A stretch of 64,000 bases of DNA from Streptomyces dengpaensis (GTDB lineage Bacteria > Actinomycetota > Actinomycetes > Streptomycetales > Streptomycetaceae): assembly GCF_002946835.1 (NCBI RefSeq), contig NZ_CP026652.1, forward strand, positions 5,704,001 to 5,768,000. Direction: 5' to 3'. A program made the translations under genes and the position numbers. The notes beneath the pieces were generated by a model. The model did not search any database and had not been told where the DNA came from. It worked only from the letters and a program-made list of their open reading frames with translations. Each line of letters opens with the position of its first letter. Position 1 is the stretch's first letter. Shown in pieces: positions 1-64,000 of the stretch.

Positions 1-1
1 C

Positions 2-1804
2 ACCCGGCTCCGTATCGCGACCGAACAGGGCGAGACCCGCGCCGAGGCCGAACGACTCCCGCCCGGCGTCCACGCGTTGCACGCCGCCGCCCCCGACGGC
101 CGTACCGCCGACGTCCACCTCGTCGTCGCCCCCGCCCGGCTGCCCACCGGGCCCGGACGCACGTACGGCCTCCTCGTCCAGCTCTACTCACTCCTGTCCC
201 GCCGCTCCTGGGGCATGGGCGACCTCGGCGACCTCGCCGAGCTGACCGCCTGGGCGGGCCGCGCGCTCGGCGCCGGATTCGTGCAGGTCAACCCGCTGCA
301 CGCGGCCGTACCCGGGGAACCCACCGACCCGTCTCCGTACCGGCCCTCCTCCCGCCGCTTCGCCGATCCGGTGCATCTGCGGGTCGAGGACATCCCCGAG
401 TACGCGTACGTCGACGAGCCCGACCGGCTGCGTACGCTGCTGGAGCGCGCCGAGCGGCTGCGTGAATCCGTGCTGCGCAAGGGCGCGTTGATCGACCGCG
501 ACGCCGTGTGGGAGCTCAAGCGCGAGGCGCTGGAACTGGTGCGCGCGGTGCCCCTCGGGCCCGGCAGAAGGGCCGCGTACGCCGATTTCCTCGCCGAGGA
601 GGGCGAGGCGCTGGAGGACCACGCCACCTGGTGCGCGCTCGCCGAGGTGTACGGCTCCGACTGGCGGCGGTGGCCCGCTGGTCTGCGTGACCCACGCTCG
701 TCGGAAACCGCCCGCGCCCGGGGCGAGTTGATGGACCGCGTGGACTTCCACACCCGGCTCGCCTGGCTCACCGACGCCCAGCTCGCCACCGCCCAGCGCT
801 CCGCGCGCGACGCGGGCATGCCGGTGGGGCTGGTGCACGATCTCGCCGTCGGGGTGCATCCGGACGGGGCCGACGCGTGGGCCCAGCAGGAGTACTTCGC
901 CGCCGGCATGTCCGTCGGCGCGCCCCCGGACGCCTTCAACGCGCGCGGCCAGGACTGGGGCCTGCCGCCCTGGAGACCGGACCGGCTGGCCGCCTCGGGC
1001 TACGCCCCGTACCGCCGCCTCCTGCGTGCCCTCTTCCGCCACGCGGGCGCCCTGCGCATCGACCACGTCATGGGCCTGTTCCGGCTCTGGTGGATCCCGC
1101 AGGGACAGCCGCCCACGGAGGGCACGTACGTCCGTTACGACGCCGAGGCCATGCTCGCGGTCCTGGCGCTGGAGGCGTCGCGCGCCGGGGCGCTGGTCAT
1201 CGGCGAGGACCTCGGCACCGTCGAGCCGGGGGTGCGCGAGAGGCTGCAGGGGCGCGGAGTGCTCGGCACCTCGGTGCTGTGGTTCGAACGCGACTGGGAC
1301 GGCGACGGGCTGCCCCTTCCCCCCGAGCACTGGCGCGCCGACTGCCTGGCCACCGCCACCACCCACGACCTGCCGCCCACCGCGTCCCGGCTCACCGGCG
1401 ACCATGTCGAACTCCGCGACCGGCTAGGTCTGTTGACCCGTTCCCAGGAGGAGGAACGGGCCGCGGCCGCCGCCGACACGCGGGAGTGGCTGGCGCTGCT
1501 CACCCGGCTCGGGCTGCTGCGCGGCACGCGCGGCGGCTGCCCCGCCGTGGCGGAGGAGGCCGAGATCCAGGCCGTACACCGGTTCCTGCTGCGCACCCCG
1601 GCCCGCATGATCGGCGTCTGGCTCCCGGACACGGTCGGCGACCGGCGCCCGCAGAACCTGCCCGGAACGTGGGATCAGTATCCGAACTGGCGCCTGCCCA
1701 TCGCGGACGCGGAGGGCCGCCCGGTGACGCTGGAGGAACTGGCGGCCTCGCCTCGGCTGCATGAACTGATTGATGTGCTGCGGGGGCAGCGCTACCGGCG
1801 CTGA
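2..1804 (+). CDS. malQ: 4-alpha-glucanotransferase (amylomaltase), 5' end outside window
   Basis: The reading frame is open from base 2, so the N-terminus lies beyond the left edge; about 600 residues are visible. The family (GH77) transfers alpha-1,4-glucan segments between maltodextrins in the cytoplasm during glycogen and maltose metabolism. The GH77 catalytic signatures are present: the nucleophile region LRIDHVMGL (codons near 1050), the acid/base region VIGEDLGTV (near 1200) and the third carboxylate in TTHDLPPTA (near 1360). The C-terminal LPGTWDQYPNWR segment is typical of the family. It ends at TGA, and a small membrane-protein gene follows 58 bp later with its own predicted promoter. 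The assignment is secure; only the missing start is unknown. Confidence 0.95.
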   Translation, partial: TRLRIATEQGETRAEAERLPPGVHALHAAAPDGRTADVHLVVAPARLPTGPGRTYGLLVQLYSLLSRRSWGMGDLGDLAELTAWAGRALGAGFVQVNPLHAAVPGEPTDPSPYRPSSRRFADPVHLRVEDIPEYAYVDEPDRLRTLLERAERLRESVLRKGALIDRDAVWELKREALELVRAVPLGPGRRAAYADFLAEEGEALEDHATWCALAEVYGSDWRRWPAGLRDPRSSETARARGELMDRVDFHTRLAWLTDAQLATAQRSARDAGMPVGLVHDLAVGVHPDGADAWAQQEYFAAGMSVGAPPDAFNARGQDWGLPPWRPDRLAASGYAPYRRLLRALFRHAGALRIDHVMGLFRLWWIPQGQPPTEGTYVRYDAEAMLAVLALEASRAGALVIGEDLGTVEPGVRERLQGRGVLGTSVLWFERDWDGDGLPLPPEHWRADCLATATTHDLPPTASRLTGDHVELRDRLGLLTRSQEEERAAAAADTREWLALLTRLGLLRGTRGGCPAVAEEAEIQAVHRFLLRTPARMIGVWLPDTVGDRRPQNLPGTWDQYPNWRLPIADAEGRPVTLEELAASPRLHELIDVLRGQRYRR

Positions 1805-1850
1805 TCCATCCGTACGGCACCCCGGGCGCGCGGCTCATTCAGGTGTTCGC

Positions 1851-1856
1851 TACGTT
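1851..1856 (+). promoter_or_regulatory. Candidate -10 box of a leaderless promoter
   Basis: TACGTT lies exactly 6 bases upstream of the GTG at 1863, and no Shine-Dalgarno sequence is present. This spacing would put the transcription start on the GTG itself. The same geometry recurs at five other genes in the window. Inference from spacing only. Confidence 0.45.
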
Positions 1857-1862
1857 GGCACC

Positions 1863-2102
1863 GTGGACAAGAAGAACGCCCTGCGCGCCGGCGCCCTGGC
1901 CGCCGGTACGACGCTGATGATGCTGCTCATGTCGTCCCCCGCGCTCGCGCTGACCCGCGACGACGGTGACGACCCCGGCTCGGGCCTGAGCGTGATCGAC
2001 ACGCTGGGCCTCTACGTCGCGGCGCCGATCGTGCTGTTCCTGGTCATCGCCGGCCTCGTGATGGTCCTGGGCAAGTCCAAGAAGCAGCAGAAGCAGAGCT
2101 GA
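1863..2102 (+). CDS. Small membrane protein, uncharacterised
   Basis: A 79-residue protein starting at GTG. Residues 8-28 form a hydrophobic signal-like segment ending ALALT, followed by a short acidic stretch (DDGDDPGSG). A second hydrophobic helix spans about residues 45-68, and the tail is lysine/glutamine rich (KSKKQQKQS). The likely topology is a cleaved signal followed by one membrane anchor with a short cytoplasmic basic tail. I chose the GTG at 1863 because upstream in-frame codons overlap malQ and look non-coding, and because a -10-like box sits 6 bp upstream. I do not recognise a named family. A strong hairpin terminator follows 29 bp after the stop. Confidence 0.75.
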   Translation: MDKKNALRAGALAAGTTLMMLLMSSPALALTRDDGDDPGSGLSVIDTLGLYVAAPIVLFLVIAGLVMVLGKSKKQQKQS

Positions 2103-2130
2103 CTCCGGGCCGCAGCTCGCACCGACTTCA

Positions 2131-2176
2131 CGTCGAGGGAGTCCGCGCATCCGTTGGTGCGCGGACTCCCTCGACG
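2131..2176 (+). terminator. Rho-independent-type terminator
   Basis: A stem of 19 paired bases out of 20 (2131-2150 with 2157-2176) has a 6-base loop and is followed by TCTTTT. It ends transcription of the small membrane-protein gene; in the other direction it lies downstream of the TetR gene. Confidence 0.9.
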
Positions 2177-2210
2177 TCTTTTCGCGGGCGGCCCCGCCGC
2201 GCACGGACTT

Positions 2211-2276
2211 GCGCCGGCACGGATCTGCGCCGGCACGGATCTGCGCCGGCTACGGACCTGCGCCGGCTACGGATGC
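2211..2276. repeat. Tandem array, about 16-17 bp x 4, over the TetR stop codon
   Basis: Four head-to-tail units begin GCGCCGGC (2211, 2227) or GCGCCGGCT (2243, 2260), and each contains ACGGA. The stop codon of the minus-strand TetR gene (2267-2269) is inside the fourth unit. The third unit contains the same CTA triplet, which reads TAG on the gene strand. Confidence 0.85.
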
Positions 2277-2914
2277 GGCGCCGTCAGGTACCGCTGCACC
2301 GTCGGGCCCAGCCACGCCACGATCTCGTCGCGGTGCAGCGCGACGGCCGGCCCGAACCGCAGGACGTAGCGGGAGAGCGCGAGCCCGAGGAGTTGTGAGG
2401 CGCAGAGGACGGCCCGCGTCGGAGCCTGCTCGGGGTCGGGGCAGGCGCGCCGGGCGACCGGTGCGATCTGGTCTCGGAAGATGCCCTGCATGCGCTCGGC
2501 GCCGGCCTGATTGGTGACGCCGACCCGGAGGATCGCGGTGAGCACCTCGTTCTCCTCCCACAGGTCGAGGAAGTGGCTCACCAGGATGCGGCCCACCTCG
2601 TGCGGATCGTGCCCCACCGGATCGGGCATCCGCAGATCGATGTCGAGGACGGCGGCAAACAGCCCCTCCTTCGAGCCGTAGTAGCGCATGACCATCGACG
2701 GGTCGATCCGCGCGTCCTTGGCGATGGCGCGGATCGTGGCGCGCTCATAACCGTCGGCCGCGAAGCGCTCGCGGGCGGCCGCGAGGATCGCGGTGCGGGT
2801 GGCGTCGGAGCGGCGGGGCGCGGGTGCGTCTGTCGTGTCTGCCGTGTCTGTCTCGGCTGACGTGTGCGCGTCCGCCGCCGCTGACCTGGGCGCGGAGCGG
2901 TCCTTGAGTGCCAT
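2267..2914 (-). CDS. TetR/AcrR-family transcriptional regulator
   Basis: A 215-residue protein starting at the ATG read from 2914. The N-terminal region to about residue 35 is Ala/Thr/Asp rich. A canonical TetR DNA-binding domain follows at about residues 35-85: RTAILAAARERFAADGYE, then the recognition helix with the hallmark MRYYGSKEGLF. The remaining helical C-terminal domain would bind a ligand. Directly upstream (2929-3031) are four palindromes of the form GCCAAC-N4-GTTGGC, probably its operators. Beyond them is the 3' remnant of a flavin monooxygenase, the common divergent partner of such regulators. The target gene therefore seems to have been lost while the repressor remains intact. 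Ligand unknown. Confidence 0.9.
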   Translation of the reverse strand: MALKDRSAPRSAAADAHTSAETDTADTTDAPAPRRSDATRTAILAAARERFAADGYERATIRAIAKDARIDPSMVMRYYGSKEGLFAAVLDIDLRMPDPVGHDPHEVGRILVSHFLDLWEENEVLTAILRVGVTNQAGAERMQGIFRDQIAPVARRACPDPEQAPTRAVLCASQLLGLALSRYVLRFGPAVALHRDEIVAWLGPTVQRYLTAPHP

Positions 2915-2928
2915 GCCAACAACCGTAG

Positions 2929-3031
2929 GCCAACACGTGTTGACAGTCCAGTGATGCCAACCTATGTTGGCAAACGGAGGTTGGCCAACAGTTGTTGGCA
3001 GGCGCATCGTCGCTGGCCAACAGGCGTTGGC
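2929..3031. promoter_or_regulatory. Array of four 16-bp palindromes, probable TetR operators
   Basis: Sites at 2929-2944, 2956-2971, 2984-2999 and 3016-3031 share the pattern GCCAAC-N4-GTTGGC; the first ends GTTGAC. Start-to-start spacing is 27, 28 and 32 bp. They occupy the gap upstream of the TetR gene. A duplicated 14-mer (3047-3060 and 3061-3074) follows, flanked by GTTGACC and GGTCAAC. Operator function is inferred from symmetry and position. Confidence 0.7.
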
Positions 3032-3073
3032 CAGCGAGTGTTGACCGGCAGGCGTCGGTCGGCAGGCGTCGGT

Positions 3074-3385
3074 CAACAGGTCACGGGCATCGGGTACGCG
3101 TACGGGGCGCCGCGCGGCTCCCACCGCCTGGTCGGCACCCGCACCCCGGACGTCGCCCTGGCCGGCGACCGCCTGTACGAGGCCCTGCGCGGCGGCAGGT
3201 TCGTCCTGATCACTCCGGAGGCGTACGACGACGGGCAGGGCCGCAAGGACCGGCTGACCGTGGAACGGTGGGCGGGCGACCGCCGTACGACCGTCCTGGT
3301 GCGCCCCGACGGATACGTGGCCTGGGCGGCCGAATCCGCCGACCTGGCCGCGATCGAGGCCGCGGTTGCTGCGCACGTGGGGTGA
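3074..3385 (+). pseudogene. C-terminal remnant of a FAD-dependent aromatic monooxygenase
   Basis: About 103 residues resemble the thioredoxin-like C-terminal domain of PheA/TfdB-type FAD monooxygenases. Visible features are a GSHRLVGTRTPDVAL segment, LYEALRGGRFVLI, and the terminal LVRPDGYVAWAAE motif that in this family precedes the last helix. The FAD-binding GxGxxG domain and the substrate domain (about 400 residues) are absent. The frame stays open leftwards through the palindrome array to 2951, so a chimeric peptide could be translated, but it would be non-functional. I infer a deletion that removed the 5' three quarters of the gene and left the promoter/operator region joined to the 3' end. 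Confidence 0.75.
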
Positions 3386-3468
3386 CGGTTGCCGCGCACG
3401 TGGGGTGACGGAGGACGCGCGCATGGGGTGAGGGAGAACGCGCGCATGGGGTGAGGGAGGACGCGCGC
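3365..3468. repeat. Tandem array, 23 bp x 4.5, over the remnant stop codon
   Basis: Units start at 3365, 3388, 3411, 3434 and 3457 (partial). All carry a GCGC-ACGTGGGGTGACG or GCGC-ATGGGGTGAGG core. The TGA stop of the monooxygenase remnant (3383-3385) is in the first unit, and the TGA triplet recurs in every full unit. Confidence 0.9.
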
Positions 3469-3487
3469 TCGGCGATCGCCTCGGAGG

Positions 3488-3514
3488 CCGGGGAGAGAAG
3501 TCTTCTCTCCCCGG
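3488..3514 (-). terminator. Hairpin between convergent genes
   Basis: A perfect 13-bp inverted repeat (3488-3500 with 3502-3514) lies 20 bp past the stop of the protease gene, which ends at 3534. It probably terminates that gene. There is no long T tract, which is usual in Streptomyces. Confidence 0.7.
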
Positions 3515-3533
3515 GCTCTTCAGGCCGGTGGAA

Positions 3534-4406
3534 CTACGGCAACTTCACGAACGGCGAGAGGAACGTGCGGGCGCCGGGCGTGTCCAGGCGGTACGTCACG
3601 TTCGTCGCGTAGCACGGGGTGTCGCCCGTGATCGTCGTGGCGGCCAGAACATTCCTGCCACCGATCACCGCGAAGTTGGGGCCGCCTGAATCGCCGTAGC
3701 AGGCACCGCCGTTGCCCTGCGGCGCGGTCATCGCCAGGCGCACCCACGCGTCGTTGAGGGCGTCGAACGTGACGGGCGCCTTCATGCGGATCCCGCCGCC
3801 GGGGTGGGTCTGGCCGCCGGGGCCGTTCACGGCCTCCTGGGTGCCGTACCCGGCGACGAACCAGTTGGTCGAGTTCAGCCCCTGCGGACCGAGCGCACCG
3901 AGCTGGTTGGCGGTCGGCAGTGTCGCCGGCGTGAAGGTCCAGCGGGCCTTGACCTTCGTGGCGGGCAGCTCGATCACCGAGATGTCGTGCGTGTCCGACG
4001 CGGGCCCGGGGTAGTCGGGGTGGCTGTGGGCGGTGCCCTGGACGGCGACGGCGTTCACCTGCGCGGCAGGGTCGCCCGGGTACTTCTTGGCGGCGGCGTC
4101 GAGCCCGGACTGCACGTTCTGGTCCAGCGACACGTAGAACTTCACGTTGTCCGGCCAGTCGGTGGTGCAGTGCGCGGCCGTCAGGAACGTGTCCGCGTCG
4201 ATCATGGCGCCGGAACAGACCCAGTCGACCCGGTCCGGGGTCGCGGGGTCGTCGTCGTTGTCCCACGTGGCGACGAGCGCGCCGACCTCGGTGCGCTCGG
4301 GGGCGGGCGTCGCGTTGTAGGAGTTGATGGCCGAGGACGGCAGCGCGGTGGTGAGCACGGCCGCACAGGCCGCCGCGGTGACGGCGGTGGCGCGTATCGC
4401 TGACAA
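3534..4406 (-). CDS. Secreted trypsin-like serine protease (S1 family)
   Basis: A 290-residue protein with an Ala-rich Sec signal peptide ending near SSA-INSYN (about residue 26). The chymotrypsin-fold triad is visible: His in TAAHC (about 77), Asp in HDISVIELP (about 140) and Ser in CYGDSGGP (about 239). It should act outside the cell as an endopeptidase. I chose the TTG start read from 4406 because AAGGGG lies 9 bases upstream and the predicted signal peptide then begins properly; the upstream extension to 4463 looks non-coding. The TTG sits 5 bases after the stop codon of the preceding minus-strand gene, so the two may be translationally coupled. Two cysteines flank the active-site Ser region as expected. 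Confidence 0.88.
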   Translation of the reverse strand: MSAIRATAVTAAACAAVLTTALPSSAINSYNATPAPERTEVGALVATWDNDDDPATPDRVDWVCSGAMIDADTFLTAAHCTTDWPDNVKFYVSLDQNVQSGLDAAAKKYPGDPAAQVNAVAVQGTAHSHPDYPGPASDTHDISVIELPATKVKARWTFTPATLPTANQLGALGPQGLNSTNWFVAGYGTQEAVNGPGGQTHPGGGIRMKAPVTFDALNDAWVRLAMTAPQGNGGACYGDSGGPNFAVIGGRNVLAATTITGDTPCYATNVTYRLDTPGARTFLSPFVKLP

Positions 4407-4411
4407 AAGAA

Positions 4412-4951
4412 CTACCCCTTCTGCAGGTGGGAGTGGGCGTTCTCCTGTGGGAGGTGGGGCCAAGTGAAGCGCCTGGGGCAGGCCAGGGCAAGAGCGCGCC
4501 CCATCGCGGCGCCGGACGGCGGCGGAGTACGGAGTGCGGACTGCTGATACGGGAGCAGAGGGTGGACGGCAGGAGGTCGGGGGCGGGGTCTAGCCCGGGC
4601 TGACCTCCTGACCTCGGCGATCTCACGGACCTTTCGAGCGCGTCGGTTGCGCCACCATGTGCGGGCCCAGAGGAGGTGGATTCCGCCGAGCGCGATGACG
4701 ACGGCCGCGGCGTCGAGGCGCTGCGCGGCCGAGTGGCCGGGGCCCAGGCGGGTCACCACGCGGGCGAAGAGCCTGACGTCCGCGGGCAGGGTGACGGTGG
4801 CGAGGAACGCCAGACACAGCGTGGTGCCCATGACGAGCACCACGCTGTACCCGCGCACGGCCCGCCGCTCGTGGACGGGCAGTTCGCGGCTGGGGTCCAC
4901 AGCCTGTGTACGGCGCAGGAGACGCCGGGCCACGTACTTCGTGAACGCCAC
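4412..4951 (-). CDS. Predicted membrane protein, uncharacterised
   Basis: A 179-residue frame from the GTG read at 4951, preceded by GGGGA. The first about 120 codons have the strong third-position G/C bias of a real gene. They contain two hydrophobic helices (GYSVVLVMGTTLCLAFLATV and LDAAAVVIALGGIHLLW) between basic, arginine-rich segments. The last about 55 residues are rich in Pro and Arg, have weaker codon bias and may be a degenerate tail. The TAG stop is 5 bases before the TTG start of the protease gene, and the AAGGGG just before it serves as that gene's ribosome binding site. No family is recognised. Confidence 0.5.
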   Translation of the reverse strand: MAFTKYVARRLLRRTQAVDPSRELPVHERRAVRGYSVVLVMGTTLCLAFLATVTLPADVRLFARVVTRLGPGHSAAQRLDAAAVVIALGGIHLLWARTWWRNRRARKVREIAEVRRSARARPRPRPPAVHPLLPYQQSALRTPPPSGAAMGRALALACPRRFTWPHLPQENAHSHLQKG

Positions 4952-4976
4952 CCCGTCCCCGTACAGATCGCCCCTG

Positions 4977-5584
4977 GTGCTGCCCGGTGGGCGGGGTGCG
5001 GGTGAACGCGACCCGAGCGGGTTCGTCGCCGAGAGCACCTGGCTGTACCCCCCCCGCCGGTACGGGACCCTGACCGCCCTGATCGAAACGCCCGCCTGGT
5101 GCGTGCCCGCGGTGAGTGAGGCGCGGACCGTCGTCGACCCGGAGCGGGAGATCGCGCGGGTGGCGAGGTGTTGCTGGGGCAGACCCGGGAGCTGACGGCT
5201 GTGCTCGGCGCGTGCGGGCGGGCGGTGGCCGCCGTGCCCGAGGAGCTGGCGCCTCTGTGCGACGCCGCACGCGAACTCATCGACGTGGCACCGTCCATCG
5301 CCGACACCTGGGCCTCGGAGGAACAGAGCACGTATCGGGGCCACTTCGCGACCCTCGGCATCTCCGCACGCCGTATCCCGCTGCGAGCGGCGGCCATGAT
5401 GCGCCGGGCGCTCGCGCGCACCGATCCGGGGACCTCCGACGTCCTCGCGAGCATCGTGCGCGAGTGGTGCCAGCAGCTGGAGAAGTCGTACGACCTCCGG
5501 TGGGTGCCGGTGTCCGCGCAGACCGGACTGCATGTGCGGACCATGATCGACACCGCCCGCCAGGTGTGCACGGCGGGCGGGTGA
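4977..5584 (+). pseudogene. Uncharacterised alpha-helical protein gene with an apparent -1 frameshift
   Basis: Two frames with good codon bias abut. The frame starting at GTG 4977 runs through STWLYPPRRYGTL and VVDPEREIARVAR and stops at 5195. From 5168 the reading continues in another frame as VLLGQTRELTAVLGACGRA to TGA at 5584. Joining them near 5160-5170 needs one extra base and gives a continuous helical protein of about 200 residues. The second frame alone (GTG 5168, 138 residues) could also be a short gene. I see no family signature. The start lies only 25 bp from the divergent start at 4951, so the N-terminus may also be truncated. Frameshift mutation, sequencing error and a short gene are all possible. 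Confidence 0.5.
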
Positions 5585-5603
5585 CCGATTCGGTCACCCG
5601 CCC
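5575..5603. terminator. Bidirectional hairpin overlapping a stop codon
   Basis: A 14-bp perfect inverted repeat (5575-5588 with 5590-5603) includes the TGA at 5582-5584 and lies between two convergent reading frames, the other ending at 5622. Confidence 0.75.
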
Positions 5604-5621
5604 ACCGTCCGTCACCACCGG

Positions 5622-8201
5622 TCAGGCGTGCGCGGCCTGCGCGTCCGCAGCCTGCGCCTTCAGCGCGCGTTCCACGCCCGAGCGCGACTCCGAGATGAGC
5701 CGGCGCAGGGCCGCGCTGGGCTCGGCGGAGGACAGCCACGCGTCCGTCTTGGCGAGGGTCTCCTCGACGACCTGGACGGACGGGTAGAGGCCGACGGCGA
5801 TCTGCTGGGCCATCTCGTGGGAGCGGGCGTCCCAGACGTCCTTGACCACGGCGAAGAACCTGTCCGTGTACGGGGCGAGCAGCTCACGCTGGTCGGTCTG
5901 GACGAAGCCCGAGATCACCGCCTCCTGCACGGCGTTCGGGAGCTTGTCGGACTCGATGACCGAGGCCCAGGCCTCAGCCTTCGCCTCCTCGGTGGGACGG
6001 GCGGCACGGGACGTCGCCGCGTGCCGCTCACCGGCCGCCGTCTTGTCGCGCTCGTACTCGCCGGCGATCTCCGCCTCGTCGAAGCGTCCGACCGCCGCGA
6101 GCCGCTCCACGAACGCCCAGCGCAGCTCGGTGTCGACGACCAGGCCCTCGATGGTCTCGCGGGCTTCGAGCAGCGCCTCCAGCAGGTCCAGCTGCTCCGG
6201 CGTACGGGCGGTCGCCGCGAAGGCGCGCGCCCAGGCCAGCTGGTGGTCGCTGCCCGGCTCGGCCGCGCGCAGGTGCGCGAGCGTCGCCTCCGTCCAGCGG
6301 GTCAGCAGGGCCTCGCGGGCGGTCGGGTCGGCGTACAGCTCGATCGCCAGCTTCACCTGGCGCTGCAGCGACTGCACGACGCCGATGTCCGACTCCTTGC
6401 CGATGCCGGACAGGACGAGGGACAGGTAGTCGCGGGTCGCGAGTTCCGCGTCGCGCGTCATGTCCCAGGCCGACGCCCAGCACAGGGCACGCGGGAGGGA
6501 CGACTCGAAGTCGCCCAGGTGCTCCGTCACGAACGCCAGCGACTGCTCGTCCAGGCGGACCTTGGCGTACGACAGGTCGTCGTCGTTGAGCAGGACGACG
6601 GCCGGGCGGCGCTTGCCGGCCAGCTGCGGTACGGCGGTCAGCTCGCCGTCGACGTCCAGCTCGACGCGCTCCACGCGCAGCAGCTTGCCGCTCGCGTCGT
6701 CCAGGTCGTACAGGCCGATCGCGATGCGGTGCGGGCGGAGGGTGGGCTCACCCTTCGCGCCGGCGGGCAGCGCCGGGGCCTCCTGCCGGATCGCGAAGGA
6801 CGTGATGACGCCGTTCTCGTCCGTCTCGATCTCCGGGCGCAGGATGTTGATGCCCGCCGTCTCCAGCCACAGCTTCGACCACGTCTTCAGGTCGCGCCCC
6901 GAGGTCTCCTCCAGGGCGCCCAGCAGGTCGGACAGGCGCGTGTTGCCGTACGCGTGCGTCTTGAAGTACGCCTGCACGCCCCGGAAGAACTCGTCCATCC
7001 CGACGTACGCGACGAGCTGCTTGAGGACGGAGGCGCCCTTGGCGTACGTGATGCCGTCGAAGTTGACGAGGACGTCGTCCAGGTCGCGGATCTCGGCCAT
7101 GATCGGGTGCGTGGAGGGCAGCTGGTCCTGCCGGTACGCCCACGTCTTCATGGAGTTGGCGAACGTGGTCCACGACTGCGGCCAGCGGGACTCGGGGTGG
7201 TACGCCTGGCAGGCGATGGATGTGTAGGTGGCGAACGACTCGTTCAGCCACAGGTCGTTCCACCACTCCATGGTCACGAGGTCGCCGAACCACATGTGGG
7301 CGAGCTCGTGCAGGATCGTCTCGGCGCGCACCTCGTACGCGGCGTCGGTCACCTTCGACCGGAAGACGTACTGGTCGCGGATGGTGACGGCGCCCGCGTT
7401 CTCCATCGCGCCCGCGTTGAACTCCGGCACGAAGAGCTGGTCGTACTTCTTGAACGGGTACGCGTAGTCGAACTTCTCCTGGAACCAGTCGAAGCCCTGC
7501 CGGGTGACCTCGAAGATCGCGTCCGAGTCGAGGAACTCGGCGAGCGAGGGACGGCAGTAGATGCCCAGCGGCACGCTCTGGCCGTCCTTCTCGTACACGC
7601 TGTGCACGGAGTGGTACGGGCCGACGATGAGCGCGGTGATGTACGTCGAGATCCGCGGCGTCGGCTCGAAGACCCAGGTGTCGTCCTTGGGCTCGGGCGT
7701 CGACGAGTTGGAGATGACGGTCCAGCCGGTCGGGGCCTTCACGGTGAACTGGAAGGTGGCCTTCAGGTCCGGCTGCTCGAAGGACGCGAAGACGCGGCGG
7801 GCGTCGGGGACCTCGAACTGGGTGTACAGGTAGGCCTGGTTGTCGACCGGGTCGACGAAGCGGTGCAGACCCTCGCCGGTGTTCGTGTACGCGCAGTCCG
7901 CGACCACGCGCAGCACGTTCCGCCCCGCCAGGAGGCCGGGCAGGGCGATCCGCGAGTCCTTGAAGACCTCGGCCGGGTCGAGCGCGTCCCCGTTCAGGGT
8001 GACCTCGTGGACGGTCGGGGCCACCAGGTCGACGAAGGACTCCGCGCCGCTCTCATCGACATCGAAGCGCACCGTGGTCACGGACCGGTAGGTGCCGCCC
8101 TCCTGCGCGCCGGAGAGGTCGAGATCGATCTCGTACGAGTCAACGGTGAGCAGCTTCGCCCGCTGCTGAGCCTCTTCGCGGGTCAGGTTTGTGCCAGGCA
8201 C
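5622..8201 (-). CDS. pepN: Aminopeptidase N, M1 family (first copy)
   Basis: An 859-residue zinc metallopeptidase that removes N-terminal residues from peptides in the cytoplasm. The N-terminal beta domain is followed by the exopeptidase motif GAMEN (about residue 265) and the zinc motif HELAHMWFGDLVTMEWW with the distal glutamate in LWLNESFA (about 302-325). A long helical ERAP1-like C-terminal domain completes the fold, and the length fits the actinobacterial family. The ATG read at 8201 starts MPGTNLTREEAQQRAKLL, which closely matches the start of the second copy at 20255-22870. It is monocistronic: a hairpin lies downstream and a divergent gene begins at 8314. Confidence 0.97.
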   Translation of the reverse strand: MPGTNLTREEAQQRAKLLTVDSYEIDLDLSGAQEGGTYRSVTTVRFDVDESGAESFVDLVAPTVHEVTLNGDALDPAEVFKDSRIALPGLLAGRNVLRVVADCAYTNTGEGLHRFVDPVDNQAYLYTQFEVPDARRVFASFEQPDLKATFQFTVKAPTGWTVISNSSTPEPKDDTWVFEPTPRISTYITALIVGPYHSVHSVYEKDGQSVPLGIYCRPSLAEFLDSDAIFEVTRQGFDWFQEKFDYAYPFKKYDQLFVPEFNAGAMENAGAVTIRDQYVFRSKVTDAAYEVRAETILHELAHMWFGDLVTMEWWNDLWLNESFATYTSIACQAYHPESRWPQSWTTFANSMKTWAYRQDQLPSTHPIMAEIRDLDDVLVNFDGITYAKGASVLKQLVAYVGMDEFFRGVQAYFKTHAYGNTRLSDLLGALEETSGRDLKTWSKLWLETAGINILRPEIETDENGVITSFAIRQEAPALPAGAKGEPTLRPHRIAIGLYDLDDASGKLLRVERVELDVDGELTAVPQLAGKRRPAVVLLNDDDLSYAKVRLDEQSLAFVTEHLGDFESSLPRALCWASAWDMTRDAELATRDYLSLVLSGIGKESDIGVVQSLQRQVKLAIELYADPTAREALLTRWTEATLAHLRAAEPGSDHQLAWARAFAATARTPEQLDLLEALLEARETIEGLVVDTELRWAFVERLAAVGRFDEAEIAGEYERDKTAAGERHAATSRAARPTEEAKAEAWASVIESDKLPNAVQEAVISGFVQTDQRELLAPYTDRFFAVVKDVWDARSHEMAQQIAVGLYPSVQVVEETLAKTDAWLSSAEPSAALRRLISESRSGVERALKAQAADAQAAHA

Positions 8202-8313
8202 GCGGTCATCTCCTCGTTATGGGTGGGTTGCGCCATCCTTCCACGGGACCCGCACGGAATGCGATGTCCGTTTCCCGCCGGTGGCGGGCCCGCGCGGGCG
8301 CGAGCCTGGACGC

Positions 8314-8802
8314 ATGACGACGGAGACTACGACGTACACCGCACGCCCCATCGAACCGAGGGCTCTGAAGGAACTCCGCGACACCGATGACGCGGGCCGC
8401 GCCTGCCGTCCGTTCGTGGACGCCGAGGGCGGCGCCCCGCTCCGTTGCTGCCTGCGCCGCAGCGAACCGGGGGAGCGCATCGCCCTCGTCTCCTACGCCC
8501 CGCTGCGCCGCTGGGCGGCCGAGACGGGCGCTGACCCGGGCGCGTACGACGAGCAGGGGCCGGTCTTCCTTCATGCCGAGGAGTGCGCCGGTCCGGCCGG
8601 GAGCGGCTACCCGTTCACCAACGCCCACCGCACGGTCCGCCGCTACTCCTCCGAGGGGCACATTCTGGGCGGCCTGCTCGTGGCGGACCGCGACGCCTTC
8701 GACGCGGCCTTCGCGGAGGCGTTCGCCGATCCGGAGGTGGCGTTGGTGCATGTCAGGGCGGTGGAGTACGGGTGCTTCCTCTATGAGGTGCGCAAGGTTT
8801 AG
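8314..8802 (+). CDS. DUF1203-family protein
   Basis: A 162-residue cytoplasmic protein. It resembles DUF1203 proteins: an N-terminal segment with RPFVDAEGGAPLRCCLRR, a central LVSYAPLRRW, and a C-terminal HVRAVEYGCFLYEV typical of the family's end. The biochemical role of the family is not established. I start at the ATG at 8314 because the upstream extension crosses the promoter region of the divergent pepN gene. No strong Shine-Dalgarno is visible. It ends 59 bp before the toxin-antitoxin pair and is not obviously co-transcribed with it. Confidence 0.8.
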   Translation: MTTETTTYTARPIEPRALKELRDTDDAGRACRPFVDAEGGAPLRCCLRRSEPGERIALVSYAPLRRWAAETGADPGAYDEQGPVFLHAEECAGPAGSGYPFTNAHRTVRRYSSEGHILGGLLVADRDAFDAAFAEAFADPEVALVHVRAVEYGCFLYEVRKV

Positions 8803-8861
8803 CGACTCAACGGTAGTACGATTGGTAGCCCATGCAGGTCATACTCTGCTATCGTGAGGGT

Positions 8862-9092
8862 ATGAAGATCAGTGTGAGCCTGCCGCAGGAGGACGTCAGC
8901 TTCGTCGACGAGTACGCCGCGCGTACCGATGCCGACTCGCGGTCGGCCGTGATACACGCCGCTATCGAGCTGTTGCGGCAAGCGCAGCTGGTGGAGGAGT
9001 ACGCGGAGGCCTTCGCCGAGTGGGACGGCAGCGAGGACGCGGAGTTCTGGGACCAGTTCTCGGGTGACGGGCTGCTCGATGAAGCGCGGTGA
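8862..9092 (+). CDS. Antitoxin, ribbon-helix-helix type (MazE/ParD-like)
   Basis: A 76-residue protein. The first about 45 residues match a ribbon-helix-helix DNA-binding fold: a short beta strand MKISVSLP, then two helices (VSFVDEYAARTDADSRSAVIHAAIELLRQA). The acidic C-terminus (EYAEAFAEWDGSEDAEFWDQF) is the kind of tail that wraps and neutralises a basic toxin. Its 3' end overlaps the toxin start by 14 bases, the normal arrangement for a type II antitoxin-toxin pair. It should neutralise the downstream MazF-like protein and autorepress the operon. The start at ATG 8862 follows GTGAGGGT. Confidence 0.88.
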   Translation: MKISVSLPQEDVSFVDEYAARTDADSRSAVIHAAIELLRQAQLVEEYAEAFAEWDGSEDAEFWDQFSGDGLLDEAR

Positions 9093-9426
9093 CATCTACT
9101 TGGTCGACTACGAACCGGTGCGCGGCAGTGAGGCCAGCAAAGCGCGGCCGGCGGTGATCGTGTCGAACGACGCCGCCAACGAGGCGGTGGAGCGGATCGG
9201 GCGAGGCGTGGTCACGCTGGTGCCGCTGACGACGAACACGTCGCGCGTCTACCCGTTCCAGGTACTGCTTCCCGCCGGGGAGGCGGGTCTCCTGAAGGAC
9301 TCCAAGGTGCAGTGCGAGCAAGTGCGTGCTCTGGCCCTGGAAAGGCTTCTGAGGCCGATCGGTGCGCTCCCGCGACAGCGCATGGCCGAGATCGACCTGG
9401 CGCTGCGACGACACCTGGCGCTCTGA
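9079..9426 (+). CDS. Toxin, MazF/PemK-family endoribonuclease
   Basis: A 115-residue protein beginning MKRGDIYLVDYEPVRGSE, the conserved MazF N-terminus. It continues with the RPAVIVSND strand that shapes the active site and LVPLTTNTS, then QVRALALERL, and ends near the usual MazF length. MazF toxins cut mRNA at short specific sequences. The conserved arginine in the RPAVIVS region and the serine/threonine in LTTNTS appear intact, so it is probably active. Its start lies inside the antitoxin gene, which implies translational coupling. A perfect hairpin follows. Confidence 0.92.
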   Translation: MKRGDIYLVDYEPVRGSEASKARPAVIVSNDAANEAVERIGRGVVTLVPLTTNTSRVYPFQVLLPAGEAGLLKDSKVQCEQVRALALERLLRPIGALPRQRMAEIDLALRRHLAL

Positions 9427-9429
9427 ACA

Positions 9430-9475
9430 CGAAGAGGGGGCGCCCACCGGTTCAACGGTGGGCGCCCCCTCTTCG
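9430..9475. terminator. Bidirectional terminator, perfect 20-bp stem
   Basis: 9430-9449 pairs perfectly with 9456-9475 around a 6-base loop. It sits between the convergent toxin gene (end 9426) and asd (end 9484) and would serve both. Confidence 0.93.
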
Positions 9476-9483
9476 TACGTCCG

Positions 9484-12073
<2,590 letters not shown>

Positions 12074-12095
12074 GACATGTGATGGAGAAAGGAAA

Positions 12096-12126
12096 GGGCG
12101 GGCGCCCGTTGTCCGGACGCCCGCCC
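12096..12126. terminator. Hairpin between convergent genes
   Basis: GGGCGGGCG (12096-12104) pairs with CGCCCGCCC (12118-12126), with extra CCG/CGG pairing inside the loop. It lies between the anti-sigma gene and the subtilase, which ends at 12147. Confidence 0.75.
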
Positions 12127-12146
12127 CATCACCGTACGAACCGAAG

Positions 12147-15100
12147 TTACGGCGTAACCTTCTCGATCTTCACGCTGCCGATGCCCGCGACCGTGCCGCG
12201 CGCGTTCACCAGCTGGACCTGGCCGAAGAACTCGCGCCCCTCGGGCGCCGCGGCCGCCGCGGTGACCGAGCCGGACACCGTCGCCGAGTCACCCGTGCCG
12301 AGCTTCACCGGCGCCGACCCGTCGACCGTGACCGTGCCGAGCGCGGAGGAGAAGAACACGTCCTGGTAGTCGTACGCGGTCGAGCCCGCCGGGACCGAGT
12401 AGCCCACGACCTCGATGGTGTACGTCCCGGCGGCGGGCTTGGCGACGGAGACCGCCTCCTCCGAGTCGCCGTCCGCGGACGAGCCGACCTCTGTTCCGGC
12501 GGCGTTCCTCACCACAAGGTCGAGGTCAGCGGCCTGGTCCGAGACGTTGCCGATGACGACGTCCAGCGACTCGGCGCCCGCGGGCACCTCGACCGTGGTG
12601 GTCTGCGTCGCGCCGTCCGCGATGGTCGGCCGCGCGTTCTTCGAGGAACCGAGCGGGCCGCCCTTCAACGTGCCGTCCAGCGCGGCGTAGGTGTTCGTCA
12701 CCTTCCAGGAGGCGGCGGCCGGGGTGCCGACCTTGGCCTCGGGCACGGTCACGACCTCCGGGTCGAAGGTCGCGCCGAGCACGGCGACGTCCAGCTTGTA
12801 CGGGTTGTCGAGCAGCGGCGACGTACGGCGCGACTCGACCTCGATCTCCCAGACACCGGCCTGCGGGTCCGCGTACGAACGCACGTCGGGCTTGCAGCCG
12901 TTGCCGTCCAGGTAGTTGTTGTAGCAGAACGGCGTGCCGGTGGTGTCGACCGGAACTCCGTACGGGTGGATCGCGATGAAGCGGGTCTGGCTCTTGTCCT
13001 TGAGCCCGCCGATCGCGACCTCCAGGGACTTGGCGCCCTCGGGGACCGTGACGAAGTACGACTGGCTGCTGTTGCGCTGCACCGAACCCGCCGCGGAGAA
13101 CGTGTACGTGACGGGGGCCGAGACGACGACCGTCGACAGGATCTGCTTGTCGATGCCCTCGGTCGTCGGGTCGTCGACCTCCAGGATCGCGCTCTTGAGG
13201 CCGGCCGAGGACGGCTTGGCGGCGATCTTCACGGTGACCGGCTTGTTCAGCGGCAGCGAGACCTCGTCGGAGCCCACGATGCGGAACGTGTCGCTCTTGT
13301 TGTTCTCGAGGTGCAGCTCGTGGCGGATCGCGCGGTCGGCGCCCGACGTGCGGGTGATCGTCACCGCGTACGTCTTGCTCTGACCGGCCTTGAGGCCGCC
13401 CTCGCGGTCGTAGACGCCCGTGCCGAAGCCCGGCGTCTTCAGTGCGAAGTCGATCGCGGTGTCGACCGGCGCCTTGACCGTGTATGCGTGGGCGGTGGCG
13501 CCGTCCTTGACGGAGTCCCAGGCGTCTTCGATGTCGATGAGGCCCGCGCCTTCCTCGTACGCCTGAACACCCGTGATGTGACCGGCGGTCGAGGTGAGCG
13601 CCGTGCGCAGGGTGGCGGGCTTCAGCTCGATGCCCTGCTGCTTGGCGGCGCTCAGCAGCAGCGCCGAAGCACCCGCCGCCTGCGGTGAGGCCATCGACGT
13701 ACCCTGCAGCATCGAGTAGCCGGCCGGCAGCGAGTAGCCCGCCTCGGCGACCGGGCCGCCGGGCAGCCAGGTCTGGGTGGTGTTGATCGAGGCACCCGGC
13801 GCGGACAGGGTCGGCGTGAAGCCGCCGTCCTCACGCGGACCGCGCGAGGAGAAGGGCATCATCGCGTACTTCTTCTCCACGGCCGAGCCGTAGTTGGCGG
13901 CCCAGGTCGCCTTGGAGATGGTCGCGCCGACGGAGATGACCTTGTCGGCCAGGCTCGGGTCGCCGATGGTGTTGGCACCGGGGCCGGAGTTGCCCGCGGA
14001 GATCACCAGCTGGACGCCGTAGGTGTCGATGAGACGCGTGTAGAGCTCGGCGCGCGCGTTGTTGCCGTCGTTGAGCGCGGGCAGACCGCCGATGGACATG
14101 TTGACGATGTCCACGCCGCGCTTCGTCACGAGGTCGATCATGCCCTCGGTGAGCGCGACGTTGGTGCAGCCGCCGGTCCAGGTGCAGGCGCGCGAGGAGA
14201 CGATCTTCGCGCCGGGGGCGGCGCCGTTCATCTTGCCGCCGAACAGGCCGTGCGCGGCGGTGATGCCCGCGACATGGGTGCCGTGCTCGGATTCGATGAC
14301 GCCGATGTTGACGAAGTCGGACGTCTTGCCGATCCAGTCGCCGCCGTACGGGTCCATCGGGACGTCCTTGCGGATCTCCACGACGAACGGCTGGCGCTCG
14401 ACGACGTCGGTCGACGGGTTGTCGGTCCCGAAGTAGCCGATCTGGTAGCCGTCCTTGTACGGCTTCATCGCGCTGTCGTCGGTGAAGTCGTTGTTGTTGT
14501 TCAGGTCGACGGTGGCCGTGCCGGCCGCGGCGTCGTACAGGACGCCCCAGGTGTCGGTGGTGTCGCCGTCCCGGTTCGCGTCGCCCTTGGCGTCGCCGCC
14601 CGTGGTCGCGGACTCCCGGAAGGTGCTGATCGCGTACGAGCCCGCCGGCGCCTTCCAGGTCTTGCCGTCGTAGGTGAAGGTAGGCCCGGACACGGCGGTG
14701 ACCATCGGGCGCCAGGTCGCGTCGCCGTCCACGATCGGGTCGGTGGCGGTCACCCAGTCGACGATCTTGCGCTCGCCGGTGGTCGTCTTCCGCAGCGCGG
14801 GGTGGCCCAGGTCGACACCGGAGTCGAGGATGCCGATGGTGATGCCCCGCCCGTCCGCCTTCGGGTGGTCCTCCACGAAGTCGACGGCGCCCGTCTCGAA
14901 GGACGGGTTGTACGGGTTCTCGGCGGGGGTGTTCTTGCCGGGAGCCGGGTAAGTGGCGCCCGTGGAGGCGTTGTCGGCACCCTTGGCGGTGTCGGCGCTC
15001 GGCGTCGGGTCGTCCAGCGCGATCTCCTGGCGCAGGTCGATCCCGTGCACCGAGGAAAGCTTCGCGGCGGCGGCGATGGCCGAGTCGGCCCTGCCGGTGG

Positions 15101-15473
15101 GGACGGTCGCCCGGACGTAACCGAGCTCGTCGTACGTGCGGCCCACGGAGCCGCCCTTGACCGCGTCCAGCTCCTTGGCGACCTGTTCGGTCTGGCCGGG
15201 AGCGGTGGCGATCATCATCGTGACGTTCTTGTCGCGGTTGGCCTTGGCCTCGGCGAGGAGGCCGGCGTCGGACGAACCGAGCTTGGCGGCGGCGGACTTG
15301 GTGCCGGGGTCGGCCGCCGTGGCGTCCGTGCCGGTGCCCGCGTGCGCGTTCGCGGAGAAGGCCATGGGTATCGGCCCGGCCGCGGAGAGCGCGGCCACCA
15401 GGCCCGCGGCCACAGCTGTGCGGGCCACGCGTCTCGCGCCCGATATCGGAGCGCGCTGAGGGTCGGAAGTCAT
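12147..15473 (-). CDS. Secreted subtilisin-like serine protease (S8), multidomain
   Basis: A protein of about 1108 residues. The N-terminus is a long Sec signal (ARRVARTAVAAGLVAALSA, then AFSANAHA), followed by an inhibitor-like propeptide. The S8 triad is intact: Asp in GILDSGVDLGHP (about 216), His in EHGTHVAGI (about 398) and Ser in GTSMASPQAAG (about 591). After the catalytic domain come several beta-rich modules to the C-terminus, probably for substrate binding or domain capping. The ATG read from 15473 has AAGGGA 7 bases upstream; an alternative ATG is at 15479. It should be an extracellular protease. The large insert between Asp and His is typical of the long Streptomyces subtilases. 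Confidence 0.94.
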   Translation of the reverse strand: MTSDPQRAPISGARRVARTAVAAGLVAALSAAGPIPMAFSANAHAGTGTDATAADPGTKSAAAKLGSSDAGLLAEAKANRDKNVTMMIATAPGQTEQVAKELDAVKGGSVGRTYDELGYVRATVPTGRADSAIAAAAKLSSVHGIDLRQEIALDDPTPSADTAKGADNASTGATYPAPGKNTPAENPYNPSFETGAVDFVEDHPKADGRGITIGILDSGVDLGHPALRKTTTGERKIVDWVTATDPIVDGDATWRPMVTAVSGPTFTYDGKTWKAPAGSYAISTFRESATTGGDAKGDANRDGDTTDTWGVLYDAAAGTATVDLNNNNDFTDDSAMKPYKDGYQIGYFGTDNPSTDVVERQPFVVEIRKDVPMDPYGGDWIGKTSDFVNIGVIESEHGTHVAGITAAHGLFGGKMNGAAPGAKIVSSRACTWTGGCTNVALTEGMIDLVTKRGVDIVNMSIGGLPALNDGNNARAELYTRLIDTYGVQLVISAGNSGPGANTIGDPSLADKVISVGATISKATWAANYGSAVEKKYAMMPFSSRGPREDGGFTPTLSAPGASINTTQTWLPGGPVAEAGYSLPAGYSMLQGTSMASPQAAGASALLLSAAKQQGIELKPATLRTALTSTAGHITGVQAYEEGAGLIDIEDAWDSVKDGATAHAYTVKAPVDTAIDFALKTPGFGTGVYDREGGLKAGQSKTYAVTITRTSGADRAIRHELHLENNKSDTFRIVGSDEVSLPLNKPVTVKIAAKPSSAGLKSAILEVDDPTTEGIDKQILSTVVVSAPVTYTFSAAGSVQRNSSQSYFVTVPEGAKSLEVAIGGLKDKSQTRFIAIHPYGVPVDTTGTPFCYNNYLDGNGCKPDVRSYADPQAGVWEIEVESRRTSPLLDNPYKLDVAVLGATFDPEVVTVPEAKVGTPAAASWKVTNTYAALDGTLKGGPLGSSKNARPTIADGATQTTTVEVPAGAESLDVVIGNVSDQAADLDLVVRNAAGTEVGSSADGDSEEAVSVAKPAAGTYTIEVVGYSVPAGSTAYDYQDVFFSSALGTVTVDGSAPVKLGTGDSATVSGSVTAAAAAPEGREFFGQVQLVNARGTVAGIGSVKIEKVTP

Positions 15474-15695
15474 CTGCATCCCTTGTAGGTAAAGGAGCGA
15501 GCGCGGAGCGACCGGTTCCGATGGGCACTCGGGACGCGATCGCATCAGTCCGGTATGTGAACCCGGACGACCGCTCAGCTTTGCCTAAGGGACAGTTGTT
15601 TGGGGAGAGTTGACCGTGACGGCACGGAGCCATGGCGCAATTCCGCCATGCGTCACGCCGGTTATGCCGGTGTATGGAGTGACATGCGCGAAGGC

Positions 15696-15998
15696 TCAGC
15701 TCTCCTTCGTGCGCGCGTAGTGGCGGGACGCCTTCGCACGGTTGCCGCACGCCGCCATCGAGCACCAGCGGCGGGTGCCGTTCCGCGAGATGTCGAAGAA
15801 GTGCAGGGCGCACGCGTCGTGGGCGCAGTGGCGGATCCGGTCGGGGGCGGTGGTGAGCAGTTCCAGATAGTTGCGGGCCGGGCCAACCCGTGACGTGAGG
15901 GCCCAACCCGTGACGTGAGGGCCCAACCCGTGACGTGAGGGCCCAACCCGTGACGCGCGGGCCCAACCCGTGACGCGCGGGCCCAGAACTAGGTTCAC
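15696..15998 (-). pseudogene. CGNR zinc-finger protein gene with its N-terminal domain replaced by repeats
   Basis: The last about 58 residues are a textbook CGNR zinc finger: RIRHCAHDACALHFFD, then RRWCSMAACGNRAKASRH, with the paired cysteines and the CGNR signature. In full-length homologues (about 180-200 residues) an ABATE domain precedes it. Here the frame from the GTG read at 15998 gives only VNLVL, then about 35 residues encoded by a 20-bp tandem array, then the zinc finger (100 residues in total). The gene has probably lost its ABATE domain, with the array filling the gap. It may still be expressed as a mini-protein. DNA binding is expected from the family. Confidence 0.7.
15882..15985. 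repeat. Tandem array, 20 bp x about 5, inside the CGNR reading frame
   Basis: Exact 20-bp periodicity: GCCCAACCCGTGACG plus TGAGG (three units) or CGCGG (two units), starting at 15882, 15901, 15921, 15941 and 15961. Because 20 is not a multiple of 3, the gene strand is read through all three phases, and none contains a stop. Confidence 0.95.
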
Positions 15999-16221
15999 TA
16001 CCCCGCGAGATGAACACGGAGTGACCGCATTCCGGCCGTTCGGCGAGGCTCCGTGGGCGCGCAGGGTAGTCCAAGATCCACGTACGGTGATCGGTGTTGC
16101 CCGTTGCCGCCCAGTTAACGCGCAGGTCACCCCCGGTGCCAACGATCCAGTGTGAGCGGGGTTCGCGACACGAACGCCCCGCGACCACTGCCGACGCGTT
16201 CGCACTCGGGGAGACCGCGCC

Positions 16222-18009
16222 ATGTCGCGCATACGCTCTGTCGCCGCCGCCGTACCCGCCCTCAACCGCCGCAGCCTCCTCGCCGCCACGGGAGCGGTGT
16301 CCCTCTCCGCGGGGATCGGCTTCGCCCTGCGCCCGGACTCCCCGGCACACGCCGCCACCACCCCGGGCCAGGCACCCGTCGCCGACTCCATCGCGGACGC
16401 CAAGGCCAAGGCGGCTGTGGTGCGCCCGTCGGCACCCGCGGCCCTGGCCCCGTACACGCGCGGCACCACCCTGCACAGCGTCGCCGCCCCACGCTCCGGC
16501 TCCGGGTTCCGGCGGCTCGGCGACGGCCCCGGCTGGAAACGGGTCGTGCGGGACGAGCTGGCCGCCGCCAAGTCGGGCCGAGCGGATCGGCACACCACGC
16601 TCGCCGCGTTCGTGCAGCTCACCGACCTGCACCTGATCGACGCCCAGCACCCGCTGCGGCTGGAGTACCTGCGGGCCCAGAACAAGAGCGCCTGGCGGCC
16701 GCACGAGACCCTGACCGTTGCGGGCGCCGTCTCGCTCGTCGAGCGGGTCAACTCGCTGCGGGGAGCCCCCGTCACCGGCTCCCCGCTGCACTTCGTCATG
16801 ACCACGGGCGACAACACGGACAACAACTCCAAGACAGAGCTGGAGTGGTTCCTGAAGGTCATGAGCGGCGGCCGCATCAGCCCCAACAGCGGGGACCCGC
16901 GCCACTACGAGGGCGTTCAGTCCAGCGGCCTCAAGACGTACTGGCAGCCCGACGCGGCCCTCCGCGACGCCGACAAGCAGCTCGGTTTCCCGCGCATCGA
17001 AGGCTTCCTGGAGGCGGCGATCCGCGAGCTGCGCAGTCCCGGCCTGAAGCTGCCCTGGTACTCCACGGTCGGCAACCACGACGCCCTGCCGCTGGGCTGC
17101 TACGGGTCGCGCGGTGACTCGTACCTCACCGACTTCGCCGTCGGCGGCAAGAAGCTGATGTCGCTGCCCGCGGCGGAGTGTGCCGCCCTGCAGAAGTCCA
17201 TCAAGAACGCCAGCAGCCCGAAGGGCACGGAGTACAGGGACCTGCTCAAGGCGCACACCCGGCAGATGCGCTCGGTCACGCCCGACGAGTCGCGCGCCCC
17301 CTTCACCCCCGCCGAGTACCTCCGGGCGCACCTCGACCCGGCGTACACGGGCCCGGGCCCCATCGGCCACGGCTACTCCTCCGCGAACCTCGCCGCGGGC
17401 ACCCAGTACTACACCTTCCGCATCGCCGAGGACGTCATCGGCGTCAGCCTCGACACCACCGACCCCGGCGGCCACTACGAGGGCTCCGTCGGCACGGCCC
17501 AGCTCCGCTGGCTGGAGAGGACGCTGCGCGAGAACAAGGACTCCTACGTCGTCGTCTTCAGCCACCACACCAGCAAGACGATGCGCAACCGGGTCCCCGA
17601 CCCCGCGCATCCGGGGGAGAAGCGCCACGGGGGCGAGGAGATGGTGGCCCTGCTGGCGAGCTTCGCCAACGTCCTGGCCTGGGTGAACGGCCACACCCAC
17701 AAGAACGAGATCATCCCGCACGCCGCCCCCGGCAACCGCTCCTTCTGGGAGATCTCCACCGCCTCCCACGTCGACTACCCCCAACTCGCCCGCGTGATCG
17801 AGCTGGTGGACAACAAGGACGGCACGCTGTCCCTGTTCACCACGCTCATCGAGTCCGCGGCCCCGCACGCCACGGACTTCGGCGACCTGACCCAGACGGG
17901 CCTGGCGGCGCTCTACCGCGAGATCTCCTTCAACACACCCGGGGCTCGTACGGACCTGTCGGGGACGTCGGGGGACCGCAACACGGAGCTGGTCCTGAAG
18001 AAGGGCTGA
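16222..18009 (+). CDS. Tat-exported metallophosphoesterase (TIGR03767-like)
   Basis: A 595-residue protein. The twin arginines at 16-17 (NRRSLLAATGA) followed by a hydrophobic stretch and an Ala-x-Ala-like cleavage site indicate Tat export. Calcineurin-like metal-binding motifs appear in order: TDLHLID (about 133), TTGDNTDN (about 194), GNHD (about 283), FSHH (about 448) and NGHTHKN (about 488). Length and layout match the actinobacterial TIGR03767 family. It probably hydrolyses a phosphoester outside the cytoplasmic membrane; the substrate is unknown. The ATG at 16222 has GGGGAG 10 bases upstream. It is monocistronic, convergent with the hydrolase at 18152. Confidence 0.9.
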   Translation: MSRIRSVAAAVPALNRRSLLAATGAVSLSAGIGFALRPDSPAHAATTPGQAPVADSIADAKAKAAVVRPSAPAALAPYTRGTTLHSVAAPRSGSGFRRLGDGPGWKRVVRDELAAAKSGRADRHTTLAAFVQLTDLHLIDAQHPLRLEYLRAQNKSAWRPHETLTVAGAVSLVERVNSLRGAPVTGSPLHFVMTTGDNTDNNSKTELEWFLKVMSGGRISPNSGDPRHYEGVQSSGLKTYWQPDAALRDADKQLGFPRIEGFLEAAIRELRSPGLKLPWYSTVGNHDALPLGCYGSRGDSYLTDFAVGGKKLMSLPAAECAALQKSIKNASSPKGTEYRDLLKAHTRQMRSVTPDESRAPFTPAEYLRAHLDPAYTGPGPIGHGYSSANLAAGTQYYTFRIAEDVIGVSLDTTDPGGHYEGSVGTAQLRWLERTLRENKDSYVVVFSHHTSKTMRNRVPDPAHPGEKRHGGEEMVALLASFANVLAWVNGHTHKNEIIPHAAPGNRSFWEISTASHVDYPQLARVIELVDNKDGTLSLFTTLIESAAPHATDFGDLTQTGLAALYREISFNTPGARTDLSGTSGDRNTELVLKKG

Positions 18010-18151
18010 ACCCCCGGCTCTTCAGTGCGCGAAGAGGGTGCTGGCGAGGATCACTCCGCATGACGAGGACGGGCCCGGGAGGCGCGGCCGGGCGGACGCT
18101 CCTCAGCGGCTTGATCCGACGGGAAGACCGTGCGGGCCCGGCTCTCCGGGG

Positions 18152-18718
18152 TCAGTCCGACTCGGCCGGAGTGAAGGTCACGTCCGCCGTGCTGACCGTG
18201 CCACCGCGGCGGCCGGGTGCCTTCTGGAAGTCCCAGTAGAGGTTGGTGTGCGCGATCACCTTCTCCGGGCTCGGTGCGCCGTACTCGGTGAGGTCCTCCG
18301 TGGTGTGGGCGTCGCCGACCAGGGTGGCGTCGTATCCGCGGGTGAAGGCGCCGTGGAGGGTCGAGCGTATGCACGCGTCGGTCTGGGCGCCCGTGACGAC
18401 GAGGCGGCCGACGCTCCGTTCGGCGAGCAGCGACTCCAGGTCGGTGGCCTCGAAGGAGTCGCCGTAGAGCTTGTGGACGAGGGGCTCCGAAGGAGAGCGG
18501 ACCAGCTCCTTGACGTACTGCCAGGCCTCGCTGTCCCGCGGGAGGTGCTCGTCGGAGTGCTGCACCCACACCACGGGCACGTCCTCCGAACGGGCCCTGT
18601 CCACCAGGGTGTTGATGTTCGCGATCACGTCGTCGCGGTTGTGGGAGCTTTCCACCACCCCGTTCTGGACGTCGATGATGAGCAGCGCGGTGTTCGGCCG
18701 ATCGGGCAGGGTCGTCAT
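18152..18718 (-). CDS. Cysteine hydrolase, isochorismatase family
   Basis: A 188-residue protein with the isochorismatase-like triad: Asp in LLIIDVQNGV (about residue 15), Lys in VHKLYGDSF (about 83) and the nucleophile Cys in TGAQTDACIRST (about 116). The family includes nicotinamidases and other amidohydrolases as well as isochorismatases, so the substrate cannot be named. The ATG read from 18718 follows GGAAGGTCACGTCCC. No pathway partner is adjacent, and a terminator separates it from the next minus-strand gene. Confidence 0.9.
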   Translation of the reverse strand: MTTLPDRPNTALLIIDVQNGVVESSHNRDDVIANINTLVDRARSEDVPVVWVQHSDEHLPRDSEAWQYVKELVRSPSEPLVHKLYGDSFEATDLESLLAERSVGRLVVTGAQTDACIRSTLHGAFTRGYDATLVGDAHTTEDLTEYGAPSPEKVIAHTNLYWDFQKAPGRRGGTVSTADVTFTPAESD

Positions 18719-18851
18719 GGGACGTGACCTTCCTGTCTCTCGTCGCGGAGTCGTGCGGTCGTGGATCCAGTTCGCGCCCACAGTAGAGGCGGCCACTGAC
18801 AACGCCAGGACTCCGCCGTCCCGCGCCATGTGCGTGATACCCGCGCCATGT

Positions 18852-18892
18852 GAGAAGGGGCCCCGAGACGACGGTCTCGCGGGCCCCTTCTC
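18852..18892 (-). terminator. Terminator of the AbiEi/DUF559-like gene
   Basis: An 18-bp stem with one bulge (18852-18869 with 18874-18892) and a 4-base loop lies 29 bp beyond the stop at 18921. Confidence 0.88.
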
Positions 18893-18920
18893 TCCCCTCC
18901 TGATACCGCCCGGTCCGTCA

Positions 18921-19979
18921 CTACCGGGGCAGCACCACGACATACGCCGCCGGTTCGCGGTCGTTCGAGGCCATCAACGCCGTGCGGACGACGGTGGCTT
19001 GCTGTTCCATCGCGTCGCGGAGCTTCTTGGGGGTGATGTAGACGACGGTGATGCCCAGGCGTTCCAGGTGCTCGCGCTTGCGGGCGTACTCGGACCAGAG
19101 GGCGTCCTCGTCCTGGCGGGGGGCGCGGGTGTCCAGCTCCACCGCGACCGCCTGCTCCGGCCAGTAGGCGTCCAGGCCGCCGAGATGGGGGCCGCCCGGC
19201 AGGCGGAGGTCCACGTTCCACACCGGATCGGGGAGGCCGTACTCGCGGACCATCCGGTAGAGCCGGTCCTCGGCGATCGCGCGGCCCTCGGCGAGCAGCG
19301 AGTCCACCGCGTCCACCACGTGCGGGCGGCTCAGCAGCTTGGCCTGGGTCAACTCCCGAACGACCGAGGCCGGTTCGCAGTGGCCGCCGCGTACCGCCTC
19401 CGTCAGCAGCCGGCGTACGGCGCCCGCGTCGGCGAGGTCCGTGACCGCGTCGGCGAGGGCGCGGGGGACGGGCGCGACCGGGACTCCGGTGACGTGCAAG
19501 GGGGTCGGGAGGGACGGCGTACGGACGATGCGGGCGAAGCCGGTCGAGCGGAGGCGGCGCAGGCGGGGGACCAGGACGTCGATCTTGTGGAGGGAGAGCA
19601 ACGGCGGGGCCGAGGTGAAGCCGTGCAGGGTGAGGGCCGCCAGGCCCGTGATCAGCGCATCCGTGTACGGCTGTTGGCCGTGGGGTTCCTCGGCGCCCGG
19701 CTGGGTGGGGACGGCGGTCGCCGGGCCGGGCACGGGGGAGCGGGTGGCGTACAGCAGGGTCGCGTGCAGCCGTTCCTCGGAGGTGGGTGGGCCGGGGTGG
19801 AGGAGGAAGACGCCCGGGAGGATCTGCTGCCAGGGGCCGCCGGGCCGGCACTGCTCGTTCGTGTCGGCGGTGCTCACGCCGTGGGCGCGCAGCTGGGCGG
19901 TGGTGAGGACCCGTCGCTGTACGTCGGCCAGGTGGCGGAGGGGGCGGGGGGAGTGGGAGAGCGGGGTGTTGTGGTTCAT
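18921..19979 (-). CDS. AbiEi-like N-terminal domain fused to a DUF559/Vsr-like nuclease fold
   Basis: A 352-residue protein. The N-terminal about 90 residues (RRVLTTAQLRAHGVS, then a GPWQQILPGVFLLH wing) look like the winged-helix region of type IV antitoxins of the AbiEi group. The C-terminal about 110 residues resemble DUF559/very-short-patch-repair nucleases, with an acidic residue in LGGLDAYWP, the VAVELD strand, and a KREHLERLGITVVYITP segment. Proteins of this architecture are abundant and mostly uncharacterised in actinobacteria. No AbiEii-type nucleotidyltransferase toxin is next to it. The ATG read from 19979 was chosen because sequence upstream is non-coding. A defence or DNA-repair role is speculative. 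Confidence 0.75.
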   Translation of the reverse strand: MNHNTPLSHSPRPLRHLADVQRRVLTTAQLRAHGVSTADTNEQCRPGGPWQQILPGVFLLHPGPPTSEERLHATLLYATRSPVPGPATAVPTQPGAEEPHGQQPYTDALITGLAALTLHGFTSAPPLLSLHKIDVLVPRLRRLRSTGFARIVRTPSLPTPLHVTGVPVAPVPRALADAVTDLADAGAVRRLLTEAVRGGHCEPASVVRELTQAKLLSRPHVVDAVDSLLAEGRAIAEDRLYRMVREYGLPDPVWNVDLRLPGGPHLGGLDAYWPEQAVAVELDTRAPRQDEDALWSEYARKREHLERLGITVVYITPKKLRDAMEQQATVVRTALMASNDREPAAYVVVLPR

Positions 19980-20111
19980 GACCGGGGGTTTCCCGCGCCC
20001 GGTCCGTCCCCTAACCGCTGTTACACGCCCGTCGACAAATCCGGACAAGACGGCACTAAAGTACGGGCGTTCGACTGCCGAAAGGCGCTGGTCCGGATGG
20101 GGAGTAATAAA

Positions 20112-20144
20112 GGTTACGGCTCTGAATACCTGTATTTCGTAACC
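20112..20144. promoter_or_regulatory. AT-rich nested dyad upstream of the AbiEi-like gene
   Basis: GGTTACG (20112-20118) and CGTAACC (20138-20144) flank AATAC (20125-20129) and GTATT (20132-20136). The surrounding 100 bp is markedly AT-richer than the rest of the window. It could be an operator for the minus-strand gene or part of a small plus-strand transcript ending at the next hairpin. Confidence 0.45.
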
Positions 20145-20172
20145 ACTGGGCGCATCGGGTGACGTCACCGAA

Positions 20173-20200
20173 GAGGGCACCGGCCGGAACCGGTGCCCTC
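20173..20200. terminator. Perfect 11-bp hairpin
   Basis: 20173-20183 pairs with 20190-20200 around a 6-base loop, 55 bp beyond the stop of the second pepN (20255). It would also end any plus-strand transcript from the AT-rich segment to its left. Confidence 0.8.
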
Positions 20201-20254
20201 AAGGTGCCTCAGACGGCCCGCGTCCTGTCCGGCCGCCGCCCCACCCGGTAAGCC

Positions 20255-22870
20255 CTAACCGGCCGCGACCGCCGCCGCATCACACGCCTGCCCCCGCAGC
20301 CCCCGCGCCAGATCGTCCCGCGCCTCCAGCACCAGCCGCCGCAGTGCGGGCGCCGCGTCCTCGTGTGCCGTGAGCCAGGCGTCCGTCGCGTCGAGGGTCT
20401 CCTGCGTGTCCTCCAGGGCCGGGAACAGTCCCTTCACCACGTCCATGCCGATCTGGATGGACCGCTCGGCCCAGACCCGCACGATCGCGTCGAAGTACTT
20501 CGCCACGTACGGCGCGAGCAGCTCCCGCTGGGACGGCTGCGTGAACCCGGCGATCGTCGCCTCGACGAGCGCGTTCGAGAGCGCGTCGGACTCGACCACG
20601 GCCGCCCAGGCCTGCGCCTTGACCGCAGCCGAGGGGCGGGCGGCGAGGCAGCGGATCTGATGGCGCTTGCCGGACGCGGTGTCGTCGCGGGCCAGTTCGG
20701 CCGTGATCGCCGCCTCGTCCGCGACACCGTGCGCGGCCAGCGGGCCCAGGAACGCCCAGCGCAGCTCCTGGTCGACCTCGAGCCCGTCGATCTTCGCCGT
20801 GCCCTCCAACAGCCCCTGCAGCAGCTGGAGATCGGCCTCGCTCGACGCGACGGTGGCGAAGAAGCGGGCCCAGGTGAGCTGGTGCTGGCTGCCCGGCTCG
20901 GCGAGCCGCAGCTCCCTCAGCGCGCCCTCGGCGAGCAGGCGCCCGCCCTCGTCGCGCCAGTCGGGCACCGCGTAGTGCGTGAGCGCCGAGTTGGCCCAGG
21001 CGTGCAGCATCTGGAGCACACCGATGTCGGACTCGCCGCCCGCGAAACGCAGCACCAGGTCGATGAAGTCACGGGCCGGCATGAGAGCGTCGCGCGTGAG
21101 ATTCCACAGCGCCGACCAGCACAGGGCGCGCGCCAGTGGGTCGGTGATCTCGCCGAGCCGTTCCCGCAGGGTGGCCAACGAGCCCTCGTCGAAACGGATC
21201 TTGCAGTACGTCAGATCGTCGTCGTTGACGAGGACGAGATCAGGGGCCTCGGCGCCGGTCAGCTCGGCGACCACCGTGCGCGGGCCGTCGACGTCCACCT
21301 CGGCGCGCGCGTACCGCTCCAGGGTGCCTTCGAGTGAGCGCCGGTACAGACCCAACCCCACGCGGTGCGGGCGCAGTTCGGGGTGCGACTCAGGCGCCTC
21401 CTGCAGTACGGACAGCTCCGCGATCCGGCCCTCCGCGTTCAGAATCACCTGCGGGGTGAGGGAGTTGACGCCCGCCGTCTGCAGCCAGGACCGCGCCCAG
21501 GCCGCCATGTCCCGCCCGCTCGTCTCCTCCAGGGCCGCGAGCAGGTCGCCGAGGCGCGTGTTGCCGTACGCGTGCCGCTTGAAGTAGCGGCGCGCGCCTT
21601 CGAGGAACGCGTCCTGGCCGACGTATGCGACGAGCTGCTTCAGGACGCTGGCGCCCTTGGCGTACGTGATGCCGTCGAAGTTGAGCTTGGCGTCCTGCAG
21701 GTCGTGGATGTCCGCCGTGATGGGGTGCGTGGACGGCAGCTGGTCCGCGCGGTACGCCCACGCCTTGCGGCGGTTGGCGAAGGTGATCCAGCCGTTCTTG
21801 AAGCGGGTGGCGCCGACCAGCGAGAACGCGCCCATGAAGTCGGCGAAGGACTCCTTGAGCCACAGGTCGTCCCACCACTCCATGGTGACGAGGTCGCCGA
21901 ACCACATGTGCGCCATCTCGTGCAGGATGACGTTCGCCCGGCCCTCGTACGACGCCTGCGTCACCTGGCCGCGGAAGATGAACTCCTCGCGGAAGGTCAC
22001 GAGTCCGGGGTTCTCCATCGCGCCGAGGTTGTACTCGGGCACGAACGCCTGGTCGTACTTCCCGAACGGGTACGGGTAGTCGAAGTGGTCGTGGAAGAAG
22101 TCCAGGCCCTGCTTGGTCACCAGGAACACGTCGTCGGAGTCGAAGTGGGGAGCCAGGCCCTTGCGGCACATCGCGCCGAGGGGGATCTCCAGCGTCGTAC
22201 CGTCGCCGAACGTGCGGGTGTAGGTGTCGGTCACGTGGTGGTACGGGCCCGCCACGACCGCCGTGATGTACGTCGAGATCGGCTTCGTCTCGGCGAACCT
22301 CCAGACGCCGTCGGTGAGTTCACCGGCGCCGTTGCTCCAGACGGTCCAGCCCTCCGGGGCCCGCACCTCGAAGCGGAAGGGGGCCTTGAGGTCCGGCTGC
22401 TCGAAGTTCGCGAAGACGCGCCGGGCGTCGGCGGGCTCGTACTGCGTGTACAGATACACCTCGCCGTCCTCGGGGTCGACGAAGCGGTGCATGCCCTCGC
22501 CGGTGCGGGAGTAGGCGCACTGGGCGTCGACGACGAGTTCGTTCTCGGCGGCCAGGTCTTCCAGCCGGATCCGAGAGCCGTCGAAGACCTCGACCGGGTC
22601 GAGATCCTGGCCGTTGAGTGAGACGGCCGTGACGCTCGATGCGATGAGGTCGGCGAAGCTCGCCGCGCCCGGCTCGGCGCAGCGGAAGCGGATGGTGGTC
22701 ACGGACCGGAACGTCCGCGGCCCGTCGGCGCCGTCCTCGCCGGTGGCGGGATCGACGGTAGCGGACTCGCCCACCGCCGACCGCAGGTCGAGGGCCACGT
22801 CGTACCCGTCGACGGACAGCAGGGCGGCCCGCTCCCGGGCCTCGTCGCGGGACAGATTCTCACCGGGCAC
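20255..22870 (-). CDS. pepN: Aminopeptidase N, M1 family (second copy)
   Basis: An 871-residue paralogue of the 5622-8201 gene with the same domain order. GAMENPG is the exopeptidase motif, HEMAHMWFGDLVTMEWW with LWLKESFA is the zinc site (about residue 317), and there is a helical C-terminal domain. It differs by an acidic insertion near residue 40 (TVDPATGEDGADG) and by many substitutions, so it is not a recent duplicate. The GTG read from 22870 (VPGENLSRDEAR) aligns with the MPGTNLTREEAQ start of the first copy, and GAGGGAG precedes it. Upstream in-frame codons are non-coding. It is likely a cytoplasmic aminopeptidase of different substrate preference. Confidence 0.95.
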   Translation of the reverse strand: MPGENLSRDEARERAALLSVDGYDVALDLRSAVGESATVDPATGEDGADGPRTFRSVTTIRFRCAEPGAASFADLIASSVTAVSLNGQDLDPVEVFDGSRIRLEDLAAENELVVDAQCAYSRTGEGMHRFVDPEDGEVYLYTQYEPADARRVFANFEQPDLKAPFRFEVRAPEGWTVWSNGAGELTDGVWRFAETKPISTYITAVVAGPYHHVTDTYTRTFGDGTTLEIPLGAMCRKGLAPHFDSDDVFLVTKQGLDFFHDHFDYPYPFGKYDQAFVPEYNLGAMENPGLVTFREEFIFRGQVTQASYEGRANVILHEMAHMWFGDLVTMEWWDDLWLKESFADFMGAFSLVGATRFKNGWITFANRRKAWAYRADQLPSTHPITADIHDLQDAKLNFDGITYAKGASVLKQLVAYVGQDAFLEGARRYFKRHAYGNTRLGDLLAALEETSGRDMAAWARSWLQTAGVNSLTPQVILNAEGRIAELSVLQEAPESHPELRPHRVGLGLYRRSLEGTLERYARAEVDVDGPRTVVAELTGAEAPDLVLVNDDDLTYCKIRFDEGSLATLRERLGEITDPLARALCWSALWNLTRDALMPARDFIDLVLRFAGGESDIGVLQMLHAWANSALTHYAVPDWRDEGGRLLAEGALRELRLAEPGSQHQLTWARFFATVASSEADLQLLQGLLEGTAKIDGLEVDQELRWAFLGPLAAHGVADEAAITAELARDDTASGKRHQIRCLAARPSAAVKAQAWAAVVESDALSNALVEATIAGFTQPSQRELLAPYVAKYFDAIVRVWAERSIQIGMDVVKGLFPALEDTQETLDATDAWLTAHEDAAPALRRLVLEARDDLARGLRGQACDAAAVAAG

Positions 22871-23058
22871 GGGCGGCACTCCCTCAGGACATCTCGGATA
22901 CGTTGCGCATACGGCTGAACAGGACCGATCCTGCCATGCACCCCTGACCGCGGACAGCCGGGAACGGGCCGGGAATGGGATGCGGGAGGGCGATGTTGCC
23001 TGCTGAAGGAGTACCTGGAGCACCGTTGCCCTTCGTCCACCGCATTCCGAGGAGAGCC

Positions 23059-23721
23059 ATGTCCGAGACCGCCACGACATCCGGCAAGACCCCCGTCGAC
23101 TTCTGGTTCGACCCGCTGTGCCCCTGGGCCTGGATGAGCTCGCGGTGGGTCCTGGAAGTGGAGAAGGTCCGGGACATCGAGGTCCGCTGGCACATCATGA
23201 GCCTCGCCGTCCTGAACGAGCCCAAGCTGGACGAGCTTCCCGAGGAGTACCGCGAGATGCTCGCGACCACGGCGTGGCAGCCGGTCCGCGTCGTGACCGC
23301 CGCCTGGCAGAAGCACGGCGACGACGTCCTCGGCCCGCTCTACACAGCGCTCGGCACCCGCATCCACAACCAGGAGGAGGGCCCGACCCGCGAGGCGACC
23401 GCGGCCGCGCTCGAGGAGGCCGGCCTGCCCGCCGACCTCATGGCCTACTGGGACCAGGAGGACTTCGAGTACGACGCCGAGCTGCGCGCCTCCCACAAGG
23501 AGGGCATCGACAAGGTCGGCCAGGACGTCGGCACCCCGGTCATCGCCGTCCCCGGCCACGACGGCGAGCAGATCGCCTTCTTCGGCCCGGTCGTCACCCC
23601 CGCCCCCAAGGGCGAGGAGGCCGCCAAGCTGTGGGACGGCACGCTGCTCGTCGCCTCGGTGCCGGGCTTCTACGAGATCAAGCGCACGCGGACGGCGGGG
23701 CCGGACTTCAGCAACCTGTGA
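23059..23721 (+). CDS. DsbA-like thioredoxin-fold protein, mycothiol-dependent nitroreductase (Rv2466c) type
   Basis: A 220-residue cytoplasmic protein with no signal peptide. DFWFDPLCPWAWMSSRW near the N-terminus is the active-site region of the Rv2466c-like DsbA branch, with Cys21 as the nucleophile. The second cysteine of a CxxC pair is replaced by alanine (C-P-W-A). GTPVIAVPG carries the cis-proline of the thioredoxin fold. The family uses mycothiol, the actinobacterial thiol, as reductant. The ATG at 23059 has GAGGAGAG upstream. It is divergent from the second pepN with a 188-bp shared promoter region. Confidence 0.85.
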   Translation: MSETATTSGKTPVDFWFDPLCPWAWMSSRWVLEVEKVRDIEVRWHIMSLAVLNEPKLDELPEEYREMLATTAWQPVRVVTAAWQKHGDDVLGPLYTALGTRIHNQEEGPTREATAAALEEAGLPADLMAYWDQEDFEYDAELRASHKEGIDKVGQDVGTPVIAVPGHDGEQIAFFGPVVTPAPKGEEAAKLWDGTLLVASVPGFYEIKRTRTAGPDFSNL

Positions 23722-23761
23722 GCCCCGGCGCCGGCTGCCACGCACACGCCACCCGCGCCTG

Positions 23762-23826
23762 CTCGGCGTAGAGGACCCTCCTCCCACTCGGCGTGGAGGG
23801 CCCTTCGCCTACTCGGCGTAGAGGGC
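23762..23826. repeat. Tandem array, 25 bp x about 3, over the DUF4240 stop codon
   Basis: Units start at 23762, 23787 and 23812, each beginning CTCGGCGT(A/G)GAGG. The gene's last codons (LYAE) lie in the third unit, and its TAG stop (23809-23811) falls at the end of the second unit. The other units are degenerate copies of that gene end. Confidence 0.85.
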
Positions 23827-24339
23827 GCTGAGCCGTGGCAGCCGGCGCTCCGTCTCCCCGGTGTCGTCGAAGTCCCAGGCCGGCTCCAGATCCGGATACC
23901 TGATCGTGAAGGAGTCCTGGGGCAGCTCCTCGCCGGTCGCCCTGAGATACGCGTCCCAGGCGAGACCGAGGGCGCTCTCGCACTCCATCTCGAAGCCCTC
24001 CTCGGCCGCGTCCCGGACCACCGCCAGCTCCGCGAGCGCGTCGGGCTCGGCCACGACACGCTCGTACACCTGCTGTCCCTGCAGGAGCAGCCAGCCGCGG
24101 AAGTAGTCGAAGCCGTCGTCGGAACAGCCGCCGTTGATGACATACGCCGCCGCCCACAGGGGATTGCGGTACGACATGGCCAGCAGGTCCCACAGCACCT
24201 GCTGGGCGGCGACTATCTCCCCGGCCGGCCGCTCGGCGAGCAGCGCGACCGCCCGCTCGGCGACGGCCTCGCTGTCCGACGGGTCGCCCGTCTGGCGCCG
24301 CGCTTCTTCGACCACGTTCCAGAACTCTCCGGTGTCCAT
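23809..24339 (-). CDS. DUF4240-domain protein
   Basis: A 176-residue acidic protein beginning MDTGEFWNVVEEAR, with the family hallmark INGGCSDDGFDYFRGWLLLQ at about residues 68-87. The rest is helical. DUF4240 proteins are widespread in Streptomyces and their function is not known. The start is the ATG read from 24339. The 3' end carries a 25-bp tandem array in which copies of the last codons recur. Confidence 0.85.
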   Translation of the reverse strand: MDTGEFWNVVEEARRQTGDPSDSEAVAERAVALLAERPAGEIVAAQQVLWDLLAMSYRNPLWAAAYVINGGCSDDGFDYFRGWLLLQGQQVYERVVAEPDALAELAVVRDAAEEGFEMECESALGLAWDAYLRATGEELPQDSFTIRYPDLEPAWDFDDTGETERRLPRLSALYAE

Positions 24340-24375
24340 GGATGAAGAGTGCCAGGAGGGTCTGACAACGGGGCG

Positions 24376-24606
24376 TCAGCCTGTGTCGGGATCGGGCTTG
24401 GGTGTGCGGAACTCCTCGGGGAGGAAGCCGCCGTCGCTCCTCTTGTCGTAGCGCTGGAACCACAGACAGCCCGCGACTGCGCAACGCCAGTAGTCGTGCA
24501 CGTAGACGATCTTCTTGATCGTCTGCACAGCTACCTTCTCGGCATCGGTGAGTGGACGGAAGTCCTGCATGCCGCCGCAGGTCGGACAGGCCTTGCTCTT
24601 CGTCAT
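24376..24606 (-). CDS. Small zinc-ribbon protein
   Basis: A 76-residue protein. CPTCGG at residues 7-12 and WRCAVAGC near residues 41-48 provide two cysteine pairs for a zinc ribbon. The tail is basic then acidic (YDKRSDGGFLPEEF). No known family is recognised. Its ATG overlaps the stop of the upstream minus-strand GDPD remnant by ATGA, so translation may once have been coupled to that gene. Confidence 0.7.
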   Translation of the reverse strand: MTKSKACPTCGGMQDFRPLTDAEKVAVQTIKKIVYVHDYWRCAVAGCLWFQRYDKRSDGGFLPEEFRTPKPDPDTG

Positions 24607-24815
24607 GAGCTTCTCCGCGCGATCGCCGCCAGGTCCGGGAAGTCCGTCACCACCGCGTCCACCCCCAGTCGGTAGTACAGCGCGTATTCCGCGAACGCGG
24701 TGCCGAAATCGTTGGCTCCGGTGCCCCGTCGGAAGTCCGTCGGCAGGAACTGGTTCTCCGCCCGGAAGGTGTACGGGCCGATCCGCAGGCCGAGCCCGCC
24801 GCGATGGACCCCCGG
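24603..24815 (-). pseudogene. 3' remnant of a glycerophosphodiester phosphodiesterase
   Basis: About 68 residues match the C-terminal end of GDPD-family proteins: GLRIGPYTFRAENQFLP, then ALYYRLGVDAVVTDFPDLAA, the final TIM-barrel strand and helix. The catalytic N-terminal HRG and acidic residues are missing. Upstream sequence on this strand stops making sense near 24815, where an unrelated plus-strand remnant begins. The stop overlaps the start of the zinc-ribbon gene. Confidence 0.75.
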
Positions 24816-24844
24816 GCCGGCGCCTTCGAACCGTCCGGCGCGCT

Positions 24845-25105
24845 CGCGTACCCGGACAGACCGAACCCGCCCTGGGCATGGCCGTGTTGGCGGCGTACGG
24901 CAGTGGAGCCGCCCCTTCGCTCGCGGACGCCGCCGACCGCATGGTCCGCGTCCGCACGGTTGTCGAACCCCGCCCCGCCCGTACGGCAGTCTTCGCCGAC
25001 CCGTACGCCCGGCTCGTCGACGAGCTGGAGCGGCGCGGCTGGCTGCCCCCTTCCGTCGCGGCGCACGCGCGCGTGCGCCTGGACCTGGATACTGCGGGGT
25101 CATGA
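24845..25105 (+). pseudogene. 3' remnant of an FGGY-family carbohydrate kinase
   Basis: About 86 residues resemble the C-terminal end of FGGY sugar kinases: RVPGQTEPALGMAVLAAYG, SLADAADRMVRV, then a terminal YARLVDELERRGWLPP helix. The whole ATP- and sugar-binding core is absent and no start codon context exists. It ends in ATGA shared with the following phosphatase gene, so this was probably the upstream gene of that operon before a deletion. With the GDPD remnant it marks a deletion scar near 24815-24845. Confidence 0.75.
25090..25095 (+). promoter_or_regulatory. Candidate -10 box for a leaderless start
   Basis: TACTGC is exactly 6 bases upstream of the ATG at 25102, within the kinase remnant. 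It would allow the phosphatase to be transcribed after loss of its old operon promoter. Weak evidence, because GGGGTC could also act as a ribosome binding site. Confidence 0.3.
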
Positions 25106-25728
25106 GTACGACGAGCACCCGCGGTGCGACCCTTCTGCTGGCCCGGCACGGGCAGACCATCTGGCACGCCGAGAACCGTTACGCGGGCATCAGCGACGTC
25201 CCCCTCACCGACGAGGGGCGCGCCGAGGCTCAGGCTCTCGGCCGCTGGGCCGCCGCGCACCCGGTCGACGCGGTCTGGACGTCGACCGTCGCCCGCGCCA
25301 TGGCCACCGCGGAGCCCGCCTGCAGCGCCCTGGGTCTCACCCCGCACCGCGAACCCGCCCTGCGCGAATGCGACTTCGGGGTCGTGGAGGGCCGCACGCT
25401 CGCCGAGTTCGAGGCGGAGAACCCGGACCGCGCGAAGGCGTTCCGGGCCGACCCGGTGTCGTACCCCTTCCCGGAGGCGGAGGACCCCCGCACCGCCGCG
25501 GCCCGCGGCGCGCGCGCCCTGCGCCGCATCGCCACCGCCCACCCCGGCGAACGCGTCCTGGTCGTCGCCCACAACACCCTCCTCCGCCTGGTCCTCTGCT
25601 CCCTCCTGTCCATCCCCCTGAGCGAGTACCGCCGCGTCTTCCCCCACCTGCGCAACGCGGCCCTCACCGAACTCCACGTACGGGACGGGGAGGCCGGCCT
25701 GCTGTCGCTCAATGTTCCCTGTGCGTGA
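25102..25728 (+). CDS. Histidine phosphatase family (phosphoglycerate-mutase-like)
   Basis: A 208-residue protein. LLARHGQTIWHAENRYAG carries the catalytic RHG histidine (about residue 17), with the second arginine in RAMATAEPA, an acid in ECDFGVVEG, and the second histidine in LVVAHNTLLR. It is likely a small-molecule phosphatase; the substrate is unknown. The ATG overlaps the stop of the truncated sugar-kinase gene (ATGA). An original job of dephosphorylating a sugar phosphate would fit that neighbour. Confidence 0.9.
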   Translation: MSTTSTRGATLLLARHGQTIWHAENRYAGISDVPLTDEGRAEAQALGRWAAAHPVDAVWTSTVARAMATAEPACSALGLTPHREPALRECDFGVVEGRTLAEFEAENPDRAKAFRADPVSYPFPEAEDPRTAAARGARALRRIATAHPGERVLVVAHNTLLRLVLCSLLSIPLSEYRRVFPHLRNAALTELHVRDGEAGLLSLNVPCA

Positions 25729-25840
25729 GGGGCTTCACGCGATCCGGCCCGGGTCCGGACGCGGTCTCCTCGTGCGTGACCGTCACCGGCTTCTCGCTGA
25801 TCGGCTCGTCATCGCGGCGGCAGATGCGTCATGGGTACCG

Positions 25841-26194
25841 TCACGTGTGCTTACCGGCCAGGTTCTCCAGATGCCCGAGCAGGCAGTCGACCGAGCGGGC
25901 CAGGCGCTGGGCGTGGGCAACCTGGCGGGACCACTGCATGCCGGGCACGATGTCCAGCCGCGTACGGGCCTGGACAACTCCCTTCAGGGCCCCCGCGGTG
26001 AGCGTGTCGTCGTCCGGCCGTCCCAGGCACGCCTTCAAGACCTCCGGGATCAGCAGCGTCAGGTGGCCCTCGCACGGCAAGGTCAGCGTGTGCAACTCGT
26101 CGGCCGTGGGCGGCTGCGCGTCCTCAGCGAGCACGCGGGCGGCCGTGGCGCGCATCGTCTCGATGGCGACCGGGAGAGAGGCGTTCATGGTCAC
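25841..26194 (-). CDS. DUF6415-family protein
   Basis: A 117-residue helical protein with the family-like start SLPVAIETMRATAARVLAED, then LTLPCEGHLTLLIPEVLKA and a C-terminal RLARSVDCLLGHLENLA. Members are Streptomyces-specific, often annotated as natural-product-associated, with no proven function. The start is either the GTG read at 26194, spaced 5 bases from GGTGAG, or the ATG two codons later at 26188. It is a lone gene between a phosphatase and a permease terminator. Confidence 0.75.
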   Translation of the reverse strand: MTMNASLPVAIETMRATAARVLAEDAQPPTADELHTLTLPCEGHLTLLIPEVLKACLGRPDDDTLTAGALKGVVQARTRLDIVPGMQWSRQVAHAQRLARSVDCLLGHLENLAGKHT

Positions 26195-26324
26195 AGGCGC
26201 TCACCCTGTGATCGCGCGTTGGTCGTGGCCACACGCGCGCAGGTCCTCCGGACGGGCATCCCACTCCCGGCCACCGCCGAGGGGGCGCCGAACGCGCCGG
26301 GGGATCCGCGCCCGGGCACACGAC

Positions 26325-26363
26325 AGGGCCCTCGCACGAAACCGTCCTTCGTGCGAGGGCCCT
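26325..26363 (-). terminator. Perfect 16-bp hairpin terminator of the first permease
   Basis: 26325-26340 pairs with 26348-26363 around a 7-base loop, about 125 bp beyond the permease stop at 26489 and beyond the tandem array. Confidence 0.88.
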
Positions 26364-26387
26364 CCGGCCACAGGGGCCGTATGTGTT

Positions 26388-26505
26388 GGGCGCGGGCGCG
26401 TGCCTGCCGCCTGTACGTGTCAGGCGCGGGCGCGTGCCTGCCGCCCGTATGCATCAGGCGCGGGCACGTGTCTTTCGGCCAGTACGCGTCAGGCGCGGGC
26501 GCGTG
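26388..26505. repeat. Tandem array, about 34 bp x 3.5, over the permease stop codon
   Basis: Copies of a GGCGCGGGCGCGTG core start at 26388, 26422, 26456 and 26491, with spacing of 34, 34 and 35 bp. Each is followed by a CTGCCG- and GTA-containing stretch. The permease TGA stop (26489-26491 on the minus strand) lies at the junction of the last two units, and the preceding GTCAGGC or ATCAGGC junctions are alike. Confidence 0.85.
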
Positions 26506-27874
26506 TCCTCTGCCAGGCGTAGCCGACCGACGCCAGGAACAGCGTCATGCCGCCCGACGAGTACAGCTGGACGCGGGTGTCCGACTCCCGTGCCATCAGC
26601 ACGAAGATCGCCACCATCCCCGCCAGGGCGACCCAGGTCAGCACCGGGAAGGCCCACATCCGTACGACCAGCTTCTCCGGTGCCTCCCGCTCCAGCCTGC
26701 GCCGCAGCCGCAGCTGCGTGACCGCGATGAAGATCCAGACGATGAGGATCACCGCGCCGATCATGTTCAGCAGCCAGGGGAAGACGTCGTCCGGACGCCA
26801 GTAGCTGAGGACGACGCACACGAAGCCGAAGACGGACGACGCGAGGACGGCCACGCGCGGGACGCCGGACGAGACTTTGCCCAGGCTCTTCGGGCCCTGG
26901 CCGCGCTCCACCAGGGAGTACGCGATGCGCGAGGCGCCGAAGATGTTGGCGTTCATCGCCGAGAGCAGGGCCACGAACACGACCACGTCCATCAACTGCG
27001 CGGCGCCCGGGATGCCGAGCTGGTCGAGGACGGCGACGTACGGGCCCTTCTCGACGACCTCCTTGGAGTCCCACGGGACGAGGGTGACGACGATCGCCAT
27101 CGAGCCGATGTAGAACAGCGCGATGCGCCACATGGCGGTGCGTACGGCGTTCGCGACGCCCTTGACCGGGTTCTCCGACTCGGCCGCCGCGATCGTCACG
27201 GTCTCCAGGCCGCCGTACGCGAACACCGACGCGAGCAGGCCGATGACGAGGCCCTCGGCGCCGTTCGGCAGGAAGCCCCCTTCGCCGAAGAGGTTCGAGG
27301 TCCCCGGGGAGTCCGCGCCCGGCAGGACCCCGGCGATCGCGAGCACGCCGAGGACGAGGAACAGGCTGATCGCGCCGACCTTCAGCGCGGCGAACCAGAA
27401 CTCGAACTCGCCGAAGTTCTTCACGGCGGCGAGGTTCGTGGCACAGAAGACGACCACGAAGAGGGCCACCCATGCCCACTCGGGCGTGCCGGGCAGCCAG
27501 CCGGTGACGATCTTCGCGGCGCCGATGCTTTCGAGGCCCACGGCCGTGCACAGCAGTACCCAGAACGCCCAGCCGACGGTGAAGCCCGCCCACGGCCCGA
27601 TCGCCCGCTCCGCGTGCGCGGAGAAGGAACCGGACGACGGATACGCGGCCGACATCTCGCCGAGCATCCGCATCACGAGCATAACGAGGAGTCCGGAGAG
27701 GGTGTACGCGATGACGATGGAGGGCCCGGCGGCGGCGATCCCCGCCCCGGATCCGACGAACAGACCGGCGCCGATCACCCCGCCGAGGGCGATCATCGAG
27801 AGGTGGCGCTGCTTGAGACCGTGAGAGAGGGAGACGTCCGCCTCCGGCGGGTTCTCCAGGGTGGTGCTGGGCAT
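26489..27874 (-). CDS. Amino-acid permease (APC superfamily)
   Basis: A protein of about 461 residues with 12 predicted membrane helices. Hallmarks of the AAT branch of the APC family are LKQRHLSMIALGGVIGAGLF in the first helix, the consensus GEMSAAYPSSGSFSAHA after helix 2, and EFWFAALKV. It imports an amino acid with protons; the substrate cannot be decided. I prefer the ATG read from 27874. A GTG at 27931 would extend it by 19 residues but would place a 20-bp palindrome inside the coding region. The last codons (RTRARA) come from the tandem array. Confidence 0.9.
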   Translation of the reverse strand: MPSTTLENPPEADVSLSHGLKQRHLSMIALGGVIGAGLFVGSGAGIAAAGPSIVIAYTLSGLLVMLVMRMLGEMSAAYPSSGSFSAHAERAIGPWAGFTVGWAFWVLLCTAVGLESIGAAKIVTGWLPGTPEWAWVALFVVVFCATNLAAVKNFGEFEFWFAALKVGAISLFLVLGVLAIAGVLPGADSPGTSNLFGEGGFLPNGAEGLVIGLLASVFAYGGLETVTIAAAESENPVKGVANAVRTAMWRIALFYIGSMAIVVTLVPWDSKEVVEKGPYVAVLDQLGIPGAAQLMDVVVFVALLSAMNANIFGASRIAYSLVERGQGPKSLGKVSSGVPRVAVLASSVFGFVCVVLSYWRPDDVFPWLLNMIGAVILIVWIFIAVTQLRLRRRLEREAPEKLVVRMWAFPVLTWVALAGMVAIFVLMARESDTRVQLYSSGGMTLFLASVGYAWQRTRARA

Positions 27875-27908
27875 GGGCGCGGCTCGTCCGATACGTGAGG
27901 CGGGCAAA

Positions 27909-27928
27909 ACTGCCCCATTCTGGGCAGT
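27909..27928. promoter_or_regulatory. Palindromic operator candidate of the first permease
   Basis: A perfect dyad ACTGCCC-N6-GGGCAGT lies 35 bp upstream of the preferred permease start, in its presumed 5' leader or promoter. The regulator is unknown. Confidence 0.55.
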
Positions 27929-28009
27929 CACTCCGATTAGGGGGATTGACTGTTCATCATCCGGACGCAGCCCGTGCGGAGCGTGAGCATTCGGCTACCG
28001 GATGATGTG

Positions 28010-28114
28010 CAGCCCGTCCGGCTTTGAGGACGAGCGCGAAGCGCGACAAGCGGGGGGTCTGGGGGCGGCAGCCCCCAGTGATCGGGACGGGTAGGGGCGG
28101 AGGGGGCGAAAAAA
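28010..28114 (+). repeat. Interspersed structured element, copy A
   Basis: Begins CAGCCCGTCCGG and ends GGGACGGGTAGGGGCGGAGG, then GGGCGAAAAAA. The 5' CCCGTCC and 3' GGGACGGG are complementary, and GCGCGAAGCGC forms an internal hairpin. It lies between the permease and bioY. Related copies are at 34437, 38099, 49930, 59485 and 59592. Confidence 0.85.
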
Positions 28115-28364
28115 CTTTGGTGGATCCCCACAGTCACCGGCCACCCGCCCCCGTGGCCAACACGACCCCGCCTCAGTGACCGGCATCACCCCGACTCAGG
28201 TGTACATGCCATCGTTTGTAAGGAGCCCACCAACCCCCCGATCCCCCCTTTGTCGACCGCTGACGGTGATCGGTCGTGTACGCCTGGGATAGCGTCACGG
28301 TGTCCCAATCTGCCTTCCCCCAAGCTCACAAAGGAGCAGGGGGTATCCCATCGCCGGAGTCCCC
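28115..28364 (+). other. Upstream region of bioY
   Basis: No gene is visible in these 250 bp. They include an AT-richer patch around 28200-28225 and should carry the bioY promoter; a TAGCGT 12 bases before TGTCCC (near 28290) is a possible -10. I see no riboswitch-like fold. Confidence 0.4.
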
Positions 28365-28946
28365 ATGAGCACCGCTGCCGCCACCACCTCCCGCCCCGGG
28401 GAGGTCCTCGCCGACCTGCTCCCCGCCTCCCGCGTCCGGGACGCCGCCCTCGTGCTCGGGGGCGCCGCCCTCATCGGCCTCGCCGCCCAGATCGCGGTGC
28501 CGGTGCCGGGCTCCCCGGTGCCGGTGACCGGCCAGACCTTCGCGGCGCTCCTCGTCGGCACGGCGCTCGGCGCGGGCCGCGGCTTCCTGTCGCTCGCGGT
28601 GTACGCGCTGGTCGGCCTGGCCGGCGTCCCGTGGTTCGCCGGGGGCGCCTCCGGCGTCAGCGTGTCCTTCGGCTACATCCTCGGCATGCTCCTCGCCTCC
28701 ACCGTCGTGGGCGCCCTCGCCCGCCGCGGTGCCGACCGCTCCATGCCGCGGATGGCGGGCACGATGCTGATCGGCGAGGCGATCATCTACGCGATCGGCG
28801 TCCCGTACCTGGCCATGGCCGCCGACATGCCGGCGAGCGCGGCCATCGCGGCGGGCCTCACCCCGTTCCTGATCGGCGACGCCCTCAAGGCGGCCCTGGC
28901 GATGGGCGTCCTGCCCGCGGCGTGGAAGCTCGTCAACAAGAAGTGA
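28365..28946 (+). CDS. bioY: Biotin transporter BioY (ECF S component)
   Basis: A 193-residue membrane protein with about six helices. Family features include AAQIAVPVPGSPVPVTGQTF (the conserved biotin-pocket loop after helix 1), the GFLSLAVYALVGLAGVPWF segment, and a GYILGMLLAS helix. It binds and imports biotin, alone or with the EcfAA'T energising module, which is not adjacent. The ATG at 28365 follows a short leader with AGTCCCC. A bidirectional terminator follows. Confidence 0.93.
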   Translation: MSTAAATTSRPGEVLADLLPASRVRDAALVLGGAALIGLAAQIAVPVPGSPVPVTGQTFAALLVGTALGAGRGFLSLAVYALVGLAGVPWFAGGASGVSVSFGYILGMLLASTVVGALARRGADRSMPRMAGTMLIGEAIIYAIGVPYLAMAADMPASAAIAAGLTPFLIGDALKAALAMGVLPAAWKLVNKK

Positions 28947-29001
28947 CCTCGAGCTGAGAAGTGACCTCTCAGTCCCCAGGTTGCAGTTCCTGCGGAAGAG
29001 A

Positions 29002-29045
29002 AAGGGTGGGCCGGGATGCCGCGTTCGGCATCCCGGCCCGCCCTT
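29002..29045. terminator. Bidirectional terminator, 19-bp stem
   Basis: 29002-29020 pairs with 29027-29045 with one G-T wobble and a 6-base loop, between convergent bioY (28946) and the surface-protein gene (29066). Confidence 0.92.
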
Positions 29046-29065
29046 CCCGTATGGCCGAGTGGCCG

Positions 29066-29794
29066 CTAGGACTGCTGCCCCCGCTGCCGCGGACGCCAGT
29101 GGGCCCACCACAGACCCGCCGCCCCCGCGGAGATCAGCGCCGCGCCCGCCACACCGAGCGGCAGGACGTCGCTCCCCGCGCCGGTCCTGGGCAGCTCGTC
29201 ACCGCCGGGTGCCACCGGCTGGTTGTCGGTGCCGAGCAGAAGCGGGGTGGCCGGGGCGTTCGGCGACGGGTTCGTCGTACCGAACGGCACCGGGCCCTGC
29301 TGCCAGTACGTCTTCTTCCCGTCGCTCGTCTGCACCGGCAGACAGATCTTGCCGGTCTTTCCCAGATCGAACGTCGCGTCGACGGCGTACGACTTCGACT
29401 TGCCCGCCGCGAGATTGCCGACGGCACAACTGAAACCACTGTTCGAGCCTTCGGGCAGATCCTTTTCGGCGAGAGCGGAGCAGCCCTGAACGCTCTTGAC
29501 CGTCAGGCCGTCGAATCCGACCACCAAAAGCCTGATGTCGCCGCTGTCCTTGGTGCCTTCGTTCTTTACCGTGGCGGTTATCGCGGTCTTCTGTGAACTG
29601 TTGTCGACCGAGATCTTCTCGGGCAGCAGCGTGGTCAGCTTTACGCCCGCCGGTGCCTCGTCAATTACCTTTCCCCCCTTGCTGCTCCCCGGCCCCTGGT
29701 CGTCCGCGACGGCGGTGAAGGAAAGGATCAACACGGCCGAGAAAGATGCCGTGAGCAGCGATCCCGCGATGGTCGTCGTGTGACGAGAACTCAT
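29066..29794 (-). CDS. Cell-wall-anchored surface protein with LPXTG sortase signal
   Basis: A 242-residue protein. The N-terminal signal peptide (TTTIAGSLLTASFSAVLILS) is followed by a Ser/Lys/Gly-rich spacer and a beta-sandwich-like domain (about residues 45-160, with two cysteines, CSALAEK and FSCAVG). The C-terminus has ELPRTG, a hydrophobic helix (VLPLGVAGAALISAGAAGLW) and the basic tail RPRQR: a complete class-type LPXTG sorting signal. It should be covalently linked to peptidoglycan by a sortase not present here. The ATG read from 29794 has AAGGGGGA upstream. It is divergent from the Ser/Thr kinase with a short shared promoter region. Confidence 0.85.
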   Translation of the reverse strand: MSSRHTTTIAGSLLTASFSAVLILSFTAVADDQGPGSSKGGKVIDEAPAGVKLTTLLPEKISVDNSSQKTAITATVKNEGTKDSGDIRLLVVGFDGLTVKSVQGCSALAEKDLPEGSNSGFSCAVGNLAAGKSKSYAVDATFDLGKTGKICLPVQTSDGKKTYWQQGPVPFGTTNPSPNAPATPLLLGTDNQPVAPGGDELPRTGAGSDVLPLGVAGAALISAGAAGLWWAHWRPRQRGQQS

Positions 29795-29932
29795 GTTCGT
29801 CCCCCTTGGCTGCGCCTGAATTCGCAGTACTTGAAGAGGTACCACAAGATTTCTCCGCACTATGCTGGTACGACCTGAAGTGTGACCATTGTGTTTCTGT
29901 TGTGCCGACAGGGTGTTGCGTGTGTTGAGGGG

Positions 29933-31984
29933 GTGCGGGGATTGTCTGCGCATGTACGGGGCGGTGTTCCGGGATTATTGGTGACGGGGCGTTATCGGCT
30001 GGTAGAGAGTATCGGGCAGGGAGGAATGGGGCGGGTGTGGCGGGCCGCCGACGAAATGCTCGACCGGCAGGTCGCGGTCAAGGAAATGCGCATCGACGGA
30101 CTCGACCCCGAAGACTCGCGTACGCGCCGCGAGCGAACCCTGCGCGAAGCCAGGGCCACGGCCCGGATCGACCACCCCAACGTCGTCCGCATCTACGACG
30201 TCGTTGACGAGGGTGAGCGGCTGTGGATCGTCATGGAACTTGTCGCCGGACGTTCCCTCGAACAGATGGTGGTGGAGGACGGACCCATCGGCCCGCGCGA
30301 GGCGGCCCGCATCGGGCTCGAACTGGTCGCGGCGCTGCGCCAGGTGCACGCCGGGGGAGTGCTGCACCGCGACATCAAACCGGGCAACGTCCTGGTCGAG
30401 CGGCGCGGCAACCGCGTCGTCCTCACCGACTTCGGCATCGCCGCGTTGCAGGACGCGGAGGCGCTCACCATGGCCGGGATGCTGGTCGGCTCCCCCGACT
30501 ACATGGCGCCCGAACGCGTCTCCGGCCGCCCGCAGGGCCCGCCCTCCGACGTGTGGTCCCTGGGCGCCACCCTCTGCGCGGCCCTCGGCGGCCGCTCTCC
30601 CTTCTCCCGCGCCACAACCTTGGCGACCCTGCACGCGGTTCTGTACGAGGAGCCGGAACTCCCGTCCACGGCGGGTGAGTTGCGGGACATTCTGGCAGCC
30701 TTGCTGGAGAAGGAACCGGAGGCGAGGCCTGGTCTGGAGGAGCTTGAGGGGACGCTGGGGGAGATCGCGTTTCCGGCTGCCGGGCCGCAGCCGGAGCTTG
30801 GGCCGGGATCGGGGTCCATTTCGTCGGCCCAGGAGGAGCCGGCCTCTGCTGCCCCTGTAGCCCCCGAGGTGCCTGAGGCCTCTGATGCCTTTGTGACTCC
30901 AGAGCTGCTTGCGACCCCCGAGGTACCTGCGGCCCCCAAGGCCACTGTGACCCCCGAGGCGCCTGATGCGCATCAAGCCCCTGAGGCACACCAGGAGTTG
31001 CCCACCCCTGCACTCCTGGACGCCGACCTGATACGTGCCATACGACAGCCCTCGCAGGCCCCACAGGCCCCGCAAGATCTCCCTGAAGCCGTCCCGCCCT
31101 CAGAGGAACCGCGGCCCGAACGAGCACCCAAGGCCGTATCCGAGCCCGAGCACGCACCCAAGGCCGTACCCGAGACGATCCCCACCCCCAACGCCTCCAC
31201 CGAAGTCCCCTCCGAACTGCGCGCGGAGGCCGGCTCGGAGATCCCCTCGGCCGGTACCCCCGGCGCGACGACAGAGGTCGCCCGGCGGCCGACGGCCCCC
31301 GCCCCGATCCCCGTGATGCCCCCGGGCGAACTCCCCGGCCCCGCCGTGCCGTCCGCCCCGCGACGAAGCAGGCGCCGTACGGGTCTGGCCACCGCGGGCG
31401 GTGTGGTCGCGGCGGGACTCGTCGCCTGGATCGTCATCGCCGCGACGAGCGGTTCGCCCGACGGCAAGACCGGGTCGTCCGGGTCATCCGTGCCGACCGC
31501 CTCGGCCGGCACGAAGGGCAGCCCCTCGCCCACCGTCGAGGGCACCTCACGTCCGCCCAGCCCGCCCCCGGGAGCGCACCGGGAGGCTGGAGGGTACGCG
31601 TGGGTGACGCCCAAAGGCTGGCGCCGCGACCTGAAGACGGGCTCCGAGGTGCACTACACCTCACCCGACGGAAAACAGGAACTCGCGGCCAAGTCCTCCC
31701 TCGCCAAGGGTGACCTGATGCAGACCTGGCAGACCTCGGAACGGAACGCCCGGCAGGGCCGGGACTACCAGAAGATCCGGCTGGAGAACACGACGTTCCA
31801 GGGCCGGCCCGCGGTCGTCTGGGAGTACACCTTCACGCTCAAAGGCGTGCACTACCACGCCCAGCTGCTCGGCTTCGACGTCGACGGCAAGTCGTACCAG
31901 ATCAACACCTGGTACGAGCCGGACATCGAGAGCCAGGCGCTCAAGGTCTACGAACAGGTCAGGAGGAGCTTCACCGTGCTGTGA
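29933..31984 (+). CDS. Membrane Ser/Thr protein kinase (Hanks type)
   Basis: A protein of about 683 residues. The kinase domain has the glycine loop IGQGGMGRVW, the lysine in VAVKEM, the catalytic loop LHRDIKPGN and the DFG motif in LTDFGIAAL, so it should be active. It is followed by a low-complexity Pro/Ala/Glu spacer of about 200 residues with many degenerate PEVPE- and APEA-like units, one transmembrane helix (LATAGGVVAAGLVAWIVIAA) and an extracytoplasmic domain of about 150 residues (WVTPKGWRRDL to the end) unlike PASTA repeats. Start candidates are GTG 29882, GTG 29933 and TTG 29942; GAGGGG sits next to the latter two. It is divergent from the sortase-type protein. Confidence 0.9.
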   Translation: MRGLSAHVRGGVPGLLVTGRYRLVESIGQGGMGRVWRAADEMLDRQVAVKEMRIDGLDPEDSRTRRERTLREARATARIDHPNVVRIYDVVDEGERLWIVMELVAGRSLEQMVVEDGPIGPREAARIGLELVAALRQVHAGGVLHRDIKPGNVLVERRGNRVVLTDFGIAALQDAEALTMAGMLVGSPDYMAPERVSGRPQGPPSDVWSLGATLCAALGGRSPFSRATTLATLHAVLYEEPELPSTAGELRDILAALLEKEPEARPGLEELEGTLGEIAFPAAGPQPELGPGSGSISSAQEEPASAAPVAPEVPEASDAFVTPELLATPEVPAAPKATVTPEAPDAHQAPEAHQELPTPALLDADLIRAIRQPSQAPQAPQDLPEAVPPSEEPRPERAPKAVSEPEHAPKAVPETIPTPNASTEVPSELRAEAGSEIPSAGTPGATTEVARRPTAPAPIPVMPPGELPGPAVPSAPRRSRRRTGLATAGGVVAAGLVAWIVIAATSGSPDGKTGSSGSSVPTASAGTKGSPSPTVEGTSRPPSPPPGAHREAGGYAWVTPKGWRRDLKTGSEVHYTSPDGKQELAAKSSLAKGDLMQTWQTSERNARQGRDYQKIRLENTTFQGRPAVVWEYTFTLKGVHYHAQLLGFDVDGKSYQINTWYEPDIESQALKVYEQVRRSFTVL

Positions 31985-31995
31985 GCGGAGCCCCC

Positions 31996-32075
31996 GCCGG
32001 ACATGGACCCGGCCGGACGCACGCCGGACGTAGTCCATGCCGGACATACGGACGTGGACCATGCCGGACATACGG
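31996..32075. repeat. GCCGGAC tandem cluster after the kinase stop
   Basis: GCCGGAC recurs at 31996, 32012, 32023, 32039 and 32063. The last full unit (32039-32062) is 24 bp with a GACGTGGACCAT end. The array starts 12 bp after the kinase stop and runs into the terminator stem. Confidence 0.75.
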
Positions 32076-32111
32076 AGGGGGCTCGCGGCGTTAGCCACGA
32101 GCCCCCTCCGT
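32072..32111. terminator. Bidirectional hairpin, 14-bp stem
   Basis: 32072-32085 pairs with 32098-32111, with further CGGC/GCCA-type pairing in the loop. It lies between the convergent kinase and second permease (end 32171). Confidence 0.88.
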
Positions 32112-32170
32112 CACGTCACGACGTGTCACGCCATGCCGCAGCCGACTCAGTGCAGTCGGCTTCAGCCGGC

Positions 32171-33664
32171 TCAGCCGACCTTCACGTGCTCTTCGTCGCG
32201 AGGCTCGTCCGAGGCCGCCTGCACGGAGGCCGCACCCGGACGCACCCCCGCTCCGATCTTCTGCCGGATCACCGCGATGACGAGGACCACCGCCGCGACC
32301 AGCAGCGACAGCAGCACGGTCGTACGGCCGTCGTGTTCGGTGTCGGTCAGCATGTAGCCGAGGACGAAGACGATCAGCGCGGCCGTCGCCCAGGTCAGGT
32401 ACGGGTACAGCCACATCTTCACGACCAGCTTCTCCGGCGCCTCGCGCTGGATGATCTTCCGCATCCGCAGCTGCGAGAAGCAGATGACCAGCCAGACGAA
32501 CAGGGCGACCGCACCGCTGGAGTTGACCAGGAAGAGGAAGACCGAGTCCGGGAACTTGTAGTTGAAGAAGACGGCGACGAAGCCGAAGACGACCGAGACG
32601 ATGATGGCGATCAGCGGCACACCGCGCTTCGTGGTCCGGGCGAAGGCCCTCGGGGCATCGCCGCGCCGGCCGAGCGAGAAGGCCATGCGGGAGGCCGTGT
32701 AGAGCCCGGAGTTGAGGCACGACAGCACCGAGGTCAGCACGATGAAGTTCATGATCTGACCGGCGTGCGCGATGCCGAGGGAGTCGAGGGCGGCGACGTA
32801 CGAGCCGCTCTCCTTGATCGACGGGTCGTTCCACGGCAGCAGGGCCACGACCACGAAGATCGAGCCGAGGTAGAAGACGCCGATGCGCCAGATGATGCTG
32901 TTGGTCGACTTGGTCACGGCGCGCTGCGGGTCCTCGGACTCACCGGCCGCGAGGGTCGCGATCTCGCTGCCCATGAAGGAGAAGACGACCAGGAGCACAC
33001 CGGTGAGGATCGCGCCGGGCCCGTTGGGCAGGAACCCGCCGTGGCCGGTGAGGTTGCTGAGCCCCGCCTGCTCGGCGTCGACACCTGGCAGCACACCGAA
33101 GATGGCGAGCCCGCCGATGACGATGAACGCGCCGATCGCCACGACCTTGATGCCGGCGAACCAGAACTCGAACTCGCCGTACGACCCGACGGACACCAGG
33201 TTGGTGGCGGTGAGGACGACCATCACGATGAGCGCCCAGGCCCACTGGGGCACTGCCGGTATCCAGCCTTCGAGGATCGAGGCGCCGGCGGTGGCCTCCA
33301 CGGCCAGCACGACGACCCAGAAGAACCAGTAGAGCCAGCCGATCGAGAACCCGGCCCAGCGCCCGAGTGCACGGTCGGCGTGCGCAGAGAAGGACCCGGA
33401 AGTCGGGTTGGCCGCGGACATCTCACCGAGCATCCGCATCACCAGCACCACGAGCGTGCCGACGAGTGCGTAGGAGAGCAGGATGCCGGGCCCGGCGGTG
33501 GCGATACCGGAGCTGGAGCCCACGAAGAGCCCGGCTCCGATGACACCGCCGATGGCGATCATGGAGAGGTGACGGTTCTTGAGTCCGGCATGGAGACCGC
33601 CACCGGGTTCTCCGGGGCCTCCATGGCCGTTTGCGGCCTTCGTGGGGGTCGGCTGCGAGGTCAT
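32171..33664 (-). CDS. Amino-acid permease (APC superfamily, GabP/AnsP-like)
   Basis: A 497-residue protein with 12 predicted helices. It shares with the 26489-27874 permease the LKNRHLSMIAIGGVIGAGLF start of helix 1, GEMSAANPTSGSFSAHADRA, YGEFEFWFAGIKV, and a REAPEKLVVKMW loop near the end. It has a longer, hydrophilic, acidic C-terminal tail (SDEPRDEEHVKVG). It imports an unspecified amino acid. The ATG read from 33664 is preceded by AAAGGAAA. It is monocistronic and paralogous to, but diverged from, the first permease. Confidence 0.9.
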   Translation of the reverse strand: MTSQPTPTKAANGHGGPGEPGGGLHAGLKNRHLSMIAIGGVIGAGLFVGSSSGIATAGPGILLSYALVGTLVVLVMRMLGEMSAANPTSGSFSAHADRALGRWAGFSIGWLYWFFWVVVLAVEATAGASILEGWIPAVPQWAWALIVMVVLTATNLVSVGSYGEFEFWFAGIKVVAIGAFIVIGGLAIFGVLPGVDAEQAGLSNLTGHGGFLPNGPGAILTGVLLVVFSFMGSEIATLAAGESEDPQRAVTKSTNSIIWRIGVFYLGSIFVVVALLPWNDPSIKESGSYVAALDSLGIAHAGQIMNFIVLTSVLSCLNSGLYTASRMAFSLGRRGDAPRAFARTTKRGVPLIAIIVSVVFGFVAVFFNYKFPDSVFLFLVNSSGAVALFVWLVICFSQLRMRKIIQREAPEKLVVKMWLYPYLTWATAALIVFVLGYMLTDTEHDGRTTVLLSLLVAAVVLVIAVIRQKIGAGVRPGAASVQAASDEPRDEEHVKVG

Positions 33665-33898
33665 TGACGGGATTTCCTTTGCGCCGGGTGAGCGGATGCG
33701 CGTCCTGCCGCGGTTGCGGCCAGGACGCCGGTACGAGCTCCCGTACGAGCGGTGCAGAAGCTGGACCGGTGAATCTGAGGTGTCCAAATACGGGAACCTT
33801 TGATTCCGTATTGTTACCCGAGGTATCCCAGAGGTTCTATAGCGCGGCTCACACCTGCCGGGCCGACACCCGAGGCTGCCGCGCCGAAACGGCCATGT

Positions 33899-33904
33899 CA
33901 GACT
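33899..33904 (+). promoter_or_regulatory. Candidate -10 box of leaderless rpiB
   Basis: CAGACT lies 6 bases upstream of the ATG at 33911 and no Shine-Dalgarno is present. Same geometry as at 1851, 47204, 50077 and 59729. Confidence 0.4.
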
Positions 33905-33910
33905 CGAACC

Positions 33911-34399
33911 ATGCGCGTGTATCTCGGTTCCGACCATGCAGGCTTCGAGCTCAAGAACCACCTCGTCGAGTGGCTCAGGGCCGCGGGCCACGAGCCCGTC
34001 GACTGCGGGCCCCACATCTACGACGCCCAGGACGACTACCCGCCCTTCTGCCTGCGCGCCGCGAAGCGCACGGCGGCCGACCCCGGGTCCTTCGGCATCG
34101 TGATCGGCGGCTCGGGCAACGGTGAGCAGATCGCCGCGAACAAGGTGGCCGGTGTTCGTGCCGTCCTCGCATGGAGCGAGGAGACGGCGACCCTCGGCCG
34201 TGAGCACAACAACGCCAACGTGGTCGCGGTCGGTTCCCGCATGCACACGCAGGAGGAGGCGACGAAGTTCGTCGAGACCTTCCTCAACACCCCCTTCTCC
34301 GGTGACGAGCGCCACATCCGCCGCATCGGCATGCTCACGACGTACGAGACCACGGGCGAGCTCCCCCCGGTCCCGGCCCACCACCCGCAGCAGTCGTAG
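33911..34399 (+). CDS. rpiB: Ribose-5-phosphate isomerase B
   Basis: A 162-residue enzyme of the RpiB/LacA fold. MRVYLGSDHAGFELK is the phosphate-binding start, and the active-site loop reads GGSGNGEQIAANKV. It has a serine where E. coli RpiB has cysteine and a glutamate as likely base, the actinobacterial variant known from Mycobacterium. REHNNANV and the terminal RHIRRI motif are also present. It interconverts ribose-5-phosphate and ribulose-5-phosphate in the pentose phosphate pathway. The start lacks a ribosome binding site and is probably leaderless. Confidence 0.93.
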   Translation: MRVYLGSDHAGFELKNHLVEWLRAAGHEPVDCGPHIYDAQDDYPPFCLRAAKRTAADPGSFGIVIGGSGNGEQIAANKVAGVRAVLAWSEETATLGREHNNANVVAVGSRMHTQEEATKFVETFLNTPFSGDERHIRRIGMLTTYETTGELPPVPAHHPQQS

Positions 34400-34436
34400 C
34401 CTCCAGGGGACCTTTGCCGGCCGGGCTGGAGATTTT

Positions 34437-34539
34437 CAGCCCGTCCGGCGTTTGAGGACGAGCGCGAAGCGCGATACGAGGGGTCTCGGGGCCGGAGCCC
34501 CCCCAGATTCGGGACGGGCAGGGGCGGAGGGGGCGAAGA
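34437..34539 (+). repeat. Interspersed structured element, copy B
   Basis: The cleanest copy: CAGCCCGTCCGGCGTTTGAG head, GCGCGAAGCGC hairpin, a GGGGTCTCGGGG/GGAGCCCC hairpin, GGGACGGGC complementary to the head, then a G-rich tail ending GGCGAAGAA. It lies between rpiB and the DNA glycosylase gene, in the sense orientation. Confidence 0.9.
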
Positions 34540-34579
34540 ACCGCCTGGGCCGTCACAGGACAGACAAACAGGAGGACCC

Positions 34580-35389
34580 GTGCCCGAGGGGCACACGATC
34601 CACCGGCTCGCCGAGGACTACCTCGCGAGCTTCGGGGGCGGGAAGACCCGCGTGACCAGCCCGCAGGGCAAGTTCACCGATGCCGCCACCCTCCTGGACG
34701 GCTCCGAGCTCACCACCGCCGAAGCCCACGGCAAGCACCTCTTCCTCGGCTTCCGCGCTGCGGACTGGATCCACATCCATCTCGGCCTGTTCGGCAAGGT
34801 CAACTTCGGCGACGCCCCCGCCCCGCCCCCCACGGACACCGTCCGCCTCCGCCTCGCGAACACCACGTCGTACGTCGACCTGCGCGGCCCCACCACCTGC
34901 GCCCTGATCACGGACGCCGAGAAGAAGGCGGTACACGACCGCCTCGGCCCGGACCCCCTCCGCCCGGACGCCGACCCGTCGGCCGCGTACCGCCGGATCT
35001 CCCGCAGCCGTACGACGATCGCCGCGCTCCTCATGGACCAGAAGATCATCGCGGGCGTGGGCAACGTCTACCGCGCGGAGGTCCTCTTCCGGCACGGCAT
35101 CGACCCGTACCGCACGGGCAGGGACCTCACCCCCGCCGAGTGGGACGCGATCTGGGACGATCTGGTCGCGCTGATGCGCGAGGGAGTCCGCAACAACCGC
35201 ATCGACACCGTCCGCCCGGAACACACGCCGGAGGCCATGGCCCGCCCGCCGCGCGTCGACGACCACGGCGGCGAGGTCTACGTGTACCGCAGGGCCAACC
35301 TGCCCTGCCACATCTGTGGCGGCGAGATCCGCACCGCCGATCTCGCCGCCCGCAACCTCTTCTGGTGCCCGGCCTGCCAGCGCCGCTAG
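34580..35389 (+). CDS. nei: Fpg/Nei-family DNA glycosylase/AP lyase (Nei type)
   Basis: A 269-residue enzyme. Mature MPEGHT gives the catalytic Pro2-Glu3 typical of endonuclease VIII rather than Fpg (PELPE). The H2TH region contains QKIIAGVGNVYRAEVLF. The C-terminal zinc finger reads CHICGGEIRT then FWCPACQRR, with the DNA-contacting arginine. It excises oxidised pyrimidines and cleaves the abasic site. The GTG start at 34580 follows a perfect GGAGGA. The structured element B lies in its upstream region. Confidence 0.93.
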   Translation: MPEGHTIHRLAEDYLASFGGGKTRVTSPQGKFTDAATLLDGSELTTAEAHGKHLFLGFRAADWIHIHLGLFGKVNFGDAPAPPPTDTVRLRLANTTSYVDLRGPTTCALITDAEKKAVHDRLGPDPLRPDADPSAAYRRISRSRTTIAALLMDQKIIAGVGNVYRAEVLFRHGIDPYRTGRDLTPAEWDAIWDDLVALMREGVRNNRIDTVRPEHTPEAMARPPRVDDHGGEVYVYRRANLPCHICGGEIRTADLAARNLFWCPACQRR

Positions 35390-35446
35390 CAGTCGGAACA
35401 GCGCTCGGACAGCAGTCGGAACAGCGCACGGACAGCTGTCAGAACC
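35390..35446. repeat. Tandem array, 23 bp x 2.5, between two convergent stop codons
   Basis: Two copies of CAGTCGGAACAGCGC(T/A)CGGACAG start at 35390 and 35413, followed by a partial degenerate copy from 35436 that contains the TGA stop (35439-35441) of the minus-strand acetyltransferase. The first copy begins at the base after the glycosylase TAG. Confidence 0.88.
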
Positions 35447-36668
35447 CGTGCGGCAGCCAGGGCGCCACCGCTGACGAGAACGCGACCGACGCCTCCGCCA
35501 GCGCGCCCTTGCGCACCTCCCGCACGCGCCCCGCCGCCGCAAGCGACGCCAGGCACACCCCGCCGAGATACGCGGCCCCCAACTCCCGTACGGACAGCAC
35601 GAGATCGGCCGCGTCGTCCGTACGCGCGCACGACGCGCCCTTCGCGTCCCCGGCGAGCCGCCAACGCCCTTCGTTCCAGGGGCAGAACGCGTCCTCGACC
35701 TCGAACACCACGTCCACCGGCGCCTGATACGTCCGCGCCTCCAGCGCGGCGCCGACGTCGACGAGCCGTACGTGCAGCGAGTCCCTCATGCGCAGATTGC
35801 AGCGGCGGATGTCGGACACCAGGTGCTGCACGCCGTCGTCGACGGGCCGGCCACGGGTGACGAGCGTGGACGTCAGGTCGATGCCGAACAGGAACCGCCA
35901 CAGCGCGGCCCGCGCCGCCGGGTCGAGCCCCTCCAGGTCGTTCAGAATCACCGAGCCGTTGTGCCCGGACGGGCCCCAGTTCGGCTTGACCCGGTAGCGT
36001 GCGTAGCCGACGACGGCGCCGGCCCGCTCGGCGACCACGCACTGCAACGGCGACGCCCCGCCCCCCTCGTCCTCCGGGTCGAGCACCTGCAACCGCTCCC
36101 AGCCGGGCTGCCGGGCCAGCATCCCCGGCCGTCCCGGAACGAGTCGCGCGTACACCGCCTCGCAGGCGTCGAGGACATCGGCCGGCGCCGCGTACCGCAG
36201 CTGTATGTCGTCGGTGCCGGGCGGCACGGACAGTCGTACGCGGCTGGTGTCGATCTCGGCGTTGAGCTGCAGCGTCGCGATGCCGTAGCCGAACCGGCCG
36301 TAGATCGCCGGCTCCGACGCGGTAAGGACGGCGAGCGGCTCACCCCCCGCTCGGATGTCGTCCAGCTGGCGTCGCATCAGCGCGGTCAGCACCCCGCGCC
36401 GCCGGTGCGTGGCCGCGACGCTCACCATGGTGATGCCCGCCGCCGGTACGGAGGCGCCGCCGGGGACGGTGACGCGGAACGAGAACGCGCTCGCCGTGGC
36501 AACGCAGTGATCTCCGGCCCAAACGCCCAGGGAACGGTCGTACTCTGTGAGCGCGTTGTACAGCTCACGCTCGTCGGACGACTCCGGCACCCCGCCGAAC
36601 GCGCGGATGAGGTTGTCGTACCACTCTGTCCAGTCGGCCTTCTGCAACACCCGCACATCAGTCGTCAT
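35439..36668 (-). CDS. Eis-like GNAT acetyltransferase
   Basis: A 409-residue protein with the Eis layout: an N-terminal GNAT domain whose acetyl-CoA loop reads VSVAATHRRRGVLTALM (about residue 90), a second GNAT-like domain, and a C-terminal SCP2-like domain ending LPHGF, the family's typical C-terminal carboxylate. Eis proteins acetylate multiple amines of aminoglycosides and can acetylate lysines; the natural Streptomyces substrate is not known. The ATG read from 36668 is used. It is divergent from the PP2C gene. Confidence 0.9.
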   Translation of the reverse strand: MTTDVRVLQKADWTEWYDNLIRAFGGVPESSDERELYNALTEYDRSLGVWAGDHCVATASAFSFRVTVPGGASVPAAGITMVSVAATHRRRGVLTALMRRQLDDIRAGGEPLAVLTASEPAIYGRFGYGIATLQLNAEIDTSRVRLSVPPGTDDIQLRYAAPADVLDACEAVYARLVPGRPGMLARQPGWERLQVLDPEDEGGGASPLQCVVAERAGAVVGYARYRVKPNWGPSGHNGSVILNDLEGLDPAARAALWRFLFGIDLTSTLVTRGRPVDDGVQHLVSDIRRCNLRMRDSLHVRLVDVGAALEARTYQAPVDVVFEVEDAFCPWNEGRWRLAGDAKGASCARTDDAADLVLSVRELGAAYLGGVCLASLAAAGRVREVRKGALAEASVAFSSAVAPWLPHGF

Positions 36669-36828
36669 AGCCCATGCGTACCAGGGCAATGCGGTAGGAG
36701 CGAGGGGATTTCTCCCGGCTGTCGAGGCCGCCCGCTGTGAAGTTCTCTGTGAAGTTGAGCGCTCGGACGGGGGACAAGTGGGACCTCCCGTGCCAAGCAC
36801 CTGGTCCGATGGATAGGGTCCCGAACTA

Positions 36829-38055
36829 ATGGCAGCAGGACGAGAGCGGCGCGCGGAAGCCGAGACGTTCACGGCCCGGTTGAAGAAGCAGGTACACCGG
36901 GCCCGCACAGGCGTGCGCAGATCCGCCGTCGACTACTTCCGCGGGGACGGTTCCGACTGGATCGCGCTGGCCGGTCTGCTGCTGACCATTCCGCTGATCG
37001 CCGCCACGACGCTGGTGAACTCGGTGTGGTGCTCACCCGCGGCCCTGGTCCTTCCCATCGTGGCCGGCGGCCTCCTGCTCCGTCCGGCCAGCCTGCTCGG
37101 TCTGTACGCGGCCGCGGCCACCGCGCTCATAGTGGAGTCCGTGAAGCTGGGCCCGTACACGGAGGGCCCGTCCCGGGTGACGCCGGGCGTGGTGCTGGTG
37201 GTCGCCGCGTGCGGCTTCTTCGGCCTCCTCATCGCGCAGTTCCGCAGCCGGGTGGGCGTGCCCTGGCGACGGGGCGGCACCATGCTCTTCGACCTCCGCG
37301 AACGGATCCGGGTGCAGAGCAAGCTGCCGAAGCTGCCGCTGGGCTGGCACCGGGAAATGGCGCTGCGACCGGCGGGCGGGCAGTCGTTCTCCGGTGACTT
37401 CGTGGTGGCCGCCCGTACGAACGGCGGCCGCACGCTGGAGGTCGTCCTCACGGACGTGTCGGGCAAGGGCATGGACGCGGGTTCGCGCGCGCTGCTGTTG
37501 TCGGGAGCCTTCGGAGGCCTCCTCGGCTCACTCCCGCCGCACGCCTTCCTGCCCGCCGCGAACGGATACCTCCTCCGCCAGGACTGGGACGAGGGCTTCG
37601 CGACCTCGATCCACCTGGTCCTCGACCTGGACTCGGGCGACTACGAACTCTTCTCGGCCGGCCACCCTCCGGGCCTCCAGCTCAGCGCGGGCAGCGGCCG
37701 CTGGGAGGAGAAGGCGGCGGAAGGGCCGTTGCTGGGTGTGTACGACGGCGCTCAGTTCGACCCCGCGAAGGGCTCGCTCCGTCCCGGAGATGTGTTGATG
37801 CTGTTCACGGACGGACTGGTGGAGACGGCCGACCGCGACATCGTCGAGGGCATCGACCGCCTGACGGGCGAAGCCGACCGCTACGTCGCCGGCGGCTTCC
37901 ACGGAGCCGCCTGGCACCTCATCGAAGCCGTGGCCAAGGACGTCAACGACGACCGGGCACTCCTGCTGATCTGCCGAGAGGGCCCCAACGTCCCCCTGCA
38001 TTTCAGCCCGTCCGGCGCCGGAGATCATTCAGCCCGTCCGGCGTTTGAGCACTAG
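36829..38055 (+). CDS. Membrane PP2C/SpoIIE-type Ser/Thr phosphatase
   Basis: A 408-residue protein. The N-terminal 135 residues contain about three hydrophobic helices, and from about residue 165 there is a SpoIIE/PP2C domain. FSGDFVVAARTNG and VVLTDVSGKGMDAGSRA carry the metal-binding aspartates, GHPPGLQL is the central motif, and LMLFTDGLVE and DRALLLI complete it. It is likely a phosphatase in an anti-sigma-factor antagonist or kinase network. TAGGGT 9 bases before the ATG suggests a very short leader. The last about 17 residues (FSPSGAGDHSARPAFEH) are encoded by the heads of the interspersed element. Confidence 0.9.
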   Translation: MAAGRERRAEAETFTARLKKQVHRARTGVRRSAVDYFRGDGSDWIALAGLLLTIPLIAATTLVNSVWCSPAALVLPIVAGGLLLRPASLLGLYAAAATALIVESVKLGPYTEGPSRVTPGVVLVVAACGFFGLLIAQFRSRVGVPWRRGGTMLFDLRERIRVQSKLPKLPLGWHREMALRPAGGQSFSGDFVVAARTNGGRTLEVVLTDVSGKGMDAGSRALLLSGAFGGLLGSLPPHAFLPAANGYLLRQDWDEGFATSIHLVLDLDSGDYELFSAGHPPGLQLSAGSGRWEEKAAEGPLLGVYDGAQFDPAKGSLRPGDVLMLFTDGLVETADRDIVEGIDRLTGEADRYVAGGFHGAAWHLIEAVAKDVNDDRALLLICREGPNVPLHFSPSGAGDHSARPAFEH

Positions 38056-38200
38056 CGCGAACCGCGATGTTGTTCAGCCCGTCCGGCGCTTGGTTGTTCA
38101 GCCCGTCCGGCGTATGAGGACGAGCGCGTCAGCGCGATACGGGGGTCTGGGTGCGGAGCCCCCAGGTACGGGACGGGCAGGGGCGGCGGGGGCGAAAAAC
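38001..38200 (+). repeat. Interspersed structured element, copy C with three extra heads
   Basis: The head TTCAGCCCGTCCGGCG occurs four times, with the CAGCCC at 38004, 38030, 38075 and 38099. Only the last is followed by the complete element, ending GGGACGGGC and GGCGAAAAA near 38200. The first two heads are inside the PP2C gene and supply its C-terminal codons and stop. Confidence 0.9.
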
Positions 38201-38245
38201 CTCCAACCACACGGCGTACGAGGGACACAGGGAGACACTGGGGAG

Positions 38246-38704
38246 GTGACGCAGACTCTTCTGACCCTGGCCGAAGTCGAAGCCCTCGCCCGCGAGGCGC
38301 ACGCAGCCCAGACCGACAAGGCGGGCCGCCCGTACGCCGAGCACCTTGAGGCCGTAGCGGAAGGGGTCCGAGACCGCGGCGGAGACGACGAACAGATGGC
38401 GGCCGCCTGGCTCCACGACGCGCTCGAGGACGCCGCACTCTCCGAGGACTGGCTGCGCGAGGCCGCGCTGACCCGCCGCACGAAGGACATCGTGCTCGCG
38501 CTCACCAAACAGGAGGGGGAGCCGCCGGAGTCGTACGCGCGACGCATCCGTACGACCCCGGGCGCCCTCCTGGTGAAGGTGTCCGACCTGGCGCACAACG
38601 CCGACCCGGCCCGGCTCGCGGTCCTCGACGAGCACACCAGGGCCCGGCTGACGAAGAAGTACGCGACGATGCGCGCGCTGCTGGACCTCCCGCCGGGCCC
38701 CTGA
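38246..38704 (+). CDS. HD-domain hydrolase (MESH1/RelA-hydrolase-like)
   Basis: A 152-residue protein. HAAQTDKAGRPYAEHLEAVA and AAAWLHDALED supply the His and His-Asp metal ligands of the small HD hydrolases related to the (p)ppGpp hydrolase domain; VKVSDLAHNADP provides the downstream Asp/Asn motif. It may hydrolyse (p)ppGpp or another nucleotide; no synthetase domain is present. The GTG at 38246 lies directly after GGGGAG, so a slightly later start is possible. Copy C of the structured element sits just upstream. Confidence 0.8.
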   Translation: MTQTLLTLAEVEALAREAHAAQTDKAGRPYAEHLEAVAEGVRDRGGDDEQMAAAWLHDALEDAALSEDWLREAALTRRTKDIVLALTKQEGEPPESYARRIRTTPGALLVKVSDLAHNADPARLAVLDEHTRARLTKKYATMRALLDLPPGP

Positions 38705-38757
38705 GCCGGAACGCCCGGTCCTTGAGCCCGAACGCCCGGCCCCTGAGCCCGAACACG
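38701..38757. repeat. Tandem array, 20-21 bp x 2.5, over the HD-gene stop codon
   Basis: CTGAGCC(G/C)GAACGCCCGG units start at 38701, 38721 and about 38742. The TGA stop of the HD gene (38702-38704) is the second to fourth base of the first unit, and TGAG recurs in each unit. Confidence 0.85.
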
Positions 38758-38761
38758 AGAA

Positions 38762-38791
38762 TGCGGGCCCGGGACGGCTCCCGGACCCGCA
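38762..38791. terminator. Hairpin between convergent genes
   Basis: TGCGGGCCCGGGA (38762-38774) pairs with TCCCGGACCCGCA (38779-38791) with one mismatch and a 4-base loop, between the HD gene and the acyltransferase. Confidence 0.82.
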
Positions 38792-38804
38792 CTCAGGTGA
38801 TCGT

Positions 38805-38866
38805 CTAGGCCTGGTCCTAGGCCTGGTCCTAGACCTTGGCCTGGGCCTGGGCCTGGGCCCTGGCCC
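38805..38866. repeat. Tandem arrays (12 bp x 3, then 6 bp) at the acyltransferase 3' end
   Basis: CTAGGCCTGGTC is repeated at 38805 and 38817, and a variant CTAGACCTTGGC at 38829 carries the TAG stop. A CTGGGC hexamer repeat then runs inside the gene and encodes its AQAQAQA tail. Because 12 is a multiple of 3, the spare TAG triplets after the stop are in frame. Confidence 0.88.
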
Positions 38867-40025
38867 TTTCCCGGGCCAGCTCCGCGGCGTCCCGCTTGAA
38901 GGCCCACTCCATCTTGGGCTCCATCGCGAAGCGGAAGATCCGCTGGACGGGCGGGGTGCACAGCACGGTGACGAGCGCGGCCGCGGCGAGCGTCACGAGG
39001 ATCTCGCCGAGCGGCTCGTGCAGCCACGCCGCGTCCATCCAGCCCCCGTACTCGGAGGCCCTGACCACGAGACCGTGCAGCAGGTAGCCGTACAGCGTGC
39101 CCGCGCCGAGCGCCGTGAACCAGAACGAGCGCCGCGGCACCCACGCGAAGAAGCACGCGGTGAGGACCATCGAGCAGCCGAAGAGCGCGAGCGTCATCAC
39201 GGCACCGGCCCACCACGGAGCGCCGAGTTCCTGCGCGGCGTCGCGGTGGTAGAACCACGCCGTGTTCATCCGGGGCACCGCCCAGTAACCCACGGCGAGC
39301 GCGGCGGCGAAGACCGGCACCGACAGGATCCGCACCGAACGACGGCGCACCAGCTGGAAGTGCTCGGGCTTCATGATCAGGCCCAGCACGAAGAACGGCA
39401 GGAACTGCAGGACGCGCTGCAGATCCAGCGTGGCGCCGATGTCGGGCGAGATGGAGGCGAGCACGGCGACGGTGAGCGCGAGCGGCAGCGGCCAGCGGAC
39501 CAGCTTCCACAGTGGGGTGGTCAGCCGCCAGACGAAGAGCGCGACCAGGAACCAGGTCAGATACCAGGGGTCGAGCAGGCTGATCGGATGCGTGGGGTCG
39601 GGGGCGGCCCACCGCTTGAAGAGGGAGTACGCCGTCTCGAAGACGACGTACGGCACGACCACACCCGTCACCAGCCGCTTCAGCCGGTCGGGGCGCATGT
39701 CGAAACTGCGCGAGAAATAGCCGGAGATGATGATGAAGGCCGGCATGTGGAAGGCGTACACAACCGAGTACGCCGCTTCGAGGATGCGACTTTGGTCCTT
39801 CAGCGGTTCCCATGCGTGGCCCATGGCCACGAGCACGATCGCCAGGTACTTGGCGTTGTCGAAGAAGGCGTCGCGTTGCTTGGCGGGCTTGGCGCCCGGT
39901 GTGGCGGCACCGGTGGCCGACCGCGTGGACTGGGGTGAGCGCGGACTCGGCACTCCCTCCGCCGGCTGCTGTGCCGGGGGGAGCGGCGCCCTGTGGTGGC
40001 CGTGCGGTCGGAGCGAGTTCGTCAC
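38829..40025 (-). CDS. Membrane acyltransferase (acyltransferase-3 / fucose-4-O-acetylase-like)
   Basis: A protein of about 398 residues with around ten hydrophobic helices. The first helix carries KYLAIVLVAMGHAWEP, with the catalytic-type histidine seen in acyltransferase-3 proteins, followed by YAFHMPAFIIISGYF, the second conserved motif. Such enzymes transfer acyl groups onto surface carbohydrates or lipids. The GTG read from 40025 has GGGAGGG 4 bases upstream and is preferred over 40076. The C-terminus ends in repeat-encoded Ala/Gln residues. Confidence 0.88.
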   Translation of the reverse strand: MTNSLRPHGHHRAPLPPAQQPAEGVPSPRSPQSTRSATGAATPGAKPAKQRDAFFDNAKYLAIVLVAMGHAWEPLKDQSRILEAAYSVVYAFHMPAFIIISGYFSRSFDMRPDRLKRLVTGVVVPYVVFETAYSLFKRWAAPDPTHPISLLDPWYLTWFLVALFVWRLTTPLWKLVRWPLPLALTVAVLASISPDIGATLDLQRVLQFLPFFVLGLIMKPEHFQLVRRRSVRILSVPVFAAALAVGYWAVPRMNTAWFYHRDAAQELGAPWWAGAVMTLALFGCSMVLTACFFAWVPRRSFWFTALGAGTLYGYLLHGLVVRASEYGGWMDAAWLHEPLGEILVTLAAAALVTVLCTPPVQRIFRFAMEPKMEWAFKRDAAELARERARAQAQAQAKV

Positions 40026-40723
40026 AGGCCCTCCCACCAAGAACTCGGGGAGACGATCCTGGACCTCGCTGCGCATGCGGGGGACGTGGCGGCGTGGAAC
40101 ATCTGAGGCACCCTAGCGTTGATTATGCGTCTGCGTAAAACGCCGGACGTCATTCCTGCTTAACGCCTGTGAGTACCCAGGATTTTGGAGATGTTTGCCT
40201 GTCTGCGCGCAAGGGACTCCGCATACCGATCCGTTGACCGTATAAGGCTGCTCTATCCCAATTCATCCTGACTAAAGGGCGCATAACACTCGCGGGCGAC
40301 TCTGGTGATATGTCCGGTTCATTGGACTTTAGTGGTCGGTTGATGCCCCCCTTGCCGGCCCGTTGACGACCTACTGACGGCCTACCGATGGCCTGCTGGC
40401 GGCCGGTCTACGGCGTCTTCGACGTGCCCTGCGGCAACAATTCGAATTACCTGCGAACAGGTTGTGTGGACATGGCGACGGTCCCCCTGAATTTCCGATG
40501 CGGGGCCCCCGTGCGGGCGCATACTCTCGAATTGCGGTGCGTGGCCCCGCCGTTCACCCGCCCCGAGAGGCGCGGCGCGGGTGTACAGGTCCGGCGTGAT
40601 CTGGCCGACGTTACGTCACCCGCCGCATACCCATGGCGCGTTGGTGGCACGATGGTTCTGGCGGGGGTGTGGGGTTGCACCCTCGGGCCGGGAGAGCGGA
40701 CCGACCGTAGGGTGTGATCAGTT
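40026..40723. other. Long AT-richer intergenic region
   Basis: About 700 bp between divergent genes, noticeably richer in A and T at 40130-40460. It holds several TTGAC-like hexamers (for example 40233 and 40364) and a dyad ACCTG-CGAA-CAGGT at 40449-40462. A 109-codon plus-strand frame at 40388-40717 has no codon bias and is rejected. The region probably contains promoters and may hold an untranslated RNA; I cannot identify one. Confidence 0.5.
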
Positions 40724-40918
40724 GTGGCCATTTCACTGTCAGTGGTAGTGCTGTTGGCGATCATCCTCGTGGTATTGATCCGCGGGGGATCGATCAAGGC
40801 CGGCCCCGCCGTCGTCGCGGTGCTCTTCGGCTTCTTCCTGGCCTCGACCGGCATGGCCGACGACATCCAGCGCTTCCTGAACTCCATAGCCGAGACGATC
40901 AACGAGATCCAGTTCTGA
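40724..40918 (+). CDS. Small conserved membrane protein
   Basis: A 64-residue protein with two hydrophobic helices (ISLSVVVLLAIILVVLI and AVVAVLFGFFLASTGM) and an amphipathic C-terminus (DDIQRFLNSIAETINEIQF). The GTG at 40724 is the only plausible start. Codon bias is good. I recognise it only as the kind of short membrane protein that is often conserved in Streptomyces. It ends 42 bp before a perfect terminator shared with tRNA-Gly. Confidence 0.75.
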   Translation: MAISLSVVVLLAIILVVLIRGGSIKAGPAVVAVLFGFFLASTGMADDIQRFLNSIAETINEIQF

Positions 40919-40959
40919 CCGGCCGGCCACGCCCTACGCCGAGGCCGGAACCGGAGACA

Positions 40960-41003
40960 CCTAAGGCCCAGGGAGAGGACGGAACCTCTCCCTGGGCCTT
41001 AGG
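40960..41003. terminator. Bidirectional terminator, perfect 19-bp stem
   Basis: 40960-40978 pairs with 40985-41003 around a 6-base loop. It separates the small membrane-protein gene from the 3' end of tRNA-Gly on the other strand. Confidence 0.94.
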
Positions 41004-41007
41004 CGTA

Positions 41008-41081
41008 TGGAGCGGGCGACGGGAATCGAACCCGCGTAGCTAGTTTGGAAGACTAGGGCTCTACCATTGAGCTACGCCCGC
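41008..41081 (-). tRNA. tRNA-Gly (anticodon TCC)
   Basis: Read on the minus strand, 74 bases including an encoded CCA. The acceptor arm GCGGGCG pairs with CGCCCGC. The D arm is GCTCAATGGTAGAGC, the anticodon stem-loop is CTAGT-CTTCCAA-ACTAG with anticodon TCC, and the T arm contains GGGTTCGATTCCC. Confidence 0.97.
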
Positions 41082-41233
41082 AGCAGGTCGCGCCGCAGGT
41101 CAGTGACCGCGGCACAGGAGGCATCGTAGCGGGTTGTACGCCTTCACCGCACACCCCGTTCCCACCCGCACCGGCGCCAGTGAAATGCGGCAGCCGCACT
41201 GCCTGCGGGCATGTACCCTACGTGTCGCACCGA

Positions 41234-41310
41234 CGGGGTGTGGCGCAGCTTGGTAGCGCGTCCGCTTTGGGAGCGGAAGGCCGTGGGTTCAAATCCCGCC
41301 ACCCCGACCA
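41234..41310 (+). tRNA. tRNA-Pro (anticodon TGG)
   Basis: 77 bases with an encoded CCA. The acceptor arm CGGGGTG pairs with CACCCCG, the D arm starts GCGCAGCTTGGTAGCGC, the anticodon loop TTTGGGA holds TGG, and the T arm contains GGGTTCAAATCCC. Confidence 0.97.
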
Positions 41311-41355
41311 CCAGCCGGAACCCGGTTCGGTTCCGACCCGCCGCAAGATCACCTT

Positions 41356-41384
41356 TTGGGGCGTGTACCGCCTGCGGTTACTAT
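41356..41384 (+). promoter_or_regulatory. Candidate promoter of tig
   Basis: TTGGGG (41356-41361), a 17-bp spacer and TACTAT (41379-41384) lie about 130 bp upstream of the trigger-factor start. Confidence 0.5.
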
Positions 41385-41514
41385 GCAAGCTGCGCGCCCG
41401 TGTGTCTGCACTGTTACGTCTCTCCCTGGGCCGCGAATCCGCTGAAGGCTTTGCCCGACTCGGCAGAAGCACACAGCAGAACCCCCAAGAAGTCAGCCAC
41501 AAGGAGACCGAACC

Positions 41515-42915
41515 GTGAAGAGCGCCGTGGAGACCCTGAACCCGACCCGGGTTCGGCTCACTGTCGAGGTGCCCTTCGAGGAGCTCAAGGACAGCCTCGA
41601 CGCGGCGTACAAGAAGATCAACCAGCAGGTCACGGTGAAGGGCTTCCGGAAGGGCAAGATCCCGGCGCGCGTCATCGACCAGCGGTTCGGTCGCGGCGCC
41701 GTGCTCGAAGAGGCCGTCAACGACGCGCTCCCGAAGTTCTACACCGAAGCGGTCAACCAGGCTGAGCTGAATGTCCTCGGCCAGCCCGAGGTCGACATCA
41801 CCGAGCTGAAGGACGGCGAGACGCTGAACTTCACCGCCGAGGTCGACGTCCGCCCGGCCATCGAGATCCCGGACTACTCCGGCATCGAGGTCGAGGTCGA
41901 CGCCGTCGAGGTCACCGACGAGGACGTCGAGAAGGCCGTCTCCGAACTGCGCGAGCGCTTCGCGTCGACCTCCCCGGTCGAGCGCGCCGCCCAGGACGGC
42001 GACGTCGTCACCATCGACCTGGAGGCCAAGGTCGACGGCGAGGCCCTCGAGGACGGCATCGCCAGCGGTGTCTCCTACACCATCGGCTCCGGCGAGCTGC
42101 TCGACGGCATCGACGACGCCGTGAAGGGCCTGGAGGCCGGTGGCGAGGCCACCTTCACCTCCGAGCTCAAGGGCGGCTCCGCGGCCGGCAAGGAGTCCGA
42201 GGTCACCGTCAAGGTCACCCAGGTCGCCGCCCGTGAACTTCCCGAGCTGGACGACGACTTCGCGCAGCTCGCCTCCGAGTTCGACACCCTCGACGAGCTC
42301 AAGGCGGACAGCCGCAAGCGCCTCGAGAACATGAAGCAGTACGACCAGGCCACGCAGGCCCAGGAGCGCGTCCTGGAGAAGCTGCTCGAGCTGGTCGAGG
42401 TCCCGGTCCCCGAGAAGCTGCTCGAGGACGAGATCAACACCCGCAAGCACAACCTTGAGCACCACCAGCTCGGCCAGATGGGCCTCGACCTCGCGAAGTA
42501 CCTGGAGATCCAGGGCAAGACCGAGGAAGAGTTCGACGCCGAGACCAAAGAAGCGGCGATCAAGGGCATCAAGACGCAGTTCGTTCTTGACGAGCTCGTC
42601 AACAAGGAGAAGCTGAACGTCAACCAGGAGGAGCTCACCGAGCACCTCATGCGGCGCGCGGCCTCCTCCGGCATGTCCCCCGACCAGTTCGCCCAGGCCG
42701 TCGTCGAGGGCGGCCAGGTCCCGATGCTCGTCGGCGAGGTCGCCCGCGGCAAGGCCCTCGCGGTCGTCGTCGAGGCCGCCACGGTCAAGGACACGAACGG
42801 CGAGATCGTCGACCTGTCCGACGAGGACGAGACGGAGACGGCGACCGAGGTCGCCGCCGAGGCCACCGAGGGTGACGCCGCCGAAGGCTCCACCGAGGCG
42901 AAGACCGAGGCCTGA
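41515..42915 (+). CDS. tig: Trigger factor, ribosome-associated chaperone and peptidyl-prolyl isomerase
   Basis: A 466-residue protein. The N-terminal ribosome-binding domain contains [12 protein letters not shown], the signature loop that docks on ribosomal protein L23. The FKBP-like domain includes [18 protein letters not shown], and a long helical C-terminal chaperone domain follows, then an acidic Glu/Ala/Thr-rich tail. It folds nascent chains at the exit tunnel. The GTG at 41515 has AAGGAG upstream. It precedes the clpP1-clpP2-clpX genes, the usual bacterial order, but its own terminator follows. Confidence 0.97.
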
Positions 42916-42937
42916 TCGCCCCGCTTGTACGCCGCGA

Positions 42938-42971
42938 TGGGCCCCCGGGACTTTTCTGCCCCGGGGGCCCA
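42938..42971 (+). terminator. Terminator of tig
   Basis: A perfect 12-bp stem (42938-42949 with 42960-42971) is followed shortly by GGGTTTT, 23 bp after the stop. Confidence 0.9.
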
Positions 42972-43027
42972 CCGGGTTTTCAGGGGCGCGCCACCCCCGG
43001 TCGGGCCGGCGCAGCGCATGCGCTCAC

Positions 43028-43042
43028 AGCGAACAGTTCGCT
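43028..43042. promoter_or_regulatory. Dyad upstream of clpP1, candidate ClgR site
   Basis: A perfect palindrome AGCGAAC-A-GTTCGCT lies about 30 bp upstream of a candidate -10. GTTCGC/GCGAAC is the core associated with ClgR, the activator of clp genes in Streptomyces; assignment from memory of that motif. Confidence 0.55.
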
Positions 43043-43050
43043 CTGCGGGA

Positions 43051-43078
43051 TTCACCGGAGGGACCAGCGCGTTAGGGT
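43051..43078 (+). promoter_or_regulatory. Candidate promoter of clpP1-clpP2
   Basis: TTCACC (43051-43056), a 16-bp spacer and TAGGGT (43073-43078) lie about 125 bp upstream of the clpP1 start. Confidence 0.45.
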
Positions 43079-43202
43079 CCATGAATACGAGGGCAGGGGA
43101 GTCCCCGGACGCCGCCGGTAGGCGGCGCGGAACCCGGGGTCCCAGGCCCCTGCAGAAGACGTGAGACGGCCCGGCGCCGTCGTAAGACGAGCAGGTGGAT
43201 AC

Positions 43203-43823
43203 GTGACGAATCTGATGCCCTCCGCCGCCGGCGAGCCTTCCATCGGTGGTGGCCTCGGCGACCAGGTCTACAACCGGCTGCTCAACGAGCGGATCATCTT
43301 CCTCGGCCAGCCGGTGGACGACGACATCGCGAACAAGATCACCGCGCAGCTGCTGCTCCTTGCCTCCGACCCGGACAAGGACATCTACCTCTACATCAAC
43401 AGCCCCGGCGGATCGATCACGGCCGGCATGGCGATCTACGACACCATGCAGTACATCAAGAACGACGTGGTGACCATCGCCATGGGCATGGCGGCCTCGA
43501 TGGGCCAGTTCCTGCTCAGCGCCGGTACCCCCGGCAAGCGCTTCGCCCTGCCGAACGCCGAGATCCTGATCCACCAGCCCTCCGCGGGCCTGGCGGGTTC
43601 CGCGTCGGACATCAAGATCCACGCCGAGCGGCTGCTGCACACCAAGAAGCGGATGGCGGAGCTGACCGCCTTCCACACCGGCCAGACCGTGGAGCAGATC
43701 ACCCGCGACTCGGACCGTGACCGCTGGTTCGACCCGATCGAGGCCAAGGGGTACGGCCTCATCGACGACATCATGCCCACCGCTGTCGGTATGCCGGGCG
43801 GCGGCGGCACCGGGGCGGCGTAA
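43203..43823 (+). CDS. clpP1: ATP-dependent Clp protease proteolytic subunit (ClpP1)
   Basis: A 206-residue protein. The catalytic Ser is in [13 protein letters not shown] (about 98), the His in EILIHQPS (about 122), and the Asp in the DRDRWFD region (about 175). It forms barrel-shaped proteolytic complexes with ClpP2 fed by ClpX or ClpC. The GTG at 43203 gives [17 protein letters not shown]; a second possible start is the ATG at 43215. ClpP2 follows after 107 bp. A dyad resembling a ClgR site and a promoter are upstream. Confidence 0.97.
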
Positions 43824-43930
43824 GCCCCGCCAGCGCCCCAGGGCGGCGCCGAGGCCCCCTGCCGACCCGGCAGGTCTCCCGCGCCCCCAGCCGACCGCCT
43901 CAGCCCTTTTCAGGCTTCTCAGGAGACACA

Positions 43931-44611
43931 GTGAACGACTTCCCCGGCAGCGGCCTCCACGCCCGCACGCAGGCCGAGTACACCGGTCCTCGCGCGGAGT
44001 CCCGCTACGTCATCCCGCGCTTCGTCGAGCGCACCTCGCAGGGCGTGCGTGAGTACGACCCGTACGCGAAGCTGTTCGAGGAGCGCGTGATCTTCCTCGG
44101 TGTGCAGATCGACGACGCCTCCGCCAACGACGTCATGGCGCAGCTGCTGTGCCTGGAGTCGATGGACCCCGACCGTGACATCTCGGTCTACATCAACAGC
44201 CCCGGTGGCTCCTTCACGGCGCTCACCGCCATCTACGACACGATGCAGTTCGTGAAGCCGGACATCCAGACGGTCTGCATGGGCCAGGCCGCCTCGGCCG
44301 CCGCGATCCTGCTGGCCGCCGGTACGCCGGGCAAGCGCATGGCGCTTCCGAACGCCCGCGTGCTGATCCACCAGCCCTACAGCGAGACCGGCCGCGGCCA
44401 GGTCTCGGACCTCGAAATCGCGGCGAACGAAATCCTCCGGATGCGTTCGCAGCTCGAAGAGATGCTGGCCAAGCACTCGACCACGCCGATCGAGAAGATC
44501 CGCGAGGACATCGAGCGCGACAAGATCCTCACCGCTGAGGACGCCCTGGCGTACGGCCTGATCGACCAGATCATCTCCACCCGGAAGATGAACAACGCCG
44601 CGGTCGTCTGA
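43931..44611 (+). CDS. clpP2: ATP-dependent Clp protease proteolytic subunit (ClpP2)
   Basis: A 226-residue protein. Catalytic Ser in [13 protein letters not shown] (about 121) and His in [10 protein letters not shown] (about 145), with a longer N-terminal extension than ClpP1 ([17 protein letters not shown]), as expected of the second actinobacterial ClpP. The GTG at 43931 has AGGAGA upstream. Probably co-transcribed with clpP1. A 16-bp hairpin stands between it and clpX. Confidence 0.97.
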
Positions 44612-44646
44612 CGTAACGCTGTATCGTCTACCGCTCATCTGCCGCG

Positions 44647-44684
44647 CCTTGGCGTGGTTCACGACAATGTGAACCGCGCCAAGG
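44647..44684 (+). terminator. Hairpin between clpP2 and clpX
   Basis: 44647-44662 pairs with 44669-44684 (one G-T wobble, 6-base loop), 36 bp after the clpP2 stop. It is not followed by a T tract. It may terminate or attenuate read-through into clpX. Confidence 0.75.
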
Positions 44685-44782
44685 GGGGCCCGAACGGGGG
44701 GCTCGGCAAGGTACCGTCGGACATAAGGCAGCACCAGGAGCCGCTGGACCTAGGCGTCTCCCAGGCGAAGGGGAAGCACACC

Positions 44783-46069
44783 GTGGCACGCATCGGTGAC
44801 GGCGGCGATCTGCTCAAGTGCTCGTTCTGTGGCAAGAGCCAGAAGCAGGTCAAGAAGCTCATCGCAGGCCCCGGTGTGTACATCTGCGACGAGTGCATCG
44901 ATCTCTGCAACGAGATCATCGAGGAAGAACTCGCGGAGACGAGCGAGGTGCGCTGGGAGGAACTCCCCAAGCCCCGCGAGATCTATGAGTTCCTCGAGGG
45001 GTACGTGGTCGGCCAGGAGTCGGCCAAGAAGGCCCTCTCCGTCGCGGTGTACAACCACTACAAGCGGGTCCAGGCCGGTGAGAACGGCGGCGGCCAAAAC
45101 CGCGACGACGCCATCGAGTTGGCGAAGTCCAACATCCTCCTGCTGGGCCCCACGGGCTCTGGCAAGACACTCCTCGCCCAGACCCTCGCCCGCATGCTGA
45201 ACGTCCCGTTCGCCATCGCGGACGCGACGGCGCTGACGGAGGCGGGGTATGTCGGCGAGGACGTCGAGAACATCCTGCTGAAGCTCATCCAGGCAGCGGA
45301 CTACGACGTCAAGAAAGCCGAAACCGGGATCATCTACATCGACGAGATCGACAAGGTGGCCCGGAAGAGCGAAAACCCGTCGATCACGCGTGACGTGTCG
45401 GGTGAAGGCGTCCAGCAGGCACTCCTGAAGATCCTGGAGGGCACCACCGCCTCCGTGCCCCCGCAGGGCGGACGCAAGCACCCGCACCAGGAGTTCATCC
45501 AGATCGACACGACGAACGTCCTGTTCATCGTGGGCGGCGCGTTCTCGGGTCTGGAGAAGCTCATCGAGGCCCGCGCGGGAGCGAAGGGCATCGGCTTCGG
45601 CGCGACGATCCGCTCGAAGCGCGAACTCGAGTCCAAGGACCAGTTCGAGGACGTGATGCCGGAGGACCTGGTCAAGTTCGGCATGATCCCGGAGTTCATC
45701 GGCCGCCTCCCGGTCATCACGTCGGTCCACAACCTGGACCGCGAAGCCCTCCTCCAGATCCTGGTGGAGCCCCGCAACGCCCTCGTGAAGCAGTACCAGC
45801 GCCTCTTCGAACTCGACGGCGTGGAACTGGACTTCGAGCGCGAGGCCCTGGAAGCCATCGCCGACCAGGCCATCCTCCGCCAGACCGGCGCGCGCGGCCT
45901 GCGCGCCATCATGGAAGAGGTCCTCATGTCGGTGATGTACGAGGTCCCGTCCCGCAAGGACGTGGCCCGCGTCGTCATCACAGCCGACGTCGTCCACTCG
46001 AACGTGAACCCGACCCTGATCCCGCGCGACGCCCGCGGCCGGGGCCCAGGGGAGCAGAAGACGGCGTAA
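44783..46069 (+). CDS. clpX: ClpX, AAA+ unfoldase of the Clp protease
   Basis: A 428-residue protein. The N-terminal C4 zinc finger has CSFCGKSQ and CDEC pairs. Walker A GPTGSGKT is at about 122 and Walker [10 protein letters not shown] at about 184, followed by [15 protein letters not shown]. The pore loop GYVGEDVE, the IGF loop region (KGIGFGA) and the sensor-2 [14 protein letters not shown] are present. It unfolds tagged proteins and feeds ClpP1P2. The GTG at 44783 has AAGGGGAAG upstream; longer in-frame starts would run into the hairpin. Confidence 0.97.
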
Positions 46070-46080
46070 GCAACGCCCGT

Positions 46081-46129
46081 ACGACGAAGGGGGCGCCCAG
46101 CGGACTTCGCTGGGCGCCCCCTTCGTCGT
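46081..46129. terminator. Bidirectional terminator, perfect 22-bp stem
   Basis: 46081-46102 pairs with 46108-46129 around a 5-base loop, between convergent clpX and the minus-strand gene ending at 46147. It is the longest perfect stem in the window. Confidence 0.95.
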
Positions 46130-46146
46130 GAAGTGCCGTACGGGCG

Positions 46147-47079
46147 TCAGATCTTGACGCGTACGTCCGTGCGGAACTTGGCCGTCATGTCGGCCGCGGC
46201 GCTCACGTCGGCACTCTTGCCCGCCAGGGCGCTGGCCGTGTCGACGTGGATGATGACGCCGAGGGTGCTGTGGTCGCCCCAGATGCACACCGGCATGCTG
46301 ATCTCGCTCGGCCCGTCCGACGCTCCGGTGGAGCCGGTCTTGTACTTGATCTCCTGGCACTTGAGGACCGCACCGTCGAGACCGCTGGGCGTGTACGCCT
46401 TCGGGCTGCCGACGACCTCGCCCTCGTCCTCGTCCTTGGCGCTCTTCTTCAACTCGCTGAACATCCCGTCGACAACCGCCTCGGGGTCCTCGATGTCGCC
46501 GTACACGCCCATGAAGTTGATCGCCTGCCCGGCCAGCGGGTTGCTCGCGTCCCCGGACTGGTAACCGGCGTGCACGTCCTTGGCGTTCTTCACGCCGTGC
46601 TTCTCGGCGTCCTTGAGGTCGCTGCTGTCGAAGCCGCCGCTGTCGGCTTCGTTGGACTTCTTGTACTCACCGCTGAGCACGGTGGCCGGCGTCGTCAGCT
46701 TGTGCGGGCCGTCGTCCGCGACGTCCGAACCGCCGCCACCGCCGATGACGAGGTACGCGCCGACGGCGATCGCCGCCACGACGGCGACCGCGCCGATGAT
46801 CAGGCCCGTCTTCTTCTTGCCCCCTCCCGGGGCGGGCGGCTGCGGGACGCCGTACGGGTCCTGGCCATAGGGCGGCTGCTGGCCGTAGGGGCCGGGCTGG
46901 CCGTACGGGGGAGTCTGCGGGGCGCCCTGGGGCGCCTGCTGGGGGTAGCCGTAGCCGGGCTGCGCGGGAGGAGCCTGCTGCGGGTAGCCGTAACCCGGCT
47001 GGGGGGCCTGCGGCTGCTGACCGTACGGTCCGGGCTGCTGGGGCTGCCCGCCGTACGGGCCCGGCTGGTTGTAGCTCAT
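46147..47079 (-). CDS. Membrane-anchored protein with Pro/Gln/Gly/Tyr-rich N-terminus, uncharacterised
   Basis: A 310-residue protein. Residues 1-85 are low-complexity repeats of PGPYGQQP and YGYPQQAP type, on the cytoplasmic side. A KKK-flanked transmembrane helix (TGLIIGAVAVVAAIAVGAYLV) follows, then a glycine run and an extracytoplasmic domain of about 190 residues with two cysteines (LKCQEI and PVCIWG) that could form a disulfide. This layout is common in Streptomyces and its function is not known. The ATG read from 47079 is used. It is divergent from valS. Confidence 0.82.
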   Translation of the reverse strand: MSYNQPGPYGGQPQQPGPYGQQPQAPQPGYGYPQQAPPAQPGYGYPQQAPQGAPQTPPYGQPGPYGQQPPYGQDPYGVPQPPAPGGGKKKTGLIIGAVAVVAAIAVGAYLVIGGGGGSDVADDGPHKLTTPATVLSGEYKKSNEADSGGFDSSDLKDAEKHGVKNAKDVHAGYQSGDASNPLAGQAINFMGVYGDIEDPEAVVDGMFSELKKSAKDEDEGEVVGSPKAYTPSGLDGAVLKCQEIKYKTGSTGASDGPSEISMPVCIWGDHSTLGVIIHVDTASALAGKSADVSAAADMTAKFRTDVRVKI

Positions 47080-47203
47080 TACTGGGTTCCCCTCCAGATA
47101 CTTATGTGTTCCGAACATCCTGACGCACAGGTCACGCGGCCAAGTCCCCGGGGGCCGCACCGTTACGAAAGAATCCCGTTTCGGGACACGGGCGTGACGC
47201 CCC

Positions 47204-47209
47204 TAAACT
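47204..47209 (+). promoter_or_regulatory. Candidate -10 box of leaderless valS
   Basis: TAAACT lies exactly 6 bases upstream of the GTG at 47216, with no Shine-Dalgarno. The hairpin TCCCG-TTT-CGGGA lies just upstream. Confidence 0.5.
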
Positions 47210-47215
47210 GACTCC

Positions 47216-49840
47216 GTGACCGACAACGCTCAGCAGCAGCCGCCAGCATCCACTCCCGAACTGCCGACCCAGTACGCGCCGGCCGACGTAGAGGGGCCGC
47301 TGTACGAGCGCTGGGTAGAGCGGGGCTACTTCGAGGCCGACGCGAAGAGCGGCAAGCCTCCGTACACCGTCGTCATCCCGCCGCCGAACGTCACGGGCAG
47401 CCTGCACCTCGGGCATGCCTTCGAGCACACGCTCATCGACGCCCTCACGCGCCGCAAGCGCATGCAGGGCTACGAGACGCTGTGGCAGCCCGGCATGGAC
47501 CACGCCGGTATCGCCACGCAGAACGTCGTCGAGCGGGAGCTCGGCAAGGAGGGCAAGTCCCGCCACGACCTCGGCCGCGAGGCGTTCGTCGAGCGCGTCT
47601 GGCAGTGGAAGGGCGAGTCCGGCGGGCAGATCTCCGGGCAGATGCGGCGCCTGGGCGACGGCGTCGCCTGGTCCCGCGAGCGCTTCACCATGGACGAGGG
47701 CCTGTCCCAGGCCGTCCAGACCATCTTCAAGCGCCTCTACGACGACGAGCTGATCTACCGCGCCGAGCGCATCATCAACTGGTGCCCGCGCTGTCTGACC
47801 GCGATCTCGGACATCGAGGTCGAGTACCAGGACGACGACGGCGAGCTCGTCTCCATGAAGTACGGCGACGGGGACGACACCATCGTCGTCGCCACCACCC
47901 GCGCCGAGACGATGCTCGGTGACACGGCCGTCGCCGTTCACCCCGAGGACGAGCGCTACAAGCACCTGGTCGGTAAGTTCATCAAGCTGCCGCTGACCGA
48001 CCGCTCCATCCCGGTCGTCGCCGACGAGCACGTCGACCCCGAGTTCGGCACGGGTGCCGTCAAGGTCACCCCGGCCCACGACCCGAACGACTTCGAGATC
48101 GGGCAGCGCCACAACCTGCCGTCCATCACCGTCATGGACGAGCACGCCGTCATCACGGCCCACGGCCCCTTCCAGGGCCTGGACCGCCTCGAGGCCCGCT
48201 CGGCCATCGTCGCCGCGCTGCGCGCCGAGGGCCGGATCGTCGCCGAGAAGCGGCCGTACGTCCACTCGGTCGGCCACTGCTCGCGCTGCAAGACCACCAT
48301 CGAGCCGCGCCTGTCCATGCAGTGGTGGGTCAAGGTCGGCCCGCTGGCGAAGGCCGCCGGTGACGCCGTACGCGACGGCAAGGTCAAGATCCATCCGCAG
48401 GAGATGGAGAAGCGGTACTTCGACTGGGTCGACAACCTCCACGACTGGTGCATCTCGCGGCAGTTGTGGTGGGGTCACCGGATCCCGGTCTGGTACGGCC
48501 CGGACGGCGAGGTCGTCTGCGTCGGCCCGGACGAGGAGCCGCCGGCCGGCGAGGGCTGGCACCAGGACACCGACGTCCTCGACACCTGGTTCTCCTCCGG
48601 CCTGTGGCCGTTCTCCACGCTCGGCTGGCCCGAGCAGACCGAGAGCCTCGCGAAGTTCTACCCGAACTCCGTCCTGGTCACCGGCTACGACATCCTCTTC
48701 TTCTGGGTCGCCCGGATGATGATGTTCGGCCTGTACGCGATGGACGGCACCCCGCCGTTCCACACCATCGCCCTGCACGGCATGGTCCGCGACCAGTTCG
48801 GCAAGAAGATGTCGAAGTCCTTCGGCAACGCGGTCAATCCGCTGGACTGGATGGACAAGTACGGCAGCGACGCGCTGCGGTTCACGCTCGTCCGTGGCGC
48901 CAACCCCGGTGTCGACGTCCCGATCGGCGAGGACTGGGTCCAGGGGTCCCGCAACTTCGCCAACAAGATCTGGAACGCCACGCGCTTCGCGCTGATGAAC
49001 GGCGCGACGGTCGGGGGCCCGCTGCCGGACGCCTCGCGCATGTCGGCGACGGACCGCTGGATCCTCTCCCGCCTCAACTCGGTCGTCGCCGAAGTCGACG
49101 CGTACTACGAGGACTTCCAGTTCGCGAAGCTCTCCGACACGCTCTTCCACTTCGCGTGGGACGAGGTCTTCGACTGGTATGTCGAGCTGTCCAAGACCAC
49201 GTTCCAGGCGGGCGGCGAGGCGGCCGAGGTCTCCCAGCGTGTCCTCGGCGAGGTTCTCGACGTCACGCTGAGGCTGCTGCACCCGGTTGTCCCGTTCGTC
49301 ACGGAGACGCTGTGGACCACCCTCACGGGTGGTGAGTCGGTCGTCATCGCCGACTGGCCGGCCGACAGCGGGTTCCGTGACGGCGCCGCCGAGCGCGAGA
49401 TCGAGACGCTGCAGCAGGTCATCACGGAGGTCCGTCGCTTCCGTGCCGACCAGGGCCTGCAGCCCGGTCAGCGTGTCCCGGCCCGGCTGACCCTCGACGG
49501 GACGGCGCTCGCCCCGCACGAGGCGGCCATCCGCCAGCTGCTGCGGCTCCAGCCGGAGGGCGAGTCCTTCACGGCGACGGCCACCCTGCCGGTCGCGGGT
49601 GCCACGGTGGCGCTCGATCTCTCCGGCACGATCGACGTCGCCGCGGAGCGGAAGCGGCTCGCGAAGGACCTTGCCGCCGCCGAGAAGGAGAAGGCCCAGG
49701 CGAACGGCAAGCTCGGCAACGAGGCGTTCCTCGCCAAGGCTCCCGACCATGTCGTGGAGAAGATCCGGACGCGGCTCGCCAAGGCGGACGAGGACATCGC
49801 CCGTATCAAGGCGCAGTTGGACCGGCTGCCGGAGGCGTAG
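47216..49840 (+). CDS. valS: Valyl-tRNA synthetase
   Basis: An 874-residue class I synthetase. The HIGH motif appears as [13 protein letters not shown] (about 63), the editing domain contains [18 protein letters not shown] is in [12 protein letters not shown] (about 530), and the C-terminal coiled-coil arm ([15 protein letters not shown]) is complete. It charges tRNA-Val in the cytoplasm. The GTG at 47216 appears leaderless. A hairpin and copy D of the interspersed element separate it from folC. No T-box leader is seen. Confidence 0.98.
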
Positions 49841-49861
49841 CTTTCGTACGTCGTGCGTGAA

Positions 49862-49892
49862 GGCCCCCGGGACCTCAGTGGTCTCGGGGGCC
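49862..49892 (+). terminator. Terminator of valS
   Basis: A 13-bp stem with one G-T wobble (49862-49874 with 49880-49892) and a 5-base loop, 22 bp after the stop. Confidence 0.85.
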
Positions 49893-49929
49893 GTCGTCTG
49901 CGGAGCCTGCCGGCCGGGGGCGCCCTGAG

Positions 49930-50034
49930 GTTTTTTCGCCCCCTCCGCTCCTTCCCGTCCCGTCCTGGGCCCGCGGCGGAGCCGCTGATGGATGCAGCGC
50001 CGCAGACCCCGCTCCTCAAACGCCGGAGGGGCTG
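49930..50034 (-). repeat. Interspersed structured element, copy D (reverse orientation)
   Basis: Read on the minus strand it starts CAGCCCCTCCGGCGTTTGAG and ends in the GGAGGGGGCGAAAAAA tail. It carries the variant head CCCCTCC, shared with copy F. It lies between valS and folC. Confidence 0.85.
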
Positions 50035-50076
50035 ATTCCGTCCCAGCCCCACACGCGCGCCCGGCGCGGGGCTCCG

Positions 50077-50082
50077 TAGACT
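50077..50082 (+). promoter_or_regulatory. Candidate -10 box of leaderless folC
   Basis: TAGACT is exactly 6 bases upstream of the GTG at 50089 and no ribosome binding site is present. Confidence 0.5.
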
Positions 50083-50088
50083 GGGCTC

Positions 50089-51636
50089 GTGAGTGAGCTC
50101 CCCCCGCACGACAGTGACGACCGTGGCGAGTCCGGCGAGCCGGAACCCCGCGACCCGCTCGGCCTCTTCGACGAGATCGTCGCGGAAGAGACCGACCGCG
50201 ACCCCGACCTCGCGGTGATCGAGGCCGGCAGCCGCACCCTGCGCACGCAGGGCAGCGCCCAGCCGGAGCAGGACGTCCCCGCCCGCCCCACCGACCCCGA
50301 GGTCGACAAGGCGCTGCGCGAGGTCGAGTCGGAGCTCGCGACCCGCTGGGGCGAGACCAAGCTGGAGCCGTCCGTCGGCCGCATCGCCGCGCTGGTGGAC
50401 ATCCTCGGTGAGCCGCAGCGCTCGTACCCCTCGATCCACATCACGGGCACGAACGGCAAGACCTCCACCGCCCGCATGATCGAGTCCCTGCTCGGCGCCT
50501 TCGATCTGCGCACGGGCCGGTACACGAGCCCCCACGTGCAGTCGGTCACCGAGCGCATCAGCCTCGACGGCGCGCCCATCTCCGCCGAGCGGTTCATCGA
50601 GACGTACAACGACATCAAGCCGTACATCGAGATGGTCGACGGGCAGCAGGAGTACCGGCTCTCCTTCTTCGAGGTACTGACCGGCATGGCGTTCGCCGCC
50701 TTCGCCGACGCCCCCGTCGACGTCGCCGTCGTCGAGGTCGGCATGGGCGGCAGCTGGGACGCCACCAACGTCATCGACGGGGACGTCGCCGTCATCACGC
50801 CCATCGATCTCGACCACACCGACCGGCTCGGCGAGACGCCCGGCGAGATCGCCACGGAGAAGGCGGGCATCGTCAAGCAGGACGCCACCGTCATCCTGGC
50901 GCAGCAGCCGGTGGACGCCGCCCAGGTGATCCTGAAGAAGGCCGTCGAGGCCGACGCGACCGTGGCGCGCGAAGGGCTCGAGTTCGGTGTCGTCGCGCGG
51001 CAGGTCGCCGTCGGCGGGCAGCTGCTGACCCTGCGCGGGCTCGGCGGTGAGTACGAGGACATCTTCCTGCCGCTGCACGGCGCCTACCAGGCGCACAACG
51101 CCGCCGTGGCGCTCGCCGCGGTCGAGGCGTTCTTCGGCGTCGGTGCCGACCGCGCCCAGCGGCTCGACATCGGCACCGTGCGGAAGGGGTTCGCGTCGGT
51201 GTCGGCGCCGGGGCGTCTGGAGGTCGTACGCCGTTCGCCCACCGTCGTGGTCGACGCCGCGCACAATCCGGCGGGTGCCCGCGCCACCGCCGAGGCCATC
51301 AGCGAGGTCTTCGACTTCAGCCGGCTGATCGGCGTCGTCGGCGTGAGCGGCGACAAGAACGTACGGGGGCTGCTGGAAGCCTTCGAGCCGATCTTCGCCG
51401 AGGTCGTCATCACGCAGAACTCCAGCCATCGCGCCATGGACGCGGACGAGCTGGCCGGGATCGCCGTCGAGGTCTTCGGCGAGGAGCGGGTCCAGGTCGA
51501 GCCGCGGCTCGACGACGCGCTGGAGGCCGCGATCACGCTCGCCGAGGAGGAGGGCGAGTACGCGGGCGGTGGCGTGCTGGTCACCGGTTCCGTCATCACC
51601 GTCGGCGAGTCCCGACTGCTCCTGGGGAGGGGCTGA
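50089..51636 (+). CDS. folC: Folylpolyglutamate synthase / dihydrofolate synthase
   Basis: A 515-residue Mur-ligase-family enzyme that adds glutamate to (dihydro)folates. The ATP-binding loop is HITGTNGKTSTARMIE (about 119), followed by SPHVQSVTERI (folate side), VVEVGMGGSWDATNV, and the C-terminal VVDAAHNPAGARATAEAI. The N-terminal about 85 residues are acidic, Glu/Pro/Asp rich and absent from shorter homologues, as usual in actinobacteria. The GTG at 50089 appears leaderless. The DUF4233 gene follows after 4 bases, so they form an operon. Confidence 0.96.
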   Translation: MSELPPHDSDDRGESGEPEPRDPLGLFDEIVAEETDRDPDLAVIEAGSRTLRTQGSAQPEQDVPARPTDPEVDKALREVESELATRWGETKLEPSVGRIAALVDILGEPQRSYPSIHITGTNGKTSTARMIESLLGAFDLRTGRYTSPHVQSVTERISLDGAPISAERFIETYNDIKPYIEMVDGQQEYRLSFFEVLTGMAFAAFADAPVDVAVVEVGMGGSWDATNVIDGDVAVITPIDLDHTDRLGETPGEIATEKAGIVKQDATVILAQQPVDAAQVILKKAVEADATVAREGLEFGVVARQVAVGGQLLTLRGLGGEYEDIFLPLHGAYQAHNAAVALAAVEAFFGVGADRAQRLDIGTVRKGFASVSAPGRLEVVRRSPTVVVDAAHNPAGARATAEAISEVFDFSRLIGVVGVSGDKNVRGLLEAFEPIFAEVVITQNSSHRAMDADELAGIAVEVFGEERVQVEPRLDDALEAAITLAEEEGEYAGGGVLVTGSVITVGESRLLLGRG

Positions 51637-51640
51637 CACT

Positions 51641-52006
51641 GTGCGTACGCTCTGTGCTTCGACGCTGATCGGCGAGTTCTGCGTGGTCGGCTTCGCCGGG
51701 CTCGTCGCCATGAAGGATCCGGATCTGTCCATGGCCACGGTGTGGACGGTCTGCGGGATCGTGATGGCGCTGAGCGTGCTGCTCTGCGGCATGATCACCC
51801 GGCCCGGCGGCGTCCAGCTCGGCTGGGCCCTGCAGATCGCGCTGATCGCCAGCGGATTCGTGGTGCCGCCGATGTTCTTCCTGGGCGCGGTCTTCGCCGC
51901 CCTGTGGTGGGCGTCGGTCCACTACGGGCGGAAGATCGACGATGCCAAGGCCCGCTTCGCCGCGCAGGCGGAGGCGCAGGCCGAAGCGGGCGGCAGCCCG
52001 GCGTGA
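51641..52006 (+). CDS. DUF4233-domain membrane protein
   Basis: A 121-residue protein with three to four hydrophobic helices (LIGEFCVVGFAGLVAM, VWTVCGIVMALSVLLCGMI, ALQIALIASGFVVPPMFF) and an Ala/Glu/Gln-rich cytoplasmic tail. DUF4233 proteins nearly always sit between folC and ndk in actinobacteria, as here; their function is unknown. The GTG at 51641 has GGGGAGGGG overlapping the folC stop region, which implies translational coupling. Confidence 0.9.
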   Translation: MRTLCASTLIGEFCVVGFAGLVAMKDPDLSMATVWTVCGIVMALSVLLCGMITRPGGVQLGWALQIALIASGFVVPPMFFLGAVFAALWWASVHYGRKIDDAKARFAAQAEAQAEAGGSPA

Positions 52007-52110
52007 GCCGGTGCCTGGTGCCCGTACCACCTGACTCTGCGTAACAACCACCCCGACACGCCCTGTAGCCTCGGGTCATCCGCACCCGTGTGACCTGAAG
52101 GAGCCACCCC

Positions 52111-52524
52111 GTGAGCCAGCGCACCCTCGTCCTTCTCAAGCCCGACGCCGTTCGTCGCGGCCTGACCGGCGAGATCATCAGCCGAATCGAGCGCAAGGCC
52201 GGCTGGCAGATCACCGCGCTGGAGCTGCGCACCCTGGACCAGGAGACGCTGGAGCAGCACTACGGCGAGCACAAGGGCAAGCCCTTCTACGAGCCGCTGG
52301 TTGAGTTCATGTCCTCCGGCCCGGTCGTGGCCCTCGTCGTCGAAGGCGAGCGCGTCATCGAGGGCGTACGGGCGCTGGCCGGGCCCACCGACCCGATCGC
52401 CGCCGCCCCCGGCTCCATCCGCGGCGACTTCGGTGTGATCGTCCGTGAGAACCTGATCCACGCCTCCGACTCCGAGGAGTCCGCCGAGCGCGAACTGAAG
52501 ATCTTCTTCCCCGGCCGGGTCTGA
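52111..52524 (+). CDS. ndk: Nucleoside diphosphate kinase
   Basis: A 137-residue enzyme that balances NTP pools by phosphotransfer through the histidine in NLIHASDS (about residue 117). Start MSQRTLVLLKPDAVRRGL, central GPVVALVVEG and GSIRGDFG match the family throughout. The GTG at 52111 has GAAGGAG upstream, and TAGCCT at 52066 may be its -10. A 16-bp tandem array begins four bases after the stop. Confidence 0.98.
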   Translation: MSQRTLVLLKPDAVRRGLTGEIISRIERKAGWQITALELRTLDQETLEQHYGEHKGKPFYEPLVEFMSSGPVVALVVEGERVIEGVRALAGPTDPIAAAPGSIRGDFGVIVRENLIHASDSEESAERELKIFFPGRV

Positions 52525-52527
52525 GGA

Positions 52528-52624
52528 TCGCGGAGACGACGTCTTCGGGAAGACATGGCGTCGCGGAAACGACGTGTCGCGAAAACGGCACTTCGCGGAG
52601 CCATCGCATCGCGAAGACATCGTC
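52528..52624. repeat. Degenerate tandem array, 16 bp x 6, directly after ndk
   Basis: Units beginning TCGCGG or TCGCGA (one TCGGGA) start at 52528, 52545, 52561, 52577, 52593 and 52609. Most continue A-(G/A)-A-C. They start within four bases of the ndk stop codon. Confidence 0.82.
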
Positions 52625-52913
52625 AATTTTCCGAGATATTTTCTGAGGGACCGTCATGTCACTCAGACGCCTGACCTGGGACGGCCGCATCTTTTCGGCC
52701 GTCCCGTGGCATATGCGTGCCGATCGGGGGAACGCGTTCCCCCGATGGCCCGTTTCCAGAAGCGAGGCGGTCCGTCATCTGCTGACAATGGCGAAGACCC
52801 TCGCGCAGTGTTCGGGAAGGCGCGTCTACGATGGAAGCCTTCACGTCGCTGCACCCACCTCGCCGTCCTAAAAAGCCGTCAAAGCTCCACTTGGGAAGGC
52901 CAGACGAATCCTG
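52625..52913 (+). other. mreB upstream region with a leader hairpin
   Basis: No credible gene. It contains an AT-rich patch (52625-52645), a 10-bp perfect hairpin at 52678-52705 with a T-containing loop, and TACGAT (52827-52832) as a possible mreB -10. A 71-codon frame at 52656-52871 has a passable ribosome binding site but no codon bias. Confidence 0.5.
52678..52705 (+). terminator. Hairpin between ndk and mreB
   Basis: GGGACGGCCG (52678-52687) pairs with CGGCCGTCCC (52696-52705). It could end the ndk transcript or act in the mreB leader. Confidence 0.65.
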
Positions 52914-53945
52914 ATGGGGAACTCAATGTCGTTCATCGGCCGTGACATGGCTGTCGACCTCGGGACCGCCAACACGCTGGTGTACGTCAGGGGTCGCGGG
53001 ATCGTACTCAACGAGCCGTCCGTCGTCGCGATCAACACCAACACCGGTGGCATCCTCGCGGTCGGCGCGGAAGCGAAGAAGATGATCGGGCGGACGCCGG
53101 GCAACATCGTTGCCGTGCGGCCGCTGAAGGACGGTGTCATCGCCGACTTCGAGATCACCGAGCGCATGCTCCGCTACTTCATCCTGAAGATCCACAAGCG
53201 GCGCTACCTCGCCCGCCCCCGTGTCGTCGTCTGTGTGCCCTCCGGCATCACGGGCGTCGAGCGCCGTGCCGTCATCGAGGCGTCGTCCCAGGCCGGCGCC
53301 CGCCAGGTGCACATCATCGAGGAACCCATGGCCGCAGCCATCGGATCCGGCCTGCCGGTCCACGAGGCCACGGGCAACATGGTGGTGGACATCGGCGGCG
53401 GCACCACGGAGGTCGCGGTGATCTCGCTCGGCGGCATCGTCACCGCCCAGTCCATCCGCGTCGCGGGCGACGAACTGGACAACGCGATCATCCAGCACAT
53501 CAAGAAGGAGTACAGCCTCCTTCTCGGTGAGCGCACCGCCGAACAGATCAAGATCACGATCGGTTCGGCGTACGACCTCGACACTGACGAGCACACCGAA
53601 ATCCGCGGCCGGGACCTCGTCTCCGGGCTGCCCAAGACCGTCGTCATCGCCGCGGGCGAGGTCCGCAAGGCGATCGAAGAGCCGGTCAACGCCATTGTCG
53701 ACGCGGTCAAGACGACCCTCGACAAGTGCCCGCCCGAGCTCTCCGGCGACGTCATGGACCGCGGAATCGTTCTGACCGGCGGCGGCGCCCTGCTGCGCGG
53801 CCTGGACGAGCGGCTGCGCCGCGAGACCGGTATGCCGATCCACATCGCCGAGGACCCGCTGGACAGCGTGGCGCTCGGCTCCGGCAAGTGCGTCGAGGAG
53901 TTCGAGGCGCTCCAGCAGGTTCTGGACGCCCAGCCGCGCAGATGA
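52914..53945 (+). CDS. mreB: MreB, actin-like cytoskeletal protein
   Basis: A 343-residue actin-fold ATPase. Phosphate 1 motif [14 protein letters not shown], connect 1 region, phosphate 2 [15 protein letters not shown], adenosine motif [13 protein letters not shown], and the membrane-proximal N-terminus MSFIGRDM. In Streptomyces MreB mainly shapes the spore wall. The start is the ATG at 52914 or the better-spaced ATG at 52926 (GGGGA upstream). A perfect hairpin after the stop separates it from mreC. Confidence 0.97.
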
Positions 53946-53959
53946 AGTAACGCTTCGAT

Positions 53960-53995
53960 TCCGCCGTACGAGATGACCCCTTCTCGTACGGCGGA
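53960..53995 (+). terminator. Terminator of mreB
   Basis: A perfect 14-bp stem (53960-53973 with 53982-53995) with an 8-base loop, 15 bp after the stop. mreC must then have its own promoter or depend on read-through. Confidence 0.88.
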
Positions 53996-54125
53996 TCGTT
54001 GGCATGGAGGCCTAAACTCCCATGTAGCTCCTGCGACATAGAGTCATAAGAGCCCCCACAACAACCTCATCACCTGACAGCCTCATAACACCCGCGGGCA
54101 TCTTTTTGCTCGGGGTGCGCCCCTG

Positions 54126-55100
54126 TTGACCATTCCAACGAGGAAGGCACGGCCGCCGCACGTGAGGGACACACGAGAGAGCCGGCTGCTCCTGGTGCTG
54201 CTGATCGCCATCGCGTTCGCACTGATCACGGTGGACATCCGCGGCGGGCAGGACTCACCGGTCGACGGTGCCCGCCAGGCCGCCGCGACGGTCTTCGGCC
54301 CGATCGAGAACGGGGTGTCGTCCGCGGTCGACCCCGTCGGCAACGCCGTCGCGGCGATCCGTGACTCGGGCGACCGGCACGATCGCATCGCCCAACTCGA
54401 ACACGACAACGCCGCGTTGAAGGCGAAGCTCGGCAGCGACGACCGCGACCGCAGCCGCCTCAAGCAGCTCGACAAGATGATCAGGGTGGCGGGCGAGGGC
54501 CAGTACGGCATCAAGGGTGCCGAGGTCATCGCCATAGGCGCGGCCCAGGGCTTCTCCTGGACCGTCACCATCGACGTCGGCGCCAACGACGGTGTCAAGC
54601 GCGACATGACCGTACTGAACGGCGACGGCCTGGTCGGGCGCGTCACCACGGTCGGCCCGAACACCGCCACCGTGCTGCTCGCCAACGACCCCGACTTCAC
54701 CGTCGGTACGCGGATGGAGGCGACCGACGAACTCGGCTTCGCCTCCGGCCAGGGCGACCGCCCGCTGCGGGTCGAACTGCTCAACGGCAAGGCCAAAATC
54801 AAGAAGGGCGACCGTCTGATCACCTTCGGCTCGCAGGCCGACAAGCCGTTCGTGCCCGGAGTCCCGGTCGGCGTCGTCTCCCGCGTGGATCCCTCCGGCG
54901 GCGATCTGACCCGCACGCTCTACGTCAAGCCGTTCGTCTCGTTCACGAGGCTCGACATCGTCGGCGTCGTCGTCGAAGCACCGGACAAGGACCCGCGGGA
55001 CACCGTGCTGCCACCCAAATCCAAGCCGACGCCCACACCGACGGTGACCGTGACGGTCACCCCCTCGGAGTCGGCGCCCGTCGACGGCGACGAGTCCTAG
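54126..55100 (+). CDS. mreC: MreC, rod-shape-determining protein
   Basis: A protein of about 324 residues. One N-terminal membrane helix (LLLVLLIAIAFALITVDI), a coiled coil (HDRIAQLEHDNAALKAKLGS), then the two beta barrels of the MreC fold (GFSWTVTIDVGANDGVKRDM and GDRLITFGSQ), and a Pro/Thr-rich tail. It links MreB to wall synthases outside the membrane. Two starts are possible: TTG 54126 or GTG 54162 (MRDTRESRLLLV). The latter gives the commoner N-terminus, although GGAAGG is 14 bases away. mreD follows after 15 bases. Confidence 0.95.
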   Translation: MTIPTRKARPPHVRDTRESRLLLVLLIAIAFALITVDIRGGQDSPVDGARQAAATVFGPIENGVSSAVDPVGNAVAAIRDSGDRHDRIAQLEHDNAALKAKLGSDDRDRSRLKQLDKMIRVAGEGQYGIKGAEVIAIGAAQGFSWTVTIDVGANDGVKRDMTVLNGDGLVGRVTTVGPNTATVLLANDPDFTVGTRMEATDELGFASGQGDRPLRVELLNGKAKIKKGDRLITFGSQADKPFVPGVPVGVVSRVDPSGGDLTRTLYVKPFVSFTRLDIVGVVVEAPDKDPRDTVLPPKSKPTPTPTVTVTVTPSESAPVDGDES

Positions 55101-55115
55101 GAGGAGCTGAATCCC

Positions 55116-55787
55116 ATGCGTTTCAACCGGATGCTGCTCTCCACCACCCTCGTGGTCGTCGCCCTGGTGATCCAGGTCAGCGTGCTCGCCCGACTCCACC
55201 TCCCGGGCGCCGTCCCGGACCTGGTGCTCCTGACCGTGCTGGCCCTCGCCATGGTGTACGGCCACGTCAGCGGCGCCCTCATCGGCTTCGGCGCGGGACT
55301 GCTCGCCGACCTCGCCCCACCCGCCGACCACGCCGCCGGGCGCTACGCCCTCGTGCTGTGCGTCATCGGTTACCTCGCGGGCCTGGTGAAGCCGGAGAAC
55401 GGCCAACTCAGGTCCGCGACCGGGCCGATGGCCGTGGTCGTCGTCGCCGCGATGGGCTCCACCCTGCTGTACTCCCTCGTCGGCGCCCTCGTCGGCGACA
55501 CCGCGGCCCGCCATGTGGGCCTCGGCAACCTGCTGTTCACGGCCGCTCTGTACGACCTGCTGCTCGCGCCCTTCGTCGTCCCCGCGCTGATGGCCCTGGC
55601 CCGGCGCGCCGACAACGACCCGCTCGCCGAGAGCAGTACGTCCGCCAAGGCCCCGGACGTCTCCTCGGGCTGGCTGTCGTCCGGCACCGGGCTGCGCATC
55701 GGCCGCCAGCGCGGCGGGCTGCGCGTGAAGGCCACCAAGGCGCGCGTCGCCCGCGCGGGACGCATCAAGGGGGTCAAGCGACTGTGA
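55116..55787 (+). CDS. mreD: MreD, rod-shape-determining membrane protein
   Basis: A 223-residue protein with five to six hydrophobic helices in the first 165 residues (for example LVVVALVIQVSVLA and LVLLTVLALAMVYG), then a basic cytoplasmic tail rich in Arg and Lys. It works with MreC in organising peptidoglycan synthases. The ATG at 55116 has AGGAGC upstream. A short 12-bp tandem repeat starts just after the stop. Confidence 0.94.
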   Translation: MRFNRMLLSTTLVVVALVIQVSVLARLHLPGAVPDLVLLTVLALAMVYGHVSGALIGFGAGLLADLAPPADHAAGRYALVLCVIGYLAGLVKPENGQLRSATGPMAVVVVAAMGSTLLYSLVGALVGDTAARHVGLGNLLFTAALYDLLLAPFVVPALMALARRADNDPLAESSTSAKAPDVSSGWLSSGTGLRIGRQRGGLRVKATKARVARAGRIKGVKRL

Positions 55788-55789
55788 GG

Positions 55790-55826
55790 ACAGTGGTGAG
55801 AGCAGTCGTGCGGGCAGTCGTGCCGA
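55790..55826. repeat. Tandem array, 12 bp x 3, after mreD
   Basis: ACAGTGGTGAGA, GCAGTCGTGCGG and GCAGTCGTGCCG follow each other a few bases after the mreD stop. Confidence 0.65.
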
Positions 55827-55942
55827 GTTCACCTCAAGCTTCGCTCGTGTCACGGAAGTTGACCGACAACGGTGTCTCCACGCACAAGTTCGCCGGGTAC
55901 TCGTATGTCTCGTGCACACACTGAGAGGGGGAGGCAGCCGCA

Positions 55943-58234
55943 GTGACCAACATCCCCGAGACCGGTCGGACTCCACGGGTCCAGATCCGGCTCATCGTCA
56001 TCCAGATCCTCGTCCTCTCCCTCTTCGGCACCCTCGGCGGACGCCTCTGGTACCTCCAGATCCGCAACGGCGACGAATACGCCAAGGAAGCCTCCGGCAA
56101 CCACGTCCAGCAGGTCGTGCAGCCCGCCGTGCGCGGCTCGATCCTGGACGCGCGCGGCGTGCCGATCGCCGACAACGAGACCCGGCTCGTCGTCTCCGCC
56201 TCCCGCACCGATCTGCTGAAGATGAAGGACGACGGCAAGGCCGTCCTCACCAAACTCGCCGGTGTCCCGGGCGTAAAGCCCCAGGACGTCATGGAGAAGG
56301 TCCGCCTCTGCGACGCCAAGACGCCGCAGCCGTGCTGGAACGGCTCGCCGTACCAGCCGATCCCGATCACCGATGAGGCCACCCCCAAGCAGGCCCTGCA
56401 GATCCGCGAGCGCTCCGAGGACTTCCCCGGCATCACCGCCGAGCCGATGGCCGTGCGCCGCTACGCCGCCCCCGGCCAGGCCAACACCGCCCAGGTCCTC
56501 GGCTATCTCTCGCCCGTCACCGACGAAGAGATCACCCAGGCCAAGGACACCGACTCGCCCTACCTCCGCTCCGACCAGGTCGGCCGCAGCGGCCTCGAGC
56601 GCCAGTACGACAAGGAGCTGCGCGGCAAGGCGGGCGTCACCCGCTACGAGGTCGACAACCTCGGCCGCGTCATCGGCCAGGCCAAGAGTGACGAGGCCGA
56701 GGCCGGCGCCAACCTCGTCACCAGCATCGACGCCCGCGTGCAGCGGGTGGCCGAGTACGAGCTGAACGAGGCCATGAAGGAGGCCCGCAAGCAGTTCGAC
56801 GACAACACCAACGAAAACTACAAGGCGGACTCCGGAGCCGTCGTGGTGATGGAGGCCAAGACCGGCCGCGTCGTCGCCATGGCGTCCAACCCGTCGTACG
56901 ACCCGAACGCCTGGGTCGGCGGCATCTCCGGCAAGGACTACGCCCGGCTCACCGGCAAGAAGTCCAACTACCCGCTGCTCAACCGCGCCACACAGGGTCA
57001 GTCGGCACCCGGGTCCACCTTCAAGGTCATCTCCACCGCCGCCGCCGTCGAGGCGGGCTACGACTTCAACGGCCGCTACCCCTGCGGCAGCTCGTACTCG
57101 ATCGGCGGCCAGGTCTTCAAGAACTTCGAGTCGCAGAGCCACGGCCCGATCAGCCTAGGCCGCGCCCTCGAGGTCTCCTGCGACACCGTCTTCTACGGCC
57201 TCGCCCACAACGAGTGGAAGAAGGACGGGGGCATCAAGCCCAAGAAGGACGCCAAGGACTGGTTCTACAAGGCCGCCCACCAGTTCGGCCTCGGCAAGGA
57301 AACCGGCATCGACCTCCCCAACGAGGTCACGGGCCGCGTCCCCGACCGCGCGTGGAAGCAGGCCTACTGGAAGGCCAACAAGGACGCCTGGTGCAAGAGC
57401 GGCAAGAAGGACGGCTCGTACGTCGAGAAGATCGCGTACGAGAACTGCCTCGAAGGCAACCTGATGCGCGCCGGTGACTCCGTCAACTACTCCATCGGCC
57501 AGGGCGACACCCTCGTCACCCCGATTCAGATGGCCACGGTCTACGCGGCCATCGCCAACGGCGGCACCCTGTACGACCCGGCCGTCGGCAAGGCCGTCAT
57601 CAGCGCCGACGGCAAGAGCGTGCGGGAGATCAAGCCCAAGACACACGGCAAGCTGCCGATCAACAAGAAGACGCTCGCCGAGATGAACGAGGCCCTCGCC
57701 GGCGTCGCCACCCGCGGTACGGCCGCCTGGCGCTTCGGCGGCTGGCCGCAGGACGAGATCCCGATGCACGCCAAGACCGGTACCGCCGAGGTCTACGGCA
57801 AGCAGACCACCTCGTGGTTCACCACGTACACCAAGGACTACACGGTCGTCATGACCATCTCCCAGGGTGGTACGGGCTCCGGCGCCTCCGGCCCCGCCGT
57901 GCGCAACATCTACAACGCGCTGTACGGCGTCTCCGAGGACGGCGAGATCGACAAGTCGAAGGCCCTGCTGCCCACCCCGCAGAAGAGCCTGCCGAAGATC
58001 CAGACCGACGGCTCGATCGACGCACAGGCGATCTCCGAGTACCCGGCCAAGAAGAAGGCCGACGAGGACGAGCGGACCGGCGAGGACGAGCAGGCCGACG
58101 AGACGGACACCTCCGACCCGGCCGACCAGCAGCTGCCCGCGGGCACTTCGCCCTCGCCCACCGAGAGCAACCGCGACACCCGCAGGCGCACGGCCCGCCC
58201 GAAGAAGCGGCGGGGGAAGAGGATCCCGACATGA
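55943..58234 (+). CDS. mrdA: Penicillin-binding protein 2 (class B transpeptidase)
   Basis: A 763-residue membrane protein. N-terminal anchor (IRLIVIQILVLSLFGTLGG), PBP dimerisation domain with RGSILDARGVPIADN, then the transpeptidase domain: SxxK in SAPGSTFKVIS (about 357) and KTG in HAKTGTAEVYG (about 610). The C-terminus is a long charged Glu/Asp/Thr tail ending in a basic cluster. It crosslinks peptidoglycan together with the RodA polymerase. The GTG at 55943 has GGGGGAGG upstream. Its stop overlaps the ATG of a 13-codon frame (ATGA), which in turn overlaps the rodA start. Confidence 0.96.
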   Translation: MTNIPETGRTPRVQIRLIVIQILVLSLFGTLGGRLWYLQIRNGDEYAKEASGNHVQQVVQPAVRGSILDARGVPIADNETRLVVSASRTDLLKMKDDGKAVLTKLAGVPGVKPQDVMEKVRLCDAKTPQPCWNGSPYQPIPITDEATPKQALQIRERSEDFPGITAEPMAVRRYAAPGQANTAQVLGYLSPVTDEEITQAKDTDSPYLRSDQVGRSGLERQYDKELRGKAGVTRYEVDNLGRVIGQAKSDEAEAGANLVTSIDARVQRVAEYELNEAMKEARKQFDDNTNENYKADSGAVVVMEAKTGRVVAMASNPSYDPNAWVGGISGKDYARLTGKKSNYPLLNRATQGQSAPGSTFKVISTAAAVEAGYDFNGRYPCGSSYSIGGQVFKNFESQSHGPISLGRALEVSCDTVFYGLAHNEWKKDGGIKPKKDAKDWFYKAAHQFGLGKETGIDLPNEVTGRVPDRAWKQAYWKANKDAWCKSGKKDGSYVEKIAYENCLEGNLMRAGDSVNYSIGQGDTLVTPIQMATVYAAIANGGTLYDPAVGKAVISADGKSVREIKPKTHGKLPINKKTLAEMNEALAGVATRGTAAWRFGGWPQDEIPMHAKTGTAEVYGKQTTSWFTTYTKDYTVVMTISQGGTGSGASGPAVRNIYNALYGVSEDGEIDKSKALLPTPQKSLPKIQTDGSIDAQAISEYPAKKKADEDERTGEDEQADETDTSDPADQQLPAGTSPSPTESNRDTRRRTARPKKRRGKRIPT

Positions 58235-58272
58235 CGACAGCGGCGACGAAGGTGCTGAGGATCCTGACATGA
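58231..58272 (+). CDS. 13-codon linking ORF between mrdA and rodA
   Basis: ATG at 58231 overlaps the mrdA stop (ATGA), and its own TGA at 58270-58272 overlaps the rodA ATG (ATGA again). It would encode MTTAATKVLRILT. GAGGATC(C/T)(C/T)GACATGAC occurs at both junctions, so the piece looks like a tandem duplication of the original stop-start overlap. The first copy of GAGGATC lies 12 bases ahead of the mini-ORF start. Translation is plausible as a coupling relay but unproven. Confidence 0.45.
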   Translation: MTTAATKVLRILT

Positions 58273-59468
58273 CCGGAGCGAACAACTTCTCCGTCTCCGG
58301 GTACGGACCCGAGCGCGCGCGCTGGACACGACTGTTCGCCCGCGACTCGCTGGCCCGCCGCCTCGACTGGCCGATACTCCTGTCGGCCATCGCGCTCTCG
58401 CTGATCGGTACGGCCCTCGTCTACTCGGCGACCCGCAACCGCACCGAGATCAACCAGGGCGACCCGTACTACTTCCTCGTCCGCCACCTCATGAACACCG
58501 GCATCGGCTTCGCCCTGATGGTCGGCACGGTCTGGCTCGGCCACCGCACCCTGCGCACGGCCGTGCCGATCCTGTACGGCATCTCGGTCCTGCTGATCCT
58601 CATGGTGCTGACCCCGCTGGGCGCGACGGTCAACGGCGCGCACGCGTGGATCGTCCTGGGCGGCGGTTTCTCTCTCCAGCCCTCCGAGTTCGTGAAGATC
58701 ACGATCATCCTGGGCATGGCGATGCTGCTCGCGGCGAGGGTGGACGCGGGGGACAAGCCGTACCCGGACCACCGCACGGTGGTGCAGGCCCTGGGCCTCG
58801 CCACCGTCCCGATCCTGATCGTCCTGCTCATGCCCGACCTCGGCTCGGTCATGGTCATGGTGATCATCATCCTCGGCGTGCTGCTCGCCTCCGGCGCGTC
58901 CAACCGCTGGGTGTTCGGCCTGCTCAGCGCAGGTGCGGTCGGAGCGGTGCTGGTGTGGCGGCTCGGGGTGCTCGACGAGTACCAGATCAACCGCTTCGCG
59001 GCCTTCGCCAACCCCGACCTCGACCCGGCCGGCGTCGGCTACAACACCAACCAGGCCCGGATCGCCATCGGCTCCGGCGGCCTCTTCGGCACCGGCCTCG
59101 GCCAGGGCTCCCAGACCACGGGCCAGTTCGTCCCCGAGCAGCAGACGGACTTCGTCTTCACCGTCGCCGGCGAGGAACTGGGCTTCGTGGGCGCCGGCCT
59201 GATCCTGGTCCTGCTGGGCGTGGTGCTGTGGCGCGCCTGCCGTATCGCCCGCGAGACCACCGAGTTGTACGGCACGATCGTCGCGGCCGGCATCATCGCC
59301 TGGTTCGCCTTCCAGTCCTTCGAGAACATCGGCATGACGCTCGGCATCATGCCGGTGGCGGGTCTGCCGCTGCCCTTCGTCTCATACGGCGGCTCGTCGA
59401 TGTTCGCGGTGTGGGTCGCGGTGGGGTTGCTGCAGTCGATCAGGGTGCAGCGGCCCATGTCGGCGTAG
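58269..59468 (+). CDS. rodA: RodA/FtsW/SEDS-family peptidoglycan polymerase
   Basis: A 399-residue protein with about ten membrane helices. SEDS signatures include LGATVNGAHAWIVLGG, LQPSEFVKI, the PDLGSVMVM motif with the catalytic-type aspartate, and GLPLPFVSYGGSSM at the end. It polymerises lipid II in partnership with the PBP2 encoded upstream; in Streptomyces the homologue at this place is linked to sporulation wall synthesis. The ATG at 58269 is overlapped by the 13-codon linking frame, and GAGGATC is the ribosome binding site. Confidence 0.95.
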   Translation: MTGANNFSVSGYGPERARWTRLFARDSLARRLDWPILLSAIALSLIGTALVYSATRNRTEINQGDPYYFLVRHLMNTGIGFALMVGTVWLGHRTLRTAVPILYGISVLLILMVLTPLGATVNGAHAWIVLGGGFSLQPSEFVKITIILGMAMLLAARVDAGDKPYPDHRTVVQALGLATVPILIVLLMPDLGSVMVMVIIILGVLLASGASNRWVFGLLSAGAVGAVLVWRLGVLDEYQINRFAAFANPDLDPAGVGYNTNQARIAIGSGGLFGTGLGQGSQTTGQFVPEQQTDFVFTVAGEELGFVGAGLILVLLGVVLWRACRIARETTELYGTIVAAGIIAWFAFQSFENIGMTLGIMPVAGLPLPFVSYGGSSMFAVWVAVGLLQSIRVQRPMSA

Positions 59469-59484
59469 GGGGCTGCGGACTGGG

Positions 59485-59587
59485 TTTTCGCCCCCTCCGC
59501 CCCTGCCCGTCCCGTCCTTGGGGGCTGCCTGCCCCCCAACCCCCCTGTCGCGCTGACGCGCTCGTCCTCAAACTCCGGACGGGCTGA
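59485..59587 (-). repeat. Interspersed structured element, copy E (reverse orientation)
   Basis: On the minus strand it has the head CAGCCCGTCCGG, a GCGCGTCAGCGC hairpin, GGGACGGGC and the G-rich tail to GGCGAAAA. It starts 17 bp after rodA. Confidence 0.88.
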
Positions 59588-59591
59588 AAAC

Positions 59592-59671
59592 CAGCCCCTC
59601 CGGCGTTTGAGGAGCGGGGTTCGGGGCGGAGCCCCGGGTACGGGAAGGGCACGGGCGGAGGGGGCGAAAAC
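59592..59671 (+). repeat. Interspersed structured element, copy F, head-to-head with E
   Basis: CAGCCCCTCCGGCGTTTGAG head, shortened middle with GGGGTTCGGGG/GGAGCCCC, GGGAAGGGC and the GGCGGAGGGGGCGAAAA tail. With copy E it forms a large inverted repeat between rodA and the CYTH-CHAD gene. Confidence 0.88.
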
Positions 59672-59728
59672 ACGCCTTCCCCACCAGCCCAGAAACGATG
59701 CGCACTGCCATCCCGGCCCCTCGCGCAC

Positions 59729-59734
59729 TAGATT
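59729..59734 (+). promoter_or_regulatory. Candidate -10 box of the leaderless CYTH-CHAD gene
   Basis: TAGATT is exactly 6 bases upstream of the ATG at 59741, and no Shine-Dalgarno is present. Confidence 0.5.
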
Positions 59735-59740
59735 CAGGTC

Positions 59741-61276
59741 ATGGCGGACACAAAGCGCGAGATCGAGCGAAAGTACGAAGGTTCCGCAACCGGCGACGAC
59801 GCGGGACTGCCGGACCTGACCGGCGTCTCCGGGGTGTCGAGCGTCATCGACAAGGGCGTAGCCGAACTCGACGCCACGTACTACGACACCCCCGACCAGC
59901 GGCTCACCGCCGACTCCCTCACCCTCCGCCGCCGCACCGGAGGCGGAGACGCGGGCTGGCACCTCAAACTCCCCGTCTCCGAGGGCGTCCGCGACGAAGT
60001 CAGGGCCCCGCTCTCCGACACCGTGCCCGCCGAACTGACGGACCTCGTCCGCTCCCGCGTACGCGACGCCGAACTCGTCCCCCTCGTCCGCCTGCGCTCG
60101 GCCCGCGACATCCGCCACCTCGTCGACGCCTCCGGCGCCCTCCTCGCCGAGGTCAGCCTCGACCGCGTACGCGCCGAACGGCTCAGCGGGGGCGAGGGCA
60201 CCACCGAGTGGACCGAGATCGAGGTGGAACTGGCGGACGACGGCGACCCCGCCTTCCTCGACAAAGTCGAGGAGAAGCTCCGCAAGGCGGGCCTGACCCG
60301 CTCCACCTCGCCCTCCAAGCTGGCCAAGGCGCTGGGGGAGACGGAGCAGGCCGAGAAGACGGACAAGCGCGAGAAGCCCGCGACGGCCACCACCCCCGAG
60401 GAACCCGTCACCGCGGGCGACCACGTCCTCGCCTACGTCCGCGCCCAGCGCGACGCGATCGTCGAAATGGACCCCGCCGTCCGCCGCGACGTCTACGACT
60501 CGGTGCACCAGATGCGCGTCGCCACCCGCCGTATGCGCAGCACCCTCCGGTCGTACTCCAAGGTCCTGGACCGTGCCGTCACCGACCCCATCGGTGAGGA
60601 ACTCAAGTGGCTGGCGGCTGAGCTGGGTGTCGGCCGGGACCAGGAGGTACTGGCGGAACGCCTCACGGCCGCGCTCACCGAGCTCCCCCCGGCACTGGTG
60701 GCCGGCCCCATCGGCGACCGGCTGAACACCTGGGCCCACGCCGGCGGGTCCGACTCCCGGGGACTCATGATCGCCGTACTGGACGGGGAGCGGTACCTGC
60801 GGCTGTTGGAGACCCTGGACTCCCTGCTCGCGGATCCGCCGCTGCGCAAGGCGGCCGGGGGCGACCCGGAGAAGGTGCTCGGCAAGGCGGTCACGCGGAG
60901 CTTCGGCAAGCTGTCGGACCTGGTCGGACAGGCCCTCGACCTGTCGCCCGGCGCGGACCGGGACCTCGCGATGCACGAGGCCCGCAAGAAGGCCAAGCGC
61001 ACCCGGTACGCGGCCGAGGCGGCCGCCCCCGCCCTCGGTAAACCCGCGGCCGGTCTGGTCAAGTCGACGAAGTCCCTGCAAACCCTGCTCGGCGACCACC
61101 AGGACAGCGTGATGGCCCGCGAGACCTTGCGTGAACTCGCAGGTCAGGCGCATGAGGCGGGGGAGGACACGTTCACGTACGGCGTGCTGTACGGGCGCGA
61201 GGAGCAGCGGGCGGCGGAGGCCGAGGCGGCGCTGCCGGAAGCCTGGGAGGGGGTCAAGGGCAAGGCGGCGGTCTAG
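59741..61276 (+). CDS. CYTH-CHAD domain protein (probable polyphosphate-linked)
   Basis: A 511-residue protein. The N-terminal CYTH domain starts MADTKREIERKYEG with the ExExK-type EIERKY; YYDTPDQRL and TLRRRTGG are further tunnel motifs. A charged linker (EKTDKREKPATATTPEEP) leads to a CHAD domain from about residue 225, with VHQMRVATRRMRSTLRSYS and HEARKKAKRTRYAAE, the conserved histidine/basic helices that bind polyphosphate. CYTH proteins hydrolyse triphosphates. The start appears leaderless. GC-rich repeats follow the stop. Confidence 0.93.
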   Translation: MADTKREIERKYEGSATGDDAGLPDLTGVSGVSSVIDKGVAELDATYYDTPDQRLTADSLTLRRRTGGGDAGWHLKLPVSEGVRDEVRAPLSDTVPAELTDLVRSRVRDAELVPLVRLRSARDIRHLVDASGALLAEVSLDRVRAERLSGGEGTTEWTEIEVELADDGDPAFLDKVEEKLRKAGLTRSTSPSKLAKALGETEQAEKTDKREKPATATTPEEPVTAGDHVLAYVRAQRDAIVEMDPAVRRDVYDSVHQMRVATRRMRSTLRSYSKVLDRAVTDPIGEELKWLAAELGVGRDQEVLAERLTAALTELPPALVAGPIGDRLNTWAHAGGSDSRGLMIAVLDGERYLRLLETLDSLLADPPLRKAAGGDPEKVLGKAVTRSFGKLSDLVGQALDLSPGADRDLAMHEARKKAKRTRYAAEAAAPALGKPAAGLVKSTKSLQTLLGDHQDSVMARETLRELAGQAHEAGEDTFTYGVLYGREEQRAAEAEAALPEAWEGVKGKAAV

Positions 61277-61314
61277 AGGCGGTCCGCCGGTGCGGCGGGA
61301 AGGGGAGGCGCGGC

Positions 61315-61410
61315 GGCCCGGGACGTGCGGAGGCGAGGCAGGCCGGGCAGCGCGGAGCAAGGAGCGAGGCGGGCCGGGCAGTGCGGAGGCGAGGCGGCCC
61401 GGGCGGCGGG
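61315..61410. repeat. Imperfect tandem array, about 25-31 bp x 3, after the CYTH-CHAD gene
   Basis: Units start with GGCC(C)GGG at 61315, 61341, 61372 and about 61397, and contain GCGGAGGCGAGGC or a variant. They begin about 40 bp after the stop codon. Confidence 0.7.
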
Positions 61411-61481
61411 ACGGTGCGGTGGCCCTCTCCGACCGCGTTAGGCTAGACAGTCATCCCTGTCAGCTCACGAAGGTTCGCGAG

Positions 61482-63434
61482 ATGCCTGCCGAATCGGTCT
61501 TCCCGCAGCTCGAAGCTCTGCTCCCGCATGTGCAGAAGCCGATCCAGTACGTCGGCGGAGAGCTCAACTCCACGGTCAAGCCCTGGGACGCCTGTGACGT
61601 CCGCTGGGCCCTGATGTACCCCGACGCGTACGAGGTCGGGCTGCCCAACCAGGGCGTCATGATCCTCTACGAGGTACTGAACGAGCGCGAGGGCGTCCTC
61701 GCCGAGCGCACGTACAGCGTCTGGCCGGACCTGGAGGAGCTGATGCGCAATCACCAGGTCCCCCAGTTCACGGTGGACAGCCACCGCCCGGTGCGTTCGT
61801 TCGACGTGTTCGGCCTGAGCTTCTCCACGGAGCTCGGCTACACGAACATGCTGGCCGCTCTGGACCTGGCCGGGATCCCCCTCGAGTCCAAGGACCGCAT
61901 GCTGGACGACCCGATCGTCCTGGCCGGCGGCCACGCGGCATTCAACCCCGAGCCGATCGCCGACTTCATCGACGCGGCAATCATCGGCGACGGCGAGCAG
62001 GCCGTGCTCGACATGACCGAGATCATCCGCGCCTGGAAGGCGGAGGGCCGCCCCGGCGGCCGCGAGGAGGTCCTGTTCCGCCTCGCGAAGACCGGCAACG
62101 TCTACATCCCGGCGTTCTACGACGTCGAGTACCTCCCCGACGGCCGTATCGCCCGCGTGGTCCCGAACAAGTCCGGCGTCCCGTGGCGCGTGTCCAAGCA
62201 CACCGTCATGGACCTCGACGAGTGGCCGTACCCCAAGCAGCCGCTCGTCCCGCTCGCGGAGACGGTCCATGAGCGCATGTCGGTCGAGATCTTCCGTGGC
62301 TGCACGCGCGGCTGCCGCTTCTGCCAGGCGGGCATGATCACGCGTCCGGTGCGCGAGCGCTCGATCACCGGCATCGGCGACATGGTCGAGAAGGGCCTGA
62401 AGGCGACGGGCTTCGAGGAGGTGGGCCTCCTGTCCCTGTCCTCCGCGGACCACTCGGAGATCGGCGACATCGCCAAGGGCCTGGCGGACCGGTACGAGGA
62501 CGACAAGATCGGCCTCTCCCTCCCCTCGACCCGCGTGGACGCCTTCAACGTCGACCTGGCGAACGAGCTGACGCGCAACGGCCGCCGCTCGGGCCTGACT
62601 TTCGCCCCCGAGGGCGGCTCCGAGCGCATGCGCAAGGTCATCAACAAGATGGTCTCGGAAGAGGACCTGATCCGCACGGTCTCCACGGCGTACGGCAACG
62701 GCTGGCGCCAGGTGAAGCTGTACTTCATGTGCGGCCTGCCGACGGAGACGGACGAGGACGTCCTGCAGATCGCCGATATGGCGATGAACGTCATCGCCGA
62801 GGGCCGCAAGGTCTCCGGCCAGAACGACATCCGCTGCACGGTGTCGATCGGCGGCTTCGTCCCCAAGCCCCACACCCCCTTCCAGTGGGCGCCCCAGCTC
62901 TCCGCCGAGGAGACGGACGCCCGCCTGGAGAAGCTCCGTGACAAGATCCGCGGCGACAAGAAGTACGGCCGCTCCATCGGCTTCCGCTACCACGACGGCA
63001 AGCCCGGCATCGTCGAGGGCCTGCTCTCGCGCGGTGACCGCCGCATCGGTTCGGTCATCCGCGCGGTCTACGAGGACGGCGGCCGCTTCGACGGCTGGCG
63101 CGAGCACTTCTCGTACGACCGCTGGATGTCCTGTGCCGAGAAGACGCTGCCGGAGTTCGGGGTAGACGTCGACTGGTACACCACCCGCGAGCGCTCCTAC
63201 GAGGAGGTCCTCCCCTGGGACCACCTCGACTCCGGTCTCGACAAGGACTGGCTCTGGGAGGACTGGCAGGACGCCCTCGACGAGACCGAGGTCGAGGACT
63301 GCCGCTGGACGCCGTGCTTCGACTGCGGCGTGTGCCCGCAGATGGACACTTGGCCACAAGTAAGTAACAGCGGCAAGAAGTTGCTGCCGCTGACGGTCAA
63401 GAAGGACGCCGCGACCAGCGGACACGCCCACTGA
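61482..63434 (+). CDS. B12-binding-like radical SAM protein (TIGR03960 type)
   Basis: A 650-residue protein. An N-terminal cobalamin-binding-like domain (about residues 25-200) precedes the radical SAM core, whose CTRGCRFCQAG gives the Cx3Cx2C cluster site (about 273). Then LSLSSADHSEI, FAPEGGSERMRKVINK and FMCGLPTETDEDV follow. A C-terminal cysteine cluster (CFDCGVCPQMD) may hold a second metal centre. The reaction is unknown. The ATG at 61482 follows GAAGGTTCGCGAG, and TAGGCT at 61439 is a possible -10. The usual partner, a TIGR03936/DUF2344 gene, does not follow. Confidence 0.9.
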   Translation: MPAESVFPQLEALLPHVQKPIQYVGGELNSTVKPWDACDVRWALMYPDAYEVGLPNQGVMILYEVLNEREGVLAERTYSVWPDLEELMRNHQVPQFTVDSHRPVRSFDVFGLSFSTELGYTNMLAALDLAGIPLESKDRMLDDPIVLAGGHAAFNPEPIADFIDAAIIGDGEQAVLDMTEIIRAWKAEGRPGGREEVLFRLAKTGNVYIPAFYDVEYLPDGRIARVVPNKSGVPWRVSKHTVMDLDEWPYPKQPLVPLAETVHERMSVEIFRGCTRGCRFCQAGMITRPVRERSITGIGDMVEKGLKATGFEEVGLLSLSSADHSEIGDIAKGLADRYEDDKIGLSLPSTRVDAFNVDLANELTRNGRRSGLTFAPEGGSERMRKVINKMVSEEDLIRTVSTAYGNGWRQVKLYFMCGLPTETDEDVLQIADMAMNVIAEGRKVSGQNDIRCTVSIGGFVPKPHTPFQWAPQLSAEETDARLEKLRDKIRGDKKYGRSIGFRYHDGKPGIVEGLLSRGDRRIGSVIRAVYEDGGRFDGWREHFSYDRWMSCAEKTLPEFGVDVDWYTTRERSYEEVLPWDHLDSGLDKDWLWEDWQDALDETEVEDCRWTPCFDCGVCPQMDTWPQVSNSGKKLLPLTVKKDAATSGHAH

Positions 63435-63435
63435 C

Positions 63436-63621
63436 GTGAGTGAGGCGTTGCAGCGCATCGTAGAGGCCCTGGGGGACGGCGGCGAGGAAGAGGCTGCTGC
63501 CGCCCTGAGGGCGCTCGGTGCTCAAAGCGGGCGGCCGAGGATCGTGCGGCAGGCGCCGAGAACGCCCCTGCCGCCGCCTGGGAGCTCTTCGGCCGTCCAC
63601 TCCGAGGTGGAGTGGGTCTGA
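63436..63621 (+). CDS. Short hypothetical protein after the radical SAM gene
   Basis: A 61-residue frame from a GTG one base after the previous stop. The first 30 residues (SEALQRIVEALGDGGEEEAA) look coding and helical; the rest (RQAPRTPLPPPGSSSAVHSE) is proline rich with weak bias. It may be the N-terminal stub of a longer gene cut short. No family recognised. Confidence 0.4.
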   Translation: MSEALQRIVEALGDGGEEEAAAALRALGAQSGRPRIVRQAPRTPLPPPGSSSAVHSEVEWV

Positions 63622-63658
63622 GGCCGGAAATCCTTTCTCTGGGCCAGTTGCGTCACTC

Positions 63659-63694
63659 GTGGGCCCGCGTGTAGACCTGCGCACGCGGGCCCAC
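63659..63694. terminator. Bidirectional hairpin, 13-bp stem
   Basis: GTGGGCCCGCGTG (63659-63671) pairs perfectly with 63682-63694. It lies between the radical SAM transcript and the convergent small gene ending at 63701. Confidence 0.88.
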
Positions 63695-63700
63695 AGCGCT

Positions 63701-63871
63701 CTATCGGCGACTGCCCAATGCCAGGAACGGCGACACGAATGCTGCCGCCTCGGCGGGGCTTGCCTTACTGGCGTAGATCAATACGAATCCGCCGATCATG
63801 GCCACAGCTCGAAACAGAGCCGTCGGCCACGGTGACGGGGGTGGCTGGCCACCCTTGTCTGAAGAGTTCAT
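63701..63871 (-). CDS. Very small membrane protein, uncharacterised
   Basis: A 56-residue protein from the ATG read at 63871 (MNSSDKGGQPPPSPWP), with one or two hydrophobic stretches (ALFRAVAMIGGFVLIYAS and AEAAAFVSPFLAL). GAAGGGG lies 12 bases upstream. Base composition is AT-richer than in neighbouring genes. Short membrane proteins of this kind occur on Streptomyces mobile elements, but nothing else here proves one. Confidence 0.5.
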   Translation of the reverse strand: MNSSDKGGQPPPSPWPTALFRAVAMIGGFVLIYASKASPAEAAAFVSPFLALGSRR

Positions 63872-63900
63872 ACTGAAGTTGCCCCTTCCGCAGGAGGTGG

Positions 63901-63958
63901 GCAAGGCATAGAGGTCACTTGTTTCGTTTCTCAGGCGTGCAGGTGACCTCTTCCTTGC
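63901..63958. repeat. Large interrupted inverted repeat at the right edge
   Basis: GCAAGG-N3-AGAGGTCAC (63901-63918) is matched by GTGACCTCT-N1-CCTTGC (63943-63958), with a 24-base centre. It stands upstream of the small minus-strand gene and could be an operator or a terminator for something beyond the window. Confidence 0.65.
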
Positions 63959-64000
63959 TTCTGAAGGTATGCATGCACCTTCAGGTGGCCAAGCTTCCCC

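Follow-up and report, generated by a model that had tools for sequence, protein, structure and literature searches.

A probable REP/BIME-like family of interspersed modular palindromes in Streptomyces

A 64,000-nucleotide stretch of the Streptomyces dengpaensis genome (NZ_CP026652.1, positions 5,704,001 to 5,768,000; hereafter the window) carries six intergenic copies of an element of about 100 bp. We consider it probable, at roughly 0.6, that these belong to a REP/BIME-like mosaic family of interspersed palindromes in the Streptomyces family, which spreads as DNA and perhaps acts at transcript 3′ ends; both the spread and the function of the copies are what we infer. The family may be new to description as far as open papers show, and an earlier account elsewhere is possible: searches of open papers by sequence strings and by topic, with most subscription papers outside coverage, found no description of it, and the sequence strings matched only one unrelated earthworm transcriptome paper.

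Copies, heads and modules

The core of the family is a head of 22-25 bases, CAGCCCSTCCGGCGTTTGAGGA. Its stem is either CGTCC-GGCGTTTGA-GGACG (G-type heads, CCCGTCC) or CTCC-GGCGTTTGA-GGAG (C-type heads, CCCCTCC), with GGCGTTTGA as the loop. The head CAGCCCSTCCGGCGTTTGAGG has 103 exact occurrences in this Streptomyces genome, against none for a reversed-pattern control, so the copies are not confined to the region of the window. The family is present in 40 of 150 sampled genomes of the host's bacterial family. The copy at 34437 had no plasmid or phage match at E 1e-5, and a replication-strand bias was rejected after strand counts by chromosome region gave no consistent pattern. The earlier note, made from the letters of the window, had named as evidence against itself a lack of covariation, a lack of excess copies, or restriction to one region; none of these was found, though the covariation sits elsewhere than was claimed.

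Direct inspection of the sequence bears out all six copies, and each lies between genes, as the earlier note had it (window genes were called with a codon-usage caller). The full G-type copy at 28010-28110 (+) has lost one base in the head loop (GGC-TTTGAGG) and is for that reason absent from the arm, stop-distance and gene-context counts below; it occupies the divergent gap between an amino-acid permease gene (26489-27874, −) and bioY (28365-28946, +), and has a counterpart in genome G283 with identical orientation and right flank. Two further full G-type copies stand at 34437-34537 (+), between rpiB (33911-34399) and a mutM-like Fpg/Nei gene (34580-35389), and at 38099-38196 (+), between a SpoIIE-phosphatase gene (36913-38055) and an HD-domain gene (38246-38704), the latter with two partial heads, at 38030 and 38075, immediately upstream (38030-38098, +). 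The full C-type copy at 49935-50034 (−), with head CCCCTCC and a long H3 hairpin, lies between valS (47216-49840, +) and a folC-like Mur ligase gene (50089-51636, +). The last two form a single head-to-head dimer, whose left half is a full G-type copy at 59487-59586 (−), 3′ of a rodA/ftsW-like gene (58269-59468, +), and whose right half is a full C-type copy at 59592-59668 (+), 5′ of a CYTH-CHAD gene (59741-61276, +); the slot of this dimer lacks the element in G283 and G369.

Interchangeable modules join the head. H2 is a short hairpin, H3 is a GC hairpin whose sequence is GGGGGTCTGGGGGCGGCAGCCCCCAG or a longer version, and the G-rich tail GGGACGGGTAGGGGCGGAGGGGGCGAAAAA occurs in some lineages; in others a distinct 20-bp hairpin (GCGCAGTTCCCCGCGCCCCT and its complement) takes the position of the head. 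Heads, middle hairpins and tail combine independently from genome to genome. In G002, for example, 99 heads occur without a single exact tail, heads multiply without the G-rich tail in G010 and others as well, and G014 has 2 heads versus 106 alternative hairpins. Neither the internal hairpin nor the segment said to be kept in every copy is constant: C-type copies are without H2, H3 comes in several versions, and the 38099 copy carries GTATGAGG in place of GTTTGAGG or TTTGAGG. The proposal that the tail could form a G-quadruplex fits the host genome, where 62 of 67 aligned copies show the pattern, but not the family at large, since it follows only 6 of 15 distinct heads in G018/G019 (7 of 17 in the raw count, in which two heads were counted twice) and none of 8 in G010. 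As read from the sequence, the pattern is lineage-specific, and a G-quadruplex was rejected as a conserved core.

Covariation was judged from counts on alignments, and the permissive pattern label 'A+B' did not serve for counting subfamilies. The stems that covary are H2 and the hairpin of the head itself. The variable pair of the head stem forms in 225 of 243 heads, where 148 (147.7) are expected, and the G- and C-type stem states both occur within several genomes. Part of the head-stem covariation is the difference between the two subfamilies.

A longer-range pairing had been claimed, in which CCCGTCC heads go with GGGACGGG in the distal arm and CCCCTCC heads with GGGAAGGG. Among the 132 fetched copies with a tail from the host genome (28010 left out), GGGACGGG is found with 74 of 96 G-type heads and also with 24 of 36 C-type heads, including the window copy 49935-50034, which retains it. 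The supposed partner GGGAAGGG, which is not complementary to CCCCTCC, accompanies two G-type heads and one C-type head, and the truly complementary GGGAGGGG one C-type head. On these counts, head-tail covariation was rejected as an RNA hallmark. Complementarity of head and distal arm is real in the four G-type copies of the window (28010, 34437, 38099 and 59487), but it fails as a general rule, C-type heads leaving a mismatch in the middle of the head-tail stem.

Placement at gene ends

The gaps that hold 118 copies of the host genome are co-directional in 65 cases, convergent in 42 and divergent in 11, compared with 43, 16 and 59 expected from intergenic length (p 4e-21) and 52, 32 and 34 expected from the number of gaps (p 2e-5); divergent gaps are depleted and convergent ones enriched. 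(From 130 full copies, this test dropped 11 with a second head inside and one without two flanking genes.) Only 5 of the 118 overlap a called gene by >20 nt, and the median distance from the upstream stop codon to the copy is 24 nt (129 copies, nested ones included). Orientation relative to the flanking genes shows no preference (37 against, 28 with, p 0.32). Pairs of copies <300 bp apart are head-to-head in 10 cases, with starts 5-9 nt apart in eight of these, direct in nine and tail-to-tail in one; tandem series of copies were also observed, and G002 holds both inverted and direct groups.

The enrichment in convergent gaps, the depletion in divergent ones and the short distance from stop codons could also be read as the mark of a selected 3′-end module, a two-way terminator or an mRNA-processing or stability element that is retained for its function and multiplied by recombination between copies. 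We regard this as possible but less likely. It has precedent, in the portions of the papers covered, in the structured Streptomyces 3′ ends without a U-tract that Term-seq mapped in S. clavuligerus and S. griseus (PMC8269248, PMC8914203), and in the short transcripts at 3′ UTR palindromes of S. coelicolor that were interpreted as decay intermediates (PMC4681348, likewise in part). The former resemble the present family in their GC hairpins, but are described in those portions as mapped transcript ends, not as a repeat family (PMC8269248, PMC8914203). In the dimer, a terminator-like site at 59615-59594 (−) arises where the T-run of one copy comes after the head hairpin of its partner. That is the only such site within copies of the scanned stretches, single copies being without the U-tract that follows the hairpin of an intrinsic terminator, and so the earlier suggestion of a processing or terminator module keeps its support from position near stop codons and loses it from the single copies. 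Also against this reading are the random orientation, the sites in relatives that are empty or otherwise filled, and the fact that insertion combined with selection against promoter damage would lead to the same placement.

Orthologous sites and the search for a mover

The rpiB-mutM site, which holds the 34437 copy, was compared in 116 species (24 of 140 loci were dropped as duplicates, for lack of an adjacent rpiB, or for cut or masked genes); 72 of the 116 are without any module. The 26 heads of G- or C-type there all face the same way, a uniformity that fits a few insertions with losses equally well as repeated insertion. Different heads at the same site are found in G228 and G056 compared with the host genome, and at rpiB-mutM in S. 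canus L094 versus L238, whose mutM genes are 97.8% identical. L094 and L238 differ in their flanks too, and what looks like module swapping may come from exchange between strains. One pair of full and empty sites, L105 versus L240, has discrete ends and no target duplication. A clean empty site in G228 versus G056 was rejected, as one copy differs and the junction is not clean. Full/empty junctions are few and blurred because the species compared are only 84-94% identical over most sites, and the mobility step itself was not observed in these comparisons.

MITEs are about 100 bp long and intergenic with partial inverted repeats at their ends, and in all three respects the Streptomyces copies are like them. 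A non-autonomous transposon of this kind, with imperfect terminal inverted repeats TTTTCAGCCCCTCCGGCG and TTTTCGCCCCCTCCGCCCC and a DDE-type transposase as its mover, would account for the discrete ends of L105/L240 and for the C-type head and tail end, which are imperfect inverted repeats flanked by a T-run and an A-run. It is nevertheless unlikely, weakened by the lack of any excess of 3-8 nt flanking direct repeats in 108 copies and by the lack of a recurrent gene among 227 neighbour proteins; moreover, heads spread without the other end, as in G002 and G010. A small structured RNA family, acting in trans or in cis, is more improbable still: the local covariation in head stem and H2 and the closing of G-type copies by a head-tail stem in RNAalifold would suit it, but C-type heads mismatch the middle of that stem, folding energies are ordinary (z 0.02 to −1.95 for the six copies), orientation to transcription is random, Rfam matches in the window are two tRNAs and none to the copies, and two scanned stretches are without a sigma-70-like promoter (a weak test in Streptomyces).

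A RAYT or transposase as mover, which the earlier note had proposed to look for along with target duplications, was not found by the Y1 search or among the 227 neighbour proteins. The Y1 domain PF01797 occurs in three of 16 Streptomyces searched, the host (four copies), G011 and G012, and is absent from G002, G007 and G001; with 99 heads in G002 and no Y1 transposase, RAYT mobility was rejected. REPINs, the RAYT-mobilised REP doublets, are reportedly inverted palindrome pairs with short spacing, and Streptomyces heads also occur in such pairs, but unlike REPINs they showed no Y1/RAYT link in this search. Of the REP/MITE-like sequence first suggested, the REP part is supported by palindromes that lie outside genes in high copy number and form dimers and arrays.

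Likeness to REP systems and proposed mechanism

The preferred REP/BIME-like reading draws on about 100 or more palindrome copies, extragenic near gene ends and mostly 3′ of genes, in clusters and head-to-head dimers as in REP/BIME elements (PMC3733652, in the portions covered); the Streptomyces family differs in adding the modules H2, H3 and G-rich tail. According to the same portions, one REP superfamily is GTAG-tagged and has a RAYT, while the other is CGTC-tagged, has no dedicated transposase and consists of an unpaired end tag and then a stem of 8-9 bp (PMC3733652). The Streptomyces heads are like the CGTC REPs in lacking a dedicated transposase and in containing CGTC or CCTC, but these lie inside the stem, with no unpaired terminal tag; in G-type heads CGTC pairs with GGACG in a stem of 4-5 bp, and GTAG is absent from the head consensus. 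Those portions of the text mention untagged REP-like repeats in M. tuberculosis and do not include Actinobacteria among the REP-bearing phyla that they name (PMC3733652).

Under this REP/BIME-like reading, copies would spread, and be lost or replaced, at the level of DNA. Template switching may be prompted by hairpins in single-stranded DNA, or some enzyme may act on these hairpins; recombination between copies or strains would swap modules, and insertions near gene ends would persist because least harm is done there. If transcribed, the hairpins would probably be 3′-end barriers that protect from exonucleases or aid termination. A more speculative form of the proposal, to which we give rather low credence, is a streptomycete REP system that has no RAYT and whose heads, hairpins and G-quadruplex-type tail each move or recombine as units of their own. 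Every lineage would reassemble these modules afresh and exchange them at fixed orthologous slots through a mechanism that works on single-stranded DNA, either a new enzyme or template switching at hairpins, and the same gene ends would come to carry a different mosaic in each species.

On the REP/BIME-like reading, antibiotic-producing streptomycetes would possess a large repeat family of this type, whose mixing of modules is traceable across hundreds of genomes by comparing orthologous sites. The family would offer a test of the ways in which REP-like repeats spread in the absence of a RAYT, and would be relevant to the interpretation of Streptomyces transcript ends and of repeat-driven rearrangement.

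Copies in the genome and their placement

The six intergenic copies proposed in the earlier note are present in the window, four on the plus strand (28010-28110, 34437-34537, 38099-38196 and 59592-59668) and two on the minus strand (49935-50034 and 59487-59586), the copies at 59487 and 59592 forming one head-to-head dimer. A copy is built from a head and interchangeable modules, among them a short hairpin (H2), a GC hairpin (H3) and a G-rich tail; heads are G-type (CCCGTCC) or C-type (CCCCTCC). The head CAGCCCSTCCGGCGTTTGAGG occurs at 103 exact places (48 forward, 55 reverse) in the 8.71 Mb genome, whose window contig is 8.54 Mb; its reversed control occurs at none. Among 606,728 fetched bases of this genome 156 head-like sites with at most four mismatches were found, 132 with a tail, and the non-nested full copies number 119. 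The window also holds a minus-strand tRNA gene at 41011-41081 and a plus-strand one at 41234-41307, with some 150 bases between them.

Gene context was taken from our own codon-usage gene calls, and expectations by intergenic length from 144 kb of contiguous sequence of this genome. The gaps holding 118 full copies were co-directional for 65, convergent for 42 and divergent for 11, against 43, 16 and 59 expected by intergenic length (p 4e-21) and 52, 32 and 34 by number of gaps (p 2e-5); the copy at 28010, in a divergent gap, is an exception to the usual placement. Five of the 118 share more than 20 nt with a called gene. Orientation in co-directional gaps showed no significant bias (37 against the genes, 28 with them; p 0.32), and median distances there, for 129 copies including nested ones, were 24 nt from the upstream stop and 92.5 nt to the next start. 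Neighbouring heads less than 300 bp apart, counted from 142 heads of this genome with at most two mismatches, were head-to-head in 10 cases (8 with starts 5-9 nt apart), direct in nine and tail-to-tail in one.

Stems, covariation and the G-rich tail

Paired change between head and distal arm, as claimed earlier, did not hold over the 132 sites with a tail: C-type copies retain GGGACGGG in 24/36 cases, the compensating GGGAGGGG being seen in 1/36 and GGGAAGGG likewise in 1/36, and G-type copies carry GGGACGGG in 74/96 and GGGAAGGG in 2/96. A stem of head and distal GGGACGGG is possible in G-type copies and is chosen by RNAalifold; for the two window copies of C-type, folding predictions place the head opposite CGGAGGGG at the tail end instead. 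Covariation is local, within the head. Among 243 heads, positions 7 and 23 are G-C in 165, C-G in 53 and G-U in seven, so that 225 are paired where 147.7 are expected, and both states occur in S. dengpaensis (G000), in G283, G018, G019 and G002, and in the named relatives. T8-A22 became C8-G22 in four heads; positions 6 and 24 show no excess pairing (134 against 132.2 expected). The covariation is partly a two-subfamily effect, and independent events are therefore fewer than sequences. Two H2 pairs are changed on both sides in 12/67 copies. Against shuffles, the stability of the six window copies was unexceptional (z 0.02 to -1.95).

The suggested G-quadruplex stands as a pattern in this genome, four tracts fitting 62 of 67 aligned copies, and does not extend to all relatives. 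G-tract columns vary by 0-4.5%; between tracts three columns vary by 46%, 15% and 10%, others being nearly invariant. The pattern lies within 128 nt of 6/15 distinct heads in G018/G019 (7/17 as printed) and of 0/8 in G010, compared with 104 of 3000 random stretches. The G-rich tail is a lineage-specific module. In an additional composite form (L006, L008, L035) the reverse-complement tail (TTCGCCCCCTCCGCCCC) stands immediately upstream of the head.

Modules and turnover across genomes

Exact matches of head, tail and alternative hairpin (a different 20-bp hairpin in the head's place) numbered 103, 130 and 2 in S. dengpaensis, 22, 16 and 130 in G001, 99, 0 and 1 in G002, 37, 32 and 48 in G007, 2, 5 and 106 in G014, and 0, 0 and 48 in G016. 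Across 25 Streptomyces the head was found in 18, the tail in eight and the alternative hairpin in 16; all three were absent from 16/16 genomes outside the bacterial family, and in a sample from within it the head was present in 40 of 150 genomes and in 4 of 17 genera. Six loci inspected in G002 carry heads without the S. dengpaensis-type tail, and several of these heads are grouped in tandem or in inverted order. Among the series listed, heads are spaced 91 and 73 bp in G436, and 66 bp in one series of G411. In some S. dengpaensis copies, including L040, L051 and L053, the pre-tail stretch is swapped for another GC-rich module, roughly 70 bases long (GATGGGGGTCCCCCCGCTCTGGGGGTACC...GAGAGTGGGGGA). 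In the orthologous window of G228 (about 56144-56213, the L264 region) 23-base units CAGCCCGTCCGGCGTTTGGCTTT precede a full head in a slippage-like series, and in that of G283 (38364-38765) truncated heads with a period of about 95 bases precede a copy matching 38099.

G283 has same-orientation elements at the sites of 28010, 34437, 38099 and 49935. In both G283 and G369 the slot of the 59487/59592 dimer is short and lacks a head. At the 34437 site, between rpiB and a mutM-like gene, G228 and G056 keep H3 and tail, the head being replaced by a 20-bp hairpin. This gene pair adjoins in 116 species. A module counted as forward is present in 39 of them: a G- or C-type head in 26, the symmetrical hairpin in 10 and a tail alone in three. 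Five species have the tail in reverse and 72 have no module; the 26 heads all share one orientation. A mutM tree, built by a quick method with 40/113 inner branches drawn open, implies at least 12 changes of occupancy and at least 20 of module type. L094 (S. canus) and L238 have mutM genes 97.8% identical, yet heads and flanks differ. L105 (S. pseudovenezuelae) and L240, at 93.5% mutM identity, resemble an occupied site and its empty counterpart: once the 98-nt element is removed, 101-104 of 128 aligned flank positions are identical, and this pair shows no duplication at the element ends. L246 has half of the other hairpin fused to H3 and tail, in a deletion-like manner. From these site comparisons, copies are therefore gained, lost and reassembled, and part of this surely stems from inter-strain recombination.

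Candidate mobilising agents and known repeats

A Y1 transposase was found in 4/25 genomes searched (3/16 Streptomyces) and is absent from G002 despite its 99 heads. S. dengpaensis has four Y1 (IS200/IS605-type) genes, three sharing one score, at 40, 180, 292 and 8250 kb (G000:C1), near the linear chromosome ends. Flanking direct repeats of copies showed no excess, no recurrent gene emerged among 227 neighbouring proteins (largest similarity group, four), and the 34437 copy matched none of 72,556 plasmids and 50,697 phages.

Descriptions of this family were not found in the open papers searched. In the portions consulted, PMC3733652 describes GTAG and CGTC REP superfamilies in eight phyla and untagged REP-like repeats in M. 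tuberculosis, with no occurrence of 'actinobacter'; passages of PMC1525189 and PMC1590033 do not describe these Streptomyces repeats, and a word search of PMC3765725 gave no match. Parts of PMC4681348 report that short transcripts are abundant at palindromes, many of them within 3′ UTRs, and interpret them as decay intermediates, and sections of PMC8269248 and PMC8914203 present classes of 3′ ends. The repeats are a real REP/BIME-like mosaic family, widespread in its bacterial family, and we infer both its way of spread and the effect that copies may have on transcripts.
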